A stretch of DNA of 64,000 nt, from NCBI GenBank assembly GCA_017622815.1, contig JAGAQH010000027.1, positions 124,001 to 188,000 of the forward strand. Direction: 5' to 3'. The notes under the pieces were generated by a model. The model saw nothing but the letters and a program-made list of their open reading frames with translations. It did no database searches and was not told where the DNA came from. Below are positions 1 to 64,000 of this stretch, piece after piece. Every line of letters begins with the position of its first letter. Positions within the stretch are counted from its first letter, which is position 1. The position numbers and the translations under genes were made by a program. This DNA is from Bacteroidaceae bacterium (GTDB lineage: Bacteria; Bacteroidota; Bacteroidia; Bacteroidales; Bacteroidaceae).

Positions 1-2881
1 TGATGCTTCTCAGGTCTATCACAATATCGAACGGAACGGCAGTCTGTCCCCATGCGGTGTGCCAGATGCTTGTCTCGTCGAAGTCGAACATCTTGTCAAT
101 GCCCTGTCCGCCCTGGTTTGCGCAAGTGGTTTCGGCACTGATTCCACGTATGGCAAAGCGCAGAGGATCGGCTGCCGTGGTAGCCTTCAGAGAGGTCCAG
201 TCGCTAACACCGTCCTTGTTCACGCAACGTACCTTCACTTCGTAGGAGGTAGAAGCGGCAAGTCCGTCGATGGTGTACTCCGTGGCGGCAATGGTGCTAT
301 ATATCTGTCCCTCGAACTCCAGTTCGTAGTAGTCGGCATTCTCCACTTCCTCCCATACCGGTGTCAGGGTGTAGGCATCGCTGCCCTCCATCTGTGCCTT
401 CGGAGCCTGCAGGGCACCGGTATTGGCCAGAAGTTTGTCGGTGTTGTCCACAACAACCTTGGAAGCGGTCACGACAACCTCGTTGGCAACGACATCAGTT
501 TCTGCCACATTCACCATCAGGGCAGAAACCTTCATGTACTTGTCCTCGGCATTCTGGCCATAGTAGTAACTGTTGGGGGTTGCCTTCCACGCCGCATAGT
601 CAGAAACCTCGACGAGTTTAACCTTCTTGCCGCCAACCTTGGCTGCCACCTTGCCGGGCTTCTGGCTGCAGAACACGGTCAGGTGGGTGAACTTCTGCTT
701 TTCAAAGCCCTTGAAACTGCCCTTGGTAGGCTCTACAGTAACGGTAAGGTTGCCTTTCCCGTCCAAATTGCTGTTCACCTTCGTTGTAGTGCTCTCGCCC
801 TGGAGATATGCCTGGGTCTTGGCGTCATCGTCATAATCTGTGAATGAGGTGCTGCCCAAGGGGTATATTTCGTAAGCACGCATCTTGGGGTCTATCTCCA
901 CTGGAGTGTTTGTTGTCTTATGCACGGGGATGATAGCACCACGCTTTATGAGCACAGGCAGTTTCCACAGGGGAGCAGGGAAGTTGTTGATGATGCGTCC
1001 GCCCTGGTACACATCGCCGGTGAAGTAGTCCACCCACTCGCCCTTGGGCAGGTAGATACCGTCGCGAACATCGTTGCCCTCCTTGTCAATACGTGTCTCC
1101 TTATATATAGGCGCCACCAGGATGCTGGGGCCGAACATGTACTGATACTCGGTGCGCTTGCCCAGAGTGTAGGGATTCTCCTCCTCCAGGAACATGGCAC
1201 GGATCATGGGTTTTCCGTCCACGGCCTCACGTGCTATGGTGTACTGGTAAGGAAGTATCTTTGACTTCAGTTTGAGGTAGTACCTGTTCAGGTCGGCAGC
1301 CTTGGGGCCGAGAGCCTGGGGATACTTGGGGCTTGAACCCCATCCGTCCATATTCAACTGCATGGGGCCGTAGGTCTTCCACTGGAAGTCACGCACGTTG
1401 ACCAGAAGGTTCTGTCCGCCGAAGATACCATCGGTATCGCTGGTGATGTTGGGCTGACCTGCCAGACCTGCACCGATGTAAGTGGGGATGTGGAAACGGA
1501 TATACTCCCATTCGCCACCCGTCTGGTCGCCCGACCATATACCGGCATAGCGCTGGGTACCTGCCCAACCGTCCAGAGAGATGATGAAGGGGCGTGCATC
1601 GTTGCCATAATAAGGCATAATCTGCGCCACATCGGCCACACCGTTCAGACCGAAGGAATAGCCTGCGCCAACCCATGCCACATCGGTCTTGAGGACACGC
1701 ACGCCGGCCACGCCAACCTCCTTCACTATGTCGCGCTGGAGCAGGGGTTCGATACCTTCCTTGGGATGCAGGTCGCTCTGTGTCCAGAGACCTATTTCCA
1801 CACCACGGCTACGGGCATAGTCGCCGAACTCCTTCAAGTTCTGAATGTTGCCGTCCAAAGAACCTGTCTGGCCATAGCCTGCGCCATAACCGTCGTTGGG
1901 AAGGAACCAACCCAGTGGGAAGTCATTGTCCAGATAACGGTCGAGGGCGGCGCGGGCAGAGAACTGGTAGTTGTTCTTCTCACCGTTCAGCGTTTCCTGC
2001 ACACCGCCATTGTCCTTCTGGCTCTCCTTATAGAACTTGCCGTCCTCGTAGGGCATCTGTATCCTCTTCTCGTTTTTCGGTTCTTCTGTCCAGAAGTCGC
2101 GGTTGTAGGCATTCAGGTGTCCCTGATAGAAACCGAACTTTGGCAGGAGAACGGGGTTGCCGGTCAACTGGTAGAAGTCGTTAAGCAGGGCAACGGCACC
2201 CTCATTCACCATCACGAAGATGTCCAGATAGTCCGTTTCGTGATACAGCACGGTATTGCCTGCCTCGGCAGCGCCGAAGTCATAGCCACCGGGCTTGAAG
2301 GTGTGCCACATCACTCCGTAACCGGCGGTACTCCAGTAATAAGGCGTGGGGCTGCACACACCGCCGTCCACCCAGTTGTTGGTGTTCACGATGGCGATGA
2401 ACTTGTCCTTGTGCGAGAAACGGCCGTTCTGCACACCGCCTCCGTAGAAGTAGTCGTCAGCGTCCTGGGCAAACTTCACCGTCGTGCGCTTCTTGCCGAA
2501 ATCGGTAGGGACAGTCTGGTCAACGATGACCTTACCGTCCTTCAGTGCCTGAATCTGACCGGTAGCAGTGTTTACCTTTACGGCTATGGCCTCCGTGGTA
2601 AGAGTGGCTGTCTCACTGTCCAGCACCACCTCGCCTACCTTGCGGCGCGGGTTGTCCACCAGAATCTGTGCCTCGGGAGTGGCCTGAGGGTCACGAATTA
2701 TACCACCATTGGGATCTTGGAACACACGGAAGATATGTGGGGCATAGAAATCCACATACATACGTCTGCCACCGTCAAGAGTCACCTCGGCAGTAGTCTT
2801 GTTGAGCATACGAATTCCGTCTGCCCAAGAAATACCGGCCACACCTACAAGCGCTGCAGCCAACAGGATCAGTTTACGCAT
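1..2881 (-). CDS. GH31 family glycoside hydrolase with FN3 and F5/8C-like modules (3' end outside window)
   Basis: Secreted retaining alpha-glycosidase of family GH31; about 960 residues are visible and the C-terminus lies beyond position 1. The start is ATG at 2881 (MRKLILLAAALVGVAG), which gives a clear signal peptide. The catalytic barrel holds the family nucleophile motif VLKTDVAW near residue 400 and the acid/base region GWAGTQRYAGIWSGDQ near residue 450. An all-beta region follows. Residues about 822-900 look like a fibronectin type III domain (STSYEVKVRCVNKDG), and the last visible residues (DKMFDFDETSIWHTAWG) look like the start of an F5/8-type C carbohydrate-binding domain. GH31 covers alpha-glucosidases, alpha-xylosidases and alpha-N-acetylgalactosaminidases; the substrate cannot be read here, although the accessory domains and the GH20 and GH29 genes in the window would suit host glycans. 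The gene has its own promoter. A T9SS tail could exist downstream but is not visible. Confidence 0.9.
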   Translation of the reverse strand, partial: MRKLILLAAALVGVAGISWADGIRMLNKTTAEVTLDGGRRMYVDFYAPHIFRVFQDPNGGIIRDPQATPEAQILVDNPRRKVGEVVLDSETATLTTEAIAVKVNTATGQIQALKDGKVIVDQTVPTDFGKKRTTVKFAQDADDYFYGGGVQNGRFSHKDKFIAIVNTNNWVDGGVCSPTPYYWSTAGYGVMWHTFKPGGYDFGAAEAGNTVLYHETDYLDIFVMVNEGAVALLNDFYQLTGNPVLLPKFGFYQGHLNAYNRDFWTEEPKNEKRIQMPYEDGKFYKESQKDNGGVQETLNGEKNNYQFSARAALDRYLDNDFPLGWFLPNDGYGAGYGQTGSLDGNIQNLKEFGDYARSRGVEIGLWTQSDLHPKEGIEPLLQRDIVKEVGVAGVRVLKTDVAWVGAGYSFGLNGVADVAQIMPYYGNDARPFIISLDGWAGTQRYAGIWSGDQTGGEWEYIRFHIPTYIGAGLAGQPNITSDTDGIFGGQNLLVNVRDFQWKTYGPMQLNMDGWGSSPKYPQALGPKAADLNRYYLKLKSKILPYQYTIAREAVDGKPMIRAMFLEEENPYTLGKRTEYQYMFGPSILVAPIYKETRIDKEGNDVRDGIYLPKGEWVDYFTGDVYQGGRIINNFPAPLWKLPVLIKRGAIIPVHKTTNTPVEIDPKMRAYEIYPLGSTSFTDYDDDAKTQAYLQGESTTTKVNSNLDGKGNLTVTVEPTKGSFKGFEKQKFTHLTVFCSQKPGKVAAKVGGKKVKLVEVSDYAAWKATPNSYYYGQNAEDKYMKVSALMVNVAETDVVANEVVVTASKVVVDNTDKLLANTGALQAPKAQMEGSDAYTLTPVWEEVENADYYELEFEGQIYSTIAATEYTIDGLAASTSYEVKVRCVNKDGVSDWTSLKATTAADPLRFAIRGISAETTCANQGGQGIDKMFDFDETSIWHTAWGQTAVPFDIVIDLRSI

Positions 2882-2932
2882 AAGCATTTATGTTATCTGT
2901 TTTGTTAAGTTAAGTTATCTTATCTACGCATG

Positions 2933-2963
2933 CAAAGATAATAAAATTGTTTAAGCGACACAA
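2933..2963 (-). promoter_or_regulatory. Bacteroidetes-type promoter for the GH31 gene
   Basis: On the minus strand TATCTTTG (2933-2940) matches the -7 consensus TAnnTTTG, and a TTG lies 20 bases upstream (2961-2963), the usual -33 spacing. The untranslated leader would be about 45 bases and is T-rich with TTAAGT repeats. Confidence 0.65.
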
Positions 2964-3015
2964 TTACTGGAGTAACAAAATACCGCATGCCGCCCTTTAT
3001 CTAAGGAAATATTCG

Positions 3016-3023
3016 TACCTTTG
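3016..3023 (+). promoter_or_regulatory. -7 promoter element (TACCTTTG) for the 3062 gene
   Basis: TACCTTTG matches TAnnTTTG and lies 39 bases before the ATG at 3062. No clear -33 TTTG is seen. It probably serves the 3062 gene and trmB together. Confidence 0.55.
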
Positions 3024-3061
3024 CACGCGAATAGTCATACTATGTTTAAGAAATACACGAC

Positions 3062-3937
3062 ATGAACAAGAAAACAGCAATCATTGCCGCCTCCGTGGCA
3101 GGTATAATCCTTGTGGGCCTGCTCATATACATGAACACAAAGATGAGAGTCCGCCAGGAGGAAAACGAGCAGATGATAGAGGTCTTGAAGATGGACAAGG
3201 CCGAGATGGAGAACGAGTACGAGCAGTTTGCCATGCAGTACAACGAGATGATGGCACAAATCAACAACGACTCGTTAATCAACCAACTGGCCATCGAGCA
3301 GGAGCGCGTGCAGAAACTCCTGGAAGAACTGCGCCAGACAAAGGCAGAAAACACACGAGAGATAATCCGTCTGAAGAAGGAACTGGCCACCCTGCGTGCC
3401 ATACTGAAAGACTATGTCATGCAGATTGACTCGCTGAACCGCGAGAACCAGGCCCTGAAGGTAGACAATGACAAACTGCGCAACCAGAACCAACTGGCCA
3501 AAGAGCACATCACCACACTGTCCACACAGAATGAGGAACTGGTGGACAAGGTGGCCATAGCCAGCCAACTCAATGCCACAGGCATCTCTGCCATGGCGCA
3601 CAACAAGCGTGGCAAGGACACGGACAAGATAAAGAAGGCCAAGAAGTTTGTAGTCTCCTTCACTCTGGCACGCAACGTCACCACAGAGACCGGCATGCGC
3701 AGCATCTACGTTCGCATTGCCACTCCCACCGGTTCCATACTGACCAACGGAGGTACCTTCCAATACGAGAACCGTGACCTCCAGTACAGCATACTGAAGG
3801 AGGTGGAGTACAATGGCGAGGAACTCCCCGTAACGGTATACTGGGACATAGCAGAAAGCCTCACGGCCGGCCAATACCGTGTAGACATCTTTGCCGACGG
3901 GCAGAACATAGGCACCACAACATTTGAAATGGAATAA
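3062..3937 (+). CDS. Single-pass membrane protein with long coiled coil, function unknown
   Basis: 291 residues, not recognised as a named family. An N-terminal transmembrane segment (about residues 5-24, [18 protein letters not shown]) is followed by a continuous charged heptad-like coiled coil from about 27 to 165. A basic stretch ([15 protein letters not shown]) and a C-terminal globular beta-rich domain (about 195-290) follow. The topology suggests a short cytoplasmic tail with the coiled coil and globular domain in the periplasm, though the reverse cannot be excluded. It is separated from trmB by only 5 bases that contain the trmB ribosome binding site, so the two are co-transcribed. I do not assign a function; a cell-envelope spacer or scaffold role is only a guess from shape. 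Confidence 0.8.
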
Positions 3938-3942
3938 GGAAG

Positions 3943-4698
3943 ATGGGAAAGGGTAAACTTGCCAAATTCGCCGACATGGCGGCCAATCCGCTGGTAGTGG
4001 AACGCCCCTATCGCCCTGGAGACGAACCCGTGCGCATGGATTGGCACAAGGAGTTCTTCCACAACGACAACCCCATCATTCTGGAACTCGGATGCGGACG
4101 CGGCGAGTACACCGTGGGAATGGGACGCCTGTATCCGAACAACAACTACATAGGCGTGGACATCAAGGGAGCACGCATGTGGACAGGGGCACAGGAGGCC
4201 ATGCACGAGGGGATGAAGAACGTGGGATTCCTGCGCACCAACATAGAGTTCATTGACAAGTTCTTCTCTCCCGGGGAAGTATCCGAGATATGGCTCACCT
4301 TCTCCGACCCCCAGATGAAGAAGGCAACAAAGCGCCTTACCTCCACCTACTTCCTGCAACGCTACCGCCATATCCTCAAGGACGGAGGCATCATACACCT
4401 GAAAACGGACTCCAACTTCCTCTTCACCTACACCGAGGAGATGCTCAAGGCCAACAATCTCGTCCCCATGATATGCACACGCAGCCTCTATGCCGAGACA
4501 AGCGAAGAAACGGCCGAGGCACGCTCCCGACAGACCTACTACGAGGAAATGTGGCGCTCGCGTGGCATAGACATCAAGTATCTGGCCTTCCGCCTTCCAC
4601 AGAATGGAGAACTTGTGGAACCTGACGTGGAGATTCCCTTTGACGAATACCGCAGTTACGGGCGCAACAAGCGTAGCGGAAACGATAGCGGCAAGTAA
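3943..4698 (+). CDS. trmB: tRNA (guanine-N7-)-methyltransferase TrmB
   Basis: Makes m7G46 in the variable loop of tRNA using S-adenosylmethionine, in the cytoplasm. 251 residues, normal for the family. The SAM-binding motif I is at residues 47-60 ([14 protein letters not shown]), followed by an acidic strand end [11 protein letters not shown]. The family segment [10 protein letters not shown] near residues 118-127 replaces the more common FPDPWPKKRH, and the C-terminal T-x-Y-E signature appears as [11 protein letters not shown]. Start ATG 3943 has a GGAAG ribosome binding site right after the stop of the preceding gene, which indicates translational coupling. Only the Q/M variation in the DPQMKK motif is notable. 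Confidence 0.92.
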
Positions 4699-4723
4699 TC
4701 CCCGAATCCACGTCTTACCCGTA

Positions 4724-4745
4724 AGGATGCGTCACACCGCATCCT
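4724..4745. terminator. Stem-loop after trmB
   Basis: Perfect 8-bp stem AGGATGCG/CGCATCCT with a 6-base loop, 26 bases after the trmB stop. No T-run follows, so it may be a weak terminator or another short palindromic repeat of the kind found throughout the window. Confidence 0.45.
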
Positions 4746-4772
4746 GAAATCTGACAAATACCCATAAACATG

Positions 4773-4797
4773 CGGACGCGGCATGCCGCGTCCCTAC
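4773..4797. repeat. GGCATGCC-centred palindromic repeat, copy A (CGG...CCCTAC orientation)
   Basis: Contains the perfect palindrome GGACGCGGCATGCCGCGTCC (4774-4793) flanked by C on the left and CTAC on the right. Related copies are at 7961, 44251, 44301, 45796 and 45837; the arms differ between copies but stay paired. The copy covers the in-frame ATG at 4783, which argues against that ATG as the nhaC start. Confidence 0.8.
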
Positions 4798-4815
4798 TTG
4801 TATAATACACGGAAC

Positions 4816-6306
4816 ATGTCCAACAAGCAGCCAAACGACACCACCCCCATAAAGCCATCTGCCTGGCTCAGCGCCATACCCTTCGTCTCTCTCATAGCCC
4901 TCCTCTCGTGCACATTGTATGTCTATGGGAGTGATTCTCTTGGCGGTCCCTCGCAGATTGTACTGCTCACCGCCAGCGGTATATGCATTGCACTGGGCAT
5001 GGGAGTATGCCACGTAAAGTGGAGCACCATCGAAAGAAGCATTTCAGAAAAGTTACAGGAAAGCGCCATTGCCATCTGCATACTCTTGCTCATAGGCATG
5101 CTTTCTGCATCGTGGATGATATCAGGCATTGTACCCACACTCATCTGCTATGGCATTCAGATGATACACCCTGCGGTGTTCCTTCTCTCCTCTTGCCTGA
5201 TATGCGCCTTGGTGTCATTAATGTCGGGCTCGTCGTGGACAACCATAGCCACCATAGGCATAGCACTCATAGGCATAGGACGGGCATTGGGATTTGAAGA
5301 CGGGTGGACGGCCGGTGCCATCATCTCAGGCGCCTATTTCGGCGACAAGATATCTCCGCTCTCCGACACCACCGTACTGGCAAGTTCAAGTAGCGGCACA
5401 CCACTCTTCCAACATATCCGTTACATGCTGCTTACCACCATGCCAAGCATGTTCATCACCTTGGTAATATTTGGAATAGCAGGCATCTGGATAGGAAGCG
5501 GCAACCTGACGGAATCGGTAGACACATACACCGAGGCCTTGAACAACACCTTCCATATCTCGCCATGGCTGCTCGTCGTGCCCATAATAACCGGAGTGCT
5601 CATTTACAGGAAAGTGCCCACCCTCATTGTACTTTTCCTTTCCTCCATCATGGCCATTATCCTGGCAATAGCCTTTCAGGGGAACATACTCATGCAAATC
5701 GGCGGTTCTGCCGACGGTTCATTTTCCTTTGAGGCACTGCTCCGTGGTATCATCACCACTTTTGCCAACTCCACATCGGTAGACACTGGCAATGCGCTCC
5801 TGAACGACCTTGTCTCCACCAGAGGCATGGGCGGAATGATGGACACCATTTGGCTGATTCTCTCTGCCATGGTGTTTGGAGGCGCCATGACATCGTGCGG
5901 CATGCTGAAGAGTTTCCTGGAGGCCGTATTCCGTCGTTTCATGAAAACACGCCTGGGCCTTGTCTGCTCCACCGTGTTCAATGGCATAGCCATGAATCTG
6001 ATGACCGGCGACCAATACATCTCCATCATTCTTTCAAGCAACATGTTCAAGGACGAGTATACCCGCCAGGGGTATGAATCACGACTGCTCTCACGCTCCA
6101 CCGAGGACAGTGCCACCGTAGTGTCCGTCCTCATCCCCTGGAACACCTGTGGCATGACACAGGCCACCGTGCTGGGTGTGGCCACACTCACCTACCTGCC
6201 CTACACCTTCTTCTGTCTGCTCTCCCCACTGATGTCCATCATCCATGCCGCCTTCGGCTGGAAGATAAAGAGGCACGAAGAGTGGATAAACCAAAATCGT
6301 TCTTGA
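4816..6306 (+). CDS. nhaC: Na+/H+ antiporter, NhaC family
   Basis: Inner-membrane protein, about 496 residues, expected to exchange sodium for protons (NhaC/IT superfamily; some relatives exchange malate/lactate or amines). It has about 11-12 hydrophobic segments. Conserved NhaC-like features include the GAYFGDKISPLSDTTVLAS motif and STEDSATVVSVLIPWNTCG in the second half, both close to the pore-forming re-entrant region. I choose ATG 4816 (MSNKQPNDTTPIKPSAW) rather than the in-frame ATG at 4783, because the latter lies inside a dispersed palindromic repeat and would add 11 non-family residues. It follows trmB by about 115 bases with a stem-loop between, so it is probably a separate unit. No clear promoter was found. 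Confidence 0.88.
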   Translation: MSNKQPNDTTPIKPSAWLSAIPFVSLIALLSCTLYVYGSDSLGGPSQIVLLTASGICIALGMGVCHVKWSTIERSISEKLQESAIAICILLLIGMLSASWMISGIVPTLICYGIQMIHPAVFLLSSCLICALVSLMSGSSWTTIATIGIALIGIGRALGFEDGWTAGAIISGAYFGDKISPLSDTTVLASSSSGTPLFQHIRYMLLTTMPSMFITLVIFGIAGIWIGSGNLTESVDTYTEALNNTFHISPWLLVVPIITGVLIYRKVPTLIVLFLSSIMAIILAIAFQGNILMQIGGSADGSFSFEALLRGIITTFANSTSVDTGNALLNDLVSTRGMGGMMDTIWLILSAMVFGGAMTSCGMLKSFLEAVFRRFMKTRLGLVCSTVFNGIAMNLMTGDQYISIILSSNMFKDEYTRQGYESRLLSRSTEDSATVVSVLIPWNTCGMTQATVLGVATLTYLPYTFFCLLSPLMSIIHAAFGWKIKRHEEWINQNRS

Positions 6307-6534
6307 GCGTTATGATGCCAATGACCGGTTTGGAATAAAAACGACACCATCCGGCAAGGCTTTGCAAGTACCATTTCCCGTCCTGGCACAGTACCCTAAT
6401 GCCGTCCCGGAGAACACGAACGAGTCACCGAGGAGGATAAAATGACATCCTCTGGAGAAACGTGAAACGCACTCCTGTGAAAATAAATGGAGTCGCAGGC
6501 TCCTCAATAAAATTTATGCTCAGTCGAATACAAG

Positions 6535-6573
6535 ACAAGCGCCGGCCTAACACAATGTTAGGCCGGCGCTTGT
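6535..6573. terminator. Strong hairpin downstream of mrp (bidirectional terminator candidate)
   Basis: An 18-bp perfect inverted repeat (arms 6535-6552 and 6556-6573, core GCGCCGGCCTAACA) with a 3-base CAA loop, ending 4 bases from the mrp stop codon. It lies between the convergent nhaC and mrp genes. The plus strand continues TGTTTTAC, a short T-run. Confidence 0.75.
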
Positions 6574-6577
6574 TGTT

Positions 6578-7678
6578 TTACTTCTTCAACTCCACTATCT
6601 TTGTCTTCTCGCGCTCGATGTTGCGGCGGTCGGTTTCAGTGACCACACGGGCGGCGAGTTGGAGGAAGGCCTGACCGGTGATGCTGGCGGGGTCCAGGGC
6701 AACGGGGGTACCGCCATCGCCGTTCTCGCAGATGCTCTGCACCACGGGAATCTGTCCAAGCAGGGGGACGTTCATTTCCTCTGCCAGGGATTTCACGCCC
6801 TCACGGCCGAAGAGGTAGTATTTCTCCTCGGGGTGCTCTTCAGGAGTGAACCATGCCATGTTCTCCACAAGACCGAGAATGGGAACATTCACCTTGTCGT
6901 TGGTGTACATGTTGATACCCTTGCGTGCATCGGCCAAGGCCACCTGCTGGGGTGTGCTTACTATAACCGCACCTGTGATAGGCAGAGTCTGAACGAGGGT
7001 CAGATGAATATCGGATGTGCCGGGAGGTGTGTCCAATACGAAATAGTCGAGGTCGCCCCATGCAGCATCGCCTATGAGTTGCTTCAGGGCATTGGAGGCC
7101 ATACCGCCACGCCACAGGGTGGGAGTGTCGGGATCTACGAAGAAACCTATGCTGAGCACCTTGATGCCATATTTCTCAACGGGCATGATAAGGTCGCGCC
7201 CACCGATGTTCTCGCTATATGGACGTGCATCCTCCATGCCGAACATCTTGGGGGCACTGGGGCCGAAGATGTCGCAATCGAGCAAACCCACACGATGCCC
7301 CATGCGTGCCAGGGCCACGGCCAGATTGGTGGCCACGGTGCTCTTGCCCACACCACCCTTGCCACTGCTTACGGCAATGATGTTCTTCACTCCGGGGAGC
7401 AGATCGGGCAGGTCGGGACGGGGAGCCTGCAGGGTCTTTGTCTTTATCTCTACCTCCACATCCTTGCTCACATAGGCATGAATGGCCGCCTCTGCCGCCT
7501 TGACAAGTGACTTTAGGAAGGGATTGGTAGGTTTGTCGAAGATGAGGGAGAAACTGACATGCATGCCTGCTATGCGCAGGTCATCCTCCACCATCTCCAT
7601 TTCCACAATGTTCTTGCCCGTACCGGGGTATCGCACCGTAGCAAGGGCATCCATGATGAGTTTGGGATACAGTTCCAT
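6578..7678 (-). CDS. mrp: Mrp/NBP35-type iron-sulfur cluster carrier ATPase
   Basis: P-loop ATPase that is thought to carry or insert Fe-S clusters in the cytoplasm (ApbC/Mrp family). 366 residues. The N-terminus (about 1-90) is a MIP18/DUF59-type domain. The deviant Walker A SGKGGVGKST spans 105-114, with LDCDIFGPSAPKMFG after it and DYFVLDTPPGTSD as the Walker B/switch region. The family's C-terminal CxxC cluster-binding pair is not present: after VENMAWF comes TPEEHPEEKYYLFG with no cysteines. Variants without the pair are known in this superfamily, so cluster carriage may rely on other ligands. Encoded alone, convergent with nhaC; a C-rich hairpin repeat lies just upstream of the start. 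Confidence 0.9.
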   Translation of the reverse strand: MELYPKLIMDALATVRYPGTGKNIVEMEMVEDDLRIAGMHVSFSLIFDKPTNPFLKSLVKAAEAAIHAYVSKDVEVEIKTKTLQAPRPDLPDLLPGVKNIIAVSSGKGGVGKSTVATNLAVALARMGHRVGLLDCDIFGPSAPKMFGMEDARPYSENIGGRDLIMPVEKYGIKVLSIGFFVDPDTPTLWRGGMASNALKQLIGDAAWGDLDYFVLDTPPGTSDIHLTLVQTLPITGAVIVSTPQQVALADARKGINMYTNDKVNVPILGLVENMAWFTPEEHPEEKYYLFGREGVKSLAEEMNVPLLGQIPVVQSICENGDGGTPVALDPASITGQAFLQLAARVVTETDRRNIEREKTKIVELKK

Positions 7679-7693
7679 ATTACATTATGTTAA

Positions 7694-7743
7694 GACCCAC
7701 CCCTAGCCCTCCCTGCAAGGGAGGGGAGTAGAATGGGGAGGGG
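7694..7743. repeat. C-rich/G-rich hairpin repeat, copy a
   Basis: GACCCACCCC, then a hairpin CCCTCCC-TGCAA-GGGAGGGG, then AGTAGAATGGGGAGGGG. Same family as copies at 17818, 23738, 37943/38020, 44168, 45714 and probably 60708. It sits 15 bases upstream of the mrp start codon, so it lies in or near the mrp leader. Confidence 0.75.
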
Positions 7744-8269
7744 AAAGTTTATGCGAAGGTACAAATAAGTGAGAGAAAAACAAAATAAATCCAAATTTAT
7801 TTTTACTTCCGAACCGACGCGCGAAACAAGAGCAGAGAATGCTTGTATTCTATGCCTTGCGAGAAGGCGGAAGACCGAAGGTCAACGTGAGTACCTAAGA
7901 CTACAGTCAAAAGTACGGTTAAGTGAGCGAAATCCCCAAAAACGCTCAAACGAGAGCATGGTAGGGACACGGCATGCTGTGTCCGAAACAATAGCCAAGC
8001 GGACTCATTTTGGGGAGGAGAGAAAAGTACAAAACAATACCGTCGCATGGATGGAACCACACGACGGTATATTATAATATAGGTATTTTTAGCAATTCGC
8101 TTACTCGCAGATTTCTGTTCTGCTATTTCACAACCTTAACTTCGTTCAAGTTGTTTACTGTTGACATTTGTCTTCCTCCTTGTCGCTCAACATAACCAAA
8201 CAAGTTTGATTCTGTATTCGCTCCTACGTCGGTTCGGCATAATCAAAGTAAACTTTGCTTCTGCTCTCG
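7744..8269. other. Gene-free repeat module between mrp and the GH36-like gene
   Basis: About 530 bases without a credible gene. In order on the plus strand after the C-rich hairpin at 7694 come the GGCATGCC palindrome (7961-7985), a TTACTCGCAG word (8101-8110) and a small CAAAGT-AA-ACTTTG palindrome near 8245. The same order (C-rich hairpin, palindrome, TTACTCGCAG) recurs at 44168-44374 and 45714-45951. Near 8126 the minus strand reads GTTAAGGTTGTGAAATAG, resembling the last codons of the T9SS tail (VKVVK, stop) that really end the next gene, so it may be a decayed copy of that 3' end. Confidence 0.6.
7961..7985. repeat. GGCATGCC-centred palindromic repeat, copy B (GTAGGG...CCG orientation)
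   Basis: GGACACGGCATGCTGTGTCC (7965-7984) with GTAG on the left and G on the right; one arm position would be a G-U pair in RNA. The adjoining CGAGAGCATG on the left is also found, inverted, beside the copy at 45837. Confidence 0.8.
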
Positions 8270-11200
8270 CTATTTCACAACTTTCTTGCCGTTCTGGATG
8301 AAGACACCGTGCTGAGAAGCATTGGCCTTGCGTCCGCTGAGGTCGAAAACTTCAGTTTTCACTTTTCCGTTTTCACCCTTCAGATCGTCTATCCCTGTAG
8401 CATTGCCCACCTGCAGAGTAGCATCAATGATGGTACCGTTGGTATTAAGGATACCGTTCTTGCCTGTGCAAGTACCGTCGGCTGCTATCTGACCGCCTGC
8501 ATCAACGCTGTTCCAGTCAACCTTGAAACGGATGCGGTATGTACCCTCCTCGGGAGCGGTGAACTTGGGGCAAGGAATGGAAGAACCGGGGTTGCGGGCT
8601 GCTCCGGTGATGGTTTCACCCAGAGAGTTGACGCCAGAATCTTCCTGAGTAAAGGAACCGGAATAGAAGAAGAAACTAACCACGTCTGTTCCGCTCTGGT
8701 CGGTATTGCCTTCCTTGAAAGAGAACTGCTGGTCCTGATCAAGGTCGATGTACACGTATCCGTGCATCCATGCTCCGCCGTTCATCTTCAGAGTAACGTT
8801 GACTTCCTCGCCGGGAGCGCAGGAAAGTATCATATCCTCGTTCTCGCTGATGTCCAGATATCGCTTGGTAGAGGTGTCCACGTCCAGTGTCTTGGCCTCT
8901 GACGTTGCCGGAGCGAAGACAATCTGCGTTACAGCTCTGGCACCTGCATTCTGAGAAATACCCTTGTCAAAGTTGATGCTATAGGGAGGCACTACCTTCT
9001 CGGTAACTGTCACCTGCACCTGGGCAACCACGCCACTGCCATCGGTGGCAGAAGCGGTGATTGTTACGAGGCCGGGGGCAACACCCTTGACAACTCCATT
9101 CACCACAGTAGCCACCAACTCATCACTTGATGTCCATTCCAGGAGCTTGTTGGTGGCATTAGTAGGGTTTACCGTAGCAACAACTGCTACGGATGAACCC
9201 TCCTCTACCTCATACTGCTCCTGATTGAAGGAGATGCTTTCCACTGCCACCACGGGAGCCTCGCTATCGCGTCCGTTGAACATGTAGACGCTGCTGCCGG
9301 GCAGGGTCACGGTCAAGGTCTGGTCAATGTCGATTGCCTGGCCTTCTGTCAAGCCCTCAAGGTTGGCCTGGTCAGAGAATGCCTTGATCAGCACGATAGA
9401 ACCGGTAATGTTGGCAGGAATTTCCAGAGCCTCACGCAGGGTGGTGGTGAAGGTCTGTGTGTTGTTAGCACCATTGCGCAGGGTCAGGACTGCCTTCTCG
9501 CCATTCCATGCTGCCCAGCCGTAAACCTCGGCCTTTGAGCCTGTCCAGGGATCGCCGCCCACCCAGTGTGCATCCATCAGCACGTCGGAGTTCTCCTTCT
9601 GCCACTTGATGAGGTCGGCAAGGTCTGCCCACAGGCGACCACCCTCGATGCTGTTCATCAGGTCGTAGTCGTTGTAGAGTTCCACCAGGCCGCTACCGCA
9701 CGCGAAGGCACAACGCATTTCGTTCAGCACAGACTTGTAGTCGCGCTCGTCAGTTGCTGGAGGACCGAACTTGGTGAGGATGAATCCGTGGGTCATCAGT
9801 GTGTTGATGGGACAGATGGGAGAGTTGGTAACGTAGTTCTGGTGAACCAGGTTGTCGCGGTAAGTGATCCAGTTCTCGCGCTTGGTGGTATTGTTGCCAA
9901 TGCGGTCGTGGTCGTTCTCCTGACGCCATGTGGCATCTGAAATCTGATACCAGAAGGGAGAAGCCCATGTACCTACGGTAGTATTGAAGAAGATGTCCTC
10001 GCGGAGTTCCTCACGCACATAGCGCTCCAGACGGATGATACCCTCGGCATTCTCGTTGCCGGTGTCGCCGTTGTCGGGACCTACGGAAGAGAACTGACCG
10101 GAAATACCGTCGAACTTGAAGAATACATAGTTGTCGCTGCCTGCCTGATAGCCTTCTGTACCGTCCTGATTACATACGAGGTTGTATGCAGCCTTCTTGA
10201 ATGCTTCGTAGTAGCGGGGGTTGGAGAGTTGCATGCCACCCTTGTCGCTCCAGTACTGGCGACGGTAGTTACCGCTCTGTCCATAACCGCCCACGGGGCC
10301 GAGCCATGCACCGATGCCGGCACCCATCTCCTTGGCTGCCTTGGACATGTCGCGCAACTCGTTGGGGAAACTGCTATGGAAGGTCCATTCGCCATAGAGG
10401 TCCCATCCGTCGTCGATGACAAACATGCTGGGAGAAACGCCGTAGCGGTCGTAGAACTGTGTCTTCCACTGAGCCATCACATTGAGCACGTCTGCAGCCT
10501 TGGTGTTGTCCAAGTGCTCTCGGCCGGGCTCAGCGTTGTTACGGTTGATCTGGAGTTCGTACCATGCCACGTATGCGGGAACTGCACGCCAGGGCACTGC
10601 ACGCTCGCGCTCGCTGTATGCCAGGAATGAACGACGCTTCTGTGTCTTGCGGATGTCGGGGTTGTCCTGACTACCGTCCTGTGCAACGAGGCCCACAACG
10701 GCAGCCACCTTCCAGGTCTCGCCTGCGGCCAGGGTGGTATTGCGGCTCCAGCGGCCCTGGATGTTCACGATATCAGAAGATACGTCCACACCGGCTTTTG
10801 CCTCGTAGACCTCCACCTTGAATTCTGCGGTAGAGACGAGTTCGCCTTCACGGCCGTCCACATACATGCATACACGGAAGGTACCGTCGTTGGGCACGGT
10901 GAAGGTGTATGAATTGTTCTCCTTGGCAGAACCGGTATAACCGTGGTGATAGTCGCTGGCCACGATAGAACCGTTCTCGTCCAGAAGCACCACGCCGTCG
11001 ATGTCAAAGCGCTTGGCACCGCTCTTATAGGTGAGGGTTGTGGTCACCTTCTGGTCCTTCTTCAATTCTACCTGCTTGGCGTAGGTGTAGTAGGTCTTGT
11101 CCGAACCGCCTACCTCCTGTATGCGCATGGGCACGTCGGCAATGTTCTGCTGTGTCCATGCAGAAGCGGCCAAGTTGTCGGTGACGGGGGTAGAAACCAG

Positions 11201-12577
11201 GTTCCAGTTGTCCTCGTCGTCGCTGGCTCCGCCCACGGTGTTGTAGGCAGTGGGAGTCTCCAGACCTGCGAATATCTTGTTGCTCATAATCACCTTGCCG
11301 CGGGTATTACCGATAGCGGCGGGCTTGGTGCCGGCTGCCTTGGCATCCACGTTGTAGGTCATGGCAATAATGTCGAACATGTCAACGTTGCCCTTGCCGA
11401 GCAGTTCCATCTCGGTGCGCAGATAATGGCTTCCGTCGCGCAATACTGCACGCCACAGGATCTCTATCTCCTCACCCTTGTAGGTGTAGCCGAAGACTGC
11501 CTCCAGAGCCTTGCCGGCATAGTGCTCGGCACCACCGATGGCAGTGGGGTTGGCGGCGAGGTCCTTCTGCTCGAAACTCTTCATCTGCATCTGGCTGGCA
11601 GCAACCTTCTCGCCTGCACCGAAGCCAACGACGAAGAGTTCTGTGCCTGCCACCAAGTTCATGGCCTTGCTGCCCAGGAAGTAGACGCCCTTGTCGCCCT
11701 TCAGGAAACTGGCGGCCAGAACGTTGTTGTACAGGGTATAAACCTCACCCTCCTTCTCGCTCATGGCAGCGCCAACGGCATCCTGCTGCTTGGGATATAC
11801 CCATGCCTGGGTGTATGCCTCGCTGTTGCGGAGTTCGGGCATGTCGTAGTAGGTAACGGAAACGGTCTTGGTCTCGTTGTCCACGCTAACCACGGCAAAC
11901 TTGCCCTCCTTCTGGGGAGCCACGACATCGCTGGGAGAGAGATGACCGGTAACGGTAACCGTCTGGCCGTTGGTATACTCCTGACCGTTGATGGTTACGC
12001 TACCCTCCTCCAGATCGATGGTGTAGGTGTAGACCTGCACTTCAGTGATAATCCAACGGCTGCCGGCATCCTGGCTTGCGCCCTGCTGCCACAGGCCGAT
12101 TGTTATGGAGGTATTGTCCAGAGCGTTCTGGTCCTTGCCTCCGTACCAGTTCATGTACTGTGCGGCGGCACCTCCTGAGGTGTTAAAGGGAGCGAACTGA
12201 TATACGTCGTTGCCGCTCACCGTCACTTTGGTTGCCCTCCAGGGCTGTGCGCTTTCCTTGGCGTCCACCAACTTGCCGAAATTCGTGCCGCTGCTGTAAC
12301 TGGCAGCCTTGGTGTAGGACACCCACTTCTTGCGGTCTACACTGTAGATGTAGTAAGAGTTCGTCTTACCATCCTCTGCATAGAATGCGAACTTGCCGGC
12401 ATTCTCCTCGGTCTCCGTGGGAGAGGTGTAGGAGGTCATGGTCAAACCATTGCCGTTCCTCACGGTAAACATGCTTTCGGGCTTGTCCACCGATGTAGAT
12501 GCCTTGATAGCATCCGTCTGTGCCCATCCCGCCATAGCAGGGAGCAACAGAGCCAACATCAATAGGCTTTTCTTCAT
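8270..12577 (-). CDS. Large secreted GH36/GH27-like glycosidase with Big2 and GEVED-like domains, T9SS cargo
   Basis: 1435 residues with signal peptide (MKKSLLMLALLLPAMAGWAQ). The central region (about 560-1080) is a clan GH-D type barrel: FVIDDGWDLYGEW near 722-734, a nucleophile-type strand YVFFKFDG near 820 and an acid/base candidate QISDATWRQENDHD near 880. A bacterial Ig-like Big2 domain (about 1112-1195, ending VAPGLVTITASA) follows. Next comes a beta domain resembling GEVED repeats (YVYIDLDQDQQF, about 1205-1385), then a type IX sorting tail (VFDLSGRK...GVFIQNGKKVVK). The protein is therefore probably exported through T9SS and anchored at or released from the cell surface. Substrate is probably an alpha-galactoside-like glycan, but the 550-residue N-terminal region is not recognised. 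A duplicated TAGTTAATTAAT (12578-12589, 12591-12602) forms the leader just before the start. Confidence 0.82.
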   Translation of the reverse strand: MKKSLLMLALLLPAMAGWAQTDAIKASTSVDKPESMFTVRNGNGLTMTSYTSPTETEENAGKFAFYAEDGKTNSYYIYSVDRKKWVSYTKAASYSSGTNFGKLVDAKESAQPWRATKVTVSGNDVYQFAPFNTSGGAAAQYMNWYGGKDQNALDNTSITIGLWQQGASQDAGSRWIITEVQVYTYTIDLEEGSVTINGQEYTNGQTVTVTGHLSPSDVVAPQKEGKFAVVSVDNETKTVSVTYYDMPELRNSEAYTQAWVYPKQQDAVGAAMSEKEGEVYTLYNNVLAASFLKGDKGVYFLGSKAMNLVAGTELFVVGFGAGEKVAASQMQMKSFEQKDLAANPTAIGGAEHYAGKALEAVFGYTYKGEEIEILWRAVLRDGSHYLRTEMELLGKGNVDMFDIIAMTYNVDAKAAGTKPAAIGNTRGKVIMSNKIFAGLETPTAYNTVGGASDDEDNWNLVSTPVTDNLAASAWTQQNIADVPMRIQEVGGSDKTYYTYAKQVELKKDQKVTTTLTYKSGAKRFDIDGVVLLDENGSIVASDYHHGYTGSAKENNSYTFTVPNDGTFRVCMYVDGREGELVSTAEFKVEVYEAKAGVDVSSDIVNIQGRWSRNTTLAAGETWKVAAVVGLVAQDGSQDNPDIRKTQKRRSFLAYSERERAVPWRAVPAYVAWYELQINRNNAEPGREHLDNTKAADVLNVMAQWKTQFYDRYGVSPSMFVIDDGWDLYGEWTFHSSFPNELRDMSKAAKEMGAGIGAWLGPVGGYGQSGNYRRQYWSDKGGMQLSNPRYYEAFKKAAYNLVCNQDGTEGYQAGSDNYVFFKFDGISGQFSSVGPDNGDTGNENAEGIIRLERYVREELREDIFFNTTVGTWASPFWYQISDATWRQENDHDRIGNNTTKRENWITYRDNLVHQNYVTNSPICPINTLMTHGFILTKFGPPATDERDYKSVLNEMRCAFACGSGLVELYNDYDLMNSIEGGRLWADLADLIKWQKENSDVLMDAHWVGGDPWTGSKAEVYGWAAWNGEKAVLTLRNGANNTQTFTTTLREALEIPANITGSIVLIKAFSDQANLEGLTEGQAIDIDQTLTVTLPGSSVYMFNGRDSEAPVVAVESISFNQEQYEVEEGSSVAVVATVNPTNATNKLLEWTSSDELVATVVNGVVKGVAPGLVTITASATDGSGVVAQVQVTVTEKVVPPYSINFDKGISQNAGARAVTQIVFAPATSEAKTLDVDTSTKRYLDISENEDMILSCAPGEEVNVTLKMNGGAWMHGYVYIDLDQDQQFSFKEGNTDQSGTDVVSFFFYSGSFTQEDSGVNSLGETITGAARNPGSSIPCPKFTAPEEGTYRIRFKVDWNSVDAGGQIAADGTCTGKNGILNTNGTIIDATLQVGNATGIDDLKGENGKVKTEVFDLSGRKANASQHGVFIQNGKKVVK

Positions 12578-12668
12578 TAGTTAATTAATTTAGTTAATTA
12601 ATATATTGTTAGGTTTTGTCTTATATAGTCTACGCTTGCCCACATATTAATACTATATATGGCACATG

Positions 12669-12702
12669 CAAATTTACGTATTTTTCTCCACATAACAACA
12701 AA
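12669..12702 (-). promoter_or_regulatory. Promoter candidate for the GH36-like gene
   Basis: Minus-strand TAAATTTG (12669-12676) matches the -7 consensus; a TTTG lies at 12699-12702, 22 bases upstream, slightly longer than the usual spacing. The leader would be about 85 bases and carries the doubled TAGTTAATTAAT. Confidence 0.5.
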
Positions 12703-12771
12703 AACACCTTATTATATATGTGATAATGCACCATATTTCAACACAATCAAGGCTCTGACGACTAAAATATG

Positions 12772-12779
12772 TATCTTTG
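12772..12779 (+). promoter_or_regulatory. -7 promoter element (TATCTTTG) for tcdA
   Basis: TATCTTTG lies 38 bases before the tcdA ATG at 12817. No good -33 element is visible. Confidence 0.5.
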
Positions 12780-12816
12780 CAGAGAAGAAAAGTGACAAAT
12801 ACCCAATAAAGACAAG

Positions 12817-13563
12817 ATGAAGCAGGCAGAAATATTCAACCGCTCCGAACTCCTCCTGGGGCACGAGGGAATGAGAGCACTGGACGATGCCAGAGTGATA
12901 CTCTTCGGCGTGGGAGGCGTAGGCTCGTGGTGTGCCGAGGGACTCATCCGTGCAGGACTGACGCACCTGACCATAGTGGACAGCGACCGCGTGTGCCCAA
13001 CCAACCTGAACCGCCAACTCATGGCCACGCAAAGCACCATAGGACAGGCAAAGGTGGAGGCTATGAAGGCACGCCTGCTCTCCATCAATCCCAATGCCGA
13101 AATCACTGCCCTGGAGGCCATGTACACCGAGGAGACGGCAGAAGAATTCCGCCTCGGCGACTACGACTATGTGATAGACTGCATAGACTCGCTCCGCGAC
13201 AAGTGCGACCTCATCCTGCGAACCACCTCACTGCCCCGCCCCACCCTGCTCTCCAGCATGGGGGCAGCACTGCGCATTGACCCCACGAAGGTGAGGCTGA
13301 CGGAGTTCTCCAAGGTGCAGGGCGACGCGCTGGCCCGTGCCGTACGCAACCGATTCAAGAAGGCCAAGACATGGCCACGCCGCAAGTTCCTCTGCGTCCA
13401 TAGCGAAGAACCCGCCATGGAGAACCGCACCGGAGGAAACATCGTACAGGAGGAACTACAGTTCCATAAAGTACAGACAAACGGCTCCCTCTGCCACATA
13501 ACCGCCATCTTCGGCATGATGCTGGCAGGAGAGGTGATAAAAAGACTGACGGCTGACAGTTAA
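12817..13563 (+). CDS. tcdA: tRNA threonylcarbamoyladenosine dehydratase (ThiF/E1-like)
   Basis: ATP-dependent dehydratase that cyclises t6A37 of tRNA to ct6A (TcdA, formerly YgdL/CsdL), cytoplasmic. 248 residues, normal size. The Rossmann nucleotide site is GVGGVGSWCAEGLIRAG (31-47), followed by the E1-type acidic strand VDSDRVCPTNLNRQ and an arginine-asparagine adenylation motif. The second half has DYVIDCIDS and the family stretch RRKFLCVHSEEPA. The closest alternatives are other ThiF-like proteins (MoeB, ThiF), but the lack of zinc cysteine pairs and the stand-alone context favour TcdA. It converges on the next gene with about 50 bases between. Confidence 0.9.
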   Translation: MKQAEIFNRSELLLGHEGMRALDDARVILFGVGGVGSWCAEGLIRAGLTHLTIVDSDRVCPTNLNRQLMATQSTIGQAKVEAMKARLLSINPNAEITALEAMYTEETAEEFRLGDYDYVIDCIDSLRDKCDLILRTTSLPRPTLLSSMGAALRIDPTKVRLTEFSKVQGDALARAVRNRFKKAKTWPRRKFLCVHSEEPAMENRTGGNIVQEELQFHKVQTNGSLCHITAIFGMMLAGEVIKRLTADS

Positions 13564-13616
13564 GAATTCGCCTGTACGCAGAATATCTAATTGTCAACCG
13601 CCAACCTTCCGGAATA

Positions 13617-14498
13617 TTAACCCTGAGCAGGTGCTAATGACAGCATATACACAATCATAAAGAGAAGTATCAATACAAGAACAGATGCAATCATGCATCC
13701 ACGTTCAGTGTCCTTTTCATCCTGAGCACGCTTGTCCAATTTTTCCGTCTCTTGCTCCAGATCTGCAACACTGGCAAGCGCCGCATACGTCACATCATCA
13801 TAATACTTGACTATGATTTCGCTCTTGTCATCTTTACGTATAGGAAACAGATGAAGATTCAGATTATTGTCATACTTTGATGACCTGTCTATAGATACCA
13901 GCATGCACACAACATCTCCAGGCGTCACCTCCAGGACCTTCGGTCCCTCTAAATTGTTTACAGACGCCTTTAGTTTCAAGCCATCCGGATTATGCAAATT
14001 TATGGTTCTGGCTGGAGTGCCTTTTCTTATGGGGTAATCAACATACAGAAAGCGAAGCATTAAATCATAGTATTCCATCAACTTATTTGATGTCTCTGTC
14101 CTTAGACAAACAGATCCTCCGTCCGTCTTGACCACCTCAAGTTCAGTGTATTTAGGAGATTTGGATCCACTTTCGTAAGTATACTTGACACATACACTGG
14201 CAATTTCATCGCGCCATACCACCTTCTTCCGGAATAAGCCTACTTTATACTCTATCCTATCAAGATAGAATCCGGTTCTATTGAAAGCAATGCTCAAAAA
14301 GGCATAAACACCGAATAATACCATCAATATCGCAAAACCAACCATCACCTTATCCCTTGTACTCATGTCTGTATTTATTACATGTGCAAAAGCCCAGAAG
14401 AAGCCGGCAAATATGATAACGGCACCCAAGAGATACCCCAACCATCCTACAGAGTTAACGCCATTAACCCTCTTCTTATTATTACTGTAATCTGCCAT
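13617..14498 (-). CDS. Membrane protein of unknown function, PH-like middle domain
   Basis: About 293 residues from ATG 14498, which has an AGGGAA ribosome binding site; an upstream in-frame ATG at 14582 would add 28 residues with no family look. Two transmembrane segments lie near residues 20-40 and 50-68 (GWLGYLLGAVIIFAGFFW; VGFAILMVLFGVYAFL). A beta-rich soluble region (about 75-240, TGFYLDRIEYKVGLFRKKVVW) resembles bacterial PH-type membrane-associated domains. A charged helix (DLEQETEKLDKRAQDEKD) and a last transmembrane helix (SVLVLILLFMIVYML) close the protein. The coding region is visibly more A+T rich than its neighbours, with more AAA/ATA codons, which may point to horizontal origin or relaxed selection. 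No function can be assigned. Confidence 0.75.
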   Translation of the reverse strand: MADYSNNKKRVNGVNSVGWLGYLLGAVIIFAGFFWAFAHVINTDMSTRDKVMVGFAILMVLFGVYAFLSIAFNRTGFYLDRIEYKVGLFRKKVVWRDEIASVCVKYTYESGSKSPKYTELEVVKTDGGSVCLRTETSNKLMEYYDLMLRFLYVDYPIRKGTPARTINLHNPDGLKLKASVNNLEGPKVLEVTPGDVVCMLVSIDRSSKYDNNLNLHLFPIRKDDKSEIIVKYYDDVTYAALASVADLEQETEKLDKRAQDEKDTERGCMIASVLVLILLFMIVYMLSLAPAQG

Positions 14499-14681
14499 AG
14501 TTTCCCTATATAGCAAGTTAATGAAAACAACAGAACAAAAATACAAATAATCTTTCTCTTCTCCAAAAACCGAAGTCCACAACTTTACCTTACATAGGAA
14601 TTATGAGCCGTCTATTGTACCTATATCGCACTTTCTGTGCATTTTCTTGCCAAAAAGAAGAGAAAATTGCTCAAAAATAAG

Positions 14682-14689
14682 TACATTTG
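14682..14689 (+). promoter_or_regulatory. -7 promoter element (TACATTTG) for the acyl ligase gene
   Basis: TACATTTG lies about 108 bases before the ATG at 14798. The stretch 14499-14797 otherwise holds no gene; it contains the promoter area of the divergent membrane-protein gene (minus-strand TATTTTTG near 14535-14542). Confidence 0.5.
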
Positions 14690-14797
14690 CGCCCTAAAAT
14701 TAAACCTTTAAAAGGCAAACAGGTCAAAACAAAAAGACCGTTTCAAACGGACAGAGCGCCTTGACAGCAAGTTGTACACAAAACATTTGACATATAA

Positions 14798-16477
14798 ATG
14801 AAGCACTTTGCAAGTCTTTTGAATGACTCGATAAAAGAGAATTGGACATTTCCTGCCGTTACTAATTTTGGCGGCACAACCTACACCTATGGCCAGATGG
14901 CCGAACAGATAGAGAAGTATCACATCCTGTTTGCAGAGGCCGGCATCAAGAAAGGGGACAAGATTGCCCTTTATGCCCGCAACTCGGCAGAATGGGTCAT
15001 CGCATACTTTGCCACACTGACCTACGAGGCCGTCTCAGTGCCCTTCCTCCCCGACTTCACCCCTGCCGCAGTGGCAGAACTGGGCACTTTCTCAGAATGC
15101 AAGTTGCTCATAGCCGACGACATTGCCTTCAACAGTCTGGAGGGCGATGAAAAGTACATCAAGCAACTTGAATCCACCCCCGGTTTTGCCGGCATCATCA
15201 ACGTGAAGGACATAAGCATCTGTGTGGCAACGGAAAAGGCTTTGGCCGAAGCCCAATACACCCTCGATGAGCACTTTGCGAAACGCTATCCCAAAGGCCT
15301 GAGCGCAGACCTCATAAACTATTATCCCGAGGAGCGCGACATGGAGGCCGTCGTAGAAATCAGTTTCACATCAGGCACAACCAGCGCAACCTCCAAGGGT
15401 GTGGTCCTGCCGGCACGTTCCCTGTCGGTGAACCTCGACTTTGCACGCCGTGAAATCCCGTCCACACAGGGAGGCCACATCTTTGCCATCCTGCCCATGG
15501 CACACATGTTCGGACAGACATTCGACGTACTCTTCCCCCTGGCAGGCGGCTGCCACGTGTACATCATGCCCGGCAAACCCACCCCTGCACGTCTGCTGGA
15601 GGGCCTGGGCAAGGTAAAGCCCTTCATGTTCCTCACCGTGCCTTTGGTCATAGAGAAGATATTCAAGTCAAGGGTGTTCCCGGCCATACACAAGTTCCCG
15701 GCCAACATGCTCCTGAAGGTGCCCGGCCTTGACAGGATAGCCCTCAACAAGATAAAGAAGGGACTTCTCTCCGCCTTTGGCAACGGATTCTCCACAGGCC
15801 TCATCCTTGGCGGGGCGGCACTCAACCGAGAAGTGGAAGACCTGCTCAAGCGCATGGACTTCCCATACGTCGTTGGTTATGGCATGACCGAGTGCGGCCC
15901 CCTCATCTCATATTGCGACAAGAGCGAGTTCGCCAAGTATTCATGCGGCAAAAAGGCCGACCCTCTGGAGTTGCGCATTGATTCTGCCGACCCCATCAAG
16001 GTTCTGGGTGAAATTCAGGTAAAGGGCGATGCCGTCATGCTCGGATACTACAAGAACGAGGAAGCGACAGCAGCCGCATTTACCGAAGACGGTTGGCTGA
16101 AGACCGGCGACATGGGCGTTCTGGATGCCAAGGGCAATGTCTTCATCAAGGGACGTTGCAAGAACATGATTCTCACCGCCAACGGCCAGAACATCTACCC
16201 CGAGGAGATAGAAGACAAGATAAACAACCTCCCCTACGTCATGGAGTCATTGGTTGTAGGCCGCAAGAACGCCATCGTGGCCCTTGTCGTTGCCGACTAC
16301 GAGGCAGGCAAGAAGGATGGCATTGACGCCCTGGCACTTGAGAAACTCATCAACCACAACGTACTTGCCCTGAACCCGGAACTAGCCGCCTATAGCAAAA
16401 TCTCCAGCATCGAGATTCGCACCGAGGCCTTTGAAAAGACCCCGAAGCAGAGCATCAAGAGGTACTTGTACTCTTAA
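14798..16477 (+). CDS. AMP-forming acyl-CoA (or acyl-ACP) ligase
   Basis: Adenylate-forming enzyme of the ANL superfamily, probably activating fatty acids with ATP and CoA (long-chain FadD/AasS-like). 559 residues. The P-loop is SFTSGTTSATSKG (189-201). The adenine-binding region contains GYGMTECGP (near 362-370), and the hinge and signature follow as DGWLKTGDMG and FIKGRCKNMILTANGQNIYPEEIE (abridged motif GRCKNMI). The C-terminal catalytic lysine lies in TPKQSIKRYLYS at the very end. The absence of long hydrophobic segments indicates a cytosolic or peripheral enzyme. Chain-length preference cannot be read. It is encoded alone, convergent with ilvE. Confidence 0.87.
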   Translation: MKHFASLLNDSIKENWTFPAVTNFGGTTYTYGQMAEQIEKYHILFAEAGIKKGDKIALYARNSAEWVIAYFATLTYEAVSVPFLPDFTPAAVAELGTFSECKLLIADDIAFNSLEGDEKYIKQLESTPGFAGIINVKDISICVATEKALAEAQYTLDEHFAKRYPKGLSADLINYYPEERDMEAVVEISFTSGTTSATSKGVVLPARSLSVNLDFARREIPSTQGGHIFAILPMAHMFGQTFDVLFPLAGGCHVYIMPGKPTPARLLEGLGKVKPFMFLTVPLVIEKIFKSRVFPAIHKFPANMLLKVPGLDRIALNKIKKGLLSAFGNGFSTGLILGGAALNREVEDLLKRMDFPYVVGYGMTECGPLISYCDKSEFAKYSCGKKADPLELRIDSADPIKVLGEIQVKGDAVMLGYYKNEEATAAAFTEDGWLKTGDMGVLDAKGNVFIKGRCKNMILTANGQNIYPEEIEDKINNLPYVMESLVVGRKNAIVALVVADYEAGKKDGIDALALEKLINHNVLALNPELAAYSKISSIEIRTEAFEKTPKQSIKRYLYS

Positions 16478-16508
16478 AAGGAGACCCACCCCCTTTTTTC
16501 TCTTATCC

Positions 16509-17531
16509 CTACTCTATCACAACTCGTGTCCAGCCATGGATGTCGGGTTCGGTACCATACTGGATGCCACGCAGTTTGTTGTAGAGTTTGGTGGAAATGG
16601 GGCCGGGATTGCCGTCCTTGGAGATGACATAACTGCGCTTGTTCTCCAAGTCGTCTATGCGCTCGATGGGCGAGATGACTGCTGCCGTGCCACATGCTCC
16701 GGCCTCCTCAAAGGTATCCAACTCCTCCTCGGGAATGGGACGGCGCTCAACCTTCAGACCGAGGTCCTGAGCCAACTGCATCAGGCTCTTGTTGGTGATG
16801 GAGGGCAGAATGCTGGTTGACTTGGGGGTAACGTAAGTATTGTCCTTGATACCGAAGAAGTTGGCAGCACCACACTCGTCGATATATTTCTTCTCCTTGG
16901 CATCGAGATAGAACTCGCAGGAGTAGCCCAGATCGTGAGCCATCTTGTTGGCACGAAGGGAGGCCGCATAGTTTCCGCCCACCTTGTACACACCGGTGCC
17001 GAGAGGAGCCGAACGGTCATACTCGCGTATGATGACATAGGGGTTGGTGGAGAAACCGCCCTTGAAGTAGGGACCTACGGGAGTAACGAAGATAAGGAAC
17101 AGATACTCCTCAGAGGGATGCACGCCCACCTGGGCGCTGGTGCCGATGAGCAGAGGACGGATGTAGAGGCTGGCACCGCTCTCGTAGGGAGGAATGAAGC
17201 GCTCGTTCAGGCGCACCACACGGTCCACCATCTCATTAAACTTCTCCGTGGGCAGTTCAGGCATGAGAATGCCACGGCATGTGCTCTGCAGACGGGCAGC
17301 ATTCTCGTCGGAGCGGAACACACGCACCTTGCCGTCAGGGCAACGGTAAGCCTTCAGTCCCTCGAAAGCCTCCTGTCCGTAGTGCAGGCAGGTGGCAGCC
17401 ATATGCAGGGGGATGGTCTCCTCGCTACAGTTCTCTATCTCTCCCCATGCGCCATTGCGATAATAGCAGCGCACATTGTAGTCTGTCTTCATGTAGCCAA
17501 AGGAAAGGCTACTCCAATCTATTTCGTTCAT
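16509..17531 (-). CDS. ilvE: Branched-chain-amino-acid aminotransferase
   Basis: PLP enzyme (fold type IV) interconverting leucine, isoleucine and valine with their 2-oxo acids, using 2-oxoglutarate/glutamate. 340 residues, as in the eukaryote-like type II BCAT group common in Bacteroidales. The Schiff-base lysine is K183 in GVYKVGGNYAAS; EAFEGLKAYR (54-63) and the phosphate-binding ECGAANFFGI are family hallmarks. Start ATG 17531 is preceded by a TACTTTTG promoter element. It is encoded singly. Confidence 0.93.
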   Translation of the reverse strand: MNEIDWSSLSFGYMKTDYNVRCYYRNGAWGEIENCSEETIPLHMAATCLHYGQEAFEGLKAYRCPDGKVRVFRSDENAARLQSTCRGILMPELPTEKFNEMVDRVVRLNERFIPPYESGASLYIRPLLIGTSAQVGVHPSEEYLFLIFVTPVGPYFKGGFSTNPYVIIREYDRSAPLGTGVYKVGGNYAASLRANKMAHDLGYSCEFYLDAKEKKYIDECGAANFFGIKDNTYVTPKSTSILPSITNKSLMQLAQDLGLKVERRPIPEEELDTFEEAGACGTAAVISPIERIDDLENKRSYVISKDGNPGPISTKLYNKLRGIQYGTEPDIHGWTRVVIE

Positions 17532-17551
17532 GTTTTCTTAATATTTGCTTG

Positions 17552-17559
17552 CAAAAGTA
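17552..17559 (-). promoter_or_regulatory. -7 promoter element (TACTTTTG) for ilvE
   Basis: Minus-strand TACTTTTG, 20 bases upstream of the ilvE ATG, giving a very short leader. No attenuator-like leader peptide is visible. Confidence 0.5.
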
Positions 17560-17621
17560 CACAATTATATCGTAACAACGATACAATCTTCCATGTTTTT
17601 ATCCACACGGACGATTATTTG

Positions 17622-17810
17622 CTACCCGGCAGGCTCCTCGTCGATGATTTTCTTTATCTCCTGATCCACGGAAAGGAGTTGCTCGCGACAGAAGGCGACA
17701 AGTTTCTGTGCCTCGCGCAGACGATCGGCAATCTGGTCGATGGGCAGTTCGTTCTGCTCCAACTGGCGGGCAATGGTTTCAAGAGTCTTTATGGCTTCTT
17801 CGTATTTCAT
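17622..17810 (-). CDS. xseB: Exodeoxyribonuclease VII small subunit
   Basis: 62-residue helical protein with the XseB pattern (YEEAIKTLETIARQLEQNEL...ADRLREAQKLVAFCREQL). Several copies bind XseA to form exonuclease VII, which degrades single-stranded DNA in both directions. It lies 86 bases downstream of xseA on the same strand, with a C-rich hairpin repeat in the gap. Length and position next to xseA make the call secure. Confidence 0.9.
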   Translation of the reverse strand: MKYEEAIKTLETIARQLEQNELPIDQIADRLREAQKLVAFCREQLLSVDQEIKKIIDEEPAG

Positions 17811-17817
17811 ATTATAA

Positions 17818-17868
17818 GACCCCTCTCCAACCCTCCCACAAGGGGACGGAGTATAATGTGCTGGAGAG
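17818..17868. repeat. C-rich/G-rich hairpin repeat, copy b, between xseA and xseB
   Basis: GACCCCTCTCCAACCCTCCC-ACAA-GGGGACGG then AGTATAATGTGCTGGAGAG. Family member of the 7694 repeat, and it shares the GAGTA(T/G)AATG word after the hairpin with copy a. It lies in the transcript between the two exonuclease VII subunit genes and ends 8 bases before the xseB start codon, so it could lower xseB expression or tune processing. Confidence 0.7.
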
Positions 17869-17896
17869 ATGTATAGGTTTGGTTTGCTTTTAGTAA

Positions 17897-19153
17897 TTAT
17901 TCCCCGGAACGTCTGTCATCCACCTTAAGCACTTTTGATGTGACTTCTCCGCCTTGCATCAGCGTGGTCAGGACCGTTTCCGGCCTTATGACCGAGACAT
18001 CGGTCACTATCTTGCCATCCATCAGAGTGATGCTGTATCCACGCCGTAGCAGCAGTTCGGGGTTCATGCCATCCAGACGTTGGGCGAGGAGGTCTATGCG
18101 GTGCTTCTCCCTTTCCAACAGACCCTTGGTGGCCATGGGCAGGAGCATGAAAAAACGGTCGATGCGCTGCCTTTCCCTCTGTATCATGAGCATGGCCGTG
18201 GATGGAAGGCGCTGGCGGAGCAGTGCCAGACGCTGTTCGCCTCTTTGCATCAATGCTGTGGCAGCCAGAGGGATGCGTTGCTGCAGGTCCTGAAGGTGAG
18301 AGAGGAGTTCCAACTGATGTTCCACAATGAAGGCAGCGGCAGCCGTGGGCGTCTTCACGGACGTGTGCGCCACGTGGTCGGGCACCGTCTCGTCGCGGTC
18401 GTGCCCTATGCCGGTAATCACGGGCCGGGGGTGCTGTGCTATGCAGGCGGCCAGGTCGTAGGAGTCGTAGTCTGAAAGGTCGCTGGTGGCACCGCCGCCA
18501 CGGATAATCACCACAACATCCCAGCGCTCAGCCTCATCGGCAATGGCCATAAGGGCGGCAGAGATGCTCTCCGGCACATGCTGGCCCTGCATGACGGCAG
18601 GAAACAGGCGCACGTCGAAGGCCAGTCCCCAGTCGTTCTCCTGCAACTGGCGGCAGAAGTCGCCATAGCCTGCCGCCGTGGCACTGGACACAACGGCAAT
18701 GCGCTTCATCAATGTGGGCAGGGGCAGGGTCTTGTTGTCATCTATGATACCATCCCGCTCCAACTGGCGCAGTATTTCCTGGCGGCGGCGTGCCATATCG
18801 CCAAGGGTGTAGGTTCCGTCTATATCCAGGACATTGAGGGAGTAGCCATAGAGTTCGCTGAAGGTGACACGCACCTGCATGAGCACCTTCAACCCGGGGC
18901 GGAGGCTCTGCCCCGTCTCCTCGCGGAAGCGCAGGGCCAATATATTATATGTACGCGCCCATATCGTTATGCGTGCGCGTGCAACGACACTGCCCGTGGC
19001 CTCGCTCTTCTCCACCAGTTCGCCATAGAAGTGCCCCCCATAGCCTTCGCGCCCTTCCATCAGTTCGCCATGAACCCAATAGGAGGTCTCCGTGCCCCCT
19101 TCTATGAGGGCACGCACACGGGCGTTGAGTTCGTACAGGCTAAGTGCTTCCAT
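17897..19153 (-). CDS. xseA: Exodeoxyribonuclease VII large subunit
   Basis: 418 residues. An N-terminal OB-fold single-strand-binding domain (about 1-105, with SYWVHGELMEGREGYGGHFYGEL) precedes the nuclease core. The core has RIAVVSSATAAGYGDF (150-165), VVVIIRGGGATSDLSDYDSY and ITGIGHDRDETVPDHVAHTSVKTPTAAA, the invariant XseA blocks. A long helical C-terminal part holds repeated RQR/REK segments that bind XseB. It acts with XseB on single-stranded DNA in repair and in plasmid or phage DNA processing. The start at 19153 is the first ATG after the promoter. A small palindrome CGTGATA-CTA-TATCACG (19177-19193) lies in the leader. Confidence 0.92.
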   Translation of the reverse strand: MEALSLYELNARVRALIEGGTETSYWVHGELMEGREGYGGHFYGELVEKSEATGSVVARARITIWARTYNILALRFREETGQSLRPGLKVLMQVRVTFSELYGYSLNVLDIDGTYTLGDMARRRQEILRQLERDGIIDDNKTLPLPTLMKRIAVVSSATAAGYGDFCRQLQENDWGLAFDVRLFPAVMQGQHVPESISAALMAIADEAERWDVVVIIRGGGATSDLSDYDSYDLAACIAQHPRPVITGIGHDRDETVPDHVAHTSVKTPTAAAAFIVEHQLELLSHLQDLQQRIPLAATALMQRGEQRLALLRQRLPSTAMLMIQRERQRIDRFFMLLPMATKGLLEREKHRIDLLAQRLDGMNPELLLRRGYSITLMDGKIVTDVSVIRPETVLTTLMQGGEVTSKVLKVDDRRSGE

Positions 19154-19211
19154 GACTATGCGTGGGACAAGAGGTTCGTGATACTATATCACGGGAAATG
19201 TATCCAGAGTA

Positions 19212-19242
19212 CAAATATACACCTTTTTATGTCCACATGCAA
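19212..19242 (-). promoter_or_regulatory. Promoter of xseA-xseB
   Basis: Minus-strand TATATTTG (19212-19219) with CTTG 20 bases upstream (TTG at 19240-19242), a good match to the Bacteroidetes pattern. The 7-bp palindrome at 19177-19193 falls just inside the transcript and could be an operator or leader hairpin. Confidence 0.6.
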
Positions 19243-19349
19243 GAGTTTCGGCAAGGATGTAATTGACAAAAATGGTTAATAACGTGTTCTTTTTCCCTCT
19301 GCTATGCTAAAAAAAGCAACAGAAAGGTACGTTTGTCCTATACATGGTA

Positions 19350-19357
19350 TATCTTTG
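19350..19357 (+). promoter_or_regulatory. -7 promoter element (TATCTTTG) for the RND operon
   Basis: TATCTTTG lies 36 bases before the adaptor ATG at 19393; a TTTG at 19332-19335 is nearer than the usual -33 spacing. No adjacent regulator gene is present. Confidence 0.5.
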
Positions 19358-19392
19358 TATGCCGAAAAAGGCAATAGCAACATCAAACAATC

Positions 19393-20448
19393 ATGAAGAA
19401 GAAAGCATATCTTTTCTGTACAGTGCTGACGGCATTGTGCATAGCGTCATGCTCCGGAAACGAGAAGAAGCAGAACAACGACGCCCTGAAAGTAACCACA
19501 GAAACCGTATGCCTAAGCACCGAAGCAGATGCCTCATCCTATGTGGGTGTAGTAGAAGAGGGTACGTCAGTGGCAGTCAGTTTCACCGGCATGGGCATGA
19601 TAAGGCAGGTGCATGTGAGCGAGGGACAGGCCGTGCGCAAGGGCCAACTGCTGGCCGAGATGGACAAAACCCAGGCTGAGAATGCCCTGGCCATGGCACA
19701 GGCCACGCACAAGCAGGCCACCGATGCTCTGGAGCGTATGAGGAAACTGCACGAGAACAAGTCGCTGGCCGACATGAAATGGGTGGAGGTGCAGAGCAAG
19801 GTGGAACAGGCCGAGGCTTCGCTCTCTGCCGCCAGGAAGATGCTTGAGGACTGCAGCATCCATGCACCCATGGACGGTGTTGTGGGCAAGAAGTTCCTCA
19901 GTGCCGGCGAGACCGCCCTGCCCTCCCAGCCTGTGGTGAGCATACTGAGCATCCGCAAACTGAAGGTCAAGGTCAGCATCCCCGAGAGGGAGATTGCCGT
20001 CATATCGCCCTCCACGCCCTCCAGCCTTACCATAGAGGCGCTGAACGGCAAGCAGGTCAGCGGTGGCGCTATTGAGAAAGGGGTAGTTGCCGATGCAGCC
20101 ACTCACACCTACGACATACGCATAAACATAGACAACCCCGATGGCGACATCCTGCCCGGTATGGTAGCCAAGGTGGCATTGTCCGGCCAGACAGGACAGC
20201 ATGGCATGTACCTGCCCATACGCTCCGTACAGCAGACGGCTGGCGGCAACCTCTTCGTATGGACCATGGCGGACGGCAAGGCCCACAGAAGCAACGTGTC
20301 CGTGGGACAGACCGTTGGCGACCGCATACACATCCTTTCCGGCCTGTCCGAAGGAGACAAGGTTATCGTGGAGGGATACCAGAAGGTGAGCGAAGGGACG
20401 AGGGTGACAAACGGAAAACGGAAAACGGAAAACGGAAAACTGCGGTGA
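19393..20448 (+). CDS. RND efflux periplasmic adaptor lipoprotein (membrane fusion protein)
   Basis: Bridges an inner-membrane RND pump and an outer-membrane channel. 351 residues. A lipoprotein signal with lipobox IASC (Cys20) anchors it to the inner membrane. The biotinyl/lipoyl-like half motifs flank a short helical hairpin (about 75-140, with MAQATHKQATDALERMRKL and VEQAEASLSAARKML), and a beta-barrel and membrane-proximal domain follow. AcrA/MexA-type order. The last codons are unusual: the C-terminus VTNGKRKTENGKLR is encoded by an (AAAACGG)n tract that also occurs at the 3' ends of other genes, so the natural end has probably been altered. The pump gene follows 117 bases downstream. 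Confidence 0.88.
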   Translation: MKKKAYLFCTVLTALCIASCSGNEKKQNNDALKVTTETVCLSTEADASSYVGVVEEGTSVAVSFTGMGMIRQVHVSEGQAVRKGQLLAEMDKTQAENALAMAQATHKQATDALERMRKLHENKSLADMKWVEVQSKVEQAEASLSAARKMLEDCSIHAPMDGVVGKKFLSAGETALPSQPVVSILSIRKLKVKVSIPEREIAVISPSTPSSLTIEALNGKQVSGGAIEKGVVADAATHTYDIRINIDNPDGDILPGMVAKVALSGQTGQHGMYLPIRSVQQTAGGNLFVWTMADGKAHRSNVSVGQTVGDRIHILSGLSEGDKVIVEGYQKVSEGTRVTNGKRKTENGKLR

Positions 20449-20552
20449 GCGGTTTCTCGGGAAAGTCCGAGTTTTCCGAATAATCCGAGTTCTCTGAGTT
20501 CTCCGAGCAAAGGAAAAACTTTCAGTTTTCCGTTTTCCCCTTTCCGTTTTCA
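20409..20552. repeat. Repeat mosaic: AAAACGG tract, 9-bp tandem array, inverted AAAACGG tract
   Basis: 20409-20443 is a run of AAAACGG units read in the coding frame of the adaptor 3' end. 20466-20510 is five units of an exact 9-bp period beginning TCCGA (20466, 20475, 20484, 20493 as TCTGA, 20502). 20523-20552 is the AAAACGG tract in inverted orientation (TTTTCCG). The same combination, with different details, recurs at the pump/TolC junction (23632-23780). Confidence 0.8.
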
Positions 20553-20565
20553 AATTTATACTATC

Positions 20566-23500
20566 ATGGCATTCAAAACCAACTCATGGATAGCGTGGCC
20601 CATCCAAAACTATAAGATTACGGCCTTTATAACGGCCTTGTTTCTGGCCTTCGGCATCTGGGCCATGTATGTGATGCCCAAGGACGAGTTCCCAGCCTTC
20701 ACCATCCGTCAGGGCGTGGTCATTGCCGTAATGCCGGGCGCCACGGCCGAGGAGATAGAGGAACAGGTGGCACGCCCCCTGGAAAGGTATATCTTCACCT
20801 ACAAGGAGGTGAACCGCAGCAAGACCTACTCCACCAGCCAGAACGGCATGTGCATCGTTATGGTGGAGTTCCAGGACGACCAGAACAACCTCACCCCCGT
20901 GTGGAGCAAGATGAAGCACGGACTGAACAACTTCAAGTCCTCGCTGCCCAAAGGTGTCGTGGCCCTGGTGGTCCAGGACGATTTCGGCGACACCAGCGCT
21001 CTGCTCATCACCGTGGAAAGCGACCAGCGCTCCTACCGCGAATTGCAGGGCTATAGCGACGAACTGGCCGACCGCCTGCGCCGTCTGCCCAGCGTGAGCA
21101 AGGTGCAGCAACTGGGCGAGAAGAAGGAGCAACTGACCATCTGCGTGGACAGAGAGCGCCTGGCAGCCTATGGCATAGGCCAGTCGGCCCTCATCCAGAC
21201 TCTGACAAGCCAGGGACTTACCACCATGAGCGGAACCCTTTCAACGCCGCAAAAGAACCTGAACATACACGTGGCTCCGTCCATCAATTCCGAACAGGAA
21301 ATCAGCGAGCGCATCATCCTCACCACGCCCGACGGCAAGACGGTGCGCGTGCGCGACATTGCCTCGGTGCAGAGGGAATACGACCTGAGCGACGGCTACA
21401 TAGAGTCCAACGGCAAGCGTTGCGTCATCCTGTCGCTGGAAATGCTGAAGGGCAACAACATCGTCATGTTCGGCGAGGATGTGGACGAGATACTGGACCA
21501 GTTCCGCCAGGACTGCCTGCCCGAGGACGTGCAGATGCGCCGCATCACCGACCAGCCCGAGGTGGTGGGAACCAGCGTGAGCGACTTCCTGCGCGACCTG
21601 CTCATCTCCATGGTCATCATCGTGGCCGTAATGATAGTGCTCTTCCCCATCCGAAGCGCCATGGTGGCAGCCCTCACCATACCCCTGTCCACCTTCGTCA
21701 GCACGGGTATCATGTATGCCATGGGCATAGAACTGAACATCATCACCCTGGCATGCCTCATCGTGGTGCTGGGCATGATTGTGGACAACAGCATCGTGGT
21801 CATAGACGGATACCTGGAGTATCTGGCTGGCGGCATGAGCCGCATGGAGGCCGCCATAAAGAGCGTGCAGCAGTACTTCTGGCCCATGCTTCTGGCCACT
21901 GTGTGCATCTGCGCCATCTTCTTCCCCATACTCCTCACCCTGAAGGGCGAGGCCGCTGATGCCATACGGATCTTCCCCCCGACCATCACCATCAACCTGA
22001 TGGTTTCCCTGGTGGTGGCGGCGGTAATCATACCCTTGCTCAACGTGGCCATCATACGCAAGGTGAAGGAGAAGGTTCCCGGCAAGCGCGACATCACCGA
22101 CTGGGTGCAGGACTGGTACGACAGGACCCTGGCGTGGAACTTCCGCCATCCGTGGCTCACCATCGCCGGGAGCATAGTTCTGGTGGTGGCCACCGGGGTG
22201 CTCTTCCCGCTTCTGAAGATGCGCCAGTTCCCCTATGCCGACCGCAACCAGTTTGCCGTGGAGATATACCTGCCGGAGGGCAGCGGCCTGGAGGAAACGA
22301 AGAAGATTACCTACGAACTGACCGGCATCCTCGAGAAGGAGGAGAAGGTGACGGGCGTGACCAGTTTCATTGGCTGTTCCTCACCGCGCTTCCACATGTC
22401 CTACGCTCCAGTCATTGCAGGCAAGAACTTCGCACAACTCATCGTAAACACCGAGAGCATAGAGGCCTCGCTGGAACTGCTGGACAAACTGGCTCCCAAG
22501 TACAGCAACCACTGGCCGGGTGCCTACGTGCGCTGGAAGCAGATGGACTATCTGCCCGTGCCCACCTATGAGTACCGTTTCTATGGCAACAACATAGACT
22601 CCATACACAAGGCGGCCGACATGCTCATGCAGGAGATGCGCACCATTCCGGAACTGGAATGGGTGCATACCGACTATGACCGTCCCTCGCCCCTTGTGGA
22701 AGTCTCTCTGGACCCCGTGGCCTCCAGCCAACTGGGCATTTCCCGCACCTCTGCCGAACTGCAACTCATGCTCCAGACGGGCAAGATGCAGATTGGTTCC
22801 ATCTGGGAGGCGGGCAGCGTGGACGGCAAGAGCCGTACCTACGAGGTGCCTCTGGTTCTCAAGGACCGTGCCACCGAACAGATGACCTTCAGCGATGTGG
22901 ACGACACCTACCTGAGCACTGCCACAGGGGCTTCCGTGCCTCTCAGGCAGGTGGCCGACGTGGTTCCCCGATGGGGACACACCAAGATAGTGCACCGCAA
23001 CGGCGAGCGCTGTATCTCGGTTACCGCCGAGGGCAAGCGCGGAACCTTTGCCCTGGACATACAGAACCGCATCATCGACTACATCGGCCAAATGCACCTG
23101 CCCCAGGGAGTTCGTGCCGAGGTGGGAGGCGAGACGGAGGAGAACAACGACATCACCCCCGACATAATGGCAGGCCTGGGCATGGCCGTGGTGCTCATCT
23201 TCTTCTTCCTGCTGTTCAACTTCCGCAAGTTCTCCATTGCCATCATCTGCATCGTGGCCATCAGCCTGGGCATGCCGGGCGCCATAGTGGGCCTGCTCAT
23301 TGCCAACAAGATTCTGGGACTCACCAGCCTGTTCGGTTTCATCACCCTCATGGGCATGATCATGCGCAACGAGATACTCATCTTCGAGCATGCCAACGAG
23401 AAGATGGCCGCCGGCATGTCGGCCAAGGAGGCCGCCTTCGATGCCGGCAAGCGCCGCATGGTGCCCATCTTCCTGACCACGGCCACCACGGCCGTTGGCG

Positions 23501-25110
23501 TAGTGCCCATGATCATTGCAGGCAGCAGTTTCTGGATGCCCGTGGGCATCACCATCTTTGCCGGCGGTGTGGGCATGCTCCTGCTCGTCACCACAGTACT
23601 GCCCGTGGTGTATTGGAAACTGTATGAAACAAAACGGAAAACGGAAAACGGAAAACGGAAAACGGCGCGTGAGCCTGGAGCGATGAGCGGAAATTCTGAA
23701 AACTCCGACTATTCAGAGCACTCCGAGTCGGCTGTTACCACTCCCCTCCATAGAGGGAGGGGTTTGGGGGTGGGTCTTTTCTTCTTCTGCTGCCTTACCA
23801 TGCAAGCTCAGCCTCGTACCCTCTCCCTTGAGGAGTGCCTGCAAAATGCAGCCACACGCAACCGCACCCTGCAGAATGCCGCCCTGGAAATTCAGAAGGC
23901 TGGAGAACAGAAAAAGGAAGCCTTCACCAAGTACTTCCCCGAAATATCCGCCAACGTCATGGCCTTCCATGCCTTCGACAAGATGGTGAAGGCCGACGGT
24001 TACTACCCCCAGGAACTGGCGGCACTGGAGCAGATAAACCCGCAACTGGCGGCTCTGGCTGGACAACCCTTCTCCGTACGTGAGATGGACCAGGCCTATG
24101 CCGTGATGGGAACGGTGACACAACCCCTCTTTGCCGGAGGACAGATAGTGAACGGCAACCGCCTGGCCGCCATAGGACAGGATGTGGCGAAACTGCAGAT
24201 GGAACTGCAAACCAAGGACATCCTGCAGAAGGTGACGGAGAACTACTACCAGATAGTGAAACTGAAACTGAACCAGGCCACCGTCAGTGCGGCACAGGCA
24301 CAGTTGCGTGCCATATACAAAGAGGTGCAGACCTATGTGGATGCCGGCGTGACCACACGCAACGACCTGCTTCGCGTGCGCTTGGAACTGCAACGCCTCT
24401 CCTCGGACAGCCTCACCCTCAGCAACGCACACCACGTCATGTGCCTGCTGCTGGCCCAACAGATAGGTATGGCAGGAGAGCAGGTGGACGTAAGTCTGAA
24501 CCTGCCCACCTCCTCGGAGAATCCCATCACCTACTACATCGCACCCGAACAGGCTGTCGCCGCACGTCATGAACTGGCCATGGCACAGAAGGGTGTGGAA
24601 GCCGGCAAACTGAAGGTGCGCATGGAAGTGGGCAAGCGTCTGCCCACCGTGGCCGTAGGCCTTGCCCTCAGCCACACAGGCATCGGAGGTCTCTCCCAGG
24701 GCACCAAGTCCATGATGGACAACACGGTGAACAACGGCATGGTCTTCGGTACCGTCAGCGTGCCCCTCACAGCATGGTGGGGCGGAGCACATGCCATACG
24801 CCGCGAGAAACTTGCCCTCAGACAGGCCGACAACCAGTTGCAGGATGCACGCGAACAACTCATCATAGACATCGAGGCCTCCTGGTCTTCACTCGTAGAG
24901 GCATACAAGCAGATAGCCATAGCCATGACCAGCGTGGAGGAGGCAACGGAGAACATGCGCATGTCTCTGGACAAATACCGCATGGGCACAGAAATCCTCT
25001 CCGACCTGCTGGAGAGCGAAACCCTCCTGCGTGAAAGCCAAAACCGCCTCGCTCAGGCACAGGCAGATTATATGACAAAACGTGCCGATTACCTGAGGAA
25101 GACGAGGTGA
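20566..25110 (+). CDS. RND efflux pump and TolC-like outer-membrane protein in one open reading frame
   Basis: 1514 residues. Residues 1-1020 form an AcrB-like proton-driven RND permease: TM1 near 14-35, large periplasmic loops, and the relay motif LGMIVDNSIVVIDGY near 401-415 with a single Asp where many pumps have two. The second loop carries VEIYLPEGSG, and the C-terminal TM bundle ends TTVLPVVYWKLYE. Residues about 1023-1075 are a repeat-encoded linker. From about 1080 (RTLSLEECLQNA) a complete TolC-family protein follows, with two OEP repeats. A signal-like core GVGLFFFCCLTMQAQ precedes it, and an in-frame ATG at 23683 (GGAG seven bases before) could start TolC separately. So either a real pump-channel fusion or two proteins made from one open frame. 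Substrates unknown. Confidence 0.85.
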   Translation: MAFKTNSWIAWPIQNYKITAFITALFLAFGIWAMYVMPKDEFPAFTIRQGVVIAVMPGATAEEIEEQVARPLERYIFTYKEVNRSKTYSTSQNGMCIVMVEFQDDQNNLTPVWSKMKHGLNNFKSSLPKGVVALVVQDDFGDTSALLITVESDQRSYRELQGYSDELADRLRRLPSVSKVQQLGEKKEQLTICVDRERLAAYGIGQSALIQTLTSQGLTTMSGTLSTPQKNLNIHVAPSINSEQEISERIILTTPDGKTVRVRDIASVQREYDLSDGYIESNGKRCVILSLEMLKGNNIVMFGEDVDEILDQFRQDCLPEDVQMRRITDQPEVVGTSVSDFLRDLLISMVIIVAVMIVLFPIRSAMVAALTIPLSTFVSTGIMYAMGIELNIITLACLIVVLGMIVDNSIVVIDGYLEYLAGGMSRMEAAIKSVQQYFWPMLLATVCICAIFFPILLTLKGEAADAIRIFPPTITINLMVSLVVAAVIIPLLNVAIIRKVKEKVPGKRDITDWVQDWYDRTLAWNFRHPWLTIAGSIVLVVATGVLFPLLKMRQFPYADRNQFAVEIYLPEGSGLEETKKITYELTGILEKEEKVTGVTSFIGCSSPRFHMSYAPVIAGKNFAQLIVNTESIEASLELLDKLAPKYSNHWPGAYVRWKQMDYLPVPTYEYRFYGNNIDSIHKAADMLMQEMRTIPELEWVHTDYDRPSPLVEVSLDPVASSQLGISRTSAELQLMLQTGKMQIGSIWEAGSVDGKSRTYEVPLVLKDRATEQMTFSDVDDTYLSTATGASVPLRQVADVVPRWGHTKIVHRNGERCISVTAEGKRGTFALDIQNRIIDYIGQMHLPQGVRAEVGGETEENNDITPDIMAGLGMAVVLIFFFLLFNFRKFSIAIICIVAISLGMPGAIVGLLIANKILGLTSLFGFITLMGMIMRNEILIFEHANEKMAAGMSAKEAAFDAGKRRMVPIFLTTATTAVGVVPMIIAGSSFWMPVGITIFAGGVGMLLLVTTVLPVVYWKLYETKRKTENGKRKTAREPGAMSGNSENSDYSEHSESAVTTPLHRGRGLGVGLFFFCCLTMQAQPRTLSLEECLQNAATRNRTLQNAALEIQKAGEQKKEAFTKYFPEISANVMAFHAFDKMVKADGYYPQELAALEQINPQLAALAGQPFSVREMDQAYAVMGTVTQPLFAGGQIVNGNRLAAIGQDVAKLQMELQTKDILQKVTENYYQIVKLKLNQATVSAAQAQLRAIYKEVQTYVDAGVTTRNDLLRVRLELQRLSSDSLTLSNAHHVMCLLLAQQIGMAGEQVDVSLNLPTSSENPITYYIAPEQAVAARHELAMAQKGVEAGKLKVRMEVGKRLPTVAVGLALSHTGIGGLSQGTKSMMDNTVNNGMVFGTVSVPLTAWWGGAHAIRREKLALRQADNQLQDAREQLIIDIEASWSSLVEAYKQIAIAMTSVEEATENMRMSLDKYRMGTEILSDLLESETLLRESQNRLAQAQADYMTKRADYLRKTR
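23632..23780. repeat. In-frame repeat mosaic joining RND pump and TolC
   Basis: In order: AAAACGG units (23632-23666) encoding TKRKTENGKRKT; a 9-bp tandem array TCTGAAAAC, TCCGACTAT, TCAGAGCAC, TCCGAGTCG (23695-23730) encoding a tripeptide repeat S-E/D-x; then the C-rich/G-rich hairpin in inverse orientation (23738-23776, CCACTCCCCTCC-ATAG-AGGGAGGGG) encoding TTPLHRGRGLGVG. All of it is read through without a stop. Confidence 0.85.
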
Positions 25111-25190
25111 ACAGCCACTGGCCGGCAAGGGGCCGACACACTCCCTTGCGTCTCCGCCACGGAGGAAGGAAAAACAGGTGTCCCGATGAC

Positions 25191-25220
25191 AAGGGCGTGT
25201 TCTCGTGAGGACACGCCCTT
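25191..25220 (+). terminator. Hairpin after the RND/TolC gene
   Basis: 10-bp stem AAGGGCGTGT/ACACGCCCTT with a 10-base loop, 80 bases after the stop at 25110, followed by GTTGT. Probable terminator of the efflux operon. Confidence 0.65.
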
Positions 25221-25261
25221 GTTGTCCCGGGTGACTCGTCCTTGTTGTCCCGGGTGACTCG
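25217..25261. repeat. Direct repeat, 22-base unit with 23-base period
   Basis: Two perfect copies of a unit starting CCTTGTTGTCCCGGG and ending GTGACTCG (25217-25238 and 25240-25261), directly after the terminator stem and overlapping its last bases. The rest of the gap to 25386 shows no gene. Confidence 0.75.
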
Positions 25262-25386
25262 CCCCTATCGTCTAGGAGGACTAAAATACGTTGTCGCGAC
25301 AATAAAAGAAGGGTACACAGAAAATGCATAAAAACCTTTGGCGGACACCAATAATAACAAGCGTCAGAAAGTACAATAATACAACA

Positions 25387-25417
25387 CAGGCCCGACTTCG
25401 CAATGAAGCCGGGCCTG
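25387..25417 (-). terminator. Terminator of the methylmalonyl-CoA decarboxylase operon
   Basis: Minus-strand stem CAGGCCCGGCTTC/GAAGTCGGGCCTG, one mismatch, 5-base loop, followed on the minus strand by TGTTGTATTATT; 42 bases beyond the stop of the beta-subunit gene. Confidence 0.7.
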
Positions 25418-25459
25418 TATTATTCTAACCATCTTGCCATGAAGGCAAGACATAAGGCA

Positions 25460-26743
25460 TTAACTCAGGAAACTCAGCAACAGACCTGCTGCTACGGCAG
25501 AACCGATAACGCCGGCAACGTTGGGACCCATGGCGTGCATGAGCAGGAAGTTGCGGCGGTCCTCCTTCTGACCCTGCTCCTGAGAGACGCGGGCGGCCAT
25601 AGGTACGGCGCTGACACCGGCAGAACCGATGAGGGGATTGATCTTCTCCTTCATGAACAGGTTCATGAACTTGGCCATAAGCACGCCACAGGCGCTACCT
25701 ACACCGAAGGCTACGATGCCCACGCAGAGGATACCTATGGTCTGCACGTTCATGAAAGACTCTGCAGAAGCCGTTGCACCCACGGTAATACCGAGGAAGA
25801 TGACCACTATGTTGTTTAGTTCGTTCTGTGCAGCCTTGCTAAGGCGGTCCACCACACCACATTCCTTCATCAAGTTGCCGAGCATAAGACAGCCCACCAG
25901 AGTGCCGGCACTGGGCACTACGAGACTGACGACAATGGTAACGACAATGGGGAAGATGATCTTCTCATTCTTGCTGACAGTACGCAACTGGGACATGCGG
26001 ATGAGACGCTCCTCCTTGGTGGTAAGGGCACGCATGATGGGGGGCTGGATAACGGGAACCAGCGCCATGTAACTGTATGCCGCTACGGCAATGGGACCAA
26101 GCAGTTCGGGGGCCAGTTTGGAGGTAAGGAAGATGGCCGTGGGACCGTCCGCACCACCGATGATGCCGATAGAAGCAGCCTGTTCGGGAGTGAAGCCGAG
26201 TCCGGGGATGTCAATCTGCGTTACGATGAAGGTTGCGAAGATACCAATCTGTGCGGCAGCACCCAGCAGGAGGCTCTTGGGGTTGGCAATCAGAGGACCG
26301 AAGTCGGTCATGGCACCCACGCCCAGGAAGATAAGACAGGGATAAACGCCTGCCTTTACACCTATGTAGAGCACGTCCAGTAAGCCTCCGTTGGCCATGA
26401 TGTAGCCATAACTGTGGTAATGGGGGCTGGCCGGATTGAGGAACTCGTTGTTCCACATTTCGGAATGGAACAGACCGGCTCCGGGCAGGTTGGTAAGTAT
26501 CATACCAAAGGCAATGGGAAGCAGAAGCAGAGGTTCGAACTTCCTCACTATGGCCAGCCACAGGAGGAAACTGCCTATGGCGAGCATCACCAGATTCTTC
26601 CAGCCACCTTCGGCCAGGAAACTGGCAAAACCCATCTCGCCAACGAACTTGGAAAGTCCTTCCTTCACCTCAAAGGCCATGACTGGCGTTGCGACAAGGA
26701 GCAACAGGACCACCAGGGAGAAATACTTGATATAATTCTTCAT
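25460..26743 (-). CDS. mmdB: Methylmalonyl-CoA decarboxylase beta subunit (Na+-pumping membrane subunit)
   Basis: Integral membrane subunit (OadB/GcdB/MmdB family) that decarboxylates carboxybiotin and couples this to sodium export. 427 residues, about 11 hydrophobic segments, and an N-terminal hydrophobic leader segment absent from some homologues. Family motifs include [17 protein letters not shown], the re-entrant ion-binding [21 protein letters not shown] and the C-terminal [19 protein letters not shown]. It is the last gene of a four-gene operon and follows the biotin carrier by 22 bases. In Bacteroidales this complex works at the end of the succinate-to-propionate route, converting methylmalonyl-CoA to propionyl-CoA. 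Confidence 0.92.
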
Positions 26744-26765
26744 GATTATGGAAATGATGCTATGT

Positions 26766-27473
26766 TTAGTCCAACTCCACGAGTGCCTGTCCGCTCTGCA
26801 CCTGGTCGCCCTCCTTGCAGAGGATGGCCTTGACAGTACCTGCGGCCTCCGCAGAAATGCTGTTCTCCATCTTCATGGCCTCCATGAGCAACACCTGATC
26901 GCCAATATTGATACGGTCACCCACCTTTACGCTGATTTTGGTGATGGAACCGGGCAGGGGTGCAGTAACAGTCTTGCTGCCTGTAGCAGGAGCCGACATG
27001 GTGGGCGCTGTGCTCACACCGGCAGGTGTGGCAGGTGCAGGCTTGGGCTCCAGTGCAGGTGCCTTGGCTGCAACGAAGTCGGCCACCATCTCCACGAGCA
27101 GGTCGCCCTGGTTAACGCTCTGGCCGTTGCTCACGGCTACGCGCTGTACGGTACCGTCCACCTCGGACACGATGTCGTTGGCCATCTTCATGGCTTCGAT
27201 GACAAGCAGAACCTCGCCACGCTTCACGTGCTGGCCTGCTGCAACCTTCACTTCGGTAACAGTGCCAGGCAGTTCGCTGACTACTTTCTTGGGACCGCCT
27301 GCCTGTGATGCGGCAGGGGCAGAGGCTGCGGGACGGGGTCCCTGAGCCTTGGTTTGGGGAATCTCCACCTGATAGGTCTGGCCGTTCACAGTTACCTGCA
27401 TGTTGCCGCCTCTCAGATCTTCCACGGTGGCCAGATAGTCGGTGCCACCTATCTTGAACTTGAATTCTTTCAT
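26766..27473 (-). CDS. mmdC: Biotin carboxyl carrier subunit with two biotinyl domains
   Basis: Carries the carboxyl group from the alpha subunit to the beta subunit. 235 residues, about 90 longer than usual carriers (about 130-170). The N-terminal 45 residues are the assembly domain typical of this subunit ([19 protein letters not shown]). A Pro/Ala-rich linker leads to a first biotinyl domain with biotinylation motif EAMKM (Lys96). A second Pro/Ala/Thr linker (about 135-165) leads to another complete domain with EAMKM (Lys201). The domains are related but not identical ([14 protein letters not shown] versus [14 protein letters not shown]), so this is not a recent duplication. Both lysines look modifiable. 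Two swinging arms could raise transfer capacity; this is inference. Confidence 0.9.
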
Positions 27474-27503
27474 TTGTACGTTATTTAAAATGGGTTACAC
27501 GAC

Positions 27504-27833
27504 TTAGAGCCTGGGGTTCAACTGTGATGTCCAGGCCTGGCTGGTATGCGTAATGGTGAGCACACGGCTTTCCAGGTTCTTCTTCTCCTCCTCGTAAAGG
27601 TAGAGAGCCATGGCCACGGCTGCCTTGTCCTCATCGCTGGCATTGGCAAAGGTCTTGGCCTGCTTCTGCTGGTTGTATGCCACCTTGGCACTGCTGGCCT
27701 TGGTGGCGGTCTTCTTGGCCACCAGAGTGAATACCTGAAGAATTACCACCAGGACAACGAGAATGGCAAAGACAACCACCACACAGGTAAGTGCCAGCCA
27801 TGCGCTATCTATAGTTAATGCAAGGAAATTCAT
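27504..27833 (-). CDS. Sodium pump decarboxylase gamma/delta-type small membrane subunit (OadG family)
   Basis: 109 residues with one N-terminal transmembrane helix (about 10-36, SAWLALTCVVVVFAILVVLVV), then a basic linker and an acidic helix (DEDKAAVAMALYLYEEEKKN), the usual form of OadG/MmdD subunits that hold the complex together. In OadG the family's C-terminal residues can bind zinc; no histidine or cysteine cluster is visible here. It starts 3 bases after the stop of mmdA. Assignment rests on hydropathy, size and operon position between alpha and biotin carrier subunits. Confidence 0.8.
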   Translation of the reverse strand: MNFLALTIDSAWLALTCVVVVFAILVVLVVILQVFTLVAKKTATKASSAKVAYNQQKQAKTFANASDEDKAAVAMALYLYEEEKKNLESRVLTITHTSQAWTSQLNPRL

Positions 27834-27836
27834 AGG

Positions 27837-29408
27837 TTACAGAGGTATGTTGCCATGCTTCTTGGCAGGGTTGGTAAGTTTCTTGTTCTCCAGTTGTGCC
27901 AATGCGCGGATCACACGGAAACGTGTGTTGCGAGGCTCGATGACATCGTCGATGTAACCGAACTTGGCAGCCTGGTAGGGGTTGGCGAAGAGTTTGGTGT
28001 ACTCGTCCTCCTTCTCCTTGATGTAGGCCTTTGCTTCCTCCACCTTGCCTTCGTCCTTCAGGGCCTTGGCATCCTTGGCATAGAGCACGCTGGCTGCACC
28101 GCTGGCACCCATAACGGCAATCTCGGAAGAGGGCCATGCATAGTTGATGTCGCCACGGAGCTGCTTACAGCTCATCACGATGTGGCTGCCGCCATAACTC
28201 TTGCGCAGGGTGACGGTAACCTTGGGCACAGTGGCCTCGCCGTAGGCATAGAGCAACTTGGCTCCGTGCAGGATGACTGCATTGTACTCCTGTGCAGTGC
28301 CGGGCAGGAAGCCGGGAACATCCACGAGGGTAACGATGGGGATATTGAAGGCATCGCAGAAGCGTACGAAGCGTGCGCCCTTGCGGCTGCTGTTGCAGTC
28401 CAGCACACCGGCCAACTGCTTGGGCTGGTTGGCAACGATACCCACGCTCTGACCGTTGAAACGGGCGAAACCGATAATCAGGTTCTTGGCATAGTTGGGC
28501 TGAACCTCGAAGAACTCGCCATGGTCAACGATACCGGCGATAACCTGATACATGTCGTAGGGCATGTTGGGGTTGTCGGGGATGATGTCGTTCAGATAGT
28601 CCTCCATGCGGCCGATGGGGTCTGTGCAGACTTTGCGGGGAGTCTTCTCCATGTTGTTCTGGGGAATGTAGCTCATCAGCTTCTTGATCATGGAGATGGC
28701 CTCCTCCTCGGTGCTGGCGGTAAAGTGTGTCACGCCGCTCTTGGTGGCATGCACACTGGCACCACCCAACTGCTCCTGGGTAACCACCTCGCCAAGAACT
28801 GCCTTAACGGGGCCGGGGCCTGTGAGGAACATGTATGAGGTGTTCTCAACCATCAAGGTGAAGTCGGTAAGGGCAGGGCTGTAAACGGCACCACCTGCGC
28901 AGGGGCCCATGATGGCGCTGATCTGGGGAACCACACCAGAGGCCATAATGTTGCGCTGGAAAATCTCGGCATAACCGGCCAGGGCGTTGATACCCTCCTG
29001 CAGACGTGCACCGCCCGAGTCGTTCAGACCGATAACGGGAGCGCCCACCTTCATGGCAATATCCATTACCTTGCAGATCTTGCTGGCAAGCATCTCTGAC
29101 AGAGAACCTGCGCTGACGGTAAAGTCCTGTGCGAAGACATAGACCAGACGGCCGTCGATGGTACCGCTACCAGTAACCACACCGTCGCCCAGATAGTGCT
29201 TCTTCTCCATACCGAAGTTGTAGCAACGGTGCTCTACGAACATGTCCATTTCCTCGAAACTGCCTGGATCCAGCAACAAGGCGATACGTTCGCGTGCTGT
29301 CAGTTTGCCTTTCTCGTGCTGCTTGGCAATGGCCTTCTCACCACCGCCGATGCGAGCCTTCTCGCGGAGTTCCATCAACTCCTTGATCTTTTCTGTTTGA
29401 TTGCTCAT
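27837..29408 (-). CDS. mmdA: Methylmalonyl-CoA decarboxylase alpha subunit (carboxyltransferase)
   Basis: 523-residue acyl-CoA carboxyltransferase of the AccD/PccB/MmdA family. N-terminal [21 protein letters not shown], the first crotonase half with oxyanion/CoA-binding [17 protein letters not shown] and [17 protein letters not shown], and the second half with [33 protein letters not shown] (motif GFLPG) and the [11 protein letters not shown] pocket. Within an operon holding a sodium pump beta subunit it is the alpha subunit of methylmalonyl-CoA decarboxylase; propionyl-CoA carboxylase beta chain is the close alternative but would not need the membrane subunits. First gene of the operon, with its own promoter; no epimerase or mutase gene is adjacent. 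Confidence 0.92.
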
Positions 29409-29502
29409 TTTGAGTTTTAAATGATATAGTGTTATTACTCGTTCTTGTCGTTACCTCAAACTCTCGCGCGTACTTATTTATATATATAAGCACAAACTTC
29501 TG

Positions 29503-29510
29503 CAAAGTTA
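29503..29510 (-). promoter_or_regulatory. -7 element (TAACTTTG) for the mmd operon
   Basis: Minus-strand TAACTTTG about 95 bases before the mmdA ATG at 29408. The divergent MATE gene has its own element at 29617. Confidence 0.5.
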
Positions 29511-29616
29511 GCAATAATCCGCGAATGAACAGGGAGGCATCGGGCGGTTTTTATGCAAATACTATGCTTTTTCCCAAATAATAAGCAACAGAGAATGGTG
29601 TTTCCTTCTTTTTTTA

Positions 29617-29624
29617 TAACTTTG
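29617..29624 (+). promoter_or_regulatory. -7 element (TAACTTTG) that fixes the MATE gene start
   Basis: TAACTTTG lies 9 bases before ATG 29634; transcription would begin near 29631, so the message is nearly leaderless and the upstream in-frame ATG at 29553 cannot be the start. Confidence 0.55.
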
Positions 29625-29633
29625 GCATCCGAT

Positions 29634-30992
29634 ATGGCACAGAGAGTACCTACAGAATTGGGCGAGAAACCCATCGGCATACTGCTTATGAACTATGCCC
29701 TTCCTGCCATCATGGCTATGGTGGCAAGTTCGTTGTATAACATAGTGGACAGGGCCTTCATCGGACATTACGTCGGCACTCTGGCCCTGGGAGGCCTGAC
29801 GGCCACCTTCCCGTTCATGAACCTGGGAGCAGCCTTCGGCGCCATGGTGGGCGTGGGTGCATGTACGGTGATAAGCGTAAGGTTGGGACAAAAGGACTAT
29901 GCCACGGCACAGAACGTGCTGGGAAACACCATCACACTGAACCTCATCCTGGGCACATTGTTCACCATCGTATGCCTGACGTTCCTTGACCCCATCCTGC
30001 AGATATTCGGAGCATCGGAGACTACCCTGCCCTATGCCCGTGAGTACATGCAGATAGTACTGGCGTTCAACGTGATATCGCACAGTTACCTTGGTCTCAA
30101 TGCCATAATGCGCGCGGCAGGACACCCTATCACGGCCATGGCGCTGACACTCTGCGGTGTGATGGTAAACGCAGCACTGGACCCTCTGTTCATCATTGTC
30201 TTGGACATGGGCATACGGGGAGCAGCCATAGCCACGATAATCTCCCAAAGCCTGGCGCTGGCAGCCATATTGCTGCTTTTCAGCCGCAAGAGCGAACTTC
30301 TGCACCTGAGACGCGGCATCTACAAACTGAAGGCAAGCATAGTAAGGCAGACACTGGCCATCGGCATGTCGCCATTCCTGATGAACTCATGCGCATGTCT
30401 GGTGGTGCTGCTCCTGAACCGCAGCATGCAGGAGTATGGCGGCGACAACGCTTTGGCGGCATACGGCATAGTGAACAGCATTGCATTCGTATTCATAATG
30501 ATTGTCATGGGCCTGAACCAAGGCATGCAACCCATTGCCGGCTACAACTGGGGGGCGCACCAGAACGACCGTGTCTGGCAGGTGCTCCGCTACACCATGA
30601 CTGCCGCTACAATGGTTACCATCATAGGATTTCTCGCCGGAATGTTCATTCCCGAAATGCCTGCCAGGATATTTACCAACGACGAGCAGATAGTATCCAT
30701 GGCGGCACACGGATTCCGCATCTGTGTGCTCATTTTCCCTCTGGTGGGCGGCCAGATAGTGGTCAGCCACTTCTTCCAAAGCATAGGACACGCCGGCAAG
30801 AGCATCTTCCTGAGCCTGTCACGCCAACTCATCTTCCTGATACCGGGCATACTGATCCTGCCCAAATACCTCGGACTGGACGGCGTGTGGTATAGCATGC
30901 CCTTTGCCGATGCCATGAGTTGCATCATCGCCGCCACACTGCTCTGGTGGCAGGTAAGGCACATTCGTTCCAAGGAGGAGAGCAAGGCATGA
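29634..30992 (+). CDS. MATE family multidrug/organic cation antiporter
   Basis: 452 residues from ATG 29634 (MAQRVPTELGEKPIG), 12 hydrophobic segments in two six-helix halves. MATE features: LLMNYALPAIMAMVASSLYNIVDRAFIGHYVG at the N-terminus, GNTITLNL, GLNAIMRAAGHPITAM, then GMSPFLMNSCACLV opening the second half and QPIAGYNWGA, which matches the family QP-x-x-G-Y-N-Y motif. It uses a Na+ or H+ gradient to extrude drugs or cationic metabolites; substrate unknown. The stop codon overlaps the start of the phosphopantetheinyl transferase gene (ATGA), so three genes form one unit. Confidence 0.9.
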   Translation: MAQRVPTELGEKPIGILLMNYALPAIMAMVASSLYNIVDRAFIGHYVGTLALGGLTATFPFMNLGAAFGAMVGVGACTVISVRLGQKDYATAQNVLGNTITLNLILGTLFTIVCLTFLDPILQIFGASETTLPYAREYMQIVLAFNVISHSYLGLNAIMRAAGHPITAMALTLCGVMVNAALDPLFIIVLDMGIRGAAIATIISQSLALAAILLLFSRKSELLHLRRGIYKLKASIVRQTLAIGMSPFLMNSCACLVVLLLNRSMQEYGGDNALAAYGIVNSIAFVFIMIVMGLNQGMQPIAGYNWGAHQNDRVWQVLRYTMTAATMVTIIGFLAGMFIPEMPARIFTNDEQIVSMAAHGFRICVLIFPLVGGQIVVSHFFQSIGHAGKSIFLSLSRQLIFLIPGILILPKYLGLDGVWYSMPFADAMSCIIAATLLWWQVRHIRSKEESKA

Positions 30993-31570
30993 GGCTTTTT
31001 GTCAGGGACAACCTTGCCGGGTACACGCAGGAAGACTTGGACACGGACATGGTCCTGCTCCCCCGGTGGCGTAGGGAACAGGCCCTGAGATACAGGCATT
31101 TTCAGGGACGCAGGGATTGCACCTTGTCCTATCTGCTCCTTTGCCAGGCACTGGAAGAGGAGTATGGCATAACGGAAAAGCCTACCTTCGTCATAGGCGG
31201 ACATGGCAAACCCTCCCTGTTGGAATATCCACACATACACTTCAACCTGAGCCATTGCGCCAAAGCCATTGCCTGTGCCGTGGCAGACCACCCTGTGGGT
31301 ATAGACGTGGAGAGCACGGAGCGCAAAATCAGCGACGCACTTATACGGCACACGATGAGCCCACAGGAGCAGGAGGAAATGGCAGGCGACCCCGTGCGCT
31401 TCTTTCACCTCTGGACACAGAAGGAGGCTTTGGTAAAACTGCGGGGCACTGGGCTTCAGGACAACCTGCACGACTTGCTTCTGCCACACAACACGACCGA
31501 TGTGGAATTCCGTACGGAAGACCACTCCGACCGAGGATATATAATATCAACAGCAATACTTAAGACATGA
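30989..31570 (+). CDS. 4'-phosphopantetheinyl transferase superfamily protein
   Basis: 193 residues; ATG 30989 overlaps the MATE stop as ATGA. Sfp/AcpT-like: it transfers phosphopantetheine from CoA to a serine of acyl or peptidyl carrier proteins. The Mg2+/CoA motifs are GIDVES (104-109) and WTQKEALVK (142-150), and the upstream HFNLSHCAKAIACAVA is the usual third block. A longer version from an ATG at 30920 would have an N-terminus made of out-of-frame MATE codons, so I reject it. The window encodes one carrier protein (60858-61085), 30 kb away, that is a plausible but unproven client. The 3' end overlaps xth by 4 bases. Confidence 0.88.
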   Translation: MRLFVRDNLAGYTQEDLDTDMVLLPRWRREQALRYRHFQGRRDCTLSYLLLCQALEEEYGITEKPTFVIGGHGKPSLLEYPHIHFNLSHCAKAIACAVADHPVGIDVESTERKISDALIRHTMSPQEQEEMAGDPVRFFHLWTQKEALVKLRGTGLQDNLHDLLLPHNTTDVEFRTEDHSDRGYIISTAILKT

Positions 31571-32319
31571 AATTCATCAGTTGGAATGTAAACGGCCTTC
31601 GTGCCGTAGTAGGCAAGAACTTCTACGAGGCATTCAATGCCTTGGATGCGGATTTCTTCTGCCTTCAGGAAACGAAACTTCAGGAGGGGCAGATTGCCCT
31701 TGACCTGCCGGGATATAACTGCTACTGGAACTATGCCGAGAAGAAAGGATACAGCGGAACGGCCGTCTTCACACGCCACACGCCCCTGTCCGTATCCTAC
31801 GGCATGGGCATAGAGGAGCACGACCACGAAGGGCGCCTCATCACTCTGGAAATGGAGGATTTCTATCTCGTGTGCTGCTATACGCCGAACTCTCAGGACG
31901 GGCTGAAGCGCCTCGACTACCGCATGCAGTGGGAAACGGACCTGCGGGCCTACCTCATGCAACTGGACGGGAAGAAACCCGTCGTATATTGCGGTGACCT
32001 GAACGTGGCGCATCAGGAGATTGACCTGAAGAACCCGAAGACAAACCGCATGAATCCGGGCTTTACCGACGAGGAGCGCGCCAAGATGACCGAACTCTTG
32101 GATTCCGGCTTCACGGACACCTTCCGCTTCCTCTACCCGGACACAAAGGAGATATACTCGTGGTGGAGTTACCGTTTCAAGGCGCGCGAGAAGAACACGG
32201 GGTGGCGTATTGACTACTTCATCACGTCTGACCGCCTGCGCGACAGGATAGAATCCGCCACCATACACACAGACATCATGGGCAGCGACCATTGCCCGGT
32301 AGGGTTGGTTCTGAGATAA
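31567..32319 (+). CDS. xth: Exodeoxyribonuclease III
   Basis: AP endonuclease and 3'-5' exonuclease of the EEP fold, for base-excision repair. 250 residues, normal. Metal and catalytic residues are visible: WNVNG (6-10), QETK with Glu35, YTPNSQDG, GDLNVAHQEIDL, WWSYRFKAREKNTGWRIDYF and the C-terminal GSDHCPV with the catalytic histidine. ATG 31567 overlaps the stop of the preceding gene (ATGA), so translation is coupled. A strong hairpin follows the gene. Confidence 0.94.
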   Translation: MKFISWNVNGLRAVVGKNFYEAFNALDADFFCLQETKLQEGQIALDLPGYNCYWNYAEKKGYSGTAVFTRHTPLSVSYGMGIEEHDHEGRLITLEMEDFYLVCCYTPNSQDGLKRLDYRMQWETDLRAYLMQLDGKKPVVYCGDLNVAHQEIDLKNPKTNRMNPGFTDEERAKMTELLDSGFTDTFRFLYPDTKEIYSWWSYRFKAREKNTGWRIDYFITSDRLRDRIESATIHTDIMGSDHCPVGLVLR

Positions 32320-32378
32320 GCAGATACCAACGGGCAAGACGCCCTACCCTAATGTCCCTTTAGCAAAGAACAAACAAC

Positions 32379-32408
32379 TGCCCCCGCCAGTTCCAACTGA
32401 CGGGGGCA
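32379..32408. terminator. Bidirectional terminator between xth and the C1 peptidase gene
   Basis: 14-bp stem with one mismatch (TGCCCCCGCCAGTT/AACTGACGGGGGCA), 2-base gap, AA on the left and ATTCT on the right; it lies between the two convergent genes. Confidence 0.75.
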
Positions 32409-32431
32409 ATTCTATGTTGTCGGAAGGTCCT

Positions 32432-35400
32432 TTACTTCAAGGCAACCTTCTTGCCGTCTACGATGTACATACCGGCAGGCAGACCCTTGACGGTAGTTCC
32501 TACATACTGACCGGAGAGAGTGTAAACACCCTTGCGTCCTGCAGATACAGGCTCATCCTGCCATACGTCTTCAATGGCGGTTACCGTCTCGTTGGGGAGT
32601 TTCTCGCCGAAGTACAGAGAGAACACGCCCTTTGACAAGCCCCAAGCGTCACCGTCGGGACCGAAGCCTGTGCGCACACCGGTGTTGCCGTTACCGCTTC
32701 TGTCAATCACATCACCGCCACTCTGGTTGAAGTCATAGTAGGCGAGCAGATTGTCGCTTGCCACGTATGCCTCAGGATTCTCCATGTGCTGGTTGCACAG
32801 GTCCTTGACATTGGTGATGAATTTGCCCCACAGGCGGAACTCGTCAATTACACCGATGACAGGAGTGTTGACACCACCGATGGCAAACTTCTTGATGCCG
32901 GTAATCTCACCCTTGTACTGAGCGGGATAGGACTTGACGAGTACACCGTTACGCATGAAGCGGATAGCACCGGAAGAGGTACGCTGGATGGCATAGTGGT
33001 TCCACTCGTTGGCGATGAAATAACCTATTTCCGAGGTAATAACCGTACCATTGATGCAAACAGACATCTCTCCATAGTTGCCGACCTTCAGCAACAGGGT
33101 CTCCTCGCTATCGCCGAAGCCCCAGCAGTTGGTGGCAAAGTGTGTGGGATTGGCCCAGAACTCGATGGTGAACTCATTGAGTGTGGCGGGAGTATTGGTC
33201 AGAGTAACCTTGGAAGCCTCCTGTGAGAAGGTAAGGCCGTTCTTGGAGTCATCGTTGGTAACGATCAAGGCACGCTCCTTGGTAACAGAACTGCTGCCGA
33301 TGGCATTGCTTGCTTTCAGGCTGATGTTATATCTGCCGGGATACTTGGGAACCCAAACCTGCTCCTTGCTGCCCTCGGTGATGATGGTCTTCTGAGCCTG
33401 GCCGTCCAATGTCCACTCGAAATCGGTTGCGCCATAGCGTGAAGTACTGTTCATCTGAACGGGAGTTTCCTTGAGCACAACGGGTTCTGCCACGATGAAG
33501 TCTGCCAAAGGAGCCACGGCCGTTACATGAACCGTCTGGCTGCTCTCGGCGGTACGACCGTCGGCAGTTGTCATCTTCAGGGTAACGGTATAGTCACCGT
33601 CCTTCAGGTATGTAGCACCAGCCTTGGCACCGTATACGGTCTCAACCTCAGCACCGGGCAGTACCCACTCATAACTGCATGCATCAACGTAGTTGTTGAC
33701 AATCAGGCTCAGGTGGTCGCTACATGCTATTGTCTCGGCACTCATGGTGAACGAGGGATCAATTGCGGCTGCCTCCTTAACTTCTATCTGCACCTCGCTG
33801 CTCAGGGTATCGCCCTTGTAGCTTGTGCCGTAGACGGTGGCGGTGTATGTACCAACCTCTGTGAATGCAACGGTGGGAGCCTCTACACTCTTCTCGGTAA
33901 TACCGCATGCAGGAATTGTCCACCATATCTTGTTGACACCTTCGCTACGAGTAGCGGTCAGGGTGACGGGAATACCTACGTAGGCCTCGGCAACGGAGTC
34001 TGCCTGAAGAGTGGCCTTCAAGGGAGTAACCACAAGAGTAGGACTGTCCTCTACCTGAGGATCGCCGGCTGCTTGGATGCTTGCATGGTTGCCACCAACG
34101 CAATCTCTCATATAGTAGTTACCGTCCTCACCCAGGAAGGTATCGCCCTTGTAGTAAGCCAACAGGCCCTGAGGCATAACGTCGCCATAGAACTCCTGAC
34201 GCTTGAAGTTTGTATAGGTAGAACCCTTGATCTGCTGGAGTGTACGTGCGTGGTCCCAAATACGGATTTCGTCGTACAGGGCATTCTGCCATGAGTTGTT
34301 GCCGCTATTGGAGTTGAACACCAGGTCGCCGAAACCGCCAAGACCGCTATAACCGGAACCGGTAGCAGTACCTACAACGGCACCGTTCTTGTACATGGTA
34401 ATCTTGTTGTTGTCGAATACCAAGGCTATGTGTGACCATGCATTGAGGGTGAACTTCTGGGAACTGGTTACACGTGCATTGGTGTTCCAACCGCATGTGA
34501 AGGTACCGTCGTTGTTGAAGTGGTGCATGTATGTACCCCAGCCGGGACCTGCTGCATTGTTCCAGTTAGCGAACTGAGTGGGTTTGATGAAGTACTCTAT
34601 GGTACATGCGTTGTAGTGGTTGGCGAAGACATTGGGGATGGTGAAGCCTTCGTTGTTGAATTCAACAGATACATTGTTCTTCTGCACGGCAGTAGCACAC
34701 AGGATCTTTGCACTCTCTGTGCCGTCGGCATAGAGAACGCTTACAGCATATTCCTGTCCGCCCTCGATGGCATAGGACTTTTCTGTGGTGTTTCCAGCCA
34801 GGACGCCATCCTTATATATATTATAGGAAGCGACCTGATAACTGCTCTTCTTGGGAGCGTCCCAACTGAGTACGCCATCGGCATAAGAGAGGTTGTTGAC
34901 GGGTTCGTATCCTGCACCGTACACGATGGCAGAGATAATCAGGCGGTTGCCTTCCTTGGTGATGGTGAACTTCTCACCGCCCAGGTCGAAAGGAGTTTCG
35001 ATGCCGTCCAGGTCCTTCTCCATGTCAACGATGCTTGCGGCGTAGACGTTGCCACGGCCTCTGTTGGTGTCCTTCTTTCTGTTGATGATAAAGAAGTACT
35101 TCAAGGGCTTGTTGGTGTCGAAGTTGGCACTGAGGTCGGTCAGGTCATAGCAGAACTCCATGGGCTCTTCCTTCCACTCATTGCCCCACTTACCCAGCAT
35201 TGGAACTGCAGGAGCGGGATCTGTATCACCGTTGTTACCGTCACCAGCATAGCGGAAGTGGTGCATATCGGTAACACCCTCGGGCTCAGTGGCATTAAGG
35301 TCTGTGCTGATACCTGCCTGCAGAAGCAACTCGCTTCGGTGAGAGTAATCCATCTTCAGCTTGATGACACGTGTGGGACGGAAGTTCTTACGTGCGTGAT

Positions 35401-36403
35401 AGAGTTCACCCCACCAGTAGTCTCCGTTGACAGACGGGTCGCTGACAGGACCTGCGTGCTTGTAGGGGCAGTAGATAAAGCCCTTGTTGCACCAGTCACC
35501 CCAGCTGTTCACGATAATCCAGGCGCCTACCTCATCCTTGCTCTTCTCACCGGCAACGCCATTGCCGTCCAGGTCGAACTCGATGCGGTCGTCCCAACCA
35601 ACCATGGTAACGGCATGGTCAACCTGTTCGCCCCAACGGTACACGTACTTCATGCCAGTTACACCAGCGGCGTCGTTAGCGTCGGTCTTGGGAATGTCGT
35701 GCCACTGACCCTGTGATGCGACACCAAGACCAATCAGACCACCGGCCTTGAAGTCCATGTCGCCGGCATGATTGTAGAGCCACATCTTGGCAAGCAGACG
35801 GCCTTCCTCTGTCTGTACGCTCATTGGCATGGAAGTGGGAGCGGTCATACGGTTGCCGATGGCATTCATCCACTTGTCATAGCCCTGCATCCAACCGAAG
35901 AAGTTATTGCTTGCATCCTGGTTGCCGAAGTATGAACTATAGGTCTGTCCGCCATAAACCTGGGCATTGGGCACACCCACGAACTCCACGAATTCGTTCT
36001 TGCCGTCGTTGCCAAAGGTGTGAAGCCATACGAAGTGAGAGGGATAGTAGTTCTCGGGCTTCTTGCCGTCCAGGTCGCGGAGGGCGTTGATTTCATGCGT
36101 GAACATGTAAGAGATACGGCTGGCGCTACCGCAAGAACCGCCATCCTGGTTGAACACAGGGGGGAAGTACTTGGTCTCGGCATTGTTCCAGTGGTCGGGC
36201 AGGTCGGCGGCGGCAGCCTTGCGGACAGCCGTTCTGCTCTGGGACTCGCCTTCCACAGACATGTACTTCATCAGACGAGGTTCGGGCTTGTAGGCCGCCC
36301 TCGGATTCACGTAGTCAGGATACTTCTCGCGGTTTACGGGAACGTCCTGAGCACTTGCGGCCATGGCAATGCCGGCCAGCATGAATAGTGTAAATTTCCT
36401 CAT
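32432..36403 (-). CDS. Secreted C1-type (papain-like) cysteine peptidase with LamG and PKD modules, T9SS cargo
   Basis: 1323 residues, signal peptide MRKFTLFMLAGIAMAASAQ. The peptidase domain spans about 68-345: oxyanion Gln and nucleophile in FNQDGGSCGSASRISY (Cys91), histidine in QVDHAVTMVGWDD (about 264), asparagine in AWIIVNSWGDWCNKGF (about 295). The spacing from Gln to Cys is one residue shorter than in papain. A middle FN3-like part is followed by a LamG/concanavalin-like domain (about 590-740), PKD-like repeats (about 790-1060), a second LamG domain (about 1075-1225) and a T9SS sorting tail (GVYTLSGQYVG...GMYIVDGKKVALK). It probably works at the cell surface on proteins or glycoproteins. 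Encoded singly with its own promoter. Confidence 0.85.
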   Translation of the reverse strand: MRKFTLFMLAGIAMAASAQDVPVNREKYPDYVNPRAAYKPEPRLMKYMSVEGESQSRTAVRKAAAADLPDHWNNAETKYFPPVFNQDGGSCGSASRISYMFTHEINALRDLDGKKPENYYPSHFVWLHTFGNDGKNEFVEFVGVPNAQVYGGQTYSSYFGNQDASNNFFGWMQGYDKWMNAIGNRMTAPTSMPMSVQTEEGRLLAKMWLYNHAGDMDFKAGGLIGLGVASQGQWHDIPKTDANDAAGVTGMKYVYRWGEQVDHAVTMVGWDDRIEFDLDGNGVAGEKSKDEVGAWIIVNSWGDWCNKGFIYCPYKHAGPVSDPSVNGDYWWGELYHARKNFRPTRVIKLKMDYSHRSELLLQAGISTDLNATEPEGVTDMHHFRYAGDGNNGDTDPAPAVPMLGKWGNEWKEEPMEFCYDLTDLSANFDTNKPLKYFFIINRKKDTNRGRGNVYAASIVDMEKDLDGIETPFDLGGEKFTITKEGNRLIISAIVYGAGYEPVNNLSYADGVLSWDAPKKSSYQVASYNIYKDGVLAGNTTEKSYAIEGGQEYAVSVLYADGTESAKILCATAVQKNNVSVEFNNEGFTIPNVFANHYNACTIEYFIKPTQFANWNNAAGPGWGTYMHHFNNDGTFTCGWNTNARVTSSQKFTLNAWSHIALVFDNNKITMYKNGAVVGTATGSGYSGLGGFGDLVFNSNSGNNSWQNALYDEIRIWDHARTLQQIKGSTYTNFKRQEFYGDVMPQGLLAYYKGDTFLGEDGNYYMRDCVGGNHASIQAAGDPQVEDSPTLVVTPLKATLQADSVAEAYVGIPVTLTATRSEGVNKIWWTIPACGITEKSVEAPTVAFTEVGTYTATVYGTSYKGDTLSSEVQIEVKEAAAIDPSFTMSAETIACSDHLSLIVNNYVDACSYEWVLPGAEVETVYGAKAGATYLKDGDYTVTLKMTTADGRTAESSQTVHVTAVAPLADFIVAEPVVLKETPVQMNSTSRYGATDFEWTLDGQAQKTIITEGSKEQVWVPKYPGRYNISLKASNAIGSSSVTKERALIVTNDDSKNGLTFSQEASKVTLTNTPATLNEFTIEFWANPTHFATNCWGFGDSEETLLLKVGNYGEMSVCINGTVITSEIGYFIANEWNHYAIQRTSSGAIRFMRNGVLVKSYPAQYKGEITGIKKFAIGGVNTPVIGVIDEFRLWGKFITNVKDLCNQHMENPEAYVASDNLLAYYDFNQSGGDVIDRSGNGNTGVRTGFGPDGDAWGLSKGVFSLYFGEKLPNETVTAIEDVWQDEPVSAGRKGVYTLSGQYVGTTVKGLPAGMYIVDGKKVALK

Positions 36404-36475
36404 AAAATAGATTTGATTGTTTGATTAGGTTTCTTATCTCGGGTTAAATGGTAGTGTTATGCCTATTTCATCGCA

Positions 36476-36483
36476 CAAATATA
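36476..36483 (-). promoter_or_regulatory. -7 element (TATATTTG) for the C1 peptidase gene
   Basis: Minus-strand TATATTTG, 72 bases upstream of the ATG at 36403; no good -33 element seen. Confidence 0.45.
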
Positions 36484-36610
36484 CTACTTTTGCAATTATT
36501 ACAGAGCATTAAAACAAACTTTAACGCACTGAAGAGGCCAAATGTCATTTCTGCATTGCACAAGTGCAATTATTTCCCTCGCGCATGAGCGTTTCTTCGG
36601 CAAAAAAGCG

Positions 36611-36618
36611 TAACTTTG
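36611..36618 (+). promoter_or_regulatory. -7 element (TAACTTTG) deciding the queA start
   Basis: TAACTTTG ends 17 bases before ATG 36636. The upstream in-frame ATGs (36564, 36585) precede it and so are excluded as starts on this promoter. Confidence 0.55.
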
Positions 36619-36635
36619 TACGCAAAATAAGTATG

Positions 36636-38555
36636 ATGGAGCCAAAGCACATACACATAAAGGATTACAACTACCCTCTCCCAGAGGACCGCATAGCGAA
36701 GTTTCCCCTTGCACGGCGCGACACGAGCAAATTGCTGGTGTACCGCCACGGGGACATCAGCCAGGACACATTCCATCACCTGCCCGACTATTTGCCCAAG
36801 GGTGCACTGATGATTTTCAACAACACCCGAGTGGTCAGGGCAAGGCTTCACTTCAGGAAGGCAGTGACGCCGTATTGCGAGGCGCCTCACAATACGTTGC
36901 AAGAGGCCTCGCAACACGTTGCATCGCCCCTTGCCTCGGGAGGCGTTTCCGACAAGCCCCAGGGGGCACTCATAGAGATATTCATCCTGGAACCTGCCCT
37001 GCCTGCCGAGTATCAGGAAAACTTCCTCAGCCGAGGCCGGTGCTCGTGGTACTGCCTGGTGGGCAACCTGAAGAAGTGGAAGACCGGTTCCCTGCACCAG
37101 CAGATAAGGATTGGCGAGGAAACCGTAACCCTCTCAGCCACCCGTGGCGAGGCGCACGGCACGAGCCACCAGATAGACTTCACATGGGACACCGGCCACA
37201 CCTGGGCGGAAATCCTTGAAGCCACGGGCGAACTGCCCATCCCTCCCTACCTGAACAGAAAGACTGAGCAGAGCGACCTCACCACCTACCAGACCGTGTA
37301 CTCCAAGATAAAGGGCAGTGTGGCCGCCCCCACGGCAGGCCTGCACTTCACACCCGAGGTGCTGGCAGAACTGGATGCCCACGGCATAGAGCGCGAGGAG
37401 GTGACCCTGCACGTTGGTGCCGGTACCTTCAAACCCGTTAAAAGCGAGGAGATTGGCGACCACGACATGCACACGGAGCACATTGCCGTGCACCGCACCA
37501 CCATAGAAAGGCTCATAGCGCACGAAGGTGCCGCCATTGCCGTGGGAACAACCAGCGTGCGCACCCTGGAGAGTCTCTACTACATGGGCATTCTGGCCAT
37601 GCAGGGCAAGGAAGACCTGCATGTGGAGCAATGGATGCCATATTCGGAAACTACGACTTCAGAGGTGGATACCTGCCAGGCCCTGCAAGCCCTGCTGAGA
37701 TACATGGACGAGAGGAATCTGGACATCCTGCACTCCTCCACCCAGATAATCATAGCACCGGGATACAAGTTCCACATCGTCAGGATGATGGTGACCAACT
37801 TCCACCAGCCGCAGAGCACGCTCCTGCTCCTTGTCAGTGCCTTCGTACAGGGCAACTGGCGCAGCATCTACGACTACGCCCTGGAGAACGACTTCCGCTT
37901 CCTCTCCTATGGGGACAGCAGTTTGTTGATGGGACCCTCCCCCAACGGACCCTCCCCCAACCCCTCCACAAGGGAGGGGAGTGGTAACAACCAACTCGGG
38001 AGCACATCTGCAGTACATCATACTCCCCTCCCCTGTGGAGGGGCTGGGGGTGGGTCCGCTGATGGCGGGTCCATTCTCCCCCTCGTTGACCCCGCCGGCA
38101 ATGTCATTGGCCAAGCCACACGCGCCGAATGCCACAACGGTTCCATGCTTCTGCATCCCGTGGTGCACCTGCATGTCTTCAATGAGGAAGGCGAACTCTA
38201 CCTGCAAAAGCGCCCCATGTGGAAGGACATACAACCCGGCAAGTGGGACACGGCCGTAGGTGGGCACGTGGACTTCGGCGAGGACATCCACACCGCACTC
38301 CTGCGAGAGGCACGCGAGGAACTGGGCATCAATGCCGAGGGAAACGAACTGGTGCAGATGTATGAGTTCCACTCCGAACGCGAACACGAACTTGTCTATG
38401 CCCACAAGATTGTCTATAACAAGGAGATAAAGCCCAGCGAGGAAACGGACGGCGGACGCTTCTGGACAATGCAGGAAATACGCGATGCCATCGGCCATGG
38501 CATACTGACACCCAACTTCGAACAGGAATTTATGCGGCTCTTTGAAAAGCAATAA
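36636..38555 (+). CDS. queA: QueA (S-adenosylmethionine:tRNA ribosyltransferase-isomerase) fused to a NUDIX hydrolase domain
   Basis: 639 residues from ATG 36636 (ATG 36633 is equally possible). Residues 1-430 are QueA, which builds the epoxyqueuosine ring on tRNA: LPEDRIAKFPLARRDTSKLLV, MIFNNTRVVRARL, the PTAGLHFTPEVL block and YKFHIVRMMVTNFHQPQSTLL. About 33 residues (about 76-108, VTPYCEAPHNTL... to SDKPQ) are inserted where normal QueA runs straight from RARLHFRK to GALIEIF; they are encoded by tandem palindromes. Residues about 432-485 are a linker encoded by an inverted pair of C-rich hairpin repeats. The C-terminus (486-639) is a NUDIX domain resembling Idi/YfcD types, with full NUDIX box (GHVDFGEDIHTALLREAREE, then LGI). 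Fusion in one open frame is directly seen; whether the protein is made whole is unknown. Confidence 0.88.
   Translation: MEPKHIHIKDYNYPLPEDRIAKFPLARRDTSKLLVYRHGDISQDTFHHLPDYLPKGALMIFNNTRVVRARLHFRKAVTPYCEAPHNTLQEASQHVASPLASGGVSDKPQGALIEIFILEPALPAEYQENFLSRGRCSWYCLVGNLKKWKTGSLHQQIRIGEETVTLSATRGEAHGTSHQIDFTWDTGHTWAEILEATGELPIPPYLNRKTEQSDLTTYQTVYSKIKGSVAAPTAGLHFTPEVLAELDAHGIEREEVTLHVGAGTFKPVKSEEIGDHDMHTEHIAVHRTTIERLIAHEGAAIAVGTTSVRTLESLYYMGILAMQGKEDLHVEQWMPYSETTTSEVDTCQALQALLRYMDERNLDILHSSTQIIIAPGYKFHIVRMMVTNFHQPQSTLLLLVSAFVQGNWRSIYDYALENDFRFLSYGDSSLLMGPSPNGPSPNPSTREGSGNNQLGSTSAVHHTPLPCGGAGGGSADGGSILPLVDPAGNVIGQATRAECHNGSMLLHPVVHLHVFNEEGELYLQKRPMWKDIQPGKWDTAVGGHVDFGEDIHTALLREAREELGINAEGNELVQMYEFHSEREHELVYAHKIVYNKEIKPSEETDGGRFWTMQEIRDAIGHGILTPNFEQEFMRLFEKQ
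36871..36930. repeat. Tandem 22-24 bp palindromes inside queA
   Basis: First unit TATTGCGAGGCGCCTCACAA (near-perfect palindrome) then TA; second unit CGTTGCAAGAGGCCTCGCAAC; a third, decayed, CGTTGCATCGCCCC. They encode the extra residues YCEAPHNTLQEASQHV and keep the reading frame. Confidence 0.75.
37931..38061. repeat. Inverted pair of C-rich/G-rich hairpin repeats, in frame in queA-nudix
   Basis: The forward copy (about 37943-37989: CCCTCCCCCAACCCCTCC-ACA-AGGGAGGGG then AGTGGTAACAACC) and the inverse copy (about 38020-38058: ACTCCCCTCCCC-TGTGG-AGGGG then GGGGGTGGGTCC) face each other across about 30 bases. A doubled GGACCCTCCCCCAACG precedes the first. The AGTGGTAACA(A/G)CC flank is shared with the copy at 23738. 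The whole block codes for a Gly/Pro/Ser-rich linker. Confidence 0.85.
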
Positions 38556-38560
38556 CACGC

Positions 38561-38630
38561 CTAGGACACCCTAGGCCCTCCTAGGTCCTCCTAGGTCTTC
38601 CTAGGTCTTCCTAGATTCTCCTAGTAATCC
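38561..38630. repeat. Exact 10-bp tandem array, seven CTAGG units
   Basis: Units CTAGGACACC, CTAGGCCCTC, CTAGGTCCTC, CTAGGTCTTC (twice), CTAGATTCTC and CTAGTAATCC start at 38561 and repeat every 10 bases, filling the gap between queA and the next gene. A looser array with the same CCTAGG word and spacing lies at 43404-43450. Confidence 0.85.
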
Positions 38631-38654
38631 TATAAAACACAAAACATCAACAAT

Positions 38655-39932
38655 ATGAAAAAGAACCTCGAAACTATCTGCATCCATGGCGGATGGAAGG
38701 CCACGAAGGGCGAACCCCAGCAGTTGCCCATCTATCAGAGTACCACCTTCCGCTATGAGACCAGCGACCAGATGGCCAAACTCTTCGACCTGGAAGACAC
38801 CGGCTACTTCTACACCCGTCTGGCAAACCCCACCAACGATGCTGTGGCCAAGAAGATTGCCGCACTGGAAGGCGGCGTGGGCGCTGTGCTCACCTCATCC
38901 GGACAGGCTGCCAACTTCTACGCCATCTTCAACATCTGCCAGGCAGGCGACCACTTCATAACCTCCAACAACATCTACGGCGGCACATTCAACCTCTTCG
39001 GCGTAACGCTGAAGAAACTGGGCATAGAGTGCACCTTCATCGACCAGGACTGGGACGACGAGCGCATTGAAGCCGAGTTCCGCCCCAACACCAAGTGCTT
39101 CTTCGGCGAGACAATCAGCAACCCCGGTTGCCGTATCTTCGACATAGAGCGCTTTGCACGCATAGCACACAAGCATGGTGTCCCCCTCATCGTGGACAAC
39201 ACCTTTGCCACACCCATCAACTGCCGTCCCTTCGAGTGGGGTGCTGACATCGTCACACACTCCACCACCAAGTACATGGACGGCCATGCCACACAGGTGG
39301 GCGGTTGCGTAGTGGATAGCGGCAACTTCGACTGGGAGGCCCAGCACGACAAGTTCACATGCCTGACCGAACCCGACGAGAGTTACCACGGCCTTACCTA
39401 CACCACCGCTTTCGGCAACATGGCCTACACCACTAAGATCGTTGTACAGCTGATGCGCGACCTGGGCAGCATCCCCGCTCCCCAGAACTCCTTCCTGCTG
39501 AACATAGGTCTGGAGACTCTGGCCCTGCGCATGCGCCAGCATTGTGCCAATGCCCAGAAGGTGGCTGAATGGCTGGAGAAGAACGAGAAGGTGGGTTGGA
39601 TCAGTTATGCCGGCCTGCCCAGCAACCAGGACCATGCCCTGGCACAGAAGTACCTGCCTGGCGGCACCTGCGGTGTCATTGCCTTCGGTCTGAAGGGCAG
39701 CCGCGAAGAGGCTATCCGCTTCATGGACAACCTGGACTTCATCTCCATCGTCACCCATGTGGCAGATGCCCGCACCTGTGTGCTGCATCCTGCCAGCCAC
39801 ACACACCGCCAGTTGTCTGAAGAACAACTGCGCGAGGCAGGCATCTCTCCCGACCTCGTACGCCTCTCCGTTGGCATCGAGAACGTGGACGACATCATTG
39901 CCGACCTCCAGCAGGCCATGGACAAGATGTAA
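38655..39932 (+). CDS. metY: O-acetylhomoserine sulfhydrylase (PLP-dependent, Cys/Met metabolism family)
   Basis: Condenses O-acetylhomoserine with sulfide (or methanethiol) to homocysteine (or methionine). 425 residues, the usual size of MetY; cystathionine gamma-lyase/synthase types are about 380-400. Motifs: GYFYTRLANPTNDAVAKKIAALEGG, TSSGQAANFYAIF, VDNTFATPINCRPFEWGAD and the PLP lysine in HSTTKYMDGHATQVGG (about Lys206); C-terminal DARTCVLHPASHTHRQLSEEQ and VRLSVGIE. A terminator hairpin follows. Methionine gamma-lyase is the main alternative; the length and THRQLSEEQ block favour MetY. Confidence 0.88.
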   Translation: MKKNLETICIHGGWKATKGEPQQLPIYQSTTFRYETSDQMAKLFDLEDTGYFYTRLANPTNDAVAKKIAALEGGVGAVLTSSGQAANFYAIFNICQAGDHFITSNNIYGGTFNLFGVTLKKLGIECTFIDQDWDDERIEAEFRPNTKCFFGETISNPGCRIFDIERFARIAHKHGVPLIVDNTFATPINCRPFEWGADIVTHSTTKYMDGHATQVGGCVVDSGNFDWEAQHDKFTCLTEPDESYHGLTYTTAFGNMAYTTKIVVQLMRDLGSIPAPQNSFLLNIGLETLALRMRQHCANAQKVAEWLEKNEKVGWISYAGLPSNQDHALAQKYLPGGTCGVIAFGLKGSREEAIRFMDNLDFISIVTHVADARTCVLHPASHTHRQLSEEQLREAGISPDLVRLSVGIENVDDIIADLQQAMDKM

Positions 39933-39944
39933 GGAATACTATCA

Positions 39945-39974
39945 GGCGAGTGCCCGACAGACGGAGCACTCGCC
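39945..39974 (+). terminator. Rho-independent terminator after metY
   Basis: 9-bp perfect stem GGCGAGTGC/GCACTCGCC with a 12-base loop, followed by TTCCTTTTAGG; 12 bases after the stop. Confidence 0.75.
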
Positions 39975-40014
39975 TTCCTTTTAGGACATACAGAAACCCT
40001 TAACTTATACAATT

Positions 40015-41523
40015 ATGTTTAACAACTTTCACGGATTCCATCTTGTAGAGGAACTCCACAAAAGAAACCTGGAGAGGGCTGCCAAGCGACTGAACAGCAA
40101 GTTCTTCAAGATCCTGCTGGCTGTTGCCGCCACCCTCACCATCTGGCTGCTGCCTGCCGAGTCATTCGGCATGGCTAACCTTACCGTTGTAGAGCAGCGC
40201 ATCATCGGTGTTTTCGTATTTGCCACACTTATGTGGCTCATGGAAGCCATCCCGGCATGGACCACCTCACTCATCGTGGTGGTGCTGCTCCTGTTCATGG
40301 TCTCCACCAGTGCGCTCACACCTTTTGTTGGCGGTTACGAAGCCGACCAGTTAGGTGTTATCCTCAAGTATGAGGACATTCTGCACTGCTTCGCCGATCC
40401 CATCATCATGCTCTTCATCGGCGGTTTCATCCTGGCCATTGCTGCTACAAAGTATGGTCTGGACGCTACCATCGCACGCGTGCTGCTCAAGCCCTTCGGC
40501 ACACAGTCACGCTTCGTCATGCTGGGCTTCATCATGGTAACAGGCCTGTTCTCCATGTTCGTCAGCAACACCGCCACCGCCGCCATGATGCTGGCCTTCC
40601 TGGCTCCCGTGCTCAAGGCCCTGCCTGCCGACGGCAAGGGCAAGATTGGCCTGGCCCTGTCCATCCCTGTGGCCGCCAATATCGGCGGTATGGCAACCCC
40701 CATCGGCACACCTCCCAACGGTATCGTGCTGAAGTACCTGAACGACCCTGCCGGCATGAACATGAACATCGGTTTCGGTGACTGGACAGCCTTCATGTTC
40801 CCCCTCACCATCCTGCTTCTGTTCCTGTCATGGATTATCCTGCTGAAGATGTTCCCCTTCAAGCAGAAGACCATCAACCTGGAAATCCCCGACAACTCAC
40901 AGAAGGGCTGGCGCACAACATTGGTTTACATCACCTTCTTTGCCACCATCCTCATGTGGATGTTCGACAAGTACCTTGGCGTGAAGACCAATGCCGTGGC
41001 CATGTTCCCCGTGGCCGTGTTCTGTGCAACAGGCATCATTGACCGCCGCGACCTGGAGCAGATCAACTGGAGCGTCCTCTGGATGGTTGCAGGTGGCTTT
41101 GCCCTTGGCGTTGCCCTGAACAAGTCTGGTCTGGCCGCACACATGATTGATGCCATTCCCTTCAACACATGGTCACCCCTGCTTGTCATCATCGGTTCCG
41201 GTCTGGTATGCTATGCTATGAGCAACTTCATCTCACACACCGCCACGGCAGCCCTCCTGGTGCCCATCCTGGCTGTTGTAGGTCTGAGCATGACCAACGA
41301 ACTTGCCGGAGTAGGCGGCGTAAGCACCCTGCTCATCGGTGTTGCCCTCTGCTCTTCCGTTGCCATGGTTCTGCCCATCAGCACTCCTCCCAATGCCCTG
41401 GCTCACGCCACCGGCCTCATCGAGCAGAAGAGCATGATGAAGGTAGGTCTAATCCTCGGTCTCATCAGCATAGCCATCGGTTATGTCCTGCTCATCTTCT
41501 TGGGCAGCAACGGACTGATCTAA
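40015..41523 (+). CDS. DASS (SLC13) family sodium:dicarboxylate/anion symporter
   Basis: 502-residue inner-membrane carrier, 11-12 hydrophobic segments. The two family signature loops are present: FVSNTATAAMMLAFLAP in the first half and NFISHTATAALLVPILAV in the second (SNT/SHT motifs that bind sodium and substrate), as well as ANIGGMATPIGTPPNGI and PISTPPNALAHATG. Likely to import succinate, fumarate, malate or a related anion with sodium; sulfate or citrate cannot be excluded. The N-terminal 30 residues (FHGFHLVEELHKRNLERAAKRL) are a soluble amphipathic extension. A strong terminator follows. Confidence 0.88.
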   Translation: MFNNFHGFHLVEELHKRNLERAAKRLNSKFFKILLAVAATLTIWLLPAESFGMANLTVVEQRIIGVFVFATLMWLMEAIPAWTTSLIVVVLLLFMVSTSALTPFVGGYEADQLGVILKYEDILHCFADPIIMLFIGGFILAIAATKYGLDATIARVLLKPFGTQSRFVMLGFIMVTGLFSMFVSNTATAAMMLAFLAPVLKALPADGKGKIGLALSIPVAANIGGMATPIGTPPNGIVLKYLNDPAGMNMNIGFGDWTAFMFPLTILLLFLSWIILLKMFPFKQKTINLEIPDNSQKGWRTTLVYITFFATILMWMFDKYLGVKTNAVAMFPVAVFCATGIIDRRDLEQINWSVLWMVAGGFALGVALNKSGLAAHMIDAIPFNTWSPLLVIIGSGLVCYAMSNFISHTATAALLVPILAVVGLSMTNELAGVGGVSTLLIGVALCSSVAMVLPISTPPNALAHATGLIEQKSMMKVGLILGLISIAIGYVLLIFLGSNGLI

Positions 41524-41548
41524 GACTGACGTCAAATCACAACATAAG

Positions 41549-41581
41549 CAAGGAGGCGAACCACTGGGGTTCGCCTCCTTG
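41549..41581 (+). terminator. Rho-independent terminator after the DASS gene
   Basis: 14-bp perfect stem (CAAGGAGGCGAACC/GGTTCGCCTCCTTG), 5-base loop, followed by TTTTGT. Textbook form. Confidence 0.85.
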
Positions 41582-41633
41582 TTTTGTCTGTATCGTCTCC
41601 CGTCATCGCGCCAGTTTCCTAACGAGGGAGACG

Positions 41634-41702
41634 CAGTCCTCTTAGTAGGAGGACTACAGTCCTTATAGTATGAGGATTGCAGTCCTCATAGTAAGAGGAC
41701 TG
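41634..41702. repeat. Three tandem 23-bp palindromes with covarying arms
   Basis: Units at 41634-41656, 41657-41679 and 41680-41702, each AGTCCTN-loop-NAGGAYT (AGTCCTC-TTAGTAG-GAGGACT in the first). Period is exactly 23. The arms change between units but remain paired. Immediately before them lies another stem CGTCTCCC/GGGAGACG (41594-41632). The array ends 14 bases before the GH20 stop codon. Confidence 0.85.
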
Positions 41703-41715
41703 GTTCGCCAATGCG

Positions 41716-43377
41716 TCAACGCACCACCACTTCATCCAGGAACAACCATCCGCGACGGGGTGTGCGCTTGGCGGTAATGTGGAGATAGCGTGTCTTTGTT
41801 TGGGGTTCAAAGTCAATTTTATAGGGCTGGACCACAAAGGGCACATCGGTCAAAGTGGAGTCCATCAACTGTATATAAGACACGGAGGTTCCGTCAGCAT
41901 CGGCCTTGTCCATTGGGGCCACACTTACCTCGGCTGGGAGGAATATCTCAGGACCAAGGATTTGCAGGAAGGAAAGTTCCACAGATGACACCTCGCACTC
42001 CTGACCAAGATCCAGCACCAGGTCGATGTCGCGGATAAAGCCCTGCCAACGCTGGTCGTTATTGTTCCAGGTACCGCATACTCCATCGGTGAGGGTGGAA
42101 TCGCCACCGGCCTTGTAGAAAGAGTTGTAGGGGCTGTTGTATATCACCTTGGCGCCACGGGCCAGATGCTCAACGGGCTGGAGGGATTCGCGGCGCTGGC
42201 CATACTCATTGCGCAGGTCAAAGGCATTGATGCCGGCCTGGCGCATGCTGTCGGCCACGCCAACCGCCCACTGGTGGAACTCCTCGTAGGAACGTGTGCG
42301 TCCCAATCCACGCTCGGCAATGGCCAGGGCACGGGGCCATATCTGGTACTCGAGGTTCTCGGGAGTGGGCACGTACTCGGTGAAGATACATGCCTGTATG
42401 CCCAAGAGACGGCCTGTAGAGGTTTCCTGTGCAGAGAGGGCACTATCCAAAGGCACCTCGTAGATGTGCGAAAGTGGACGGTAGCCGCCCATCGCCTCGG
42501 GCTGTCCCGTGGGACGGTCCTGATAACTGTCCAGATAGCACCAGTTGCTGGGGCACATGATTACGTCGTGTCCCAGACGGATAGCCTCGGTGGCCGTATC
42601 GGGATTGCGCCACACCATTATTATCTGTGCACTGTCGGCAGGGTTGTCGGTCAGCCCCTCATCCCATACTATCATGCGGCGGCCCAGGCCCTCCACAATC
42701 TTCTGTATACGGCGCATTGCCTCGGGTTGCAGACCCTTCTGAGTGGCTGACTCATCGCCACCCACATGGATGTAGGGAGAAGGGAAAATGTCTGCCACCT
42801 CGGCAAGGACATCGGCCATGAACATATATGTGCTGTCCTTGCTCATGTCCATTTCGGCATGGTTATAGCCCACCCAAGGATAGGCGGCAACCACCTCCTC
42901 GCTATGGGCCGGGAACTCTATCTCGGGCACAATGGTGATGCCGCGCTCCTGGGCATAGGCAACCAGTTGGCGCATCTCCTCCTGAGTGTAGAATCCGCCA
43001 AAGCCGTTCTGCGCATCGGAGAAAGCAGGGGCAAACCACTCATTGCCCTTGGTGTCCTCGGTGGCACGTGGACGCAGTGCCCACCATTCCTTCCAGGTCT
43101 GGTGTGTGCGCCATGCGCCAAGGTCGGTAAGACGGGGATATTTCTTTATTTCCAGACGCCATCCTGCCGCATCGGTAAGATGCAGGTGCAGGACGTTGAG
43201 CCCATAGTTGCCCATCAGGTCTATCTGGCGCTTCAGCACGTCAATGGGATAGAAATGGCGGCTCACATCAATCATCAGTCCACGCCACTCCATCTGGGCC
43301 GTTTCCTCCTGATTGGCCTTTGTGCATGAGAACAGGCACACGGCAAGCACAAGTATTGAAAGGATATACTTCTTCAT
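41716..43377 (-). CDS. Beta-N-acetylhexosaminidase, GH20, lipoprotein
   Basis: Removes terminal beta-linked GlcNAc or GalNAc from glycans by substrate-assisted catalysis. 553 residues with lipoprotein signal (LAVCLFSC, Cys18), so probably on the outer membrane or periplasmic face. The GH20 barrel begins GLMIDVSRHFYPIDVLKRQIDLMGNYGLNVLHLHLTDAAGW (motifs DVSRHF and HLHLTD). The catalytic Asp-Glu pair is in IHVGGDESATQKG near residues 203-210, and IVWDEGL and MCPSNWCYLD line the pocket. The usual N-terminal GH20b domain is missing (the barrel begins about residue 30), and a C-terminal beta region (about 410-553) resembles an F5/8C-like module. With the nearby GH29 gene it suits degradation of fucosylated host glycans. 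Confidence 0.9.
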   Translation of the reverse strand: MKKYILSILVLAVCLFSCTKANQEETAQMEWRGLMIDVSRHFYPIDVLKRQIDLMGNYGLNVLHLHLTDAAGWRLEIKKYPRLTDLGAWRTHQTWKEWWALRPRATEDTKGNEWFAPAFSDAQNGFGGFYTQEEMRQLVAYAQERGITIVPEIEFPAHSEEVVAAYPWVGYNHAEMDMSKDSTYMFMADVLAEVADIFPSPYIHVGGDESATQKGLQPEAMRRIQKIVEGLGRRMIVWDEGLTDNPADSAQIIMVWRNPDTATEAIRLGHDVIMCPSNWCYLDSYQDRPTGQPEAMGGYRPLSHIYEVPLDSALSAQETSTGRLLGIQACIFTEYVPTPENLEYQIWPRALAIAERGLGRTRSYEEFHQWAVGVADSMRQAGINAFDLRNEYGQRRESLQPVEHLARGAKVIYNSPYNSFYKAGGDSTLTDGVCGTWNNNDQRWQGFIRDIDLVLDLGQECEVSSVELSFLQILGPEIFLPAEVSVAPMDKADADGTSVSYIQLMDSTLTDVPFVVQPYKIDFEPQTKTRYLHITAKRTPRRGWLFLDEVVVR

Positions 43378-43403
43378 TGTCTGCTATTATTTTATAGGAA
43401 ACC

Positions 43404-43450
43404 CCAGGACAACCTAGGATTTCCTATGACATCCTAGGGGATTCCTATAG
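43404..43450. repeat. Loose 10-bp CCTAGG array between cutC and GH20
   Basis: CCAGG (43404), CCTAGG (43413), CCTATG (43423), CCTAGG (43433) and CCTATA (43444) recur about every 10 bases. Related to the cleaner array at 38561. Confidence 0.6.
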
Positions 43451-43479
43451 TTTTCTTTTGTTTCCTGTCTCTTCTTATC

Positions 43480-44139
43480 TCAACGCCGTGGCACACCGCC
43501 CTTGAAGGAGCCGTGCACCTCGCATACACCTGCCTCCTCTACAATCTGCATGTAGTTCTCTGCACTCACTCCGGCACCTGCCAGGATGCAGAGCCTGCCG
43601 GCAGAGGCCTCAACGAGTGTCTTCAGCATGGGAATGCCCTTGACTGCCGAGGGTTCCTGGCCTGATGTCAGCAGACGGTTGCAACCCATGGCGATGATTT
43701 CCTCCAAGGCCTGCATGGGATTGCGGCAAACATCGAAAGCACGATGGAAGGTGATGCCAAGGTCGGCCTTGCCATGCTCCTTCTGCCACTCACGTGCCAC
43801 GGCTATCCATCGGGTACACATAGGCACATCCAGGTCGCCGTCCTTGGTCAAGGCGCCTATGACAATGCCATCGGCACCCTCTTCCAGGGCCATGACAATC
43901 TCGTCTGCCATCTGTCCGGCCTCTGTCTCGTTGTAAACAAAGTCGCCCTCACGGGAACGGATGAGCACATGCACCACCACACCGGCTGCATGGCACATGG
44001 ACACGGCCTGACGTATCTCCTCCCTCGTGGGAGTCAGCCCATCCAGTTCCAGGGCTGTACACAATTCTATGCGGTCTGCCCCACCTTCTATGGCACGCCT
44101 TACACTGGCAAGGTCGGGACAACAAACTTCTATCTTCAT
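43480..44139 (-). CDS. cutC: CutC family protein (copper homeostasis / PF03932)
   Basis: 219-residue TIM-barrel protein. Family motifs: MKIEVCCPDLASVRRAIEGGADRIELC at the start, LTPTREEIRQAV, VHVLIRSREGDFVYNETE, DGIVIGALTKDGDLD, LGITFHRAFDV and the final ILAGAGVSAEN...VHGSFKG. The name comes from copper sensitivity of E. coli mutants, but the biochemical role is not settled; a metabolic enzyme role is possible. It lies between GH20 and GH29 on the same strand, and in Bacteroidales it often sits near hexosaminidase genes, so a role in sugar metabolism would not surprise. Gaps on both sides are packed with repeats. Confidence 0.88.
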   Translation of the reverse strand: MKIEVCCPDLASVRRAIEGGADRIELCTALELDGLTPTREEIRQAVSMCHAAGVVVHVLIRSREGDFVYNETEAGQMADEIVMALEEGADGIVIGALTKDGDLDVPMCTRWIAVAREWQKEHGKADLGITFHRAFDVCRNPMQALEEIIAMGCNRLLTSGQEPSAVKGIPMLKTLVEASAGRLCILAGAGVSAENYMQIVEEAGVCEVHGSFKGGVPRR

Positions 44140-44167
44140 AGTCTTTTTCTTTTAACGGTGAGAGGTC

Positions 44168-44374
44168 GGACCCCCTCAATCCCCCTGCAGGGGGAGGAGA
44201 AGGTGAGTGGATGAACGATGAACGTTTAACGTTTAACGATGACAGGAAAGCAGGGACGCTGCTGCAGCGTCCGCTTAGTTCACGCATAGTTTATTGTTCT
44301 CGGACGCTACACGCAGCGTCCCTACTTTACTTACTCGCAGTTTTCCGTTTTCCGTTTTCACATTTCCGTTTTAC
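44168..44374. repeat. Composite repeat module 1 (downstream of GH29)
   Basis: In plus-strand order: C-rich hairpin (44168-44202, ATCCCCCTGCAGGGGGAGG); small AACGTTT repeats (44220-44238); palindrome E (44251-44273, GGACGCTG-CTG-CAGCGTCC, GTAGGG-type orientation); palindrome F inverted (44301-44325, GGACGCT-ACACGC-AGCGTCC then CTAC); TTACTCGCAG (44331-44340); TTTTCCG tract (44341-44374), whose last bases supply the GH29 stop codon. The same order recurs at 45714-45951. Confidence 0.85.
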
Positions 44375-45699
44375 TTCAGCACCAGCACATAGTCCACTAC
44401 GTCCACCTGTGCAGGCAGGGTGATGGTAATGCACTCCTTGGTCTTGGTAAACTTCACCTTTGCACCACCTATGAACTCAGTAACGGACTTAACCTTGCGC
44501 TTCAGGGGAAGATGCAGGATGCGCTGGCCGTTCTCATCCATCTCTATCTCGTTAAGAGCGGTGATATGCAGGTACAACTTGCCGTCCTTCTGGGTGCTGA
44601 CACCCCACTTCTGAGGTTTGATGTCGCCGGCATCGGTGCCGTAGATGGTCTCGCCATAGGCAGAGGTCCATTCGCCCAACTCCTTCAGACGCTCCAGAGC
44701 CACGGCAGGCAGTTCGCCATTGGGCTGGGGACCTATGTTCATGAGCAGGTTGGCACCCTTGCCCGAAGTGTTGATGAGCAGACGGATGATGTCGGCCGTG
44801 CTCTTGTATTCGTTGTCTATAACCTTGTAGCCCCACATGCCGTTCATGGTCTGGCAGGTTTCCAGAGGCAGACGGCTCACCTTGGCGGCATGCTTGGCAA
44901 AACCGCTGGTCATCTCACCTGGCAGGTCGCGCTCGAAAATCTGGATGTCCTCACCCTCGAAAGGTGCACCATGGTGGTTGTTACCTACAAGACAAGCAGG
45001 CTGCAACTTGTGTATGAGTTCGTACTGACCGGGCAATTCCCAGTTAAAGGGTACGGTATCCTCTTCGTGGTCCCACCAACCGTCGAACCAAATAGAGCCG
45101 ACATCGCCATACTCGGTGAGCAGTTCGGTCAACTGGGCATTCATGAAGTCATAGTACTGCTTCCAGTTGGAATTGTCACGAGTCTTGCCGCACTTTGTGC
45201 CGGTACGTCCCATGGGATAATCGTCACGCATCCAGTCGATGTGGCTATAATAGAGGTGCAGGCGTATGCCCTCCTCGCGACAGGCCTCGGCCAGTTCCTT
45301 CAGAACGTCCTTGCCGTAGGGTGTGGCCTCCACGATGTTGAACTTGCTCTGCTTGGTGTGCCACATGGAGAAACCATCGTGATGACGTGTGGTAAAGCAG
45401 ATGTACTTGGCACCTGCCGCCTTTATGGCACGCACCCATTCACGTGCATTGTACCTGTGGGGATAGAACGCATCCGCCACCTTGGCATACTCATAACGGT
45501 CGGGCACTGCGTTCTGCAAGTACCATTCGCCCTGGGCAAACATACTGTAGATACCCCAATGCAGGAAGATACCCAACTTCATGTCACGGAATTCCTCACG
45601 CGAGCGCAGATTGGCCTCGGTGGGAACATACTCTGTCTGTGCCTTGATGCCCGTGAAAGCACACAAGGCCAGAAGGATTGAAAGGAATGTCTTTTTCAT
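44371..45699 (-). CDS. Alpha-L-fucosidase, GH29
   Basis: Retaining exo-fucosidase; 442 residues with a signal peptide (MKKTFLSILLALCAFTGIKAQ), so periplasmic or exported. GH29 motifs: FRDMKLGIFLHWGIYSMFAQGEWY, YICFTTRHHDGFSMWHTKQSKFN, LHLYYSHIDWMRDDYP and the nucleophile aspartate in GSIWFDGWWDHE (about Asp203). The acid/base residue is not conserved across the family and I do not place it. C-terminal beta-sandwich about 350-442. Fucose removal would expose cores for the GH20 enzyme encoded 1 kb downstream. Composite repeat modules lie at both its ends, and its stop codon is part of an AAAACGG tract. Confidence 0.92.
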   Translation of the reverse strand: MKKTFLSILLALCAFTGIKAQTEYVPTEANLRSREEFRDMKLGIFLHWGIYSMFAQGEWYLQNAVPDRYEYAKVADAFYPHRYNAREWVRAIKAAGAKYICFTTRHHDGFSMWHTKQSKFNIVEATPYGKDVLKELAEACREEGIRLHLYYSHIDWMRDDYPMGRTGTKCGKTRDNSNWKQYYDFMNAQLTELLTEYGDVGSIWFDGWWDHEEDTVPFNWELPGQYELIHKLQPACLVGNNHHGAPFEGEDIQIFERDLPGEMTSGFAKHAAKVSRLPLETCQTMNGMWGYKVIDNEYKSTADIIRLLINTSGKGANLLMNIGPQPNGELPAVALERLKELGEWTSAYGETIYGTDAGDIKPQKWGVSTQKDGKLYLHITALNEIEMDENGQRILHLPLKRKVKSVTEFIGGAKVKFTKTKECITITLPAQVDVVDYVLVLK

Positions 45700-45713
45700 G
45701 TTAGATTAATATA

Positions 45714-45951
45714 GAAGCCCCTCCCCCATGCCCCTCCCAGTGAGGGAGGGAAGCATAATGTATTGGGGATGAGGTTAGTACTTGTTTGTTGTTTTGTAGG
45801 GACTCGGCATGCCGAGTCCGCTTCTACTCTGTTTTTCGGACACGGCATGCCGTGTCCCTACCATGCTCTCGGTTACTCGCAGGTTTTCAGGTTTCAGGTT
45901 TCAGGTTTCAGTTCTCCGTTTTCCGTTTTCACCTTTCCGTTTTCCGCTCGT
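45714..45951. repeat. Composite repeat module 2 (between GH29 and the transglutaminase-like gene)
   Basis: In plus-strand order: C-rich hairpin (45714-45773, CCCCTCCC-AGT-GAGGGAGGG then AAGCATAATG); palindrome C (45796-45820, GGACTCGGCATGCCGAGTCC); palindrome D inverted (45837-45861, GGACACGGCATGCCGTGTCC then CTAC); CATGCTCTCG; TTACTCGCAG (45873-45882); a 7-bp TTTCAGG array (45883-45910); TTTTCCG tract (45911-45948) ending 3 bases from the next stop codon. Same order and direction as module 1. Confidence 0.85.
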
Positions 45952-47946
45952 CTACCCCTGCACGCTCGTTGCAGAAGCGTCCTTGTCAGAATCCTGGAGG
46001 TTCAGCAGGTCATGTGTGGCCTTCTTCTCGCTCTGGCGTGGGGTGATATTCACAACAGAGGCCTCGCCTGCCTTTACCTGCACTATCTGATATGAAGCCA
46101 AGACGTCGCCACCCACCAGACGTGTACCGGTGACGAGCAGATATGCACCCTCGGGAAGTTCCAGACCATTGGCAAAGGGATTGCCCAGAGTCTGGTCCTC
46201 ATCGTCGAAGTTCAGCGACTGGGGTCTGCCGTCCACCAGACGTGCCAGACTGAAGTCGGTGAAGTACTTCACCTGCTCGGGAGCCTGCACGGTCAGTGTG
46301 CCGTTGGCAGAAGTGTTCTGTGCCTCGGGTGTACTGCCCTCAACGTATGCGGCTCCTGTTGCATCAAGCCATGCGTTCATGCCCAGTGCACGTGCACCAG
46401 CCACCTTGAAGACTTCCAGACTGCGTGAATCGGTTGTCTTGTGCATAGCCACGGAAACAGGGCTCATGAATATCTTAAGGGGGTTGCCCTCATCGTCCAC
46501 GGTGATGTTCTCGTCCACCCACTGCAACCATGTGTCGGGAGTAAGACCTGAAGGCAAGAGTTCTGCCAGTTCGTCCATATAAGGACGCAGGGGTTCGGTG
46601 GAAATGCGTGTTGCGCTATCCAGGAGTGCCTCCATGGTGACATCGCGCAAATCCTTCTCGCTGAGTCCGTTCAGCAGATATGCCCTTGCAGCTTCCTTGT
46701 CGGAAGCCTGCTCTATGAACGACTCTATCACCTGCCAGTTGCTGCGTGCCTTGCGCAGGATTTCGTCCTCTCCCCAGTAGAATGTAGCCTTCTGGTAGGC
46801 AACGCGTATGCTGTCCTCCTTCATCAGGCGGCGGCCGTTCTCGCTGACAGTATCAACGATGCTTCTGTCGGGTTCGGGCAACGAAGACACGGGAGCATAG
46901 AGGTCCAGTTCCTGGGCCGACACGCTGCTGGCGGTAAGGGAAGGTGTTATCTTCACCTCTTCTTGCTTGGCAGGAACATACACGGCATTGAAGGCATCGC
47001 CTGTGCTTACCCACACAACAAGGTCACCGAAACCGGTTGTAAAGGAAGCCTTGCCCTGTGCATCGGTCTTCTGTGTGGCAATGGGATAGAACTCGGCATA
47101 GTTGTAGACACGGAAGTCCACGGTAGCATCTGCGATGGGTGCACCGTTGGCATCCACCACTTCCACCTTCAGGTTCTTGGTGGGGGCATAGGTGGGCAGG
47201 CAGTTAATCTCGGTGTAGCATTCGTCGCGACCCAGTACTTCTTCCTTGCCGTTGTAATCAGCGCCAAACACGCGGGTGTGGACAAGCATGGCACGGGATG
47301 CGGCCCAGTTGAACCAGCCCTTGTCCAGAACTGCCTCGGGTTCGCAGGCTCCCATAAAGCGCCAGCGGCCGTTGCCCTTGTCGTCATCGGCTACCCACAC
47401 TTCCACCCAAGCATGGTTACTGTCGGTATGTGACCATCTGGGGCAATACACCTGACGGGCAGGAATACCCACGGCACGCATGGCCGCTACGGTAAAGGTA
47501 CTTTCCTCGCCACAACGTCCGATGGCATTGGCCATGGTGGTAAGGGGAGGTGACGTGCGTCCGTCGCTGGGCTGGTAACTTACCTTCTCATGGCACCAGT
47601 GGTTAACCTCCAAGGCGGCCTCCTCCATGGTCATGTCCTTGATGCGTGGCGCCAGTTCCTCGTAGATAACGGTACGCGCCTCGTCCAACGACTCGTTGTT
47701 CACACGCACAGGTACCACAAAGTGTCTCCACTCCGTTTCTGGTACCAACTTGGCCCATGGCATCTCCACACGGGCCCGCTCGGACATAGCCACCTGGCGT
47801 TCCCAGTACTCACGGGGGTAATCCACACTGTCCGATGTGGGCATGTACTTGTACAGGAATGCCACATAATCAGGTTTCTCGCTCTGGCATGCGCCCAACA
47901 GGAGCAGGGCCATGCACAGGAATGTTGCTGACAAATAGTGTCTCAT
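45952..47946 (-). CDS. Transglutaminase-like domain lipoprotein
   Basis: 664 residues with lipobox LLGAC (Cys20). The transglutaminase-like (cysteine-protease fold) domain carries the triad: Cys in IGRCGEESTFTVAAMRAVGIPARQV (about 145), His in SNHAWVEVW (about 176) and a likely Asp/Glu in FMGACEPEAVLD (about 195). A CarboxypepD/Big-like beta domain follows (about 255-330, LKVEVVDANGAPIADATVDFRVYN), then a helical region and a further domain of unknown type. Members may act as peptidases or peptide-modifying enzymes rather than cross-linkers. The reading frame ends 3 bases from an AAAACGG tract, as for GH29, so the C-terminus may have been reset by the repeat. Function unknown beyond fold. Confidence 0.82.
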   Translation of the reverse strand: MRHYLSATFLCMALLLLGACQSEKPDYVAFLYKYMPTSDSVDYPREYWERQVAMSERARVEMPWAKLVPETEWRHFVVPVRVNNESLDEARTVIYEELAPRIKDMTMEEAALEVNHWCHEKVSYQPSDGRTSPPLTTMANAIGRCGEESTFTVAAMRAVGIPARQVYCPRWSHTDSNHAWVEVWVADDDKGNGRWRFMGACEPEAVLDKGWFNWAASRAMLVHTRVFGADYNGKEEVLGRDECYTEINCLPTYAPTKNLKVEVVDANGAPIADATVDFRVYNYAEFYPIATQKTDAQGKASFTTGFGDLVVWVSTGDAFNAVYVPAKQEEVKITPSLTASSVSAQELDLYAPVSSLPEPDRSIVDTVSENGRRLMKEDSIRVAYQKATFYWGEDEILRKARSNWQVIESFIEQASDKEAARAYLLNGLSEKDLRDVTMEALLDSATRISTEPLRPYMDELAELLPSGLTPDTWLQWVDENITVDDEGNPLKIFMSPVSVAMHKTTDSRSLEVFKVAGARALGMNAWLDATGAAYVEGSTPEAQNTSANGTLTVQAPEQVKYFTDFSLARLVDGRPQSLNFDDEDQTLGNPFANGLELPEGAYLLVTGTRLVGGDVLASYQIVQVKAGEASVVNITPRQSEKKATHDLLNLQDSDKDASATSVQG

Positions 47947-47971
47947 GGTTTATTTTATTTGGGTTTTTATT

Positions 47972-48016
47972 AAAGTCCTTAAAGTCTTTAAGGTCACTAA
48001 GGTCACTAAAGACCCA
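47972..48016. repeat. Exact 9-bp tandem array, five units
   Basis: AAAGTCCTT, AAAGTCTTT, AAGGTCACT (twice) and AAAGACCCA start at 47972 and repeat every 9 bases, between the transglutaminase-like gene and the ABC-F gene. Confidence 0.8.
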
Positions 48017-48030
48017 GTGTCCTTAAGGTA

Positions 48031-49686
48031 CTACCTTGCAATTCCCAGTCTCAGCAGCTCCTCCTGCTTCTTGGTTTCCAGGAACTCATAGATACCGCAC
48101 AGATGCTCGCGCACCTTGCCGCCGCCGAACTCGTAGACCTTGGTAACAAGGCCGTCCAGGAAGTCACGGTCGTGGCTCACCACTATCAGAGTGCCGTCGA
48201 AGTCCTGCAGGGCCTGTTTAAGCACATCCTTGGTCTTTAGGTCCAGATGGTTCGTAGGCTCGTCGAGGATGAGCAGGTTCACGGGTTCGAGCAGAAGTTT
48301 CAGTATGGCCAGTCTGGTGCGCTCTCCACCGGACAGCACCTTCACCTTCTTCGTGCTCTCCTCGCCTCCGAACATGAAAGCGCCAAGCAGGTCGCGTATC
48401 TTCAGTCGTATCTCGCCCTTGGCAATATCGTCGATGGTCTGGAACACTGTCAGTTCGCCGTCCAGCAACGATGCCTGGTTCTGCGCGAAGTAGCCAATCT
48501 GCACGTTGTGGCCGAGTTCCAGTTTGCCTTCGTGCTCCAACTGCTGCATGATGCACTTCACCAGCGTGGACTTGCCCTCGCCATTACGGCCCACGAAGGC
48601 TATCTTGTCACCACGCTCCACGGTGAGGTTCACTCCGCTGAATATCTGCTTCACCTTGCCCGTGTCGGGATTCTCGAACGACTTGGCCACATCGGACATC
48701 ATCACCGGATAACTGCCTGAGCGCGGACTGGGCGGGAACTTCAGACGCAATGCGCTGGTATCCTCCTCGTCCACCTCTATGAGTTCCAGTTTCTCCAGCA
48801 TCTTCACACGGCTCTGTACCTGCAGGGTCTTGGAGTACGTGCCTTTGAAGCGCTCTATGAAGTCCTTGGTCTCCTGAATCATCTTCTGCTGCTCCTCGTA
48901 CTGCTTCTGCTGCTGGGCACGGCGCTCCTTGCGCAGTTCCAGGTAATGGGAGTAGGTGGCCTTGTAGTCGTAGATGCGTCCCATGGTCACCTCAATGGTG
49001 CGTGTGGTGATGTTGTCCACGAACTTGCGGTCGTGGCTGATGACCACCACCGCCTTGCTGCTCTCGCGGATGAAGTCCTCGAGCCAACCGATACTCTCAA
49101 TGTCCAGATGGTTCGTAGGCTCGTCAAGGAGCAGCACATCGGGGTTCTTCAGCAGTAGTTTGGCCAGTTCTATGCGCATGCGCCAACCTCCCGAGAACTC
49201 GCTTGTGGGACGGTTGAACTCTTCACGTTTGAAACCGAGGCCCAGCAAGGTCTTCTCCACGTCCTCCTCAAAGTGGGTCATGTCTATGGCATAGAACTTC
49301 TCGGACAGCGCGCTCACCTTCTCTATCAGTGCCATGTATTCATCGCTCTCGTAGTCGGTGCGCACGGTAAGTTCCTCGTTTATGCGGTTTATCTCCGCCT
49401 CCGTTTCGTGCAGATGGGCAAAGGCCTGGCAGGTTTCCTCGAACACGGTACGTCCGTCCTCCGTCATCAGATGCTGCGGCAGGTAGGCAATCACCGTGTC
49501 CTTGGGTGCGGATACTGTTCCTCTGGTGGCGCCACGGACGCCTGCCAGTATCTTCAGCAAGGTGCTCTTTCCCGCACCGTTCTTGCCCATCAGGGCTATG
49601 CGGTCCTTCTCGTTTATCTGGAAGGATATATCCTTGAACAATGTCGTGCCGCCGAATTCGACGGTCAGTCCATCTACTGTTATCAT
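48031..49686 (-). CDS. ABC-F family ATP-binding protein
   Basis: 551 residues, two ABC domains and no transmembrane segment. First domain: Walker A MGKNGAGKST, signature SEFSGGWRMRIELAKLLL, Walker B LLLDEPTNHLD. Linker (about 240-300, highly charged, RKERRAQQQKQYEEQQKM) is the ribosome-contacting arm of ABC-F proteins. Second domain: VGRNGEGKST, LSGGERTRLAILKLLL and LLILDEPTNHLD. Such proteins (EttA, Uup, YbiT, antibiotic-resistance ARE-F) act on the ribosome to rescue or protect translation; I cannot tell a housekeeping one from a resistance one here. Its promoter lies in the 49-bp duplicated sequence (49701-49749). Confidence 0.9.
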   Translation of the reverse strand: MITVDGLTVEFGGTTLFKDISFQINEKDRIALMGKNGAGKSTLLKILAGVRGATRGTVSAPKDTVIAYLPQHLMTEDGRTVFEETCQAFAHLHETEAEINRINEELTVRTDYESDEYMALIEKVSALSEKFYAIDMTHFEEDVEKTLLGLGFKREEFNRPTSEFSGGWRMRIELAKLLLKNPDVLLLDEPTNHLDIESIGWLEDFIRESSKAVVVISHDRKFVDNITTRTIEVTMGRIYDYKATYSHYLELRKERRAQQQKQYEEQQKMIQETKDFIERFKGTYSKTLQVQSRVKMLEKLELIEVDEEDTSALRLKFPPSPRSGSYPVMMSDVAKSFENPDTGKVKQIFSGVNLTVERGDKIAFVGRNGEGKSTLVKCIMQQLEHEGKLELGHNVQIGYFAQNQASLLDGELTVFQTIDDIAKGEIRLKIRDLLGAFMFGGEESTKKVKVLSGGERTRLAILKLLLEPVNLLILDEPTNHLDLKTKDVLKQALQDFDGTLIVVSHDRDFLDGLVTKVYEFGGGKVREHLCGIYEFLETKKQEELLRLGIAR

Positions 49687-49700
49687 GTCGTTTCTATCTG

Positions 49701-49749
49701 TTTATGTGCACAAATTTACTCATAATTGGGGAAACGACCAAATATTTCC
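49701..49749 (-). promoter_or_regulatory. ABC-F promoter; copy 1 of a 49-bp direct repeat
   Basis: Minus-strand TTTG (49739-49742), 20 bases, TAAATTTG (49711-49718): an ideal Bacteroidetes promoter, 25 bases before the ABC-F ATG. 47 of 49 bases match 51081-51129 in the same orientation, exactly 1380 bases away. Confidence 0.85.
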
Positions 49750-49810
49750 GTCATTCCCCATATTCATATGAACAGGTCTGGAGACAAACAATATGAACAT
49801 TCCACCTCCA

Positions 49811-51070
49811 TTATTTTGATTTCACGTTTTCCCGCATCAGGAAGTCTCTTATCTTCTCCTTACTTGGCAACTGCAATTCATATCGGGCCACAAACAACTG
49901 GGGATCGGTAAACGGAGCCAGATATTCCACCATCTCCTGTCCGTATTCTGTACATAGCAGCAAACCGACAGGAGGATTGTCGTCTGGTTGCATATAATGC
50001 TTACGGTAATACTCCATATACATATTTAATTGGGCAACATCCGCGTAATCCAATCGATGTGCTTTCAACTCCACGATGCAATGACACTTCAGAATACGAT
50101 GATAAAACACCAGGTCAACTTTATAATACCTGTCATCTATCAACAGGCGTTTCTGTTCGTCTTCGAGACAGAACCCCATGCCCATCTCCATTATGAATTC
50201 CTTCAGGTGCCCCACAATGGCCTTTTCCAACTCATCCTCACTTATGGTTTCCTTGGGAGTCAGGCCAAGAAACTCAAAGAAATATGGCGATTTTACTTCT
50301 TGATGAAAAGAGGGGCGCTCTGCAGTGACATTAAGTCTTTGACTAAGCAGATCAGGATTACTGCTCCAACCGCTGCGTGTATAATAATTGGTGTCAATCT
50401 GGCGTTGCAACTCCCTTACGCTCCAAGGCCCACGCATGGCCTCTATGGCATAGAATGCCCTTTGCAAAGGTTCTTCTATATGAAGAAGTTGGACTATATG
50501 AGTAAAAGACAATCTGTCAAACAGCATCTGAGGCTCTGCCTTTACACTACCATCAGACAAGACAATGGCAAAACCGTCTGGGGATGTCCCCCTAACAGAT
50601 AGTTGGTCATTCTGTGCTCTCAATTCAGCAGTCGCCGACTGCTGCTTTTCAAAATTCTGCAATTCAGCAATCAGTGACTGCTGAATTGATACAAGGGCAT
50701 CCTGATTCCTTCCTGCATTCCCACTGTACTGCCCGAAATGTTCATACAGATATTTTGCCACAATAGGGCGCAACTCGGGATAAAGCAAATAGAACAACCT
50801 GTAACTGCGCAAATTAGTAGCACTATAACTTTTACCGCCAAGACTTATGGAAAGGTTATGGATCAAATTCTCGCCATACTTCGCCCTGTCCCGTCCATGC
50901 TGCTCATATTCTACTATGTAGTATCCTGTAAGCCATGCCCTGGAAGTAATGTTGCGGTTTATTACCACATAAGCATCCTGACGCAACACATCGCCAACAC
51001 TTTGAATATGTTCTACCAATGTGTCGAAACCTCCGCCTATATAGTCCATTGATACATTATGCGCATCCAT
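49811..51070 (-). CDS. PDDEXK nuclease of the YhcG/DUF1016 family
   Basis: About 419 residues from ATG 51070; the upstream in-frame ATG at 51121 lies inside the promoter and is rejected. N-terminal helical YhcG_N-type domain (about 10-170) with SRAWLTGYYIVEYEQHGRDRAKYG and SATNLRSYRLFYLLYP. C-terminal nuclease fold with YYKVDLVFYHRILKCHCIVELKAHRLDYADVAQLNMYMEYY: the Asp and Glu-x-Lys of the PDDEXK core are present. YhcG relatives are linked to DNA processing and are often in accessory regions; biological role not established. Noticeably A+T richer than neighbours. It is bracketed by 49-bp copies of the same promoter, so it looks inserted in front of the ABC-F gene. Confidence 0.87.
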   Translation of the reverse strand: MDAHNVSMDYIGGGFDTLVEHIQSVGDVLRQDAYVVINRNITSRAWLTGYYIVEYEQHGRDRAKYGENLIHNLSISLGGKSYSATNLRSYRLFYLLYPELRPIVAKYLYEHFGQYSGNAGRNQDALVSIQQSLIAELQNFEKQQSATAELRAQNDQLSVRGTSPDGFAIVLSDGSVKAEPQMLFDRLSFTHIVQLLHIEEPLQRAFYAIEAMRGPWSVRELQRQIDTNYYTRSGWSSNPDLLSQRLNVTAERPSFHQEVKSPYFFEFLGLTPKETISEDELEKAIVGHLKEFIMEMGMGFCLEDEQKRLLIDDRYYKVDLVFYHRILKCHCIVELKAHRLDYADVAQLNMYMEYYRKHYMQPDDNPPVGLLLCTEYGQEMVEYLAPFTDPQLFVARYELQLPSKEKIRDFLMRENVKSK

Positions 51071-51080
51071 GAAATTTGTT

Positions 51081-51129
51081 TTTATTTGCACAAATTTACT
51101 TATAATTGGGGAAACGACCAAATATTTCC
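51081..51129 (-). promoter_or_regulatory. PDDEXK gene promoter; copy 2 of the 49-bp direct repeat
   Basis: Minus-strand TTTG (51119-51122), 20 bases, TAAATTTG (51091-51098), 21 bases before ATG 51070. Differs from 49701-49749 at only two positions. Confidence 0.85.
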
Positions 51130-51142
51130 TTTATAATAGCAT

Positions 51143-51176
51143 CGGGACCGGGAGCACATGCTGTGTCCCGGTCCCG
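51143..51176. terminator. Strong hairpin between the M6 peptidase and PDDEXK genes
   Basis: Perfect 11-bp stem CGGGACCGGGA/TCCCGGTCCCG with an inner AGCA-CA-TGCT helix; 63 bases beyond the M6 stop on the minus strand. It shares CATGCTGTGTCC with palindrome B, so it may derive from that repeat family. Confidence 0.6.
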
Positions 51177-51238
51177 TGTCTGTTCCTATATATTATATAT
51201 AAGGTATAGGCAAATGCGTGCGCCCAAGGAATATGGGG

Positions 51239-53359
51239 TTATCGTACCACTTTCTTGCCGTTCACGATGTAAATGCCATTGGCATTCATGTCATGGATAC
51301 GGCGGCCGCTAAGGTCATAGGCGGCGTTCTTTCCGGCATTCTCCTGCTGGATGTATCCGCCGTCAATCTCCTCTATACCGGTCTGAGTATTGTCCACCAC
51401 CATCATATCGTCTATGTACAGGCGGCAATCCGCGGACAGGGTTATCCTGGCATCACCTGTGCCACTAACCTCGGTCTTGAACTCGGTCCACTCCTGCGGA
51501 GTCAGCGTGACGGATGTTGCAGACAGGGATATGTCGGGATTGTCTGTTGACAGTTTCAGGGTCATCGTACCCTCTGCGGCATAGGGAGCCACACGAACTG
51601 TCATGGTATTGGAACCTGTGAATCGGATTGAAGGTGTAACTACATCCTCGGCGGCCAGATTGCCGAATCGGCCACAATGGCGTCCGCCCTTCATATAGGA
51701 CGCGCTCCAGCCTTCGTTGTCGGGACGGAATGTGCCGACACCAACCTTGAACGTCAACCAACTGCCGTCGTTTGCACCCGTTCCGTTGCAATCGTCGAAA
51801 GCTTCCGAGAACAACACGGACTTGTCAGCAGAGCAGAGGTCGCCAAACACAAAGGACATGGTTCCGTCGTCATTTCTGCCGATGCGGTTCACACGGATGT
51901 TCATCATCTTGCTGCCATCGGTATTGGCATTGTGCAGTGTTGCTGCCGGTATGCTGTAGTTGGACAGGACATTCAGGTTGTTGTATGGATACGGGTCGGT
52001 TGTCTCGTTCCTGTCGCCCTCGGTATTGTCGGCATGGAATATGGTCAGGCGCTGATGGTCGTTTACGCCATCCAGGAAAGTGTTCGGAGCATTGTAGTAG
52101 TCGAAGATCTGCTTGTCATAGTCAACATGCAGGATCAGCATGCCCTCGGCAGGGATATTCTTGTCCCATCCGCTCTGAGCCCTGTGCTCTATCATATAAT
52201 ATTCATTACGATAGGCCGGATTGTATATGATATAGGACTGACCGCCTTCGCTCAGGGGTTTCATGTCCCTTACCACGGCATCAGAGGTAAGTTCCACAGG
52301 CTCCAGCCATCCTGCCATCATCTTCTCCCAACTGGTATAGCCAGCCGGAGTATAGCCGTTGTTGTTGTAACTGCCGCTGTTCATCAGGTCCCAGGTACCC
52401 ATGCCATAGTTTGCAGATGTGTTGCCGCTGTTGCCCGAAGTATCGTACATGTCGGGCAACCCGAGGCAATGCGAGAACTCGTGGCAAAGGGTGCCGATAC
52501 CTGCGGTGTTGCCTTTCTGGTTAACCTCGTTGGAACAGGCATAGGTGTCGATAGTGATACCGTCCTTCACCATAGGCTGGAAGTTGGTCTCCTTAACATA
52601 CCTGAGGTTATGCTTGTGCGGCCATATCGTATTGCTGCCTGCACCTGTTGCCTGACCGCCACCTGCATAGATGAAGTAGACCTGCTCTACCTCATTGTCG
52701 CCGTTCCAGTCATAATCGGCCCAATTCACCTGGTCCGACACCATGTTGATAGCACTGACCAGCATGGAGCCCACGTTTACGTCAATGTCGCCATTACTGC
52801 CATCCTGTCCATAGAAAGCATAACTGTCGAGCATCTTCACCGGGCCTACGACATCGAAATTCAGTTCAAACTGTCCGTCGCTCTGGGCATGGAAATAGTC
52901 ATGGACACTGCCCTTCTGCCTGCCGTCGTCGAAACCCTTCTCGTTAGCCTGCCTGTTGTAATATGCCTGAGCGTCAGTCATATTGAAGGCCTTGTCATTG
53001 AATTCTACAAGTATTATCAAACCTTTTTTGTTGCCAACATATTCTACCTTGCTGCTACCAGCAGAAGATTTACGGGCCTGTGCCACACGGTTGTCTCCAT
53101 AAGCGATGGCACGCTTGGCATAAGCGATAGAATCTATTTCATGCGCACTCGCCATACGGAGCACGCCGTCACGTTCCAGATACCGCACCCCTTCTGCCGT
53201 TTGCCAGAAGTGTACATGTTCGTCACCCTTCAGTTCCACCCTCACTTCACGGCCATCGGCCAGTTTCTTTGTCTGCCAAAGACCCGGCATTGCGCGGTCG
53301 GCAAAGGCTGACAGGGCCAGACAAGTTATGAAGGCAACTGATGTTAATACTTTCTTCAT
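51239..53359 (-). CDS. Secreted M6-family metallopeptidase, T9SS cargo
   Basis: 706 residues from ATG 53359 (MKKVLTSVAFITCLALSAFA, signal peptide); the ATG at 53434 would add 25 non-signal residues. The zinc motif is HEFSHCLGLPD near residues 294-304 (HExxHxxGxxD), followed by GTWDLMNSG, the M6 (immune inhibitor A-like) Met-turn region. N-terminal propeptide-like part about 20-110. The C-terminal half holds a jelly-roll domain (about 520-640, SEAFDDCNGTGANDGSW) and a T9SS tail (AAYDLSGRRIHDMNANGIYIVNGKKVVR, key motif YDLSGR). It lies downstream of the SusC/SusD/lipoprotein genes on the same strand, with a terminator between, and would make peptides for their uptake. Confidence 0.88.
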   Translation of the reverse strand: MKKVLTSVAFITCLALSAFADRAMPGLWQTKKLADGREVRVELKGDEHVHFWQTAEGVRYLERDGVLRMASAHEIDSIAYAKRAIAYGDNRVAQARKSSAGSSKVEYVGNKKGLIILVEFNDKAFNMTDAQAYYNRQANEKGFDDGRQKGSVHDYFHAQSDGQFELNFDVVGPVKMLDSYAFYGQDGSNGDIDVNVGSMLVSAINMVSDQVNWADYDWNGDNEVEQVYFIYAGGGQATGAGSNTIWPHKHNLRYVKETNFQPMVKDGITIDTYACSNEVNQKGNTAGIGTLCHEFSHCLGLPDMYDTSGNSGNTSANYGMGTWDLMNSGSYNNNGYTPAGYTSWEKMMAGWLEPVELTSDAVVRDMKPLSEGGQSYIIYNPAYRNEYYMIEHRAQSGWDKNIPAEGMLILHVDYDKQIFDYYNAPNTFLDGVNDHQRLTIFHADNTEGDRNETTDPYPYNNLNVLSNYSIPAATLHNANTDGSKMMNIRVNRIGRNDDGTMSFVFGDLCSADKSVLFSEAFDDCNGTGANDGSWLTFKVGVGTFRPDNEGWSASYMKGGRHCGRFGNLAAEDVVTPSIRFTGSNTMTVRVAPYAAEGTMTLKLSTDNPDISLSATSVTLTPQEWTEFKTEVSGTGDARITLSADCRLYIDDMMVVDNTQTGIEEIDGGYIQQENAGKNAAYDLSGRRIHDMNANGIYIVNGKKVVR

Positions 53360-53420
53360 ATATATGTTCTTATTAAAGACTACTCTGATTGGCATGCGCC
53401 AAATTACCTTAGGGCCAAAA

Positions 53421-53454
53421 AGGGGCAAGCACAACTAACGGAATGCTTGCCCCT
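53421..53454 (-). terminator. Terminator after the SusC-SusD-lipoprotein operon
   Basis: Minus-strand stem AGGGGCAAGC/GCTTGCCCCT, 14-base loop, followed by TTTTTGG on the minus strand, 38 bases beyond the lipoprotein stop. Read-through would extend to the M6 gene. Confidence 0.75.
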
Positions 53455-53491
53455 GATTTCTATTTAAAGTTTTCTGATTGACAGAAAGGTA

Positions 53492-54376
53492 TTAACGGGT
53501 CATCTTGACACCGGCTTCACGGAACCAAACGTAGTCAGTAAATGCACCGCTCTGGAACAAGCCACCGGTGAATGTAGCATCACCGAAATCTATGGTCTTG
53601 CTGTCAGCAGATACGTTTGCAGCGAAATCTGTTGTTGTCAGATAGCCATCCACCAAGTTGTAGAGATAGATATCGCAAACACCAATTCCTGAGAAGTTGA
53701 CACCCTCTGCAAACAGTTCACCAGCCTTGATATAAACCTCGGGCTTTCCTTCCTCGAAGTTGTAGCTGTAAGGCATTGTGAGCACTGTCCAGTCGTAACC
53801 CATCATACCGGTCACATACAGAACATTATTGTAGTCGGGATCACCCTCGGAAGCGGCATGAACAGTTACGTTCCACTTAGAACCACCTGCAGTAGTCATT
53901 GTCCACTTGCCGGCCATTGCCTCGTAGGGGCTGGGATCCTTCAGTGTTACTACGCATGATGCCTTCTCTGCATCGATAGTAGCGCCCTTTGCACTTACGA
54001 TGGTAACAACGAATGCACGGTTCTTCTCGTTAACCTTCTCGTCATTAACTGCGATTACCTCCAGGTTACCCTTCTCTGAATCTGCAGCAACATTGATAAC
54101 ATTGCTGGTGACAAGATAGTTCTCGTCTGCAATGGCAGGAGCCAACTCATCATTCTCTTCAACGGGAGCTACCTCGAAAGTAACCTGCACAGCAGCATTG
54201 CGCTCGCCTGCAACCACGAAGGGAATATTGAACATGCCGGCAGCCTCACTAACAGTCATGGCCTCACTTGCCATGCTTACCACGGCCTCACCGCTTGTGT
54301 TCCACTCTTCGTTCTCAGAGCAGGAAGCGAAAGCAAGGACAGCACCGGCCAGCAAAAATATTTTTGATAGTTTCAT
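53492..54376 (-). CDS. SusD-downstream lipoprotein, Calx-beta-like N-terminal domain
   Basis: 294 residues, lipobox FASC (Cys19). Residues about 30-140 look like a Calx-beta/Ig-type strand domain (VVSMASEAMTVSEAAGMFNIPFVV, ending KNRAFVVTIVSAKGA). The C-terminal part (about 150-290, YEAMAGKWTMTTAGGSKWNVTV) resembles lipocalin-like or BACON-adjacent beta domains found in proteins encoded after susD. By position it should be a surface-exposed ligand-binding lipoprotein (SusE/F role). No catalytic motif seen. Confidence 0.75.
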   Translation of the reverse strand: MKLSKIFLLAGAVLAFASCSENEEWNTSGEAVVSMASEAMTVSEAAGMFNIPFVVAGERNAAVQVTFEVAPVEENDELAPAIADENYLVTSNVINVAADSEKGNLEVIAVNDEKVNEKNRAFVVTIVSAKGATIDAEKASCVVTLKDPSPYEAMAGKWTMTTAGGSKWNVTVHAASEGDPDYNNVLYVTGMMGYDWTVLTMPYSYNFEEGKPEVYIKAGELFAEGVNFSGIGVCDIYLYNLVDGYLTTTDFAANVSADSKTIDFGDATFTGGLFQSGAFTDYVWFREAGVKMTR

Positions 54377-54410
54377 AACTTTATTTCTTGTTTGTTAAGC
54401 AAATGTTAGA

Positions 54411-55940
54411 TTAGTAACCGGGGTTCTGCTGACCCTTCAACTGGGGGTTAGAGTCCATCTCAGTCTTGGGGATAGGCCAGGTGAAGCGGTAGTCGTCCTT
54501 GTCGTACTTCATGGCACGGCCGGCAGCAACCACTACAGCGTCCAGAGCAGGATTCTCAGAATGGTCTGCATAGCGCTGGAAGCCGATGTTCCAACGGCGC
54601 AGGTCGCTCATACGGAAGCCTTCACCGATAAACTCGCGCTCGCGCTCGCCCTGAACGGCGGTCAGCAACTGGTCGGCAGTGAAGTTACCTGCGGTGTGAC
54701 CGCTGATACGGTTAGCCAGGAAGTCGTTCATGTAGGCGTTAGCCTCAGCCAAAGTTGCAGAGTTGTGTGCACCTGCCTCGGCAGCAATCAGGTACTGCTC
54801 TGAGAGACGGAACAACTTGGGCATGTTCACATAGTTGTTCTCCTCGGTGGTACGCAGGGCGGGGTTGCCGGGGTACTTGAGGAATACATAAGATGCATAG
54901 AGGGTACCCTCGATGTCCAGTCTCCAAACCTTGAAGTAAGAATCGAAACGAACGTCGCCATCGGGGAAGTTTGCCAGAGTGTAGAATGTGGGGATGTAGT
55001 CGGCAGAGGTCTCGTTGGTGCTTGCGGTATAAGCGGCACCGGTAGAAGACAGACCCTCCTGCTTGCTCATGAAGCTACGCATGATGATCTCGTTGCTCTC
55101 GTCGTTAACCCACATTGAGGGATACTCCTCGATGGTAGCCAGAGTGTAAACGCCAGACTCGATAACCTCCTTTGCCTTGGCAAAAGCGGTCTCGTAATCG
55201 CCCTTGACCAGAGCCACACGAGCCTGCATGGCGGCAACGGCGTGAGAAGAGAGGTAGATAGCGTTGGGGGCTACATTTGAAGCGTCAACGGTCTCATACT
55301 CCTTCAGACCACTGTAGGCAGCCTCCAGATCGCTCTCGATCAGAGCGTATGTAGCATCCAGAGAACTACGGCTGGGATATGCGTTAACATCACCGGTGGG
55401 GTTGTACTTTGTAACCAGCATGGCACCGGTACCTTCCTTGGTAGCGTCTACCTCTGCATAAGGCTCAGAGAAGTGGTCTGCCAGGAAGAAGTAGCAGTAG
55501 GCACGCAGGAAGTGACCCTCGGCCTTGTAGCGGTTGATCAGGGCCAGGTTAGCCTCGTCATATGCACCGGACTTGGCCATTTCGCCAGCCTTTTCAATCA
55601 GATAGTTGGCAGTAGCAATACGGCTATAGCAACCGGCAAACATGCTCTCGATGTCACCATCTGCAGATGTCAGCAGACCGTTAGAGAATGTACCTACACG
55701 GTTACCGTTGCTGATAAGACCGTGGAACTGGTCCATCTGGATGTCCTGATATGTAATCCAGCCGCCAGTGTTCATGCCACGCAGGGCAGAGTAAACGCCT
55801 GCACGGAAACGACCAAGGTCGTTCACGTTCTGGACTGCTGTGGTCTCGTCGATAGAGCCGAAAGGCTTCTTGTCCATTTCACAGGATGAGAGAAGGCCAA
55901 GACCCAGCACCAGCATCAATGAAATATATATTTTCTTCAT
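54411..55940 (-). CDS. SusD/RagB family outer-membrane lipoprotein
   Basis: 509 residues, lipobox LLSSC (Cys20). TPR-rich SusD fold: N-terminal DKKPFGSIDETTAVQNVNDLGRFRAGVYSAL, LINRYKAEGHFLRAYCYFFLADHFSEPY, and the C-terminal GEREREFIGEGFRMSDLRRWNIGF and KDDYRFTWPIPKTEMDSNPQL, which are the RagB/SusD signature. It acts as the lid and ligand-binding partner of the SusC protein encoded 43 bases upstream. The C-terminal block and paired M6 peptidase suggest a RagB-like peptide system more than a starch one, but the ligand is not determined. Confidence 0.92.
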   Translation of the reverse strand: MKKIYISLMLVLGLGLLSSCEMDKKPFGSIDETTAVQNVNDLGRFRAGVYSALRGMNTGGWITYQDIQMDQFHGLISNGNRVGTFSNGLLTSADGDIESMFAGCYSRIATANYLIEKAGEMAKSGAYDEANLALINRYKAEGHFLRAYCYFFLADHFSEPYAEVDATKEGTGAMLVTKYNPTGDVNAYPSRSSLDATYALIESDLEAAYSGLKEYETVDASNVAPNAIYLSSHAVAAMQARVALVKGDYETAFAKAKEVIESGVYTLATIEEYPSMWVNDESNEIIMRSFMSKQEGLSSTGAAYTASTNETSADYIPTFYTLANFPDGDVRFDSYFKVWRLDIEGTLYASYVFLKYPGNPALRTTEENNYVNMPKLFRLSEQYLIAAEAGAHNSATLAEANAYMNDFLANRISGHTAGNFTADQLLTAVQGEREREFIGEGFRMSDLRRWNIGFQRYADHSENPALDAVVVAAGRAMKYDKDDYRFTWPIPKTEMDSNPQLKGQQNPGY

Positions 55941-55983
55941 ATTGTTTTATGCTTCTTTTTTCCTTAAATGATTTGATTTACCA

Positions 55984-58965
55984 TTAGAATGTCAACTCCA
56001 TACCGAACACGAACTGACGGGTGTTGGGGTAGTTGAACTTAACGAGGTTGATGTCGGGCTCGGGATCGTAACCAGAGAACTTGGTAGCAGTGAAGAGGTT
56101 ACGGCCTACGAAGAATACCTTGGCATTCTGGATACCCTTGGTAGCCTTCATCCACTTCTCGGGGAAGCTGTACTGAACAATCAGGTTCTTCATGCGCAGG
56201 AATGAAGCATCCTCCAACAGGTGGGTATCATACTGTACCTGCTCGCCGTACTTGGGAATGTCGGTGATGTCGCCGGGCTTGGTCCAGATGTTCAACATAT
56301 CAACACTCTGGTTGAAAGAAGTACCCTGGTTGGCGTTCTTCAGGAAGTAGTTGTCGTTGTTGGTCATGTACTTGCCTGCCTGCCATGCGAAGTCAGCGGT
56401 AATAGAAAGGCCCTTCCAAGAGAAGCTGGTACCGAAACCACCGCTCCAGGGAGCAAAACGCTGCTTGCCGGTGAACTTGGAGTCGCGCTCCTCGTTGTAA
56501 ACCTTTGTCAGGTTACCGTCGATATCGTACCACATGGGCTTACCGTCGCGAGGGTCAACACCTGCATACTCTACCATGTAGAACTCGCCATAGGGCTTGC
56601 CCACCTCGAGCTTCTGACCGGTGTTGGCGATGATGTACTCGTCGCGGCCGGCGAACAACTCTGTAATCTCGTTCTTGTTGTAGTTGACGTTAGCCTTTAA
56701 GGTCCAGTCGAAGTCGTTGCTCTTCAGGATCTTAACGTTCACGTCGGCATCAAATCCCTTGTTGACCATGGCACCGATGTTGCCCATACCGCCACCGAAA
56801 CCGGTTGTATAAGAGAAGGGAATCTTCATGAGCATGTCAGTGGTCTTTCTGCGGTAAGCATCAACATTCAGGACAACGCGGTCCATGAAGCCGAATGTAA
56901 CACCAGCGTTGAATGAACCAACCTTCTCCCATGTCAGAGTGCTGTTGCTGGGGTTAGAGATACCCATTGAAGACTGGCCGTTGTACATTGAACCAGTACC
57001 GAACAGACCATAGTAGTCGTAAGAACCGGCACCTGTAGAGTTACCTACCAGACCGTATGTGGCACGAGCCTGCAGGAGGTCCAACCAGTCAACATCCTTC
57101 AGGAAGTTCTCCTTCTTCAGATCCCACATACCACCTACAGAGTAGAAGTGACCCCAGCGGTGACCGGGAGCGAACTTAGAGCTGCCGTCGGCACGGTAAG
57201 ATGCATCCAGGAAGTACTTGCCGTCGAAGTCGTAGGCAAAGGTAGCGAAGAATGAGTTAAAGCTTTCCTCTGCACGAGAGTCAGAGAGATTGCCGATAGC
57301 GATAGAAGTACCGTCGGTAAGACGGAGCTGGCGGGGATCGGTCTGACCTTCAGTGAATACACCGAATGAACGGCTTCTTGAGAAGATAGACTCCTGGCCG
57401 AGCAGGGCAGAGAAGTTGTGGCCCTTAACCTTCTTGCGGTACTCAATGGTGTGAGTGAAGGTGTAAGAGGCATAGCGGGAGAAACTGTTATATACATAAC
57501 CCTCACTTGCTGCAACAGAAGAACCCATAGGAGTGGTGAATGCCTCATAGGGGATATAGCGGTTGTCCTGAGTGTAATCGTAACCGTCCATAGCCTGCTG
57601 GGCACGGATGGTCAGACCCTCGATGGGGTTCAACTGCTCGAATGCGTTCAGCATCAGAGTCAGGTTGTTCTTCTTATAGCTGCGGTTCTCGTTAACGAAG
57701 CTGGGATGACTCAAACCGCTGTACTTCAGCTTGTCTGCACGGTCGCCCCAGATGATGTTACCGTTTTCATCAAAAGAGTAATAGTTGGGAGCATCGTAAG
57801 GCAGGGCCAGACGAGAGAAGATCATGGGGTTGGAGGTGTAGAGGCCGTCTGTTGCCTCAGCCTCGTTATTCTGCTGGTAAGAGTTGGTACCGAGGTTAGC
57901 CTGTACACCAGCCTTGAACCAACGGTTCAGACGAGCCTCCACGTTGGCACGCAGAGCCTCACGGTGCATCTTGGACTGCTCGATCAGACCCTCCTGGCTG
58001 TGGTGGTTGAAAGACAGGTAGTAGTTGATGTTCTCGCTACCGCCGGTCAGGGCAGCGTCTACGGTGTAGGTGGGAGCATTGTTGCTCAGAACCTCATCGC
58101 GCCAGTTGGTGCTGATGCCGTAGTTGTTTACCAGATCCTTGACGCTCTGGCTAACGGGCTGGCCGATCATGTCGCGGAACTGGATGTACTGCTGAGAGTT
58201 CATCATCTGCAGACCGTCGGATACGGGAGTAGAGAAACCGTACTGACCCTTTACAACCAGATTGGCCTTCTCGTTCAACTTACCCTTCTTGCTGGTGATG
58301 ACGATAACGCCGTTAGCAGCACGAGAACCGTAGATGGCGGTAGAGGCAGCATCCTTAAGAACGGTGATGTTCTGGATGTCGCTGGGGTTCAATGTGTTGA
58401 ACATTGTAGAAGAAATGGGAGCACCGTCCAGAATGAACAGAGGTGTGCTGCTGGAGTTGATAGAGTTGATACCACGCAGACGGATAGAGGCGCTCTTTGA
58501 GGGGTCACCGCTTGAAGTCAGTACGCTCAGACCAGAAACCTGACCTGCAAGAGCGTCGGTGAAGTTGGGAGTAACAGCCTTCTCCATCTTCTTGTTGTCA
58601 ACGGTAACAACAGAACCTACCAGAGAACCGAGCTTCTTGGCGCTACCGTAACCGGTAACAACGAGTTCGTCCATCATCTCCTCGGCGGTCTGCATCTTCA
58701 CGAGCATGCCGTTCTTGGCGGGACGTTCCATGGTCTCCATGGCAATGTAAGAGAACACCAGGGTCTTGCCGGCCTCTGTGCGGATCTTGAACTTACCGTT
58801 CATGTCGGTCACAGCTGCAGTCTTTTCACCCTTTACCTTTACAGAGGCGCCGATGAGGGGCTCGCCATCAGCGGCAGACACTACTGTACCAGTGATTACT
58901 GTCTGCGCCCAAGCGGCAATGGTTGCCACCATGCACAGAAGCATCAATGAGAGTCTTTTTTTCAT
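55984..58965 (-). CDS. SusC/RagA family TonB-dependent outer-membrane transporter
   Basis: 993 residues. Signal peptide to about residue 21 (ATIAAWAQ), a CarboxypepD regulatory-like domain (22-105, ITGTVVSAADGEPLIGASVKVKGEK), the TonB-box/linker (ELVVTGYGSAKK), plug domain (about 115-230, with ALAGQVSGLSVL and the SusC-typical SASIRLRGINSIN, FILDGAPI, ASTAIYGSRAANGVIVI) and a 22-strand barrel ending in aromatic FGMELTF. It forms a lidded TonB-powered pump with the SusD protein downstream. Leader about 180 bases. No sigma/anti-sigma or hybrid regulator gene is adjacent. Confidence 0.94.
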   Translation of the reverse strand: MKKRLSLMLLCMVATIAAWAQTVITGTVVSAADGEPLIGASVKVKGEKTAAVTDMNGKFKIRTEAGKTLVFSYIAMETMERPAKNGMLVKMQTAEEMMDELVVTGYGSAKKLGSLVGSVVTVDNKKMEKAVTPNFTDALAGQVSGLSVLTSSGDPSKSASIRLRGINSINSSSTPLFILDGAPISSTMFNTLNPSDIQNITVLKDAASTAIYGSRAANGVIVITSKKGKLNEKANLVVKGQYGFSTPVSDGLQMMNSQQYIQFRDMIGQPVSQSVKDLVNNYGISTNWRDEVLSNNAPTYTVDAALTGGSENINYYLSFNHHSQEGLIEQSKMHREALRANVEARLNRWFKAGVQANLGTNSYQQNNEAEATDGLYTSNPMIFSRLALPYDAPNYYSFDENGNIIWGDRADKLKYSGLSHPSFVNENRSYKKNNLTLMLNAFEQLNPIEGLTIRAQQAMDGYDYTQDNRYIPYEAFTTPMGSSVAASEGYVYNSFSRYASYTFTHTIEYRKKVKGHNFSALLGQESIFSRSRSFGVFTEGQTDPRQLRLTDGTSIAIGNLSDSRAEESFNSFFATFAYDFDGKYFLDASYRADGSSKFAPGHRWGHFYSVGGMWDLKKENFLKDVDWLDLLQARATYGLVGNSTGAGSYDYYGLFGTGSMYNGQSSMGISNPSNSTLTWEKVGSFNAGVTFGFMDRVVLNVDAYRRKTTDMLMKIPFSYTTGFGGGMGNIGAMVNKGFDADVNVKILKSNDFDWTLKANVNYNKNEITELFAGRDEYIIANTGQKLEVGKPYGEFYMVEYAGVDPRDGKPMWYDIDGNLTKVYNEERDSKFTGKQRFAPWSGGFGTSFSWKGLSITADFAWQAGKYMTNNDNYFLKNANQGTSFNQSVDMLNIWTKPGDITDIPKYGEQVQYDTHLLEDASFLRMKNLIVQYSFPEKWMKATKGIQNAKVFFVGRNLFTATKFSGYDPEPDINLVKFNYPNTRQFVFGMELTF

Positions 58966-59149
58966 AAATACTGATTTGTGTTGATTAATTATTAGTATAT
59001 TTGTTAACTCTTTGTTTCTTCTTTACCTTATCAACAATACCTTATATATAATATATACAGGTTATCTCCATCAGTTCACGGTCTCAGCAAAACGACCGTT
59101 TGTTCGGGACGTATAGACCCTTTTGACTTATTTTAACGCAATTTGGGCA

Positions 59150-59181
59150 CAAAAGTACTAAATTTAATCAACGTGAGCAAA
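59150..59181 (-). promoter_or_regulatory. Promoter of the SusC operon
   Basis: Minus-strand TTTG (59178-59181), 20 bases, TACTTTTG (59150-59157): a clean match. About 180 bases of untranslated leader follow, A+T rich, with no gene or clear hairpin in 58966-59149. Confidence 0.75.
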
Positions 59182-59221
59182 GGAATTGTGAAAAAATGTT
59201 GTTCTTATTACTACTTTTTGG

Positions 59222-59518
59222 CTATTTGTGACAATTTGTTAGCGAACTGATATCCGCGCCCTCATTTTGCTTACATTTTGCTACCATTTGTCTAAAGCCG
59301 CAACATCTGTAAAACGTGCTTTTGCTGACCCCAAGTATCTTGCAAGCCTCTTTTACGCCATATTCCCTGTGCAATTGTCGCGCCAACTCTGCTTTCCCTT
59401 GCATTTTGTTATGCCTGCCTTTTGCCCCTTTGGGGCGTCCGAGAGGCTTGCCCTCGTTTCTCCCATAACCGTGTGTAAAAAAGTATGGCAACCCGTCGCA
59501 TTGTCTTCGGGTTGCCAT
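59222..59518 (-). CDS. Small HTH protein resembling the C-terminal domain of a serine recombinase (probable remnant)
   Basis: 98 residues from ATG 59518; ATG 59575 would give 117 but runs into the upstream inverted repeat. The recognisable part is PLGRPKGAKGRHNKM and then AELARQLHREYGVKEACKILGVSKSTFYRC, matching the GRPKGS-linker plus helix-turn-helix that ends DNA invertases and resolvases. The catalytic N-terminal domain (about 130 residues with the active serine) is absent, so it cannot recombine DNA by itself. It is either a decayed invertase or a free-standing DNA-binding protein. Repeats with strong dyads lie directly upstream (59552-59653), as expected for binding sites. It sits just upstream of the SusC promoter. 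Confidence 0.6.
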   Translation of the reverse strand: MATRRQCDGLPYFFTHGYGRNEGKPLGRPKGAKGRHNKMQGKAELARQLHREYGVKEACKILGVSKSTFYRCCGFRQMVAKCKQNEGADISSLTNCHK

Positions 59519-59551
59519 ACCGTCTTTTTCCCGGATGGAAGAAAACACACT

Positions 59552-59653
59552 CCAGTACCGATTTTTGTACCGCAATATCGGTACTGAAGTACCACCGTGT
59601 CGGTACTGGAGTACTGCCGTGTCGGTACTGGAGTACCACCGTGTCGGTACTGG
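59552..59653. repeat. Inverted repeat plus 22-bp tandem palindrome array
   Basis: CAGTACCGAT (59552-59561) is paired with ATCGGTACTG (59577-59586). Overlapping it, units of exactly 22 bp start at 59579, 59601 and 59623, with a partial fourth at 59645; each contains the palindrome GGTACTGRAGTACC or a one-pair variant and ends GTGT. The array lies immediately upstream of the HTH gene on the minus strand and is followed to 59697 by nothing recognisable. Confidence 0.85.
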
Positions 59654-59697
59654 CTAATGTTTTGGACAGGAGAATAAGGGGGTACGGATGGCTCTGT

Positions 59698-60861
59698 CTA
59701 CTTCCCGGCATAAAACCTACGGTTCAACTTGCCGTTGGGGGTGCGCTCTATGCGCTCCACCTGCTGATAGAATAGAGGGACCTGATATGGTTGCAGGCAG
59801 GATTTGAGGAACAGGGCCAAGGGTTTGGGGGAATATTCCACGCCCTCTGCTGGGACGACCAGGAGTTTCAGTGCCTTGCCTGTGATGGGATGCTCCACAG
59901 GGACGCATATACAATCGGCAACAGACGGGAAGGTAAGAGCCGCATTCTCCACGTCAGTAGGGGCAACCTTATAACCGCCCACATTGATGACATCGTCCCT
60001 CCTGCCCAGGATGTGCAGACGGCCGTGCTCGTCTATGCGGCCATTGTCGGCCGTGTAAAAGGTGCCTTCGCGCAGAACACGGCATGTAGAGGCCTCATCG
60101 CCCCTGTAACCGCTCATCAGCATCGGGCCCTGACAGGCTATCTGCCCCTCAGGAGTGATGAAGACACGGGAATGGTGCATGGGACGGCCCACACAACCGG
60201 GGATGCACTCCCCGTCGTTGAAATTGTAGGTACACAGAATACCCGTTTCGGTGGATGCGTATGTATTGTAGAGGCGCGTATTGGGCAGTATGGTGCACAA
60301 CTGCTGCATGTCGGCCTGCGATATGGCGGCGGCACCGGTTTCCAGGAACTCTATCCTGTCGGCATACCGTGCAAGGCGTCCGGCATCGAACCGCAACAAC
60401 ATGCGTATGGCGGCAGGAACAAGGAACGTGGCCAGATGCGAGGAGGGATAGTCGAAGGCCGAGAGGAAGGCATCCATATCCTTCAGCCCGTCAAGGACTA
60501 TGAGCGTGCCGCCGCACATGAGCACGGGGAATATCTTGGACCAGCAGCCCAGGTGGTCCAAGGCTCCGGCCAGGACAAACACCGTGTCGCTGGAGAAACC
60601 CTGTGCCTTTATCAGGTTCTCGCTATTGGCTATCACCGCCTGCTGGCTGACAAGGACATCCTTGGCTTGCCCCGTGGTGCCCGTGGTGTGCAGGCAGAAG
60701 GTCTTGTCCCACCCCTCTCCAAGCAGGGGGATGGGAAGCGGACGGCACTCCTTCATCATGAGATAGAGACGGGAATAGGTTATCTCTTGCCCATGATGGA
60801 TGATGGCTGGTTTGTCGGGAAACTTCTGCGCCGAGGCAAAGACATGGTCCAATATGGTCAT
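59698..60861 (-). CDS. Short AMP-dependent acyl/aryl ligase (N-terminal region deleted and bridged by a repeat)
   Basis: 387 residues; ordinary relatives have 450-550. Present are the start of the fold (LDHVFASAQKFPDKPAIIHHGQEITYSRL), the P-loop LHTTGTTGQAKD (58-68), YNTYASTETGILC, the hinge LHILGRRDDVINVGGYKVAPTDVE and the catalytic lysine in RTPNGKLNRRF. But only about 58 residues precede the P-loop instead of about 140-170: some 85-100 residues of the N-terminal domain are missing. The junction (residues 40-53, RPLPIPLLGEGWDK) is encoded by a C-rich hairpin repeat. Starts by ATGA overlap with the ACP gene stop, so it likely serves that ACP in the lipid/polyene pathway, if still active. Confidence 0.82.
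   Translation of the reverse strand: MTILDHVFASAQKFPDKPAIIHHGQEITYSRLYLMMKECRPLPIPLLGEGWDKTFCLHTTGTTGQAKDVLVSQQAVIANSENLIKAQGFSSDTVFVLAGALDHLGCWSKIFPVLMCGGTLIVLDGLKDMDAFLSAFDYPSSHLATFLVPAAIRMLLRFDAGRLARYADRIEFLETGAAAISQADMQQLCTILPNTRLYNTYASTETGILCTYNFNDGECIPGCVGRPMHHSRVFITPEGQIACQGPMLMSGYRGDEASTCRVLREGTFYTADNGRIDEHGRLHILGRRDDVINVGGYKVAPTDVENAALTFPSVADCICVPVEHPITGKALKLLVVPAEGVEYSPKPLALFLKSCLQPYQVPLFYQQVERIERTPNGKLNRRFYAGK
60703..60745. repeat. C-rich/G-rich hairpin repeat inside the AMP ligase gene
   Basis: TCCCACCCCTCTCC-AAGCA-GGGGGATGGGA in plus-strand reading; a diverged member of the 7694/37943 family. It is read in frame as part of the ligase. Confidence 0.6.
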
Positions 60862-61085
60862 CCCTTCTCCTCCAACTTCTTCTGTACCATCTGCGCCAGG
60901 CTCTCCAGATTCTTGAAGTTACGGGGAGTGGCATCCTTGTGCTCCAACGGTATGTCGTAGTGTTCTGACAGTATCATCATGATGGAGGTGATACCGAGAG
61001 AGTCAAGGTCGGTGAAGAGGAAGTCGGAGTCGAGGTCCACCAGAGGCAGTGCATCCTCGATAAGGTTGCGTATTTCTTCTTTCAT
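60858..61085 (-). CDS. Acyl carrier protein
   Basis: 75 residues, acidic four-helix ACP. The phosphopantetheine attachment serine is Ser29 in FTDLDSLGITSIMM (the D-S-L motif). It starts 1 base after the MMPL stop and its own stop overlaps the ligase start, so all are one operon. It differs from fatty-acid AcpP (which has the motif GADSLDTVELV) and is a dedicated carrier, as in aryl-polyene, flexirubin or similar pathways. Confidence 0.88.
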   Translation of the reverse strand: MKEEIRNLIEDALPLVDLDSDFLFTDLDSLGITSIMMILSEHYDIPLEHKDATPRNFKNLESLAQMVQKKLEEKG

Positions 61086-61086
61086 A

Positions 61087-63552
61087 TCATTGTTTGTTTT
61101 TGTTTACTATAACATCCGCCACGCGGAAAAGCAGTGGAGGCAGGAGCCATGCCATCAGCACCACGGAGGCCATGCCTATGAGGGTCACTTCGGCCAGCGA
61201 GTGCAGGGCAGGGTGCTTGGCGAAGATCAGTGTGCCTATGCCGGCAAACATAATCAGTGCGGACAGGATGATGCCGCGCTTGTACGAATAGAGCATGGGG
61301 CGGCCATGACGGCGCTCCCACAGGCATCCCTCCACCATGAATATGGTGTAGTCATCGCCCTGGCCGAAGATGAAGGTGGCCAGGATTATGTTGATGAGGT
61401 TGAACTCTATGCCGAACATGCCCATGATGCCCAATATCCATATCCAACTGACCGCCATGGGCAGGAAGCACACAATGGCTATGCGGAGGCTACGGAACGA
61501 GAGCCAGAGGAACAGGAAGACGATGGCGGAGCATATCCACCCTATGTAGTTGAAGTTGTCCGAGAGAGTTTCTGCCAAGGCCTTGTTCATGCTTGTAGAG
61601 TCGAAACAGGAGGGCAGGGCACTACGGACATCCTCCACGTGTTCCTCCTTCACCTCCATGTGGCGGACCACGGTGTACCTGCCATGCAGGGAGTCGGTGC
61701 TGAAGTTGTGGCGGAACAAGGACTCGCTTAAGGGTGCGAAATAACTGAAGTCCTGCACCTGCCTGTCCCTGCCGAGCATCTCGTGGAAAGGGGCAAACAT
61801 TTCGGGGAGGAAACCTGCCTCCTCCAAATGGCGGGGCAGTTCTTCATTAAAGGCATGGGAATGTCTGCACACGAAAGAGGCCCACGAAGCAATGCGCGCA
61901 TCCTGGACACTGCCGGAAGGCACAAAACGGGCAAAAGCAGACGATGTGGCCAAAAAGCCCTTGGTTTCCAGTGCATCAAGTATGTCACGCTGGTTTAAGT
62001 CCTGTTCAAGGGCCTCGGCCATAGTATTGCAAGAGGTGGCGAGATACATGGTTCGCGTGCCGGCAACACCTTGCCCTGCACCCTGCAGCGTGTCGCCATG
62101 GGAAGTGAGGTGCTTGAACAATGCCATGTCCCCTTTCTGCTCCTCGGTCATGTAGTTGAGATTGGCCACATTGGAGTCAAAGCCTGCATATTGGCTGAAC
62201 CAAGCGAAAAGAGGCGTAAGCAGCAGAACCGCCAGCACCAGGAAGCGGTTGCGTTCGGGGCGATAACGGGAAATCCTGTATAACAGGCCACTGTCCTGAG
62301 GCTCGTCCACCGAGGGCCGCACCCTGAGCAGATGTGGCAGGAACAGGAGGACGAAGACTATCGTGCCCACCAGCAACAGGGAGGCAAAGAGTCCCAAATC
62401 CTGCAAGGCAGTGCTCTGCAACGGCAGGAGGGCAAGGAAGGCACCCACCGTGGTAATGTTGCCAATGACCAGAGGGGATTGCAATTCCCGTAGGGCGGCA
62501 CGTATGTCCTTCTGGTGTGCCGTGTGGGCGATGACGTGCAGAGGATAGTTCACCGCTATGCCCATGATTATGGAAGATATGCCTATGACTATGATGGACA
62601 CGGAATCCCTGAACACCGACATGCATGCCAGGGCGAAGAGAGCGCCCCAGAGCACAGAGGCACCTACCAGCATAATGTTCCTGAACGACCGGAACGTGGC
62701 AATAAGCAGGGCGAGGACGAGAAACATGGACAGGGAAACAGCCAGGATGCTGTCCTGACGTATCCTGTCGGCATTGCCAACGGCTATCTGCGGTCCTCCG
62801 AGCATTCTGGCCTTCACCGCCGGGAAAGAGGCGTTCACCTCGTCCATGGCCTCCTGCAGCATGTCCAGGAGAAGGGCGTTATGTGCCGTTTCGCTATTGC
62901 CGAAGGGAGAGGGGACAAGCACCAGGCCATACTTCATGTCTGGTGTGAATATATAGCCGTCCTGCAGGGAGAAGTCCGATGTCTTGGCACTGCCCTGCAT
63001 CTCGGCAAGCACAGGACTGAAGAGTCCCAACGGGTCGCGCACAAGATGGTCGGCAAGAAAACCTCCGCCGGGCAGCATGAGCATCTCCTGTACCTCCTGC
63101 AAGCGCGTGGGGATGAAGTCCGGCCGGGAAAGGCAACTGTCCATACGCACGTAGTCGGCCGTAGTGAGGAAGTACGGTATGTTGGCATACACATAGTCTA
63201 CAAGCCTGTCCTGCTGCTCCATGTCTATGGTGGCAAGCATTCCCCTGCCCCACCCCATGGTGTCACGTTCCTGAACGGCCTGAACGAAAGCGTCCACGGC
63301 CAACATGGTAGTATCCTCGCCCGAAGCATTCTCGAAGATGACCACCAGATTGCCGGCACCCGAAATGTCCTGGTATATGTCCATGGCCTGCCGCTCTTCG
63401 GAATCCAAGGGCAGGAAATCCGCTATATCCTCCCTGTAGGACAGGGTGGAGGCCATGAATGCAAACAATATCGTGGCGAAGGCAAGGAGCAGCCACATCA
63501 AGGGTTTGCGTCTGTGGAGACAATCGTATATTCGGAGGATAACTGACTTCAT
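61087..63552 (-). CDS. MMPL/RND-superfamily lipid exporter
   Basis: 821 residues. TM1 near 17-38 (LMWLLLAFATILFAFMAST), a periplasmic loop about 40-235, then a TM2-6 bundle (about 245-400, RQDSILAVSLSMFLVLALLIATF, SIIVIGISSIIMGIAVNYPLHV), second loop about 445-640 and TM8-12 bundle with FGQGDDYTIFMVEGCLW (key Asp pair for proton relay) and TLIGMASVVLMAWLLPPLLF. This two-fold layout is that of MMPL exporters and matches the exporters found in aryl-polyene clusters. Follows the acyltransferase gene by 39 bases. Transported product unknown, likely a lipid-linked compound. Confidence 0.87.
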   Translation of the reverse strand: MKSVILRIYDCLHRRKPLMWLLLAFATILFAFMASTLSYREDIADFLPLDSEERQAMDIYQDISGAGNLVVIFENASGEDTTMLAVDAFVQAVQERDTMGWGRGMLATIDMEQQDRLVDYVYANIPYFLTTADYVRMDSCLSRPDFIPTRLQEVQEMLMLPGGGFLADHLVRDPLGLFSPVLAEMQGSAKTSDFSLQDGYIFTPDMKYGLVLVPSPFGNSETAHNALLLDMLQEAMDEVNASFPAVKARMLGGPQIAVGNADRIRQDSILAVSLSMFLVLALLIATFRSFRNIMLVGASVLWGALFALACMSVFRDSVSIIVIGISSIIMGIAVNYPLHVIAHTAHQKDIRAALRELQSPLVIGNITTVGAFLALLPLQSTALQDLGLFASLLLVGTIVFVLLFLPHLLRVRPSVDEPQDSGLLYRISRYRPERNRFLVLAVLLLTPLFAWFSQYAGFDSNVANLNYMTEEQKGDMALFKHLTSHGDTLQGAGQGVAGTRTMYLATSCNTMAEALEQDLNQRDILDALETKGFLATSSAFARFVPSGSVQDARIASWASFVCRHSHAFNEELPRHLEEAGFLPEMFAPFHEMLGRDRQVQDFSYFAPLSESLFRHNFSTDSLHGRYTVVRHMEVKEEHVEDVRSALPSCFDSTSMNKALAETLSDNFNYIGWICSAIVFLFLWLSFRSLRIAIVCFLPMAVSWIWILGIMGMFGIEFNLINIILATFIFGQGDDYTIFMVEGCLWERRHGRPMLYSYKRGIILSALIMFAGIGTLIFAKHPALHSLAEVTLIGMASVVLMAWLLPPLLFRVADVIVNKNKQ

Positions 63553-63591
63553 TCTTCTGACAATGCTTATGGTATTGGGACTGCCCGCCGT

Positions 63592-64000
63592 CTATGCCAT
63601 GCGGTCAAAACGGTTGGACAGGGTTTCCATTTGCTTCACATAGTATTTCCGGAACCATAGGCACACCTGCCTCGGACCTCCATGCAACGAGTATTCCGTC
63701 CGGGGATACCTGCGGTCTATCTGCAAGTGCACATTACCTCTGCGCAGGTACTTGCCCTTCTTGGGCAGAACGTGGTTAGCGCCATATTCTATCATGGGGA
63801 CGATGTCAAGTCCAAGCCTCTCGGCTATGTGAAATGCGCCCTGATGGAAACGCTTTACCTTCCCGTCTGCGCTCCGTGTTCCCTCGGGATATACCACAAT
63901 GCTGTACCCCTCGTCCACCATCTTCTCCAGTTTGGGCAAAAGGTTTTCCATTCCCTCCGACACCGGATAGAACGCAGCACCGCGCAGCACATACCCATAG
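63592..64000 (-). CDS. 1-acyl-sn-glycerol-3-phosphate acyltransferase-like protein (5' end outside window)
   Basis: The last 136 residues are visible; the frame is open to the window edge (YGYVLRGAAFYPVSEGMENL). The family acyltransferase motif III appears as VVYPEGTRSADGKVKRFHQGAFHIA (key PEGTRS) and motif IV as DIVPMIEYGA. The catalytic HxxxxD block would lie beyond 64000. PlsC-type acyltransferases occur next to MMPL exporters and ACPs in aryl-polyene and flexirubin clusters, where they attach the acyl chain to a lipid. Same operon as the downstream genes. Confidence 0.85.
   Translation of the reverse strand, partial: YGYVLRGAAFYPVSEGMENLLPKLEKMVDEGYSIVVYPEGTRSADGKVKRFHQGAFHIAERLGLDIVPMIEYGANHVLPKKGKYLRRGNVHLQIDRRYPRTEYSLHGGPRQVCLWFRKYYVKQMETLSNRFDRMA

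Follow-up and report, generated by a model that had tools for sequence, protein, structure and literature searches.

Fused genes and hairpins of the window

The window, meaning the whole stretch of 64,000 nucleotides analysed here, carries two long reading frames in which separate genes appear to have been joined through repeats. The first (20566..25110, plus strand) is called as a single ORF of 1514 aa, in which Pfam finds an RND pump (ACR_tran) continuing in frame into TolC (OEP); the two are separate genes in 26 of the 28 relatives having both. An in-frame repeat at this junction (23738-23776) had been proposed in an earlier note on this DNA, and the profile search recovers it at 36 bits as a solo end of a C-rich hairpin element (23725..23776, plus strand) that takes the place of the TolC start codon and signal-peptide n-region. 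The remaining linker is made of (AAAACGG)n heptamers, including an (AAAACGG)5 array (23631..23665, plus strand), and of 9-mers; related arrays recur elsewhere in the genome. The same slot holds a complete element in G082 and G087 and none in G085, G086 and G088, and the linker lengths of 192, 210, 246 and 165 nt across relatives all keep the frame. Just upstream of the pump, a heptamer/9-mer array with inverted arms (20409..20564) lies in a slot whose equivalent in G082 is occupied by the C-rich element.

The second frame (36564..38555, plus strand, with its real start near 36636) is a fusion of QueA and NUDIX, with Pfam matches to Queuosine_synth and NUDIX. One loop of QueA contains an in-frame 22-bp palindromic array (36871..36923, plus strand), which matches an intergenic array of the same genome, C20:140627-140678 (E 3.7e-5, own-genome sequence search, reversed control 0); the earlier proposal of a palindrome in the QueA interior (36871-36930) is thus upheld as to its presence and frame, but by sequence the family is not that of the arrays at 41634 or 59579 to which it had been assigned. 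Relatives carry other inserts in the same loop, and separate in-frame insertions occur in the QueA of other ruminant Bacteroidaceae; a tree of the 127 rows long enough for it, 122 of them different, requires at least 5-6 changes. Across 129 QueA ORFs, a set that includes records reached twice, 14 profile matches were found in 9 ORFs, with 0 in the reversed control.

At the QueA/NUDIX junction, where a repeat had been placed at 37943-38061, the result is stronger than that claim, as a left, B-type end (37947..37996, minus strand, 50 bits) and a right, A-type end (38006..38057, plus strand, 52 bits) together make up a complete in-frame element, accompanied by a 15-bp tandem duplication of its outer end (GGACCCTCCCCCAAC twice; 37932..37961, plus strand). 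In L066 and L068 the two matching ends enclose two small genes that have no convincing match in Pfam, NCBIfam or PHROGs, no match in the plasmid collection or in 81 genomes (a search run with no positive control), and, in viral contigs, two matches that are short and weak. This cargo gives the downstream NUDIX gene a start codon in both loci and, in L066, gives the upstream QueA a stop codon. Compared with its near-twin L072, L068 has about 45 nt replaced rather than a clean insertion, perhaps through recombination between species. QueA is also fused to NUDIX in L067, where the element is absent, and the pump of G021 is fused to TolC with no element at all, so the element is unnecessary for fusion.

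The other C-rich copies of the window are intergenic. Solo ends on the minus strand lie at 7694..7735 (30 bits, with a different stem subtype in G081), at 17818..17871 (weak, 13.8 bits, E 0.015) and at 45717..45770 (26 bits, the same in G081). The intergenic copies listed earlier at 7694, 17818 (weakly) and 45714 are therefore profile matches, but the one listed at 44168 is not, with one weak match at E 0.053. A GACCCACCCCC footprint (16483..16493, plus strand) corresponds to a complete 108-bp element in G081.

A two-ended element expanded in one clade

The hosts of these elements are uncultured ruminant-gut bacteria; all genomes used are metagenome assemblies, and that of the window is 88% complete. 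This genome has 72 copies of the hairpin core, compared with 3 of the reversed pattern. A profile of the end was built from 23 of the 24 exact-pattern sites of the first sample, an unoriented site being dropped, and these 23 match by construction since the profile was made from them; opposite-strand matches to one palindrome were removed before counting (42 rows reduced to 38). The profile finds 54 loci with 84 ends in total, against 0 in the reversed control, in 856,927 bp, a non-random 33% of the genome consisting of contigs in which the core pattern or the peptide census had already given matches. Further copies thus exist elsewhere in the genome, as the earlier note required of a repeat.

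The C-rich hairpin proves to form an end of a MITE/REPIN-like element that has two ends: a hairpin with the outer end GGACCC is followed by an interior and by an inverted hairpin with the outer end GGGTCC. Inverted pairs with ends at most 1.5 kb apart account for 30 of the 54 loci, 27 of the 30 span 87-223 bp, and one A-type end is combined with one B-type end in 9 of the 12 pairs tested. Taking gene borders from our own codon-usage gene calls, outer ends lie at a median distance of 19 nt from a called gene (at most 50 nt in 53 of 71), while the inner side is within 50 nt of a called gene in 0 of 68. Most copies are short forms lacking DUF559, some carry other cargo, and the form bearing DUF559 has ends identical in type to those of the short forms. 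No target-site rule was found for insertion of the C-rich element, no target-site duplication was seen by eye in slot comparisons among the own genome, G081 and G082, and the element ends have no GTAG or CGTC tag. The element has expanded in the clade of the window, as a peptide census (E<=1) gives 64 matches in the own genome, 46 in G081, 34 in G082, 18 in G087 and 8 in G083, then 3 in G086, 2 in G015, 1 each in G026 and G085, and 0 in G004, G017, G018, G032 and G088.

Dispersed palindromic elements that are mainly intergenic and also enter genes in frame, as the earlier note had described them, are indeed what the sampled third contains, with 47 of the 54 loci outside any called gene and 7 in frame within genes, the reading being predicted from the DNA. 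The seven, identified with Pfam, are pump/TolC, QueA/NUDIX, a U32 peptidase, an ABC-F protein, LigA, PolA and a helicase; the names PolA, LigA and YheS-like, as well as LeuC below, are presumed, in part from Pfam or PDB matches. These genes are unrelated, and in the orthologues of relatives the element is absent or replaced by another type with the frame preserved; in related species, QueA, pump/TolC and the U32 peptidase have either another segment at this place or none, an outcome in line with the earlier reading. At the ABC-F site relatives have different palindromes, both open. Sister genomes read the element of the U32 site in two different frames, which suggests that selection keeps the frame and not the peptide.

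Different element types also occupy orthologous slots in close relatives. Comparison of own loci with G081 or G082 was tried for 27 and possible for 13, of which 7 carry an element of another type or subtype, 4 are unchanged and the other 2 show a difference of interior or nesting. Because the same places differ between close relatives, the spread of these elements, previously an inference, is now better than a guess. That note did not mention that the ends come in pairs, that some forms bear cargo, that one element holds a DUF559 gene or that a slot can change its hairpin type.

DUF559 and the putative movement of hairpins

One full element of the own genome holds a single gene, which encodes a DUF559 nuclease (restriction/homing-endonuclease-like) of 125 aa (L219:5671-6045). 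In the same slot of the sister genome G081, before an aconitase-family gene (leuC), another hairpin family surrounds another DUF559 gene (L323:9930-10280); the Pfam matches have E values of 6.9e-29 and 9.7e-34, so that both genomes have an endonuclease gene inside an element, as homing elements do. In both, the element supplies the start codon of leuC, and the predicted LeuC N-terminus reads MSDIVSTPLPCGGVGGGS. Relatives of DUF559 in the PDB are 3hrl (E 5.5e-16) and, distantly, 3r3p, annotated as 'Mobile intron protein' (E 0.004), whose type we take to be the EDxHD homing endonuclease I-Bth0305I. The swapping of elements in fixed slots is a further likeness to these endonucleases, but the present elements have no intron or intein, their ends are hairpins and their homing is putative. 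The sampled third of the genome has one DUF559 gene only, which, like the different cargo of L066 and L068, counts against DUF559 as the mover.

Of 17 DUF559 genes on plasmids from other phyla, 13 also have C/T-rich hairpins next to them, with about 1 expected; the 17 are non-independent, including three hpa clusters, two from Picosynechococcus and three from Sphingomonas. In the remaining 4, which fail the strict test, hairpins are visible by eye. The hairpin test was used in place of an inverted-repeat score, which is clearly above control for L354 only (19 vs 10) and marginal for L350 (12 vs 11), indicating that the arms are often not near-identical. DUF559 genes are located inside gene clusters such as sufB/sufC, paaD/paaZ, hpa and transhydrogenase.

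It is probable that DUF559 cutting followed by copy repair moves the hairpin elements, and that linkers and gene borders tolerate them. The nuclease would cut a hairpin or target site, and repair of the break by copying another element would install and swap hairpins in fixed slots. Genes could survive this because the hairpins often have stop-free frames and sit at gene borders and inter-domain linkers, and because cargo can provide the stop codon of the upstream gene and the start codon of the downstream one. Without an interior, and with a fitting frame, an element would join its two neighbours into a single protein, QueA-NUDIX and pump-TolC being examples, after which selection would preserve the frame rather than the peptide.

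The presence of a nuclease gene inside the element, and of hairpins beside 13 of the 17 DUF559 genes elsewhere, is left unexplained if no dedicated enzyme is involved, that is, if replication forks stall or break at hairpins, which are then copied and exchanged through general recombination or by template switching among the repeats. This alternative is rather unlikely, but several observations agree with it: hairpin subtypes are exchanged between flanks 87-99% identical, the C-rich element and the heptamer arrays alternate in shared slots, and the GACCCACCCCC footprint was left by a deletion. Movement by a Y1 transposase (RAYT/IS200-type), as in a REP/REPIN system, has less to commend it and is doubtful at best; inverted hairpin dimers near gene ends together with intragenic copies are typical of REPs (PMC3733652), and PF01797 is matched in 41 of the 81 genomes searched, but the own genome, 88% complete, has 0 matches, as do G015 and G018 despite their 151 and 112 hairpin cores, and the ends are untagged. 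A RAYT/Y1 mover was accordingly rejected.

It is very improbable that the hairpins persist for the sake of expression, as terminators or regulatory leaders, with the in-frame copies as read-through accidents. The 19-nt median distance from genes would fit such a role, but the two-ended structure, the cargo, the type swapping and the copies inside the QueA, PolA, LigA, ABC-F and U32 genes speak against it, as does the result that 0 of 4227 Rfam families match the window at gathering score; the hairpins may still have a side effect on the expression of flanking genes. That the linkers come from misjoined contigs, or are coding sequence that is C-rich by chance, is scarcely credible: although only metagenome assemblies were used, and low-complexity drift may account for a ligase segment discussed below, the same fusions are present in the separately assembled G081, G082 and G087 and the reversed-sequence controls gave no match.

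Returning to movement by DUF559, a broader and tentative reading, about which we remain slightly doubtful, is that a DUF559 gene between inverted C/T-rich hairpins constitutes a new class of mobile element across phyla. It would enter gene borders and operons and leave the flanking genes functional, since it would supply stop and start codons and its hairpins would be free of stops; it would also shed many nuclease-free copies and make linkers and fusions, and many C/T-rich intergenic hairpins of bacteria could be its remains. These hairpins would thereby gain a possible origin, and DUF559, a widespread but unexplained family, a testable role as mover of hairpin elements. Closely related genomes show different stages of a route from non-coding mobile DNA to protein, through linkers, new gene ends and new fusions; if true, annotation of such genomes would have to allow for translated repeats and start codons owned by elements.

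Relation to known elements and other palindromes

The double-hairpin elements of mitochondrial genomes are paired GC-rich hairpins that enter genes; they resemble the present elements, by description only, in that paired hairpins enter genes, but they are organellar.

Among bacterial systems, the Rickettsia palindromic elements are presented in the review PMC10969869 as palindromic, dispersed and in frame in unrelated protein genes, all of which applies here. Compared by description only, the present elements differ in their Bacteroidales host, in being mostly intergenic, two-ended and DUF559-linked, and in fusing neighbours. REPs lie inside genes of several species, including those of DNA polymerase I and DNA ligase (PMC3733652), and the paired inverted palindromes (30 of 54) and mainly intergenic location (47 of 54) recall REPs and REPINs; unlike GTAG/CGTC REPs with RAYT, the own genome has neither tag nor Y1 transposase, and has a DUF559 gene instead. 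The enterobacterial RU-1/2/3 are given in PMC2759123 as MITE-like units of 100-170 bp with open frames in annotated genes, a likeness by description only and in another host. Within Bacteroidales, the MITE BrickBuilt of Porphyromonas gingivalis has 23-nt repeats and is described as always intergenic (PMC4596501), unlike the present elements, which are also intragenic, again by description only. As for the earlier suggestion of novelty, no report of in-frame palindromic elements in Bacteroidales was found in the open-licence literature; its reference to Rickettsia is incomplete, as PMC3733652 and PMC2759123 place in-frame palindromes in other bacteria.

The AMP ligase segment once proposed as a further in-frame repeat (60703..60745, minus strand) was discarded as such, having no profile match and no second copy in a single-sequence search of the own-genome sample. 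The ligases of the window and of a 98% relative lack roughly 65-80 residues found in the five closest orthologues, and the bridging residues may be native. Two further intergenic array families are present in the window, one of 23-bp palindromes (41634..41701, with copies at C8:31240, C18:52180 and C18:54437) and one of 22-bp palindromes (59567..59653, with copies at C18:106723 and C8:65432), and the own genome also has a separate GGACNCGGCATGCCGNGTCC palindrome family.

The two-ended C-rich element and its placement

The window is part of a metagenome-assembled genome of 2.57 Mb in 42 contigs, at 88% completeness, and among named relatives its QueA is closest to those of uncultured Bacteroidaceae living in ruminant guts. 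The dispersed hairpin family described in an earlier note was recovered by two counts. This genome contains 72 instances of the core CCCCTCC-N-GGAGGGG versus 3 of the reversed pattern, and a profile made from 23 oriented copies and run on 856,927 bp of the genome found 84 ends at 54 loci, with none in the reversed sequence. The core is present in 52 of 81 genomes (44/49 within the genus and 8/32 from other families), with 151, 112 and 100 copies in the relatives G015, G018 and G003, respectively. At 30 of the 54 loci the ends are paired in inverted orientation, with GGACCC and GGGTCC outermost, the pairs spanning 87-223 bp in 27 cases and 306, 514 and 584 bp in the other three; by pattern, the inner tails are one A-type (ACATNATACT) and one B-type (TTGTAACCACT) in 9 of 12 pairs examined, the other 3 being unscorable. 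The 584-bp pair (contig C10:5898-6481) has an interior crowded with other palindrome families.

The outer end lies at a median of 19 nt from the nearest gene (within 50 nt in 53/71), a distance seen for 0/68 on the inner side. Random placement on sequence that is 76% called coding would put about 41 of the 54 loci in genes, and only 7 are found there (47 lie outside), so the element strongly avoids genes.

Element copies read in frame

All seven intragenic loci are in frame, and by profile and Pfam they fall in pump/TolC, QueA/NUDIX, a U32 peptidase, an ABC-F ATPase, an NAD-dependent DNA ligase, DNA polymerase I and an AAA_11/AAA_12 helicase. The earlier note had placed in-frame palindromes at pump/TolC, QueA/NUDIX, within QueA and in an AMP ligase; the first two are among these loci, and open reading frames with the expected Pfam domains were found for pump/TolC (20566-25110, 1514 aa), QueA-NUDIX (36564-38555) and the AMP ligase (59698-60861). 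Across 12 pairs, 2, 3 and 4 of the six frames are stop-free in the three intragenic ones and 0-2 in the nine others, and the complete copies in QueA/NUDIX, U32 and ABC-F share one reading frame, with peptides resembling GPLPNPPARGGSSYAKLPTEHHTPLPCGGAGGGS.

A stop codon separates pump and TolC in 26 of 28 relatives having both genes, while G017 is fused via a C-rich hairpin and G021 without one. Within the window's clade, G082 and G087 carry a complete element in frame, the window and its sister genome G081 retain the right end alone, with heptamers and 9-mers making up the left part. In G085, G086 and G088 the two genes are separate. Each linker length (192, 210, 246 and 165 nt) is divisible by three. 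The element replaces the TolC start codon and the beginning of the signal peptide, and TolC could be released by cleavage of the internal signal peptide after translocation.

QueA and NUDIX are separate in loci L070-L075 and fused without an element in L067 (90% identical). In L066 (98%) and L068, the same two element ends enclose two small genes of no known family (L066:2879-3545; L068:2835-3525); NUDIX starts in this cargo and is read through the right end in both, and L066 QueA reads through the left end to a stop in the cargo. By eye, the cargo DNA appears more similar between the two than QueA does. In an 82-row QueA alignment (80 named loci, the window and one reference), 15 rows have at least 7 extra residues in the loop holding the window's insert, and other loops also hold inserts, often of hairpin or heptamer sequence. 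The profile found 14 ends in 9 of 129 QueA reading frames and 0 in the reversed set; in a tree of 122 rows, explaining these 9 takes 6 changes or more, and well-supported branches force 5 of these. The QueA of L047 (G010) has a 92-residue insert of four NRTEAPSGAVGGATT-type repeats.

Palindromes read in frame have been described in Rickettsia (PMC10969869), as have repeat units inside enterobacterial genes (PMC2759123), repeats translated in differing frames (PMC2267715) and REPs within genes of several species, including those for DNA polymerase I and DNA ligase (PMC3733652). REP counts for Bacteroidota have been tabulated (PMC12306157), and a Bacteroidales MITE is described as intergenic only (PMC4596501).

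Turnover at orthologous slots and nested inserts

The comparison of orthologues with and without the element yielded element-free ones for pump/TolC, QueA/NUDIX and U32, a pattern of element arrival and turnover. At one shared U32 site this genome, G081 (in another frame) and G082 (half an element plus a nested insert) carry element sequence, which is absent from the aligned DNA of G085, G086 and G004; at the ABC-F site, the palindromes of this genome and G081 differ and both stay open. When 27 loci were tried against G081 or G082, 13 were comparable: 7 hold another element type or subtype between flanks 87-99% identical, 2 have a changed interior or nesting and 4 are the same. C-rich elements and heptamer or 9-mer arrays substitute for each other at common slots, and at 16483-16493 of the window GACCCACCCCC is all that remains versus a complete element in G081.

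An 83-85-nt insert nested in the C-rich hairpin arm has 22 copies: six in G081, two in G082 and 14 in this genome (C8:11616, 58298, 64418, 68657, 68681, 94286; C20:52543, 102231, 150016; C28b:21613; C10:3224; C26:1473; C29:2129, 75932). Both-sided changes in 12 of 20 predicted pairs suggest a conserved, putatively folded element. The PhoH-family gene at C20:52493-53500 (L231, minus strand) has its 3' end inside one copy, giving a new C-terminal tail.

DUF559, element movement and other repeats

The 514-bp pair, on C8, encloses a single gene, encoding a DUF559 protein of 125 aa (Pfam E 6.9e-29), the only one in the 856,927 bp. The corresponding slot of G081 holds a DUF559 48% identical to it (Pfam E 9.7e-34), flanked by hairpins of a different family, GACCCCCTCTGCCCTTTGGGCATCTCCCC. 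In both genomes the downstream aconitase-family gene, which we take to be LeuC, begins within the element (MSDIVSTPLPCGGVGGGS-VCLFDKIW and MKEIVISNTSDGSPHRGGDAQRAEG-VCLFDKIW). Related solved structures are 3hrl (E 5.5e-16) and 3r3p, 'Mobile intron protein' (E 0.004).

The hairpin-DUF559 link extends beyond the window's group. A plasmid search returned 32 records with DUF559 relatives, 18 of which were sampled; leaving out L360, where the domain lies within a large protein, a C/T-rich hairpin (perfect stem of at least 7, within about 250 nt) stands beside 13 of 17 genes versus about 1 expected, the surrounding 94,270 nt containing 10 hairpins of this kind. The other four (L352, L358, L359, L361) have hairpins visible by eye that fall outside the test. 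The gene pairs flanking them are sufB/sufC, paaD/paaZ, two transhydrogenase subunits and yqeY/dnaG, and others lie inside hpa clusters. In the open-licence papers found for DUF559, COG2852 or PF04480, titles and abstract openings make no mention of hairpins or repeats.

Beyond the observed family, its ends and placement, in-frame copies, turnover, enclosed nuclease and association elsewhere, the engine of movement is inferred to be cutting by DUF559 followed by copy repair. The main rival is that enzyme-free recombination moves the hairpins. A Y1 transposase is not supported as the mover here, the PF01797 search giving 0 in this genome (88% complete), G015 and G018.

A separate palindrome family, GGACNCGGCATGCCGNGTCC, adjoins CTAC (window 4774-4793, 7965-7984, 45800-45857), a neighbour resembling GTAG-type REPs, and gives 78 strand-hits in the sampled sequence, where a perfect palindrome scores once per strand. 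A 23-bp array family of GACTCGCCCTTGTTGTCCCGGGT type, at 25189-25264, recurs many times between genes, with 23 rows in the same sample.
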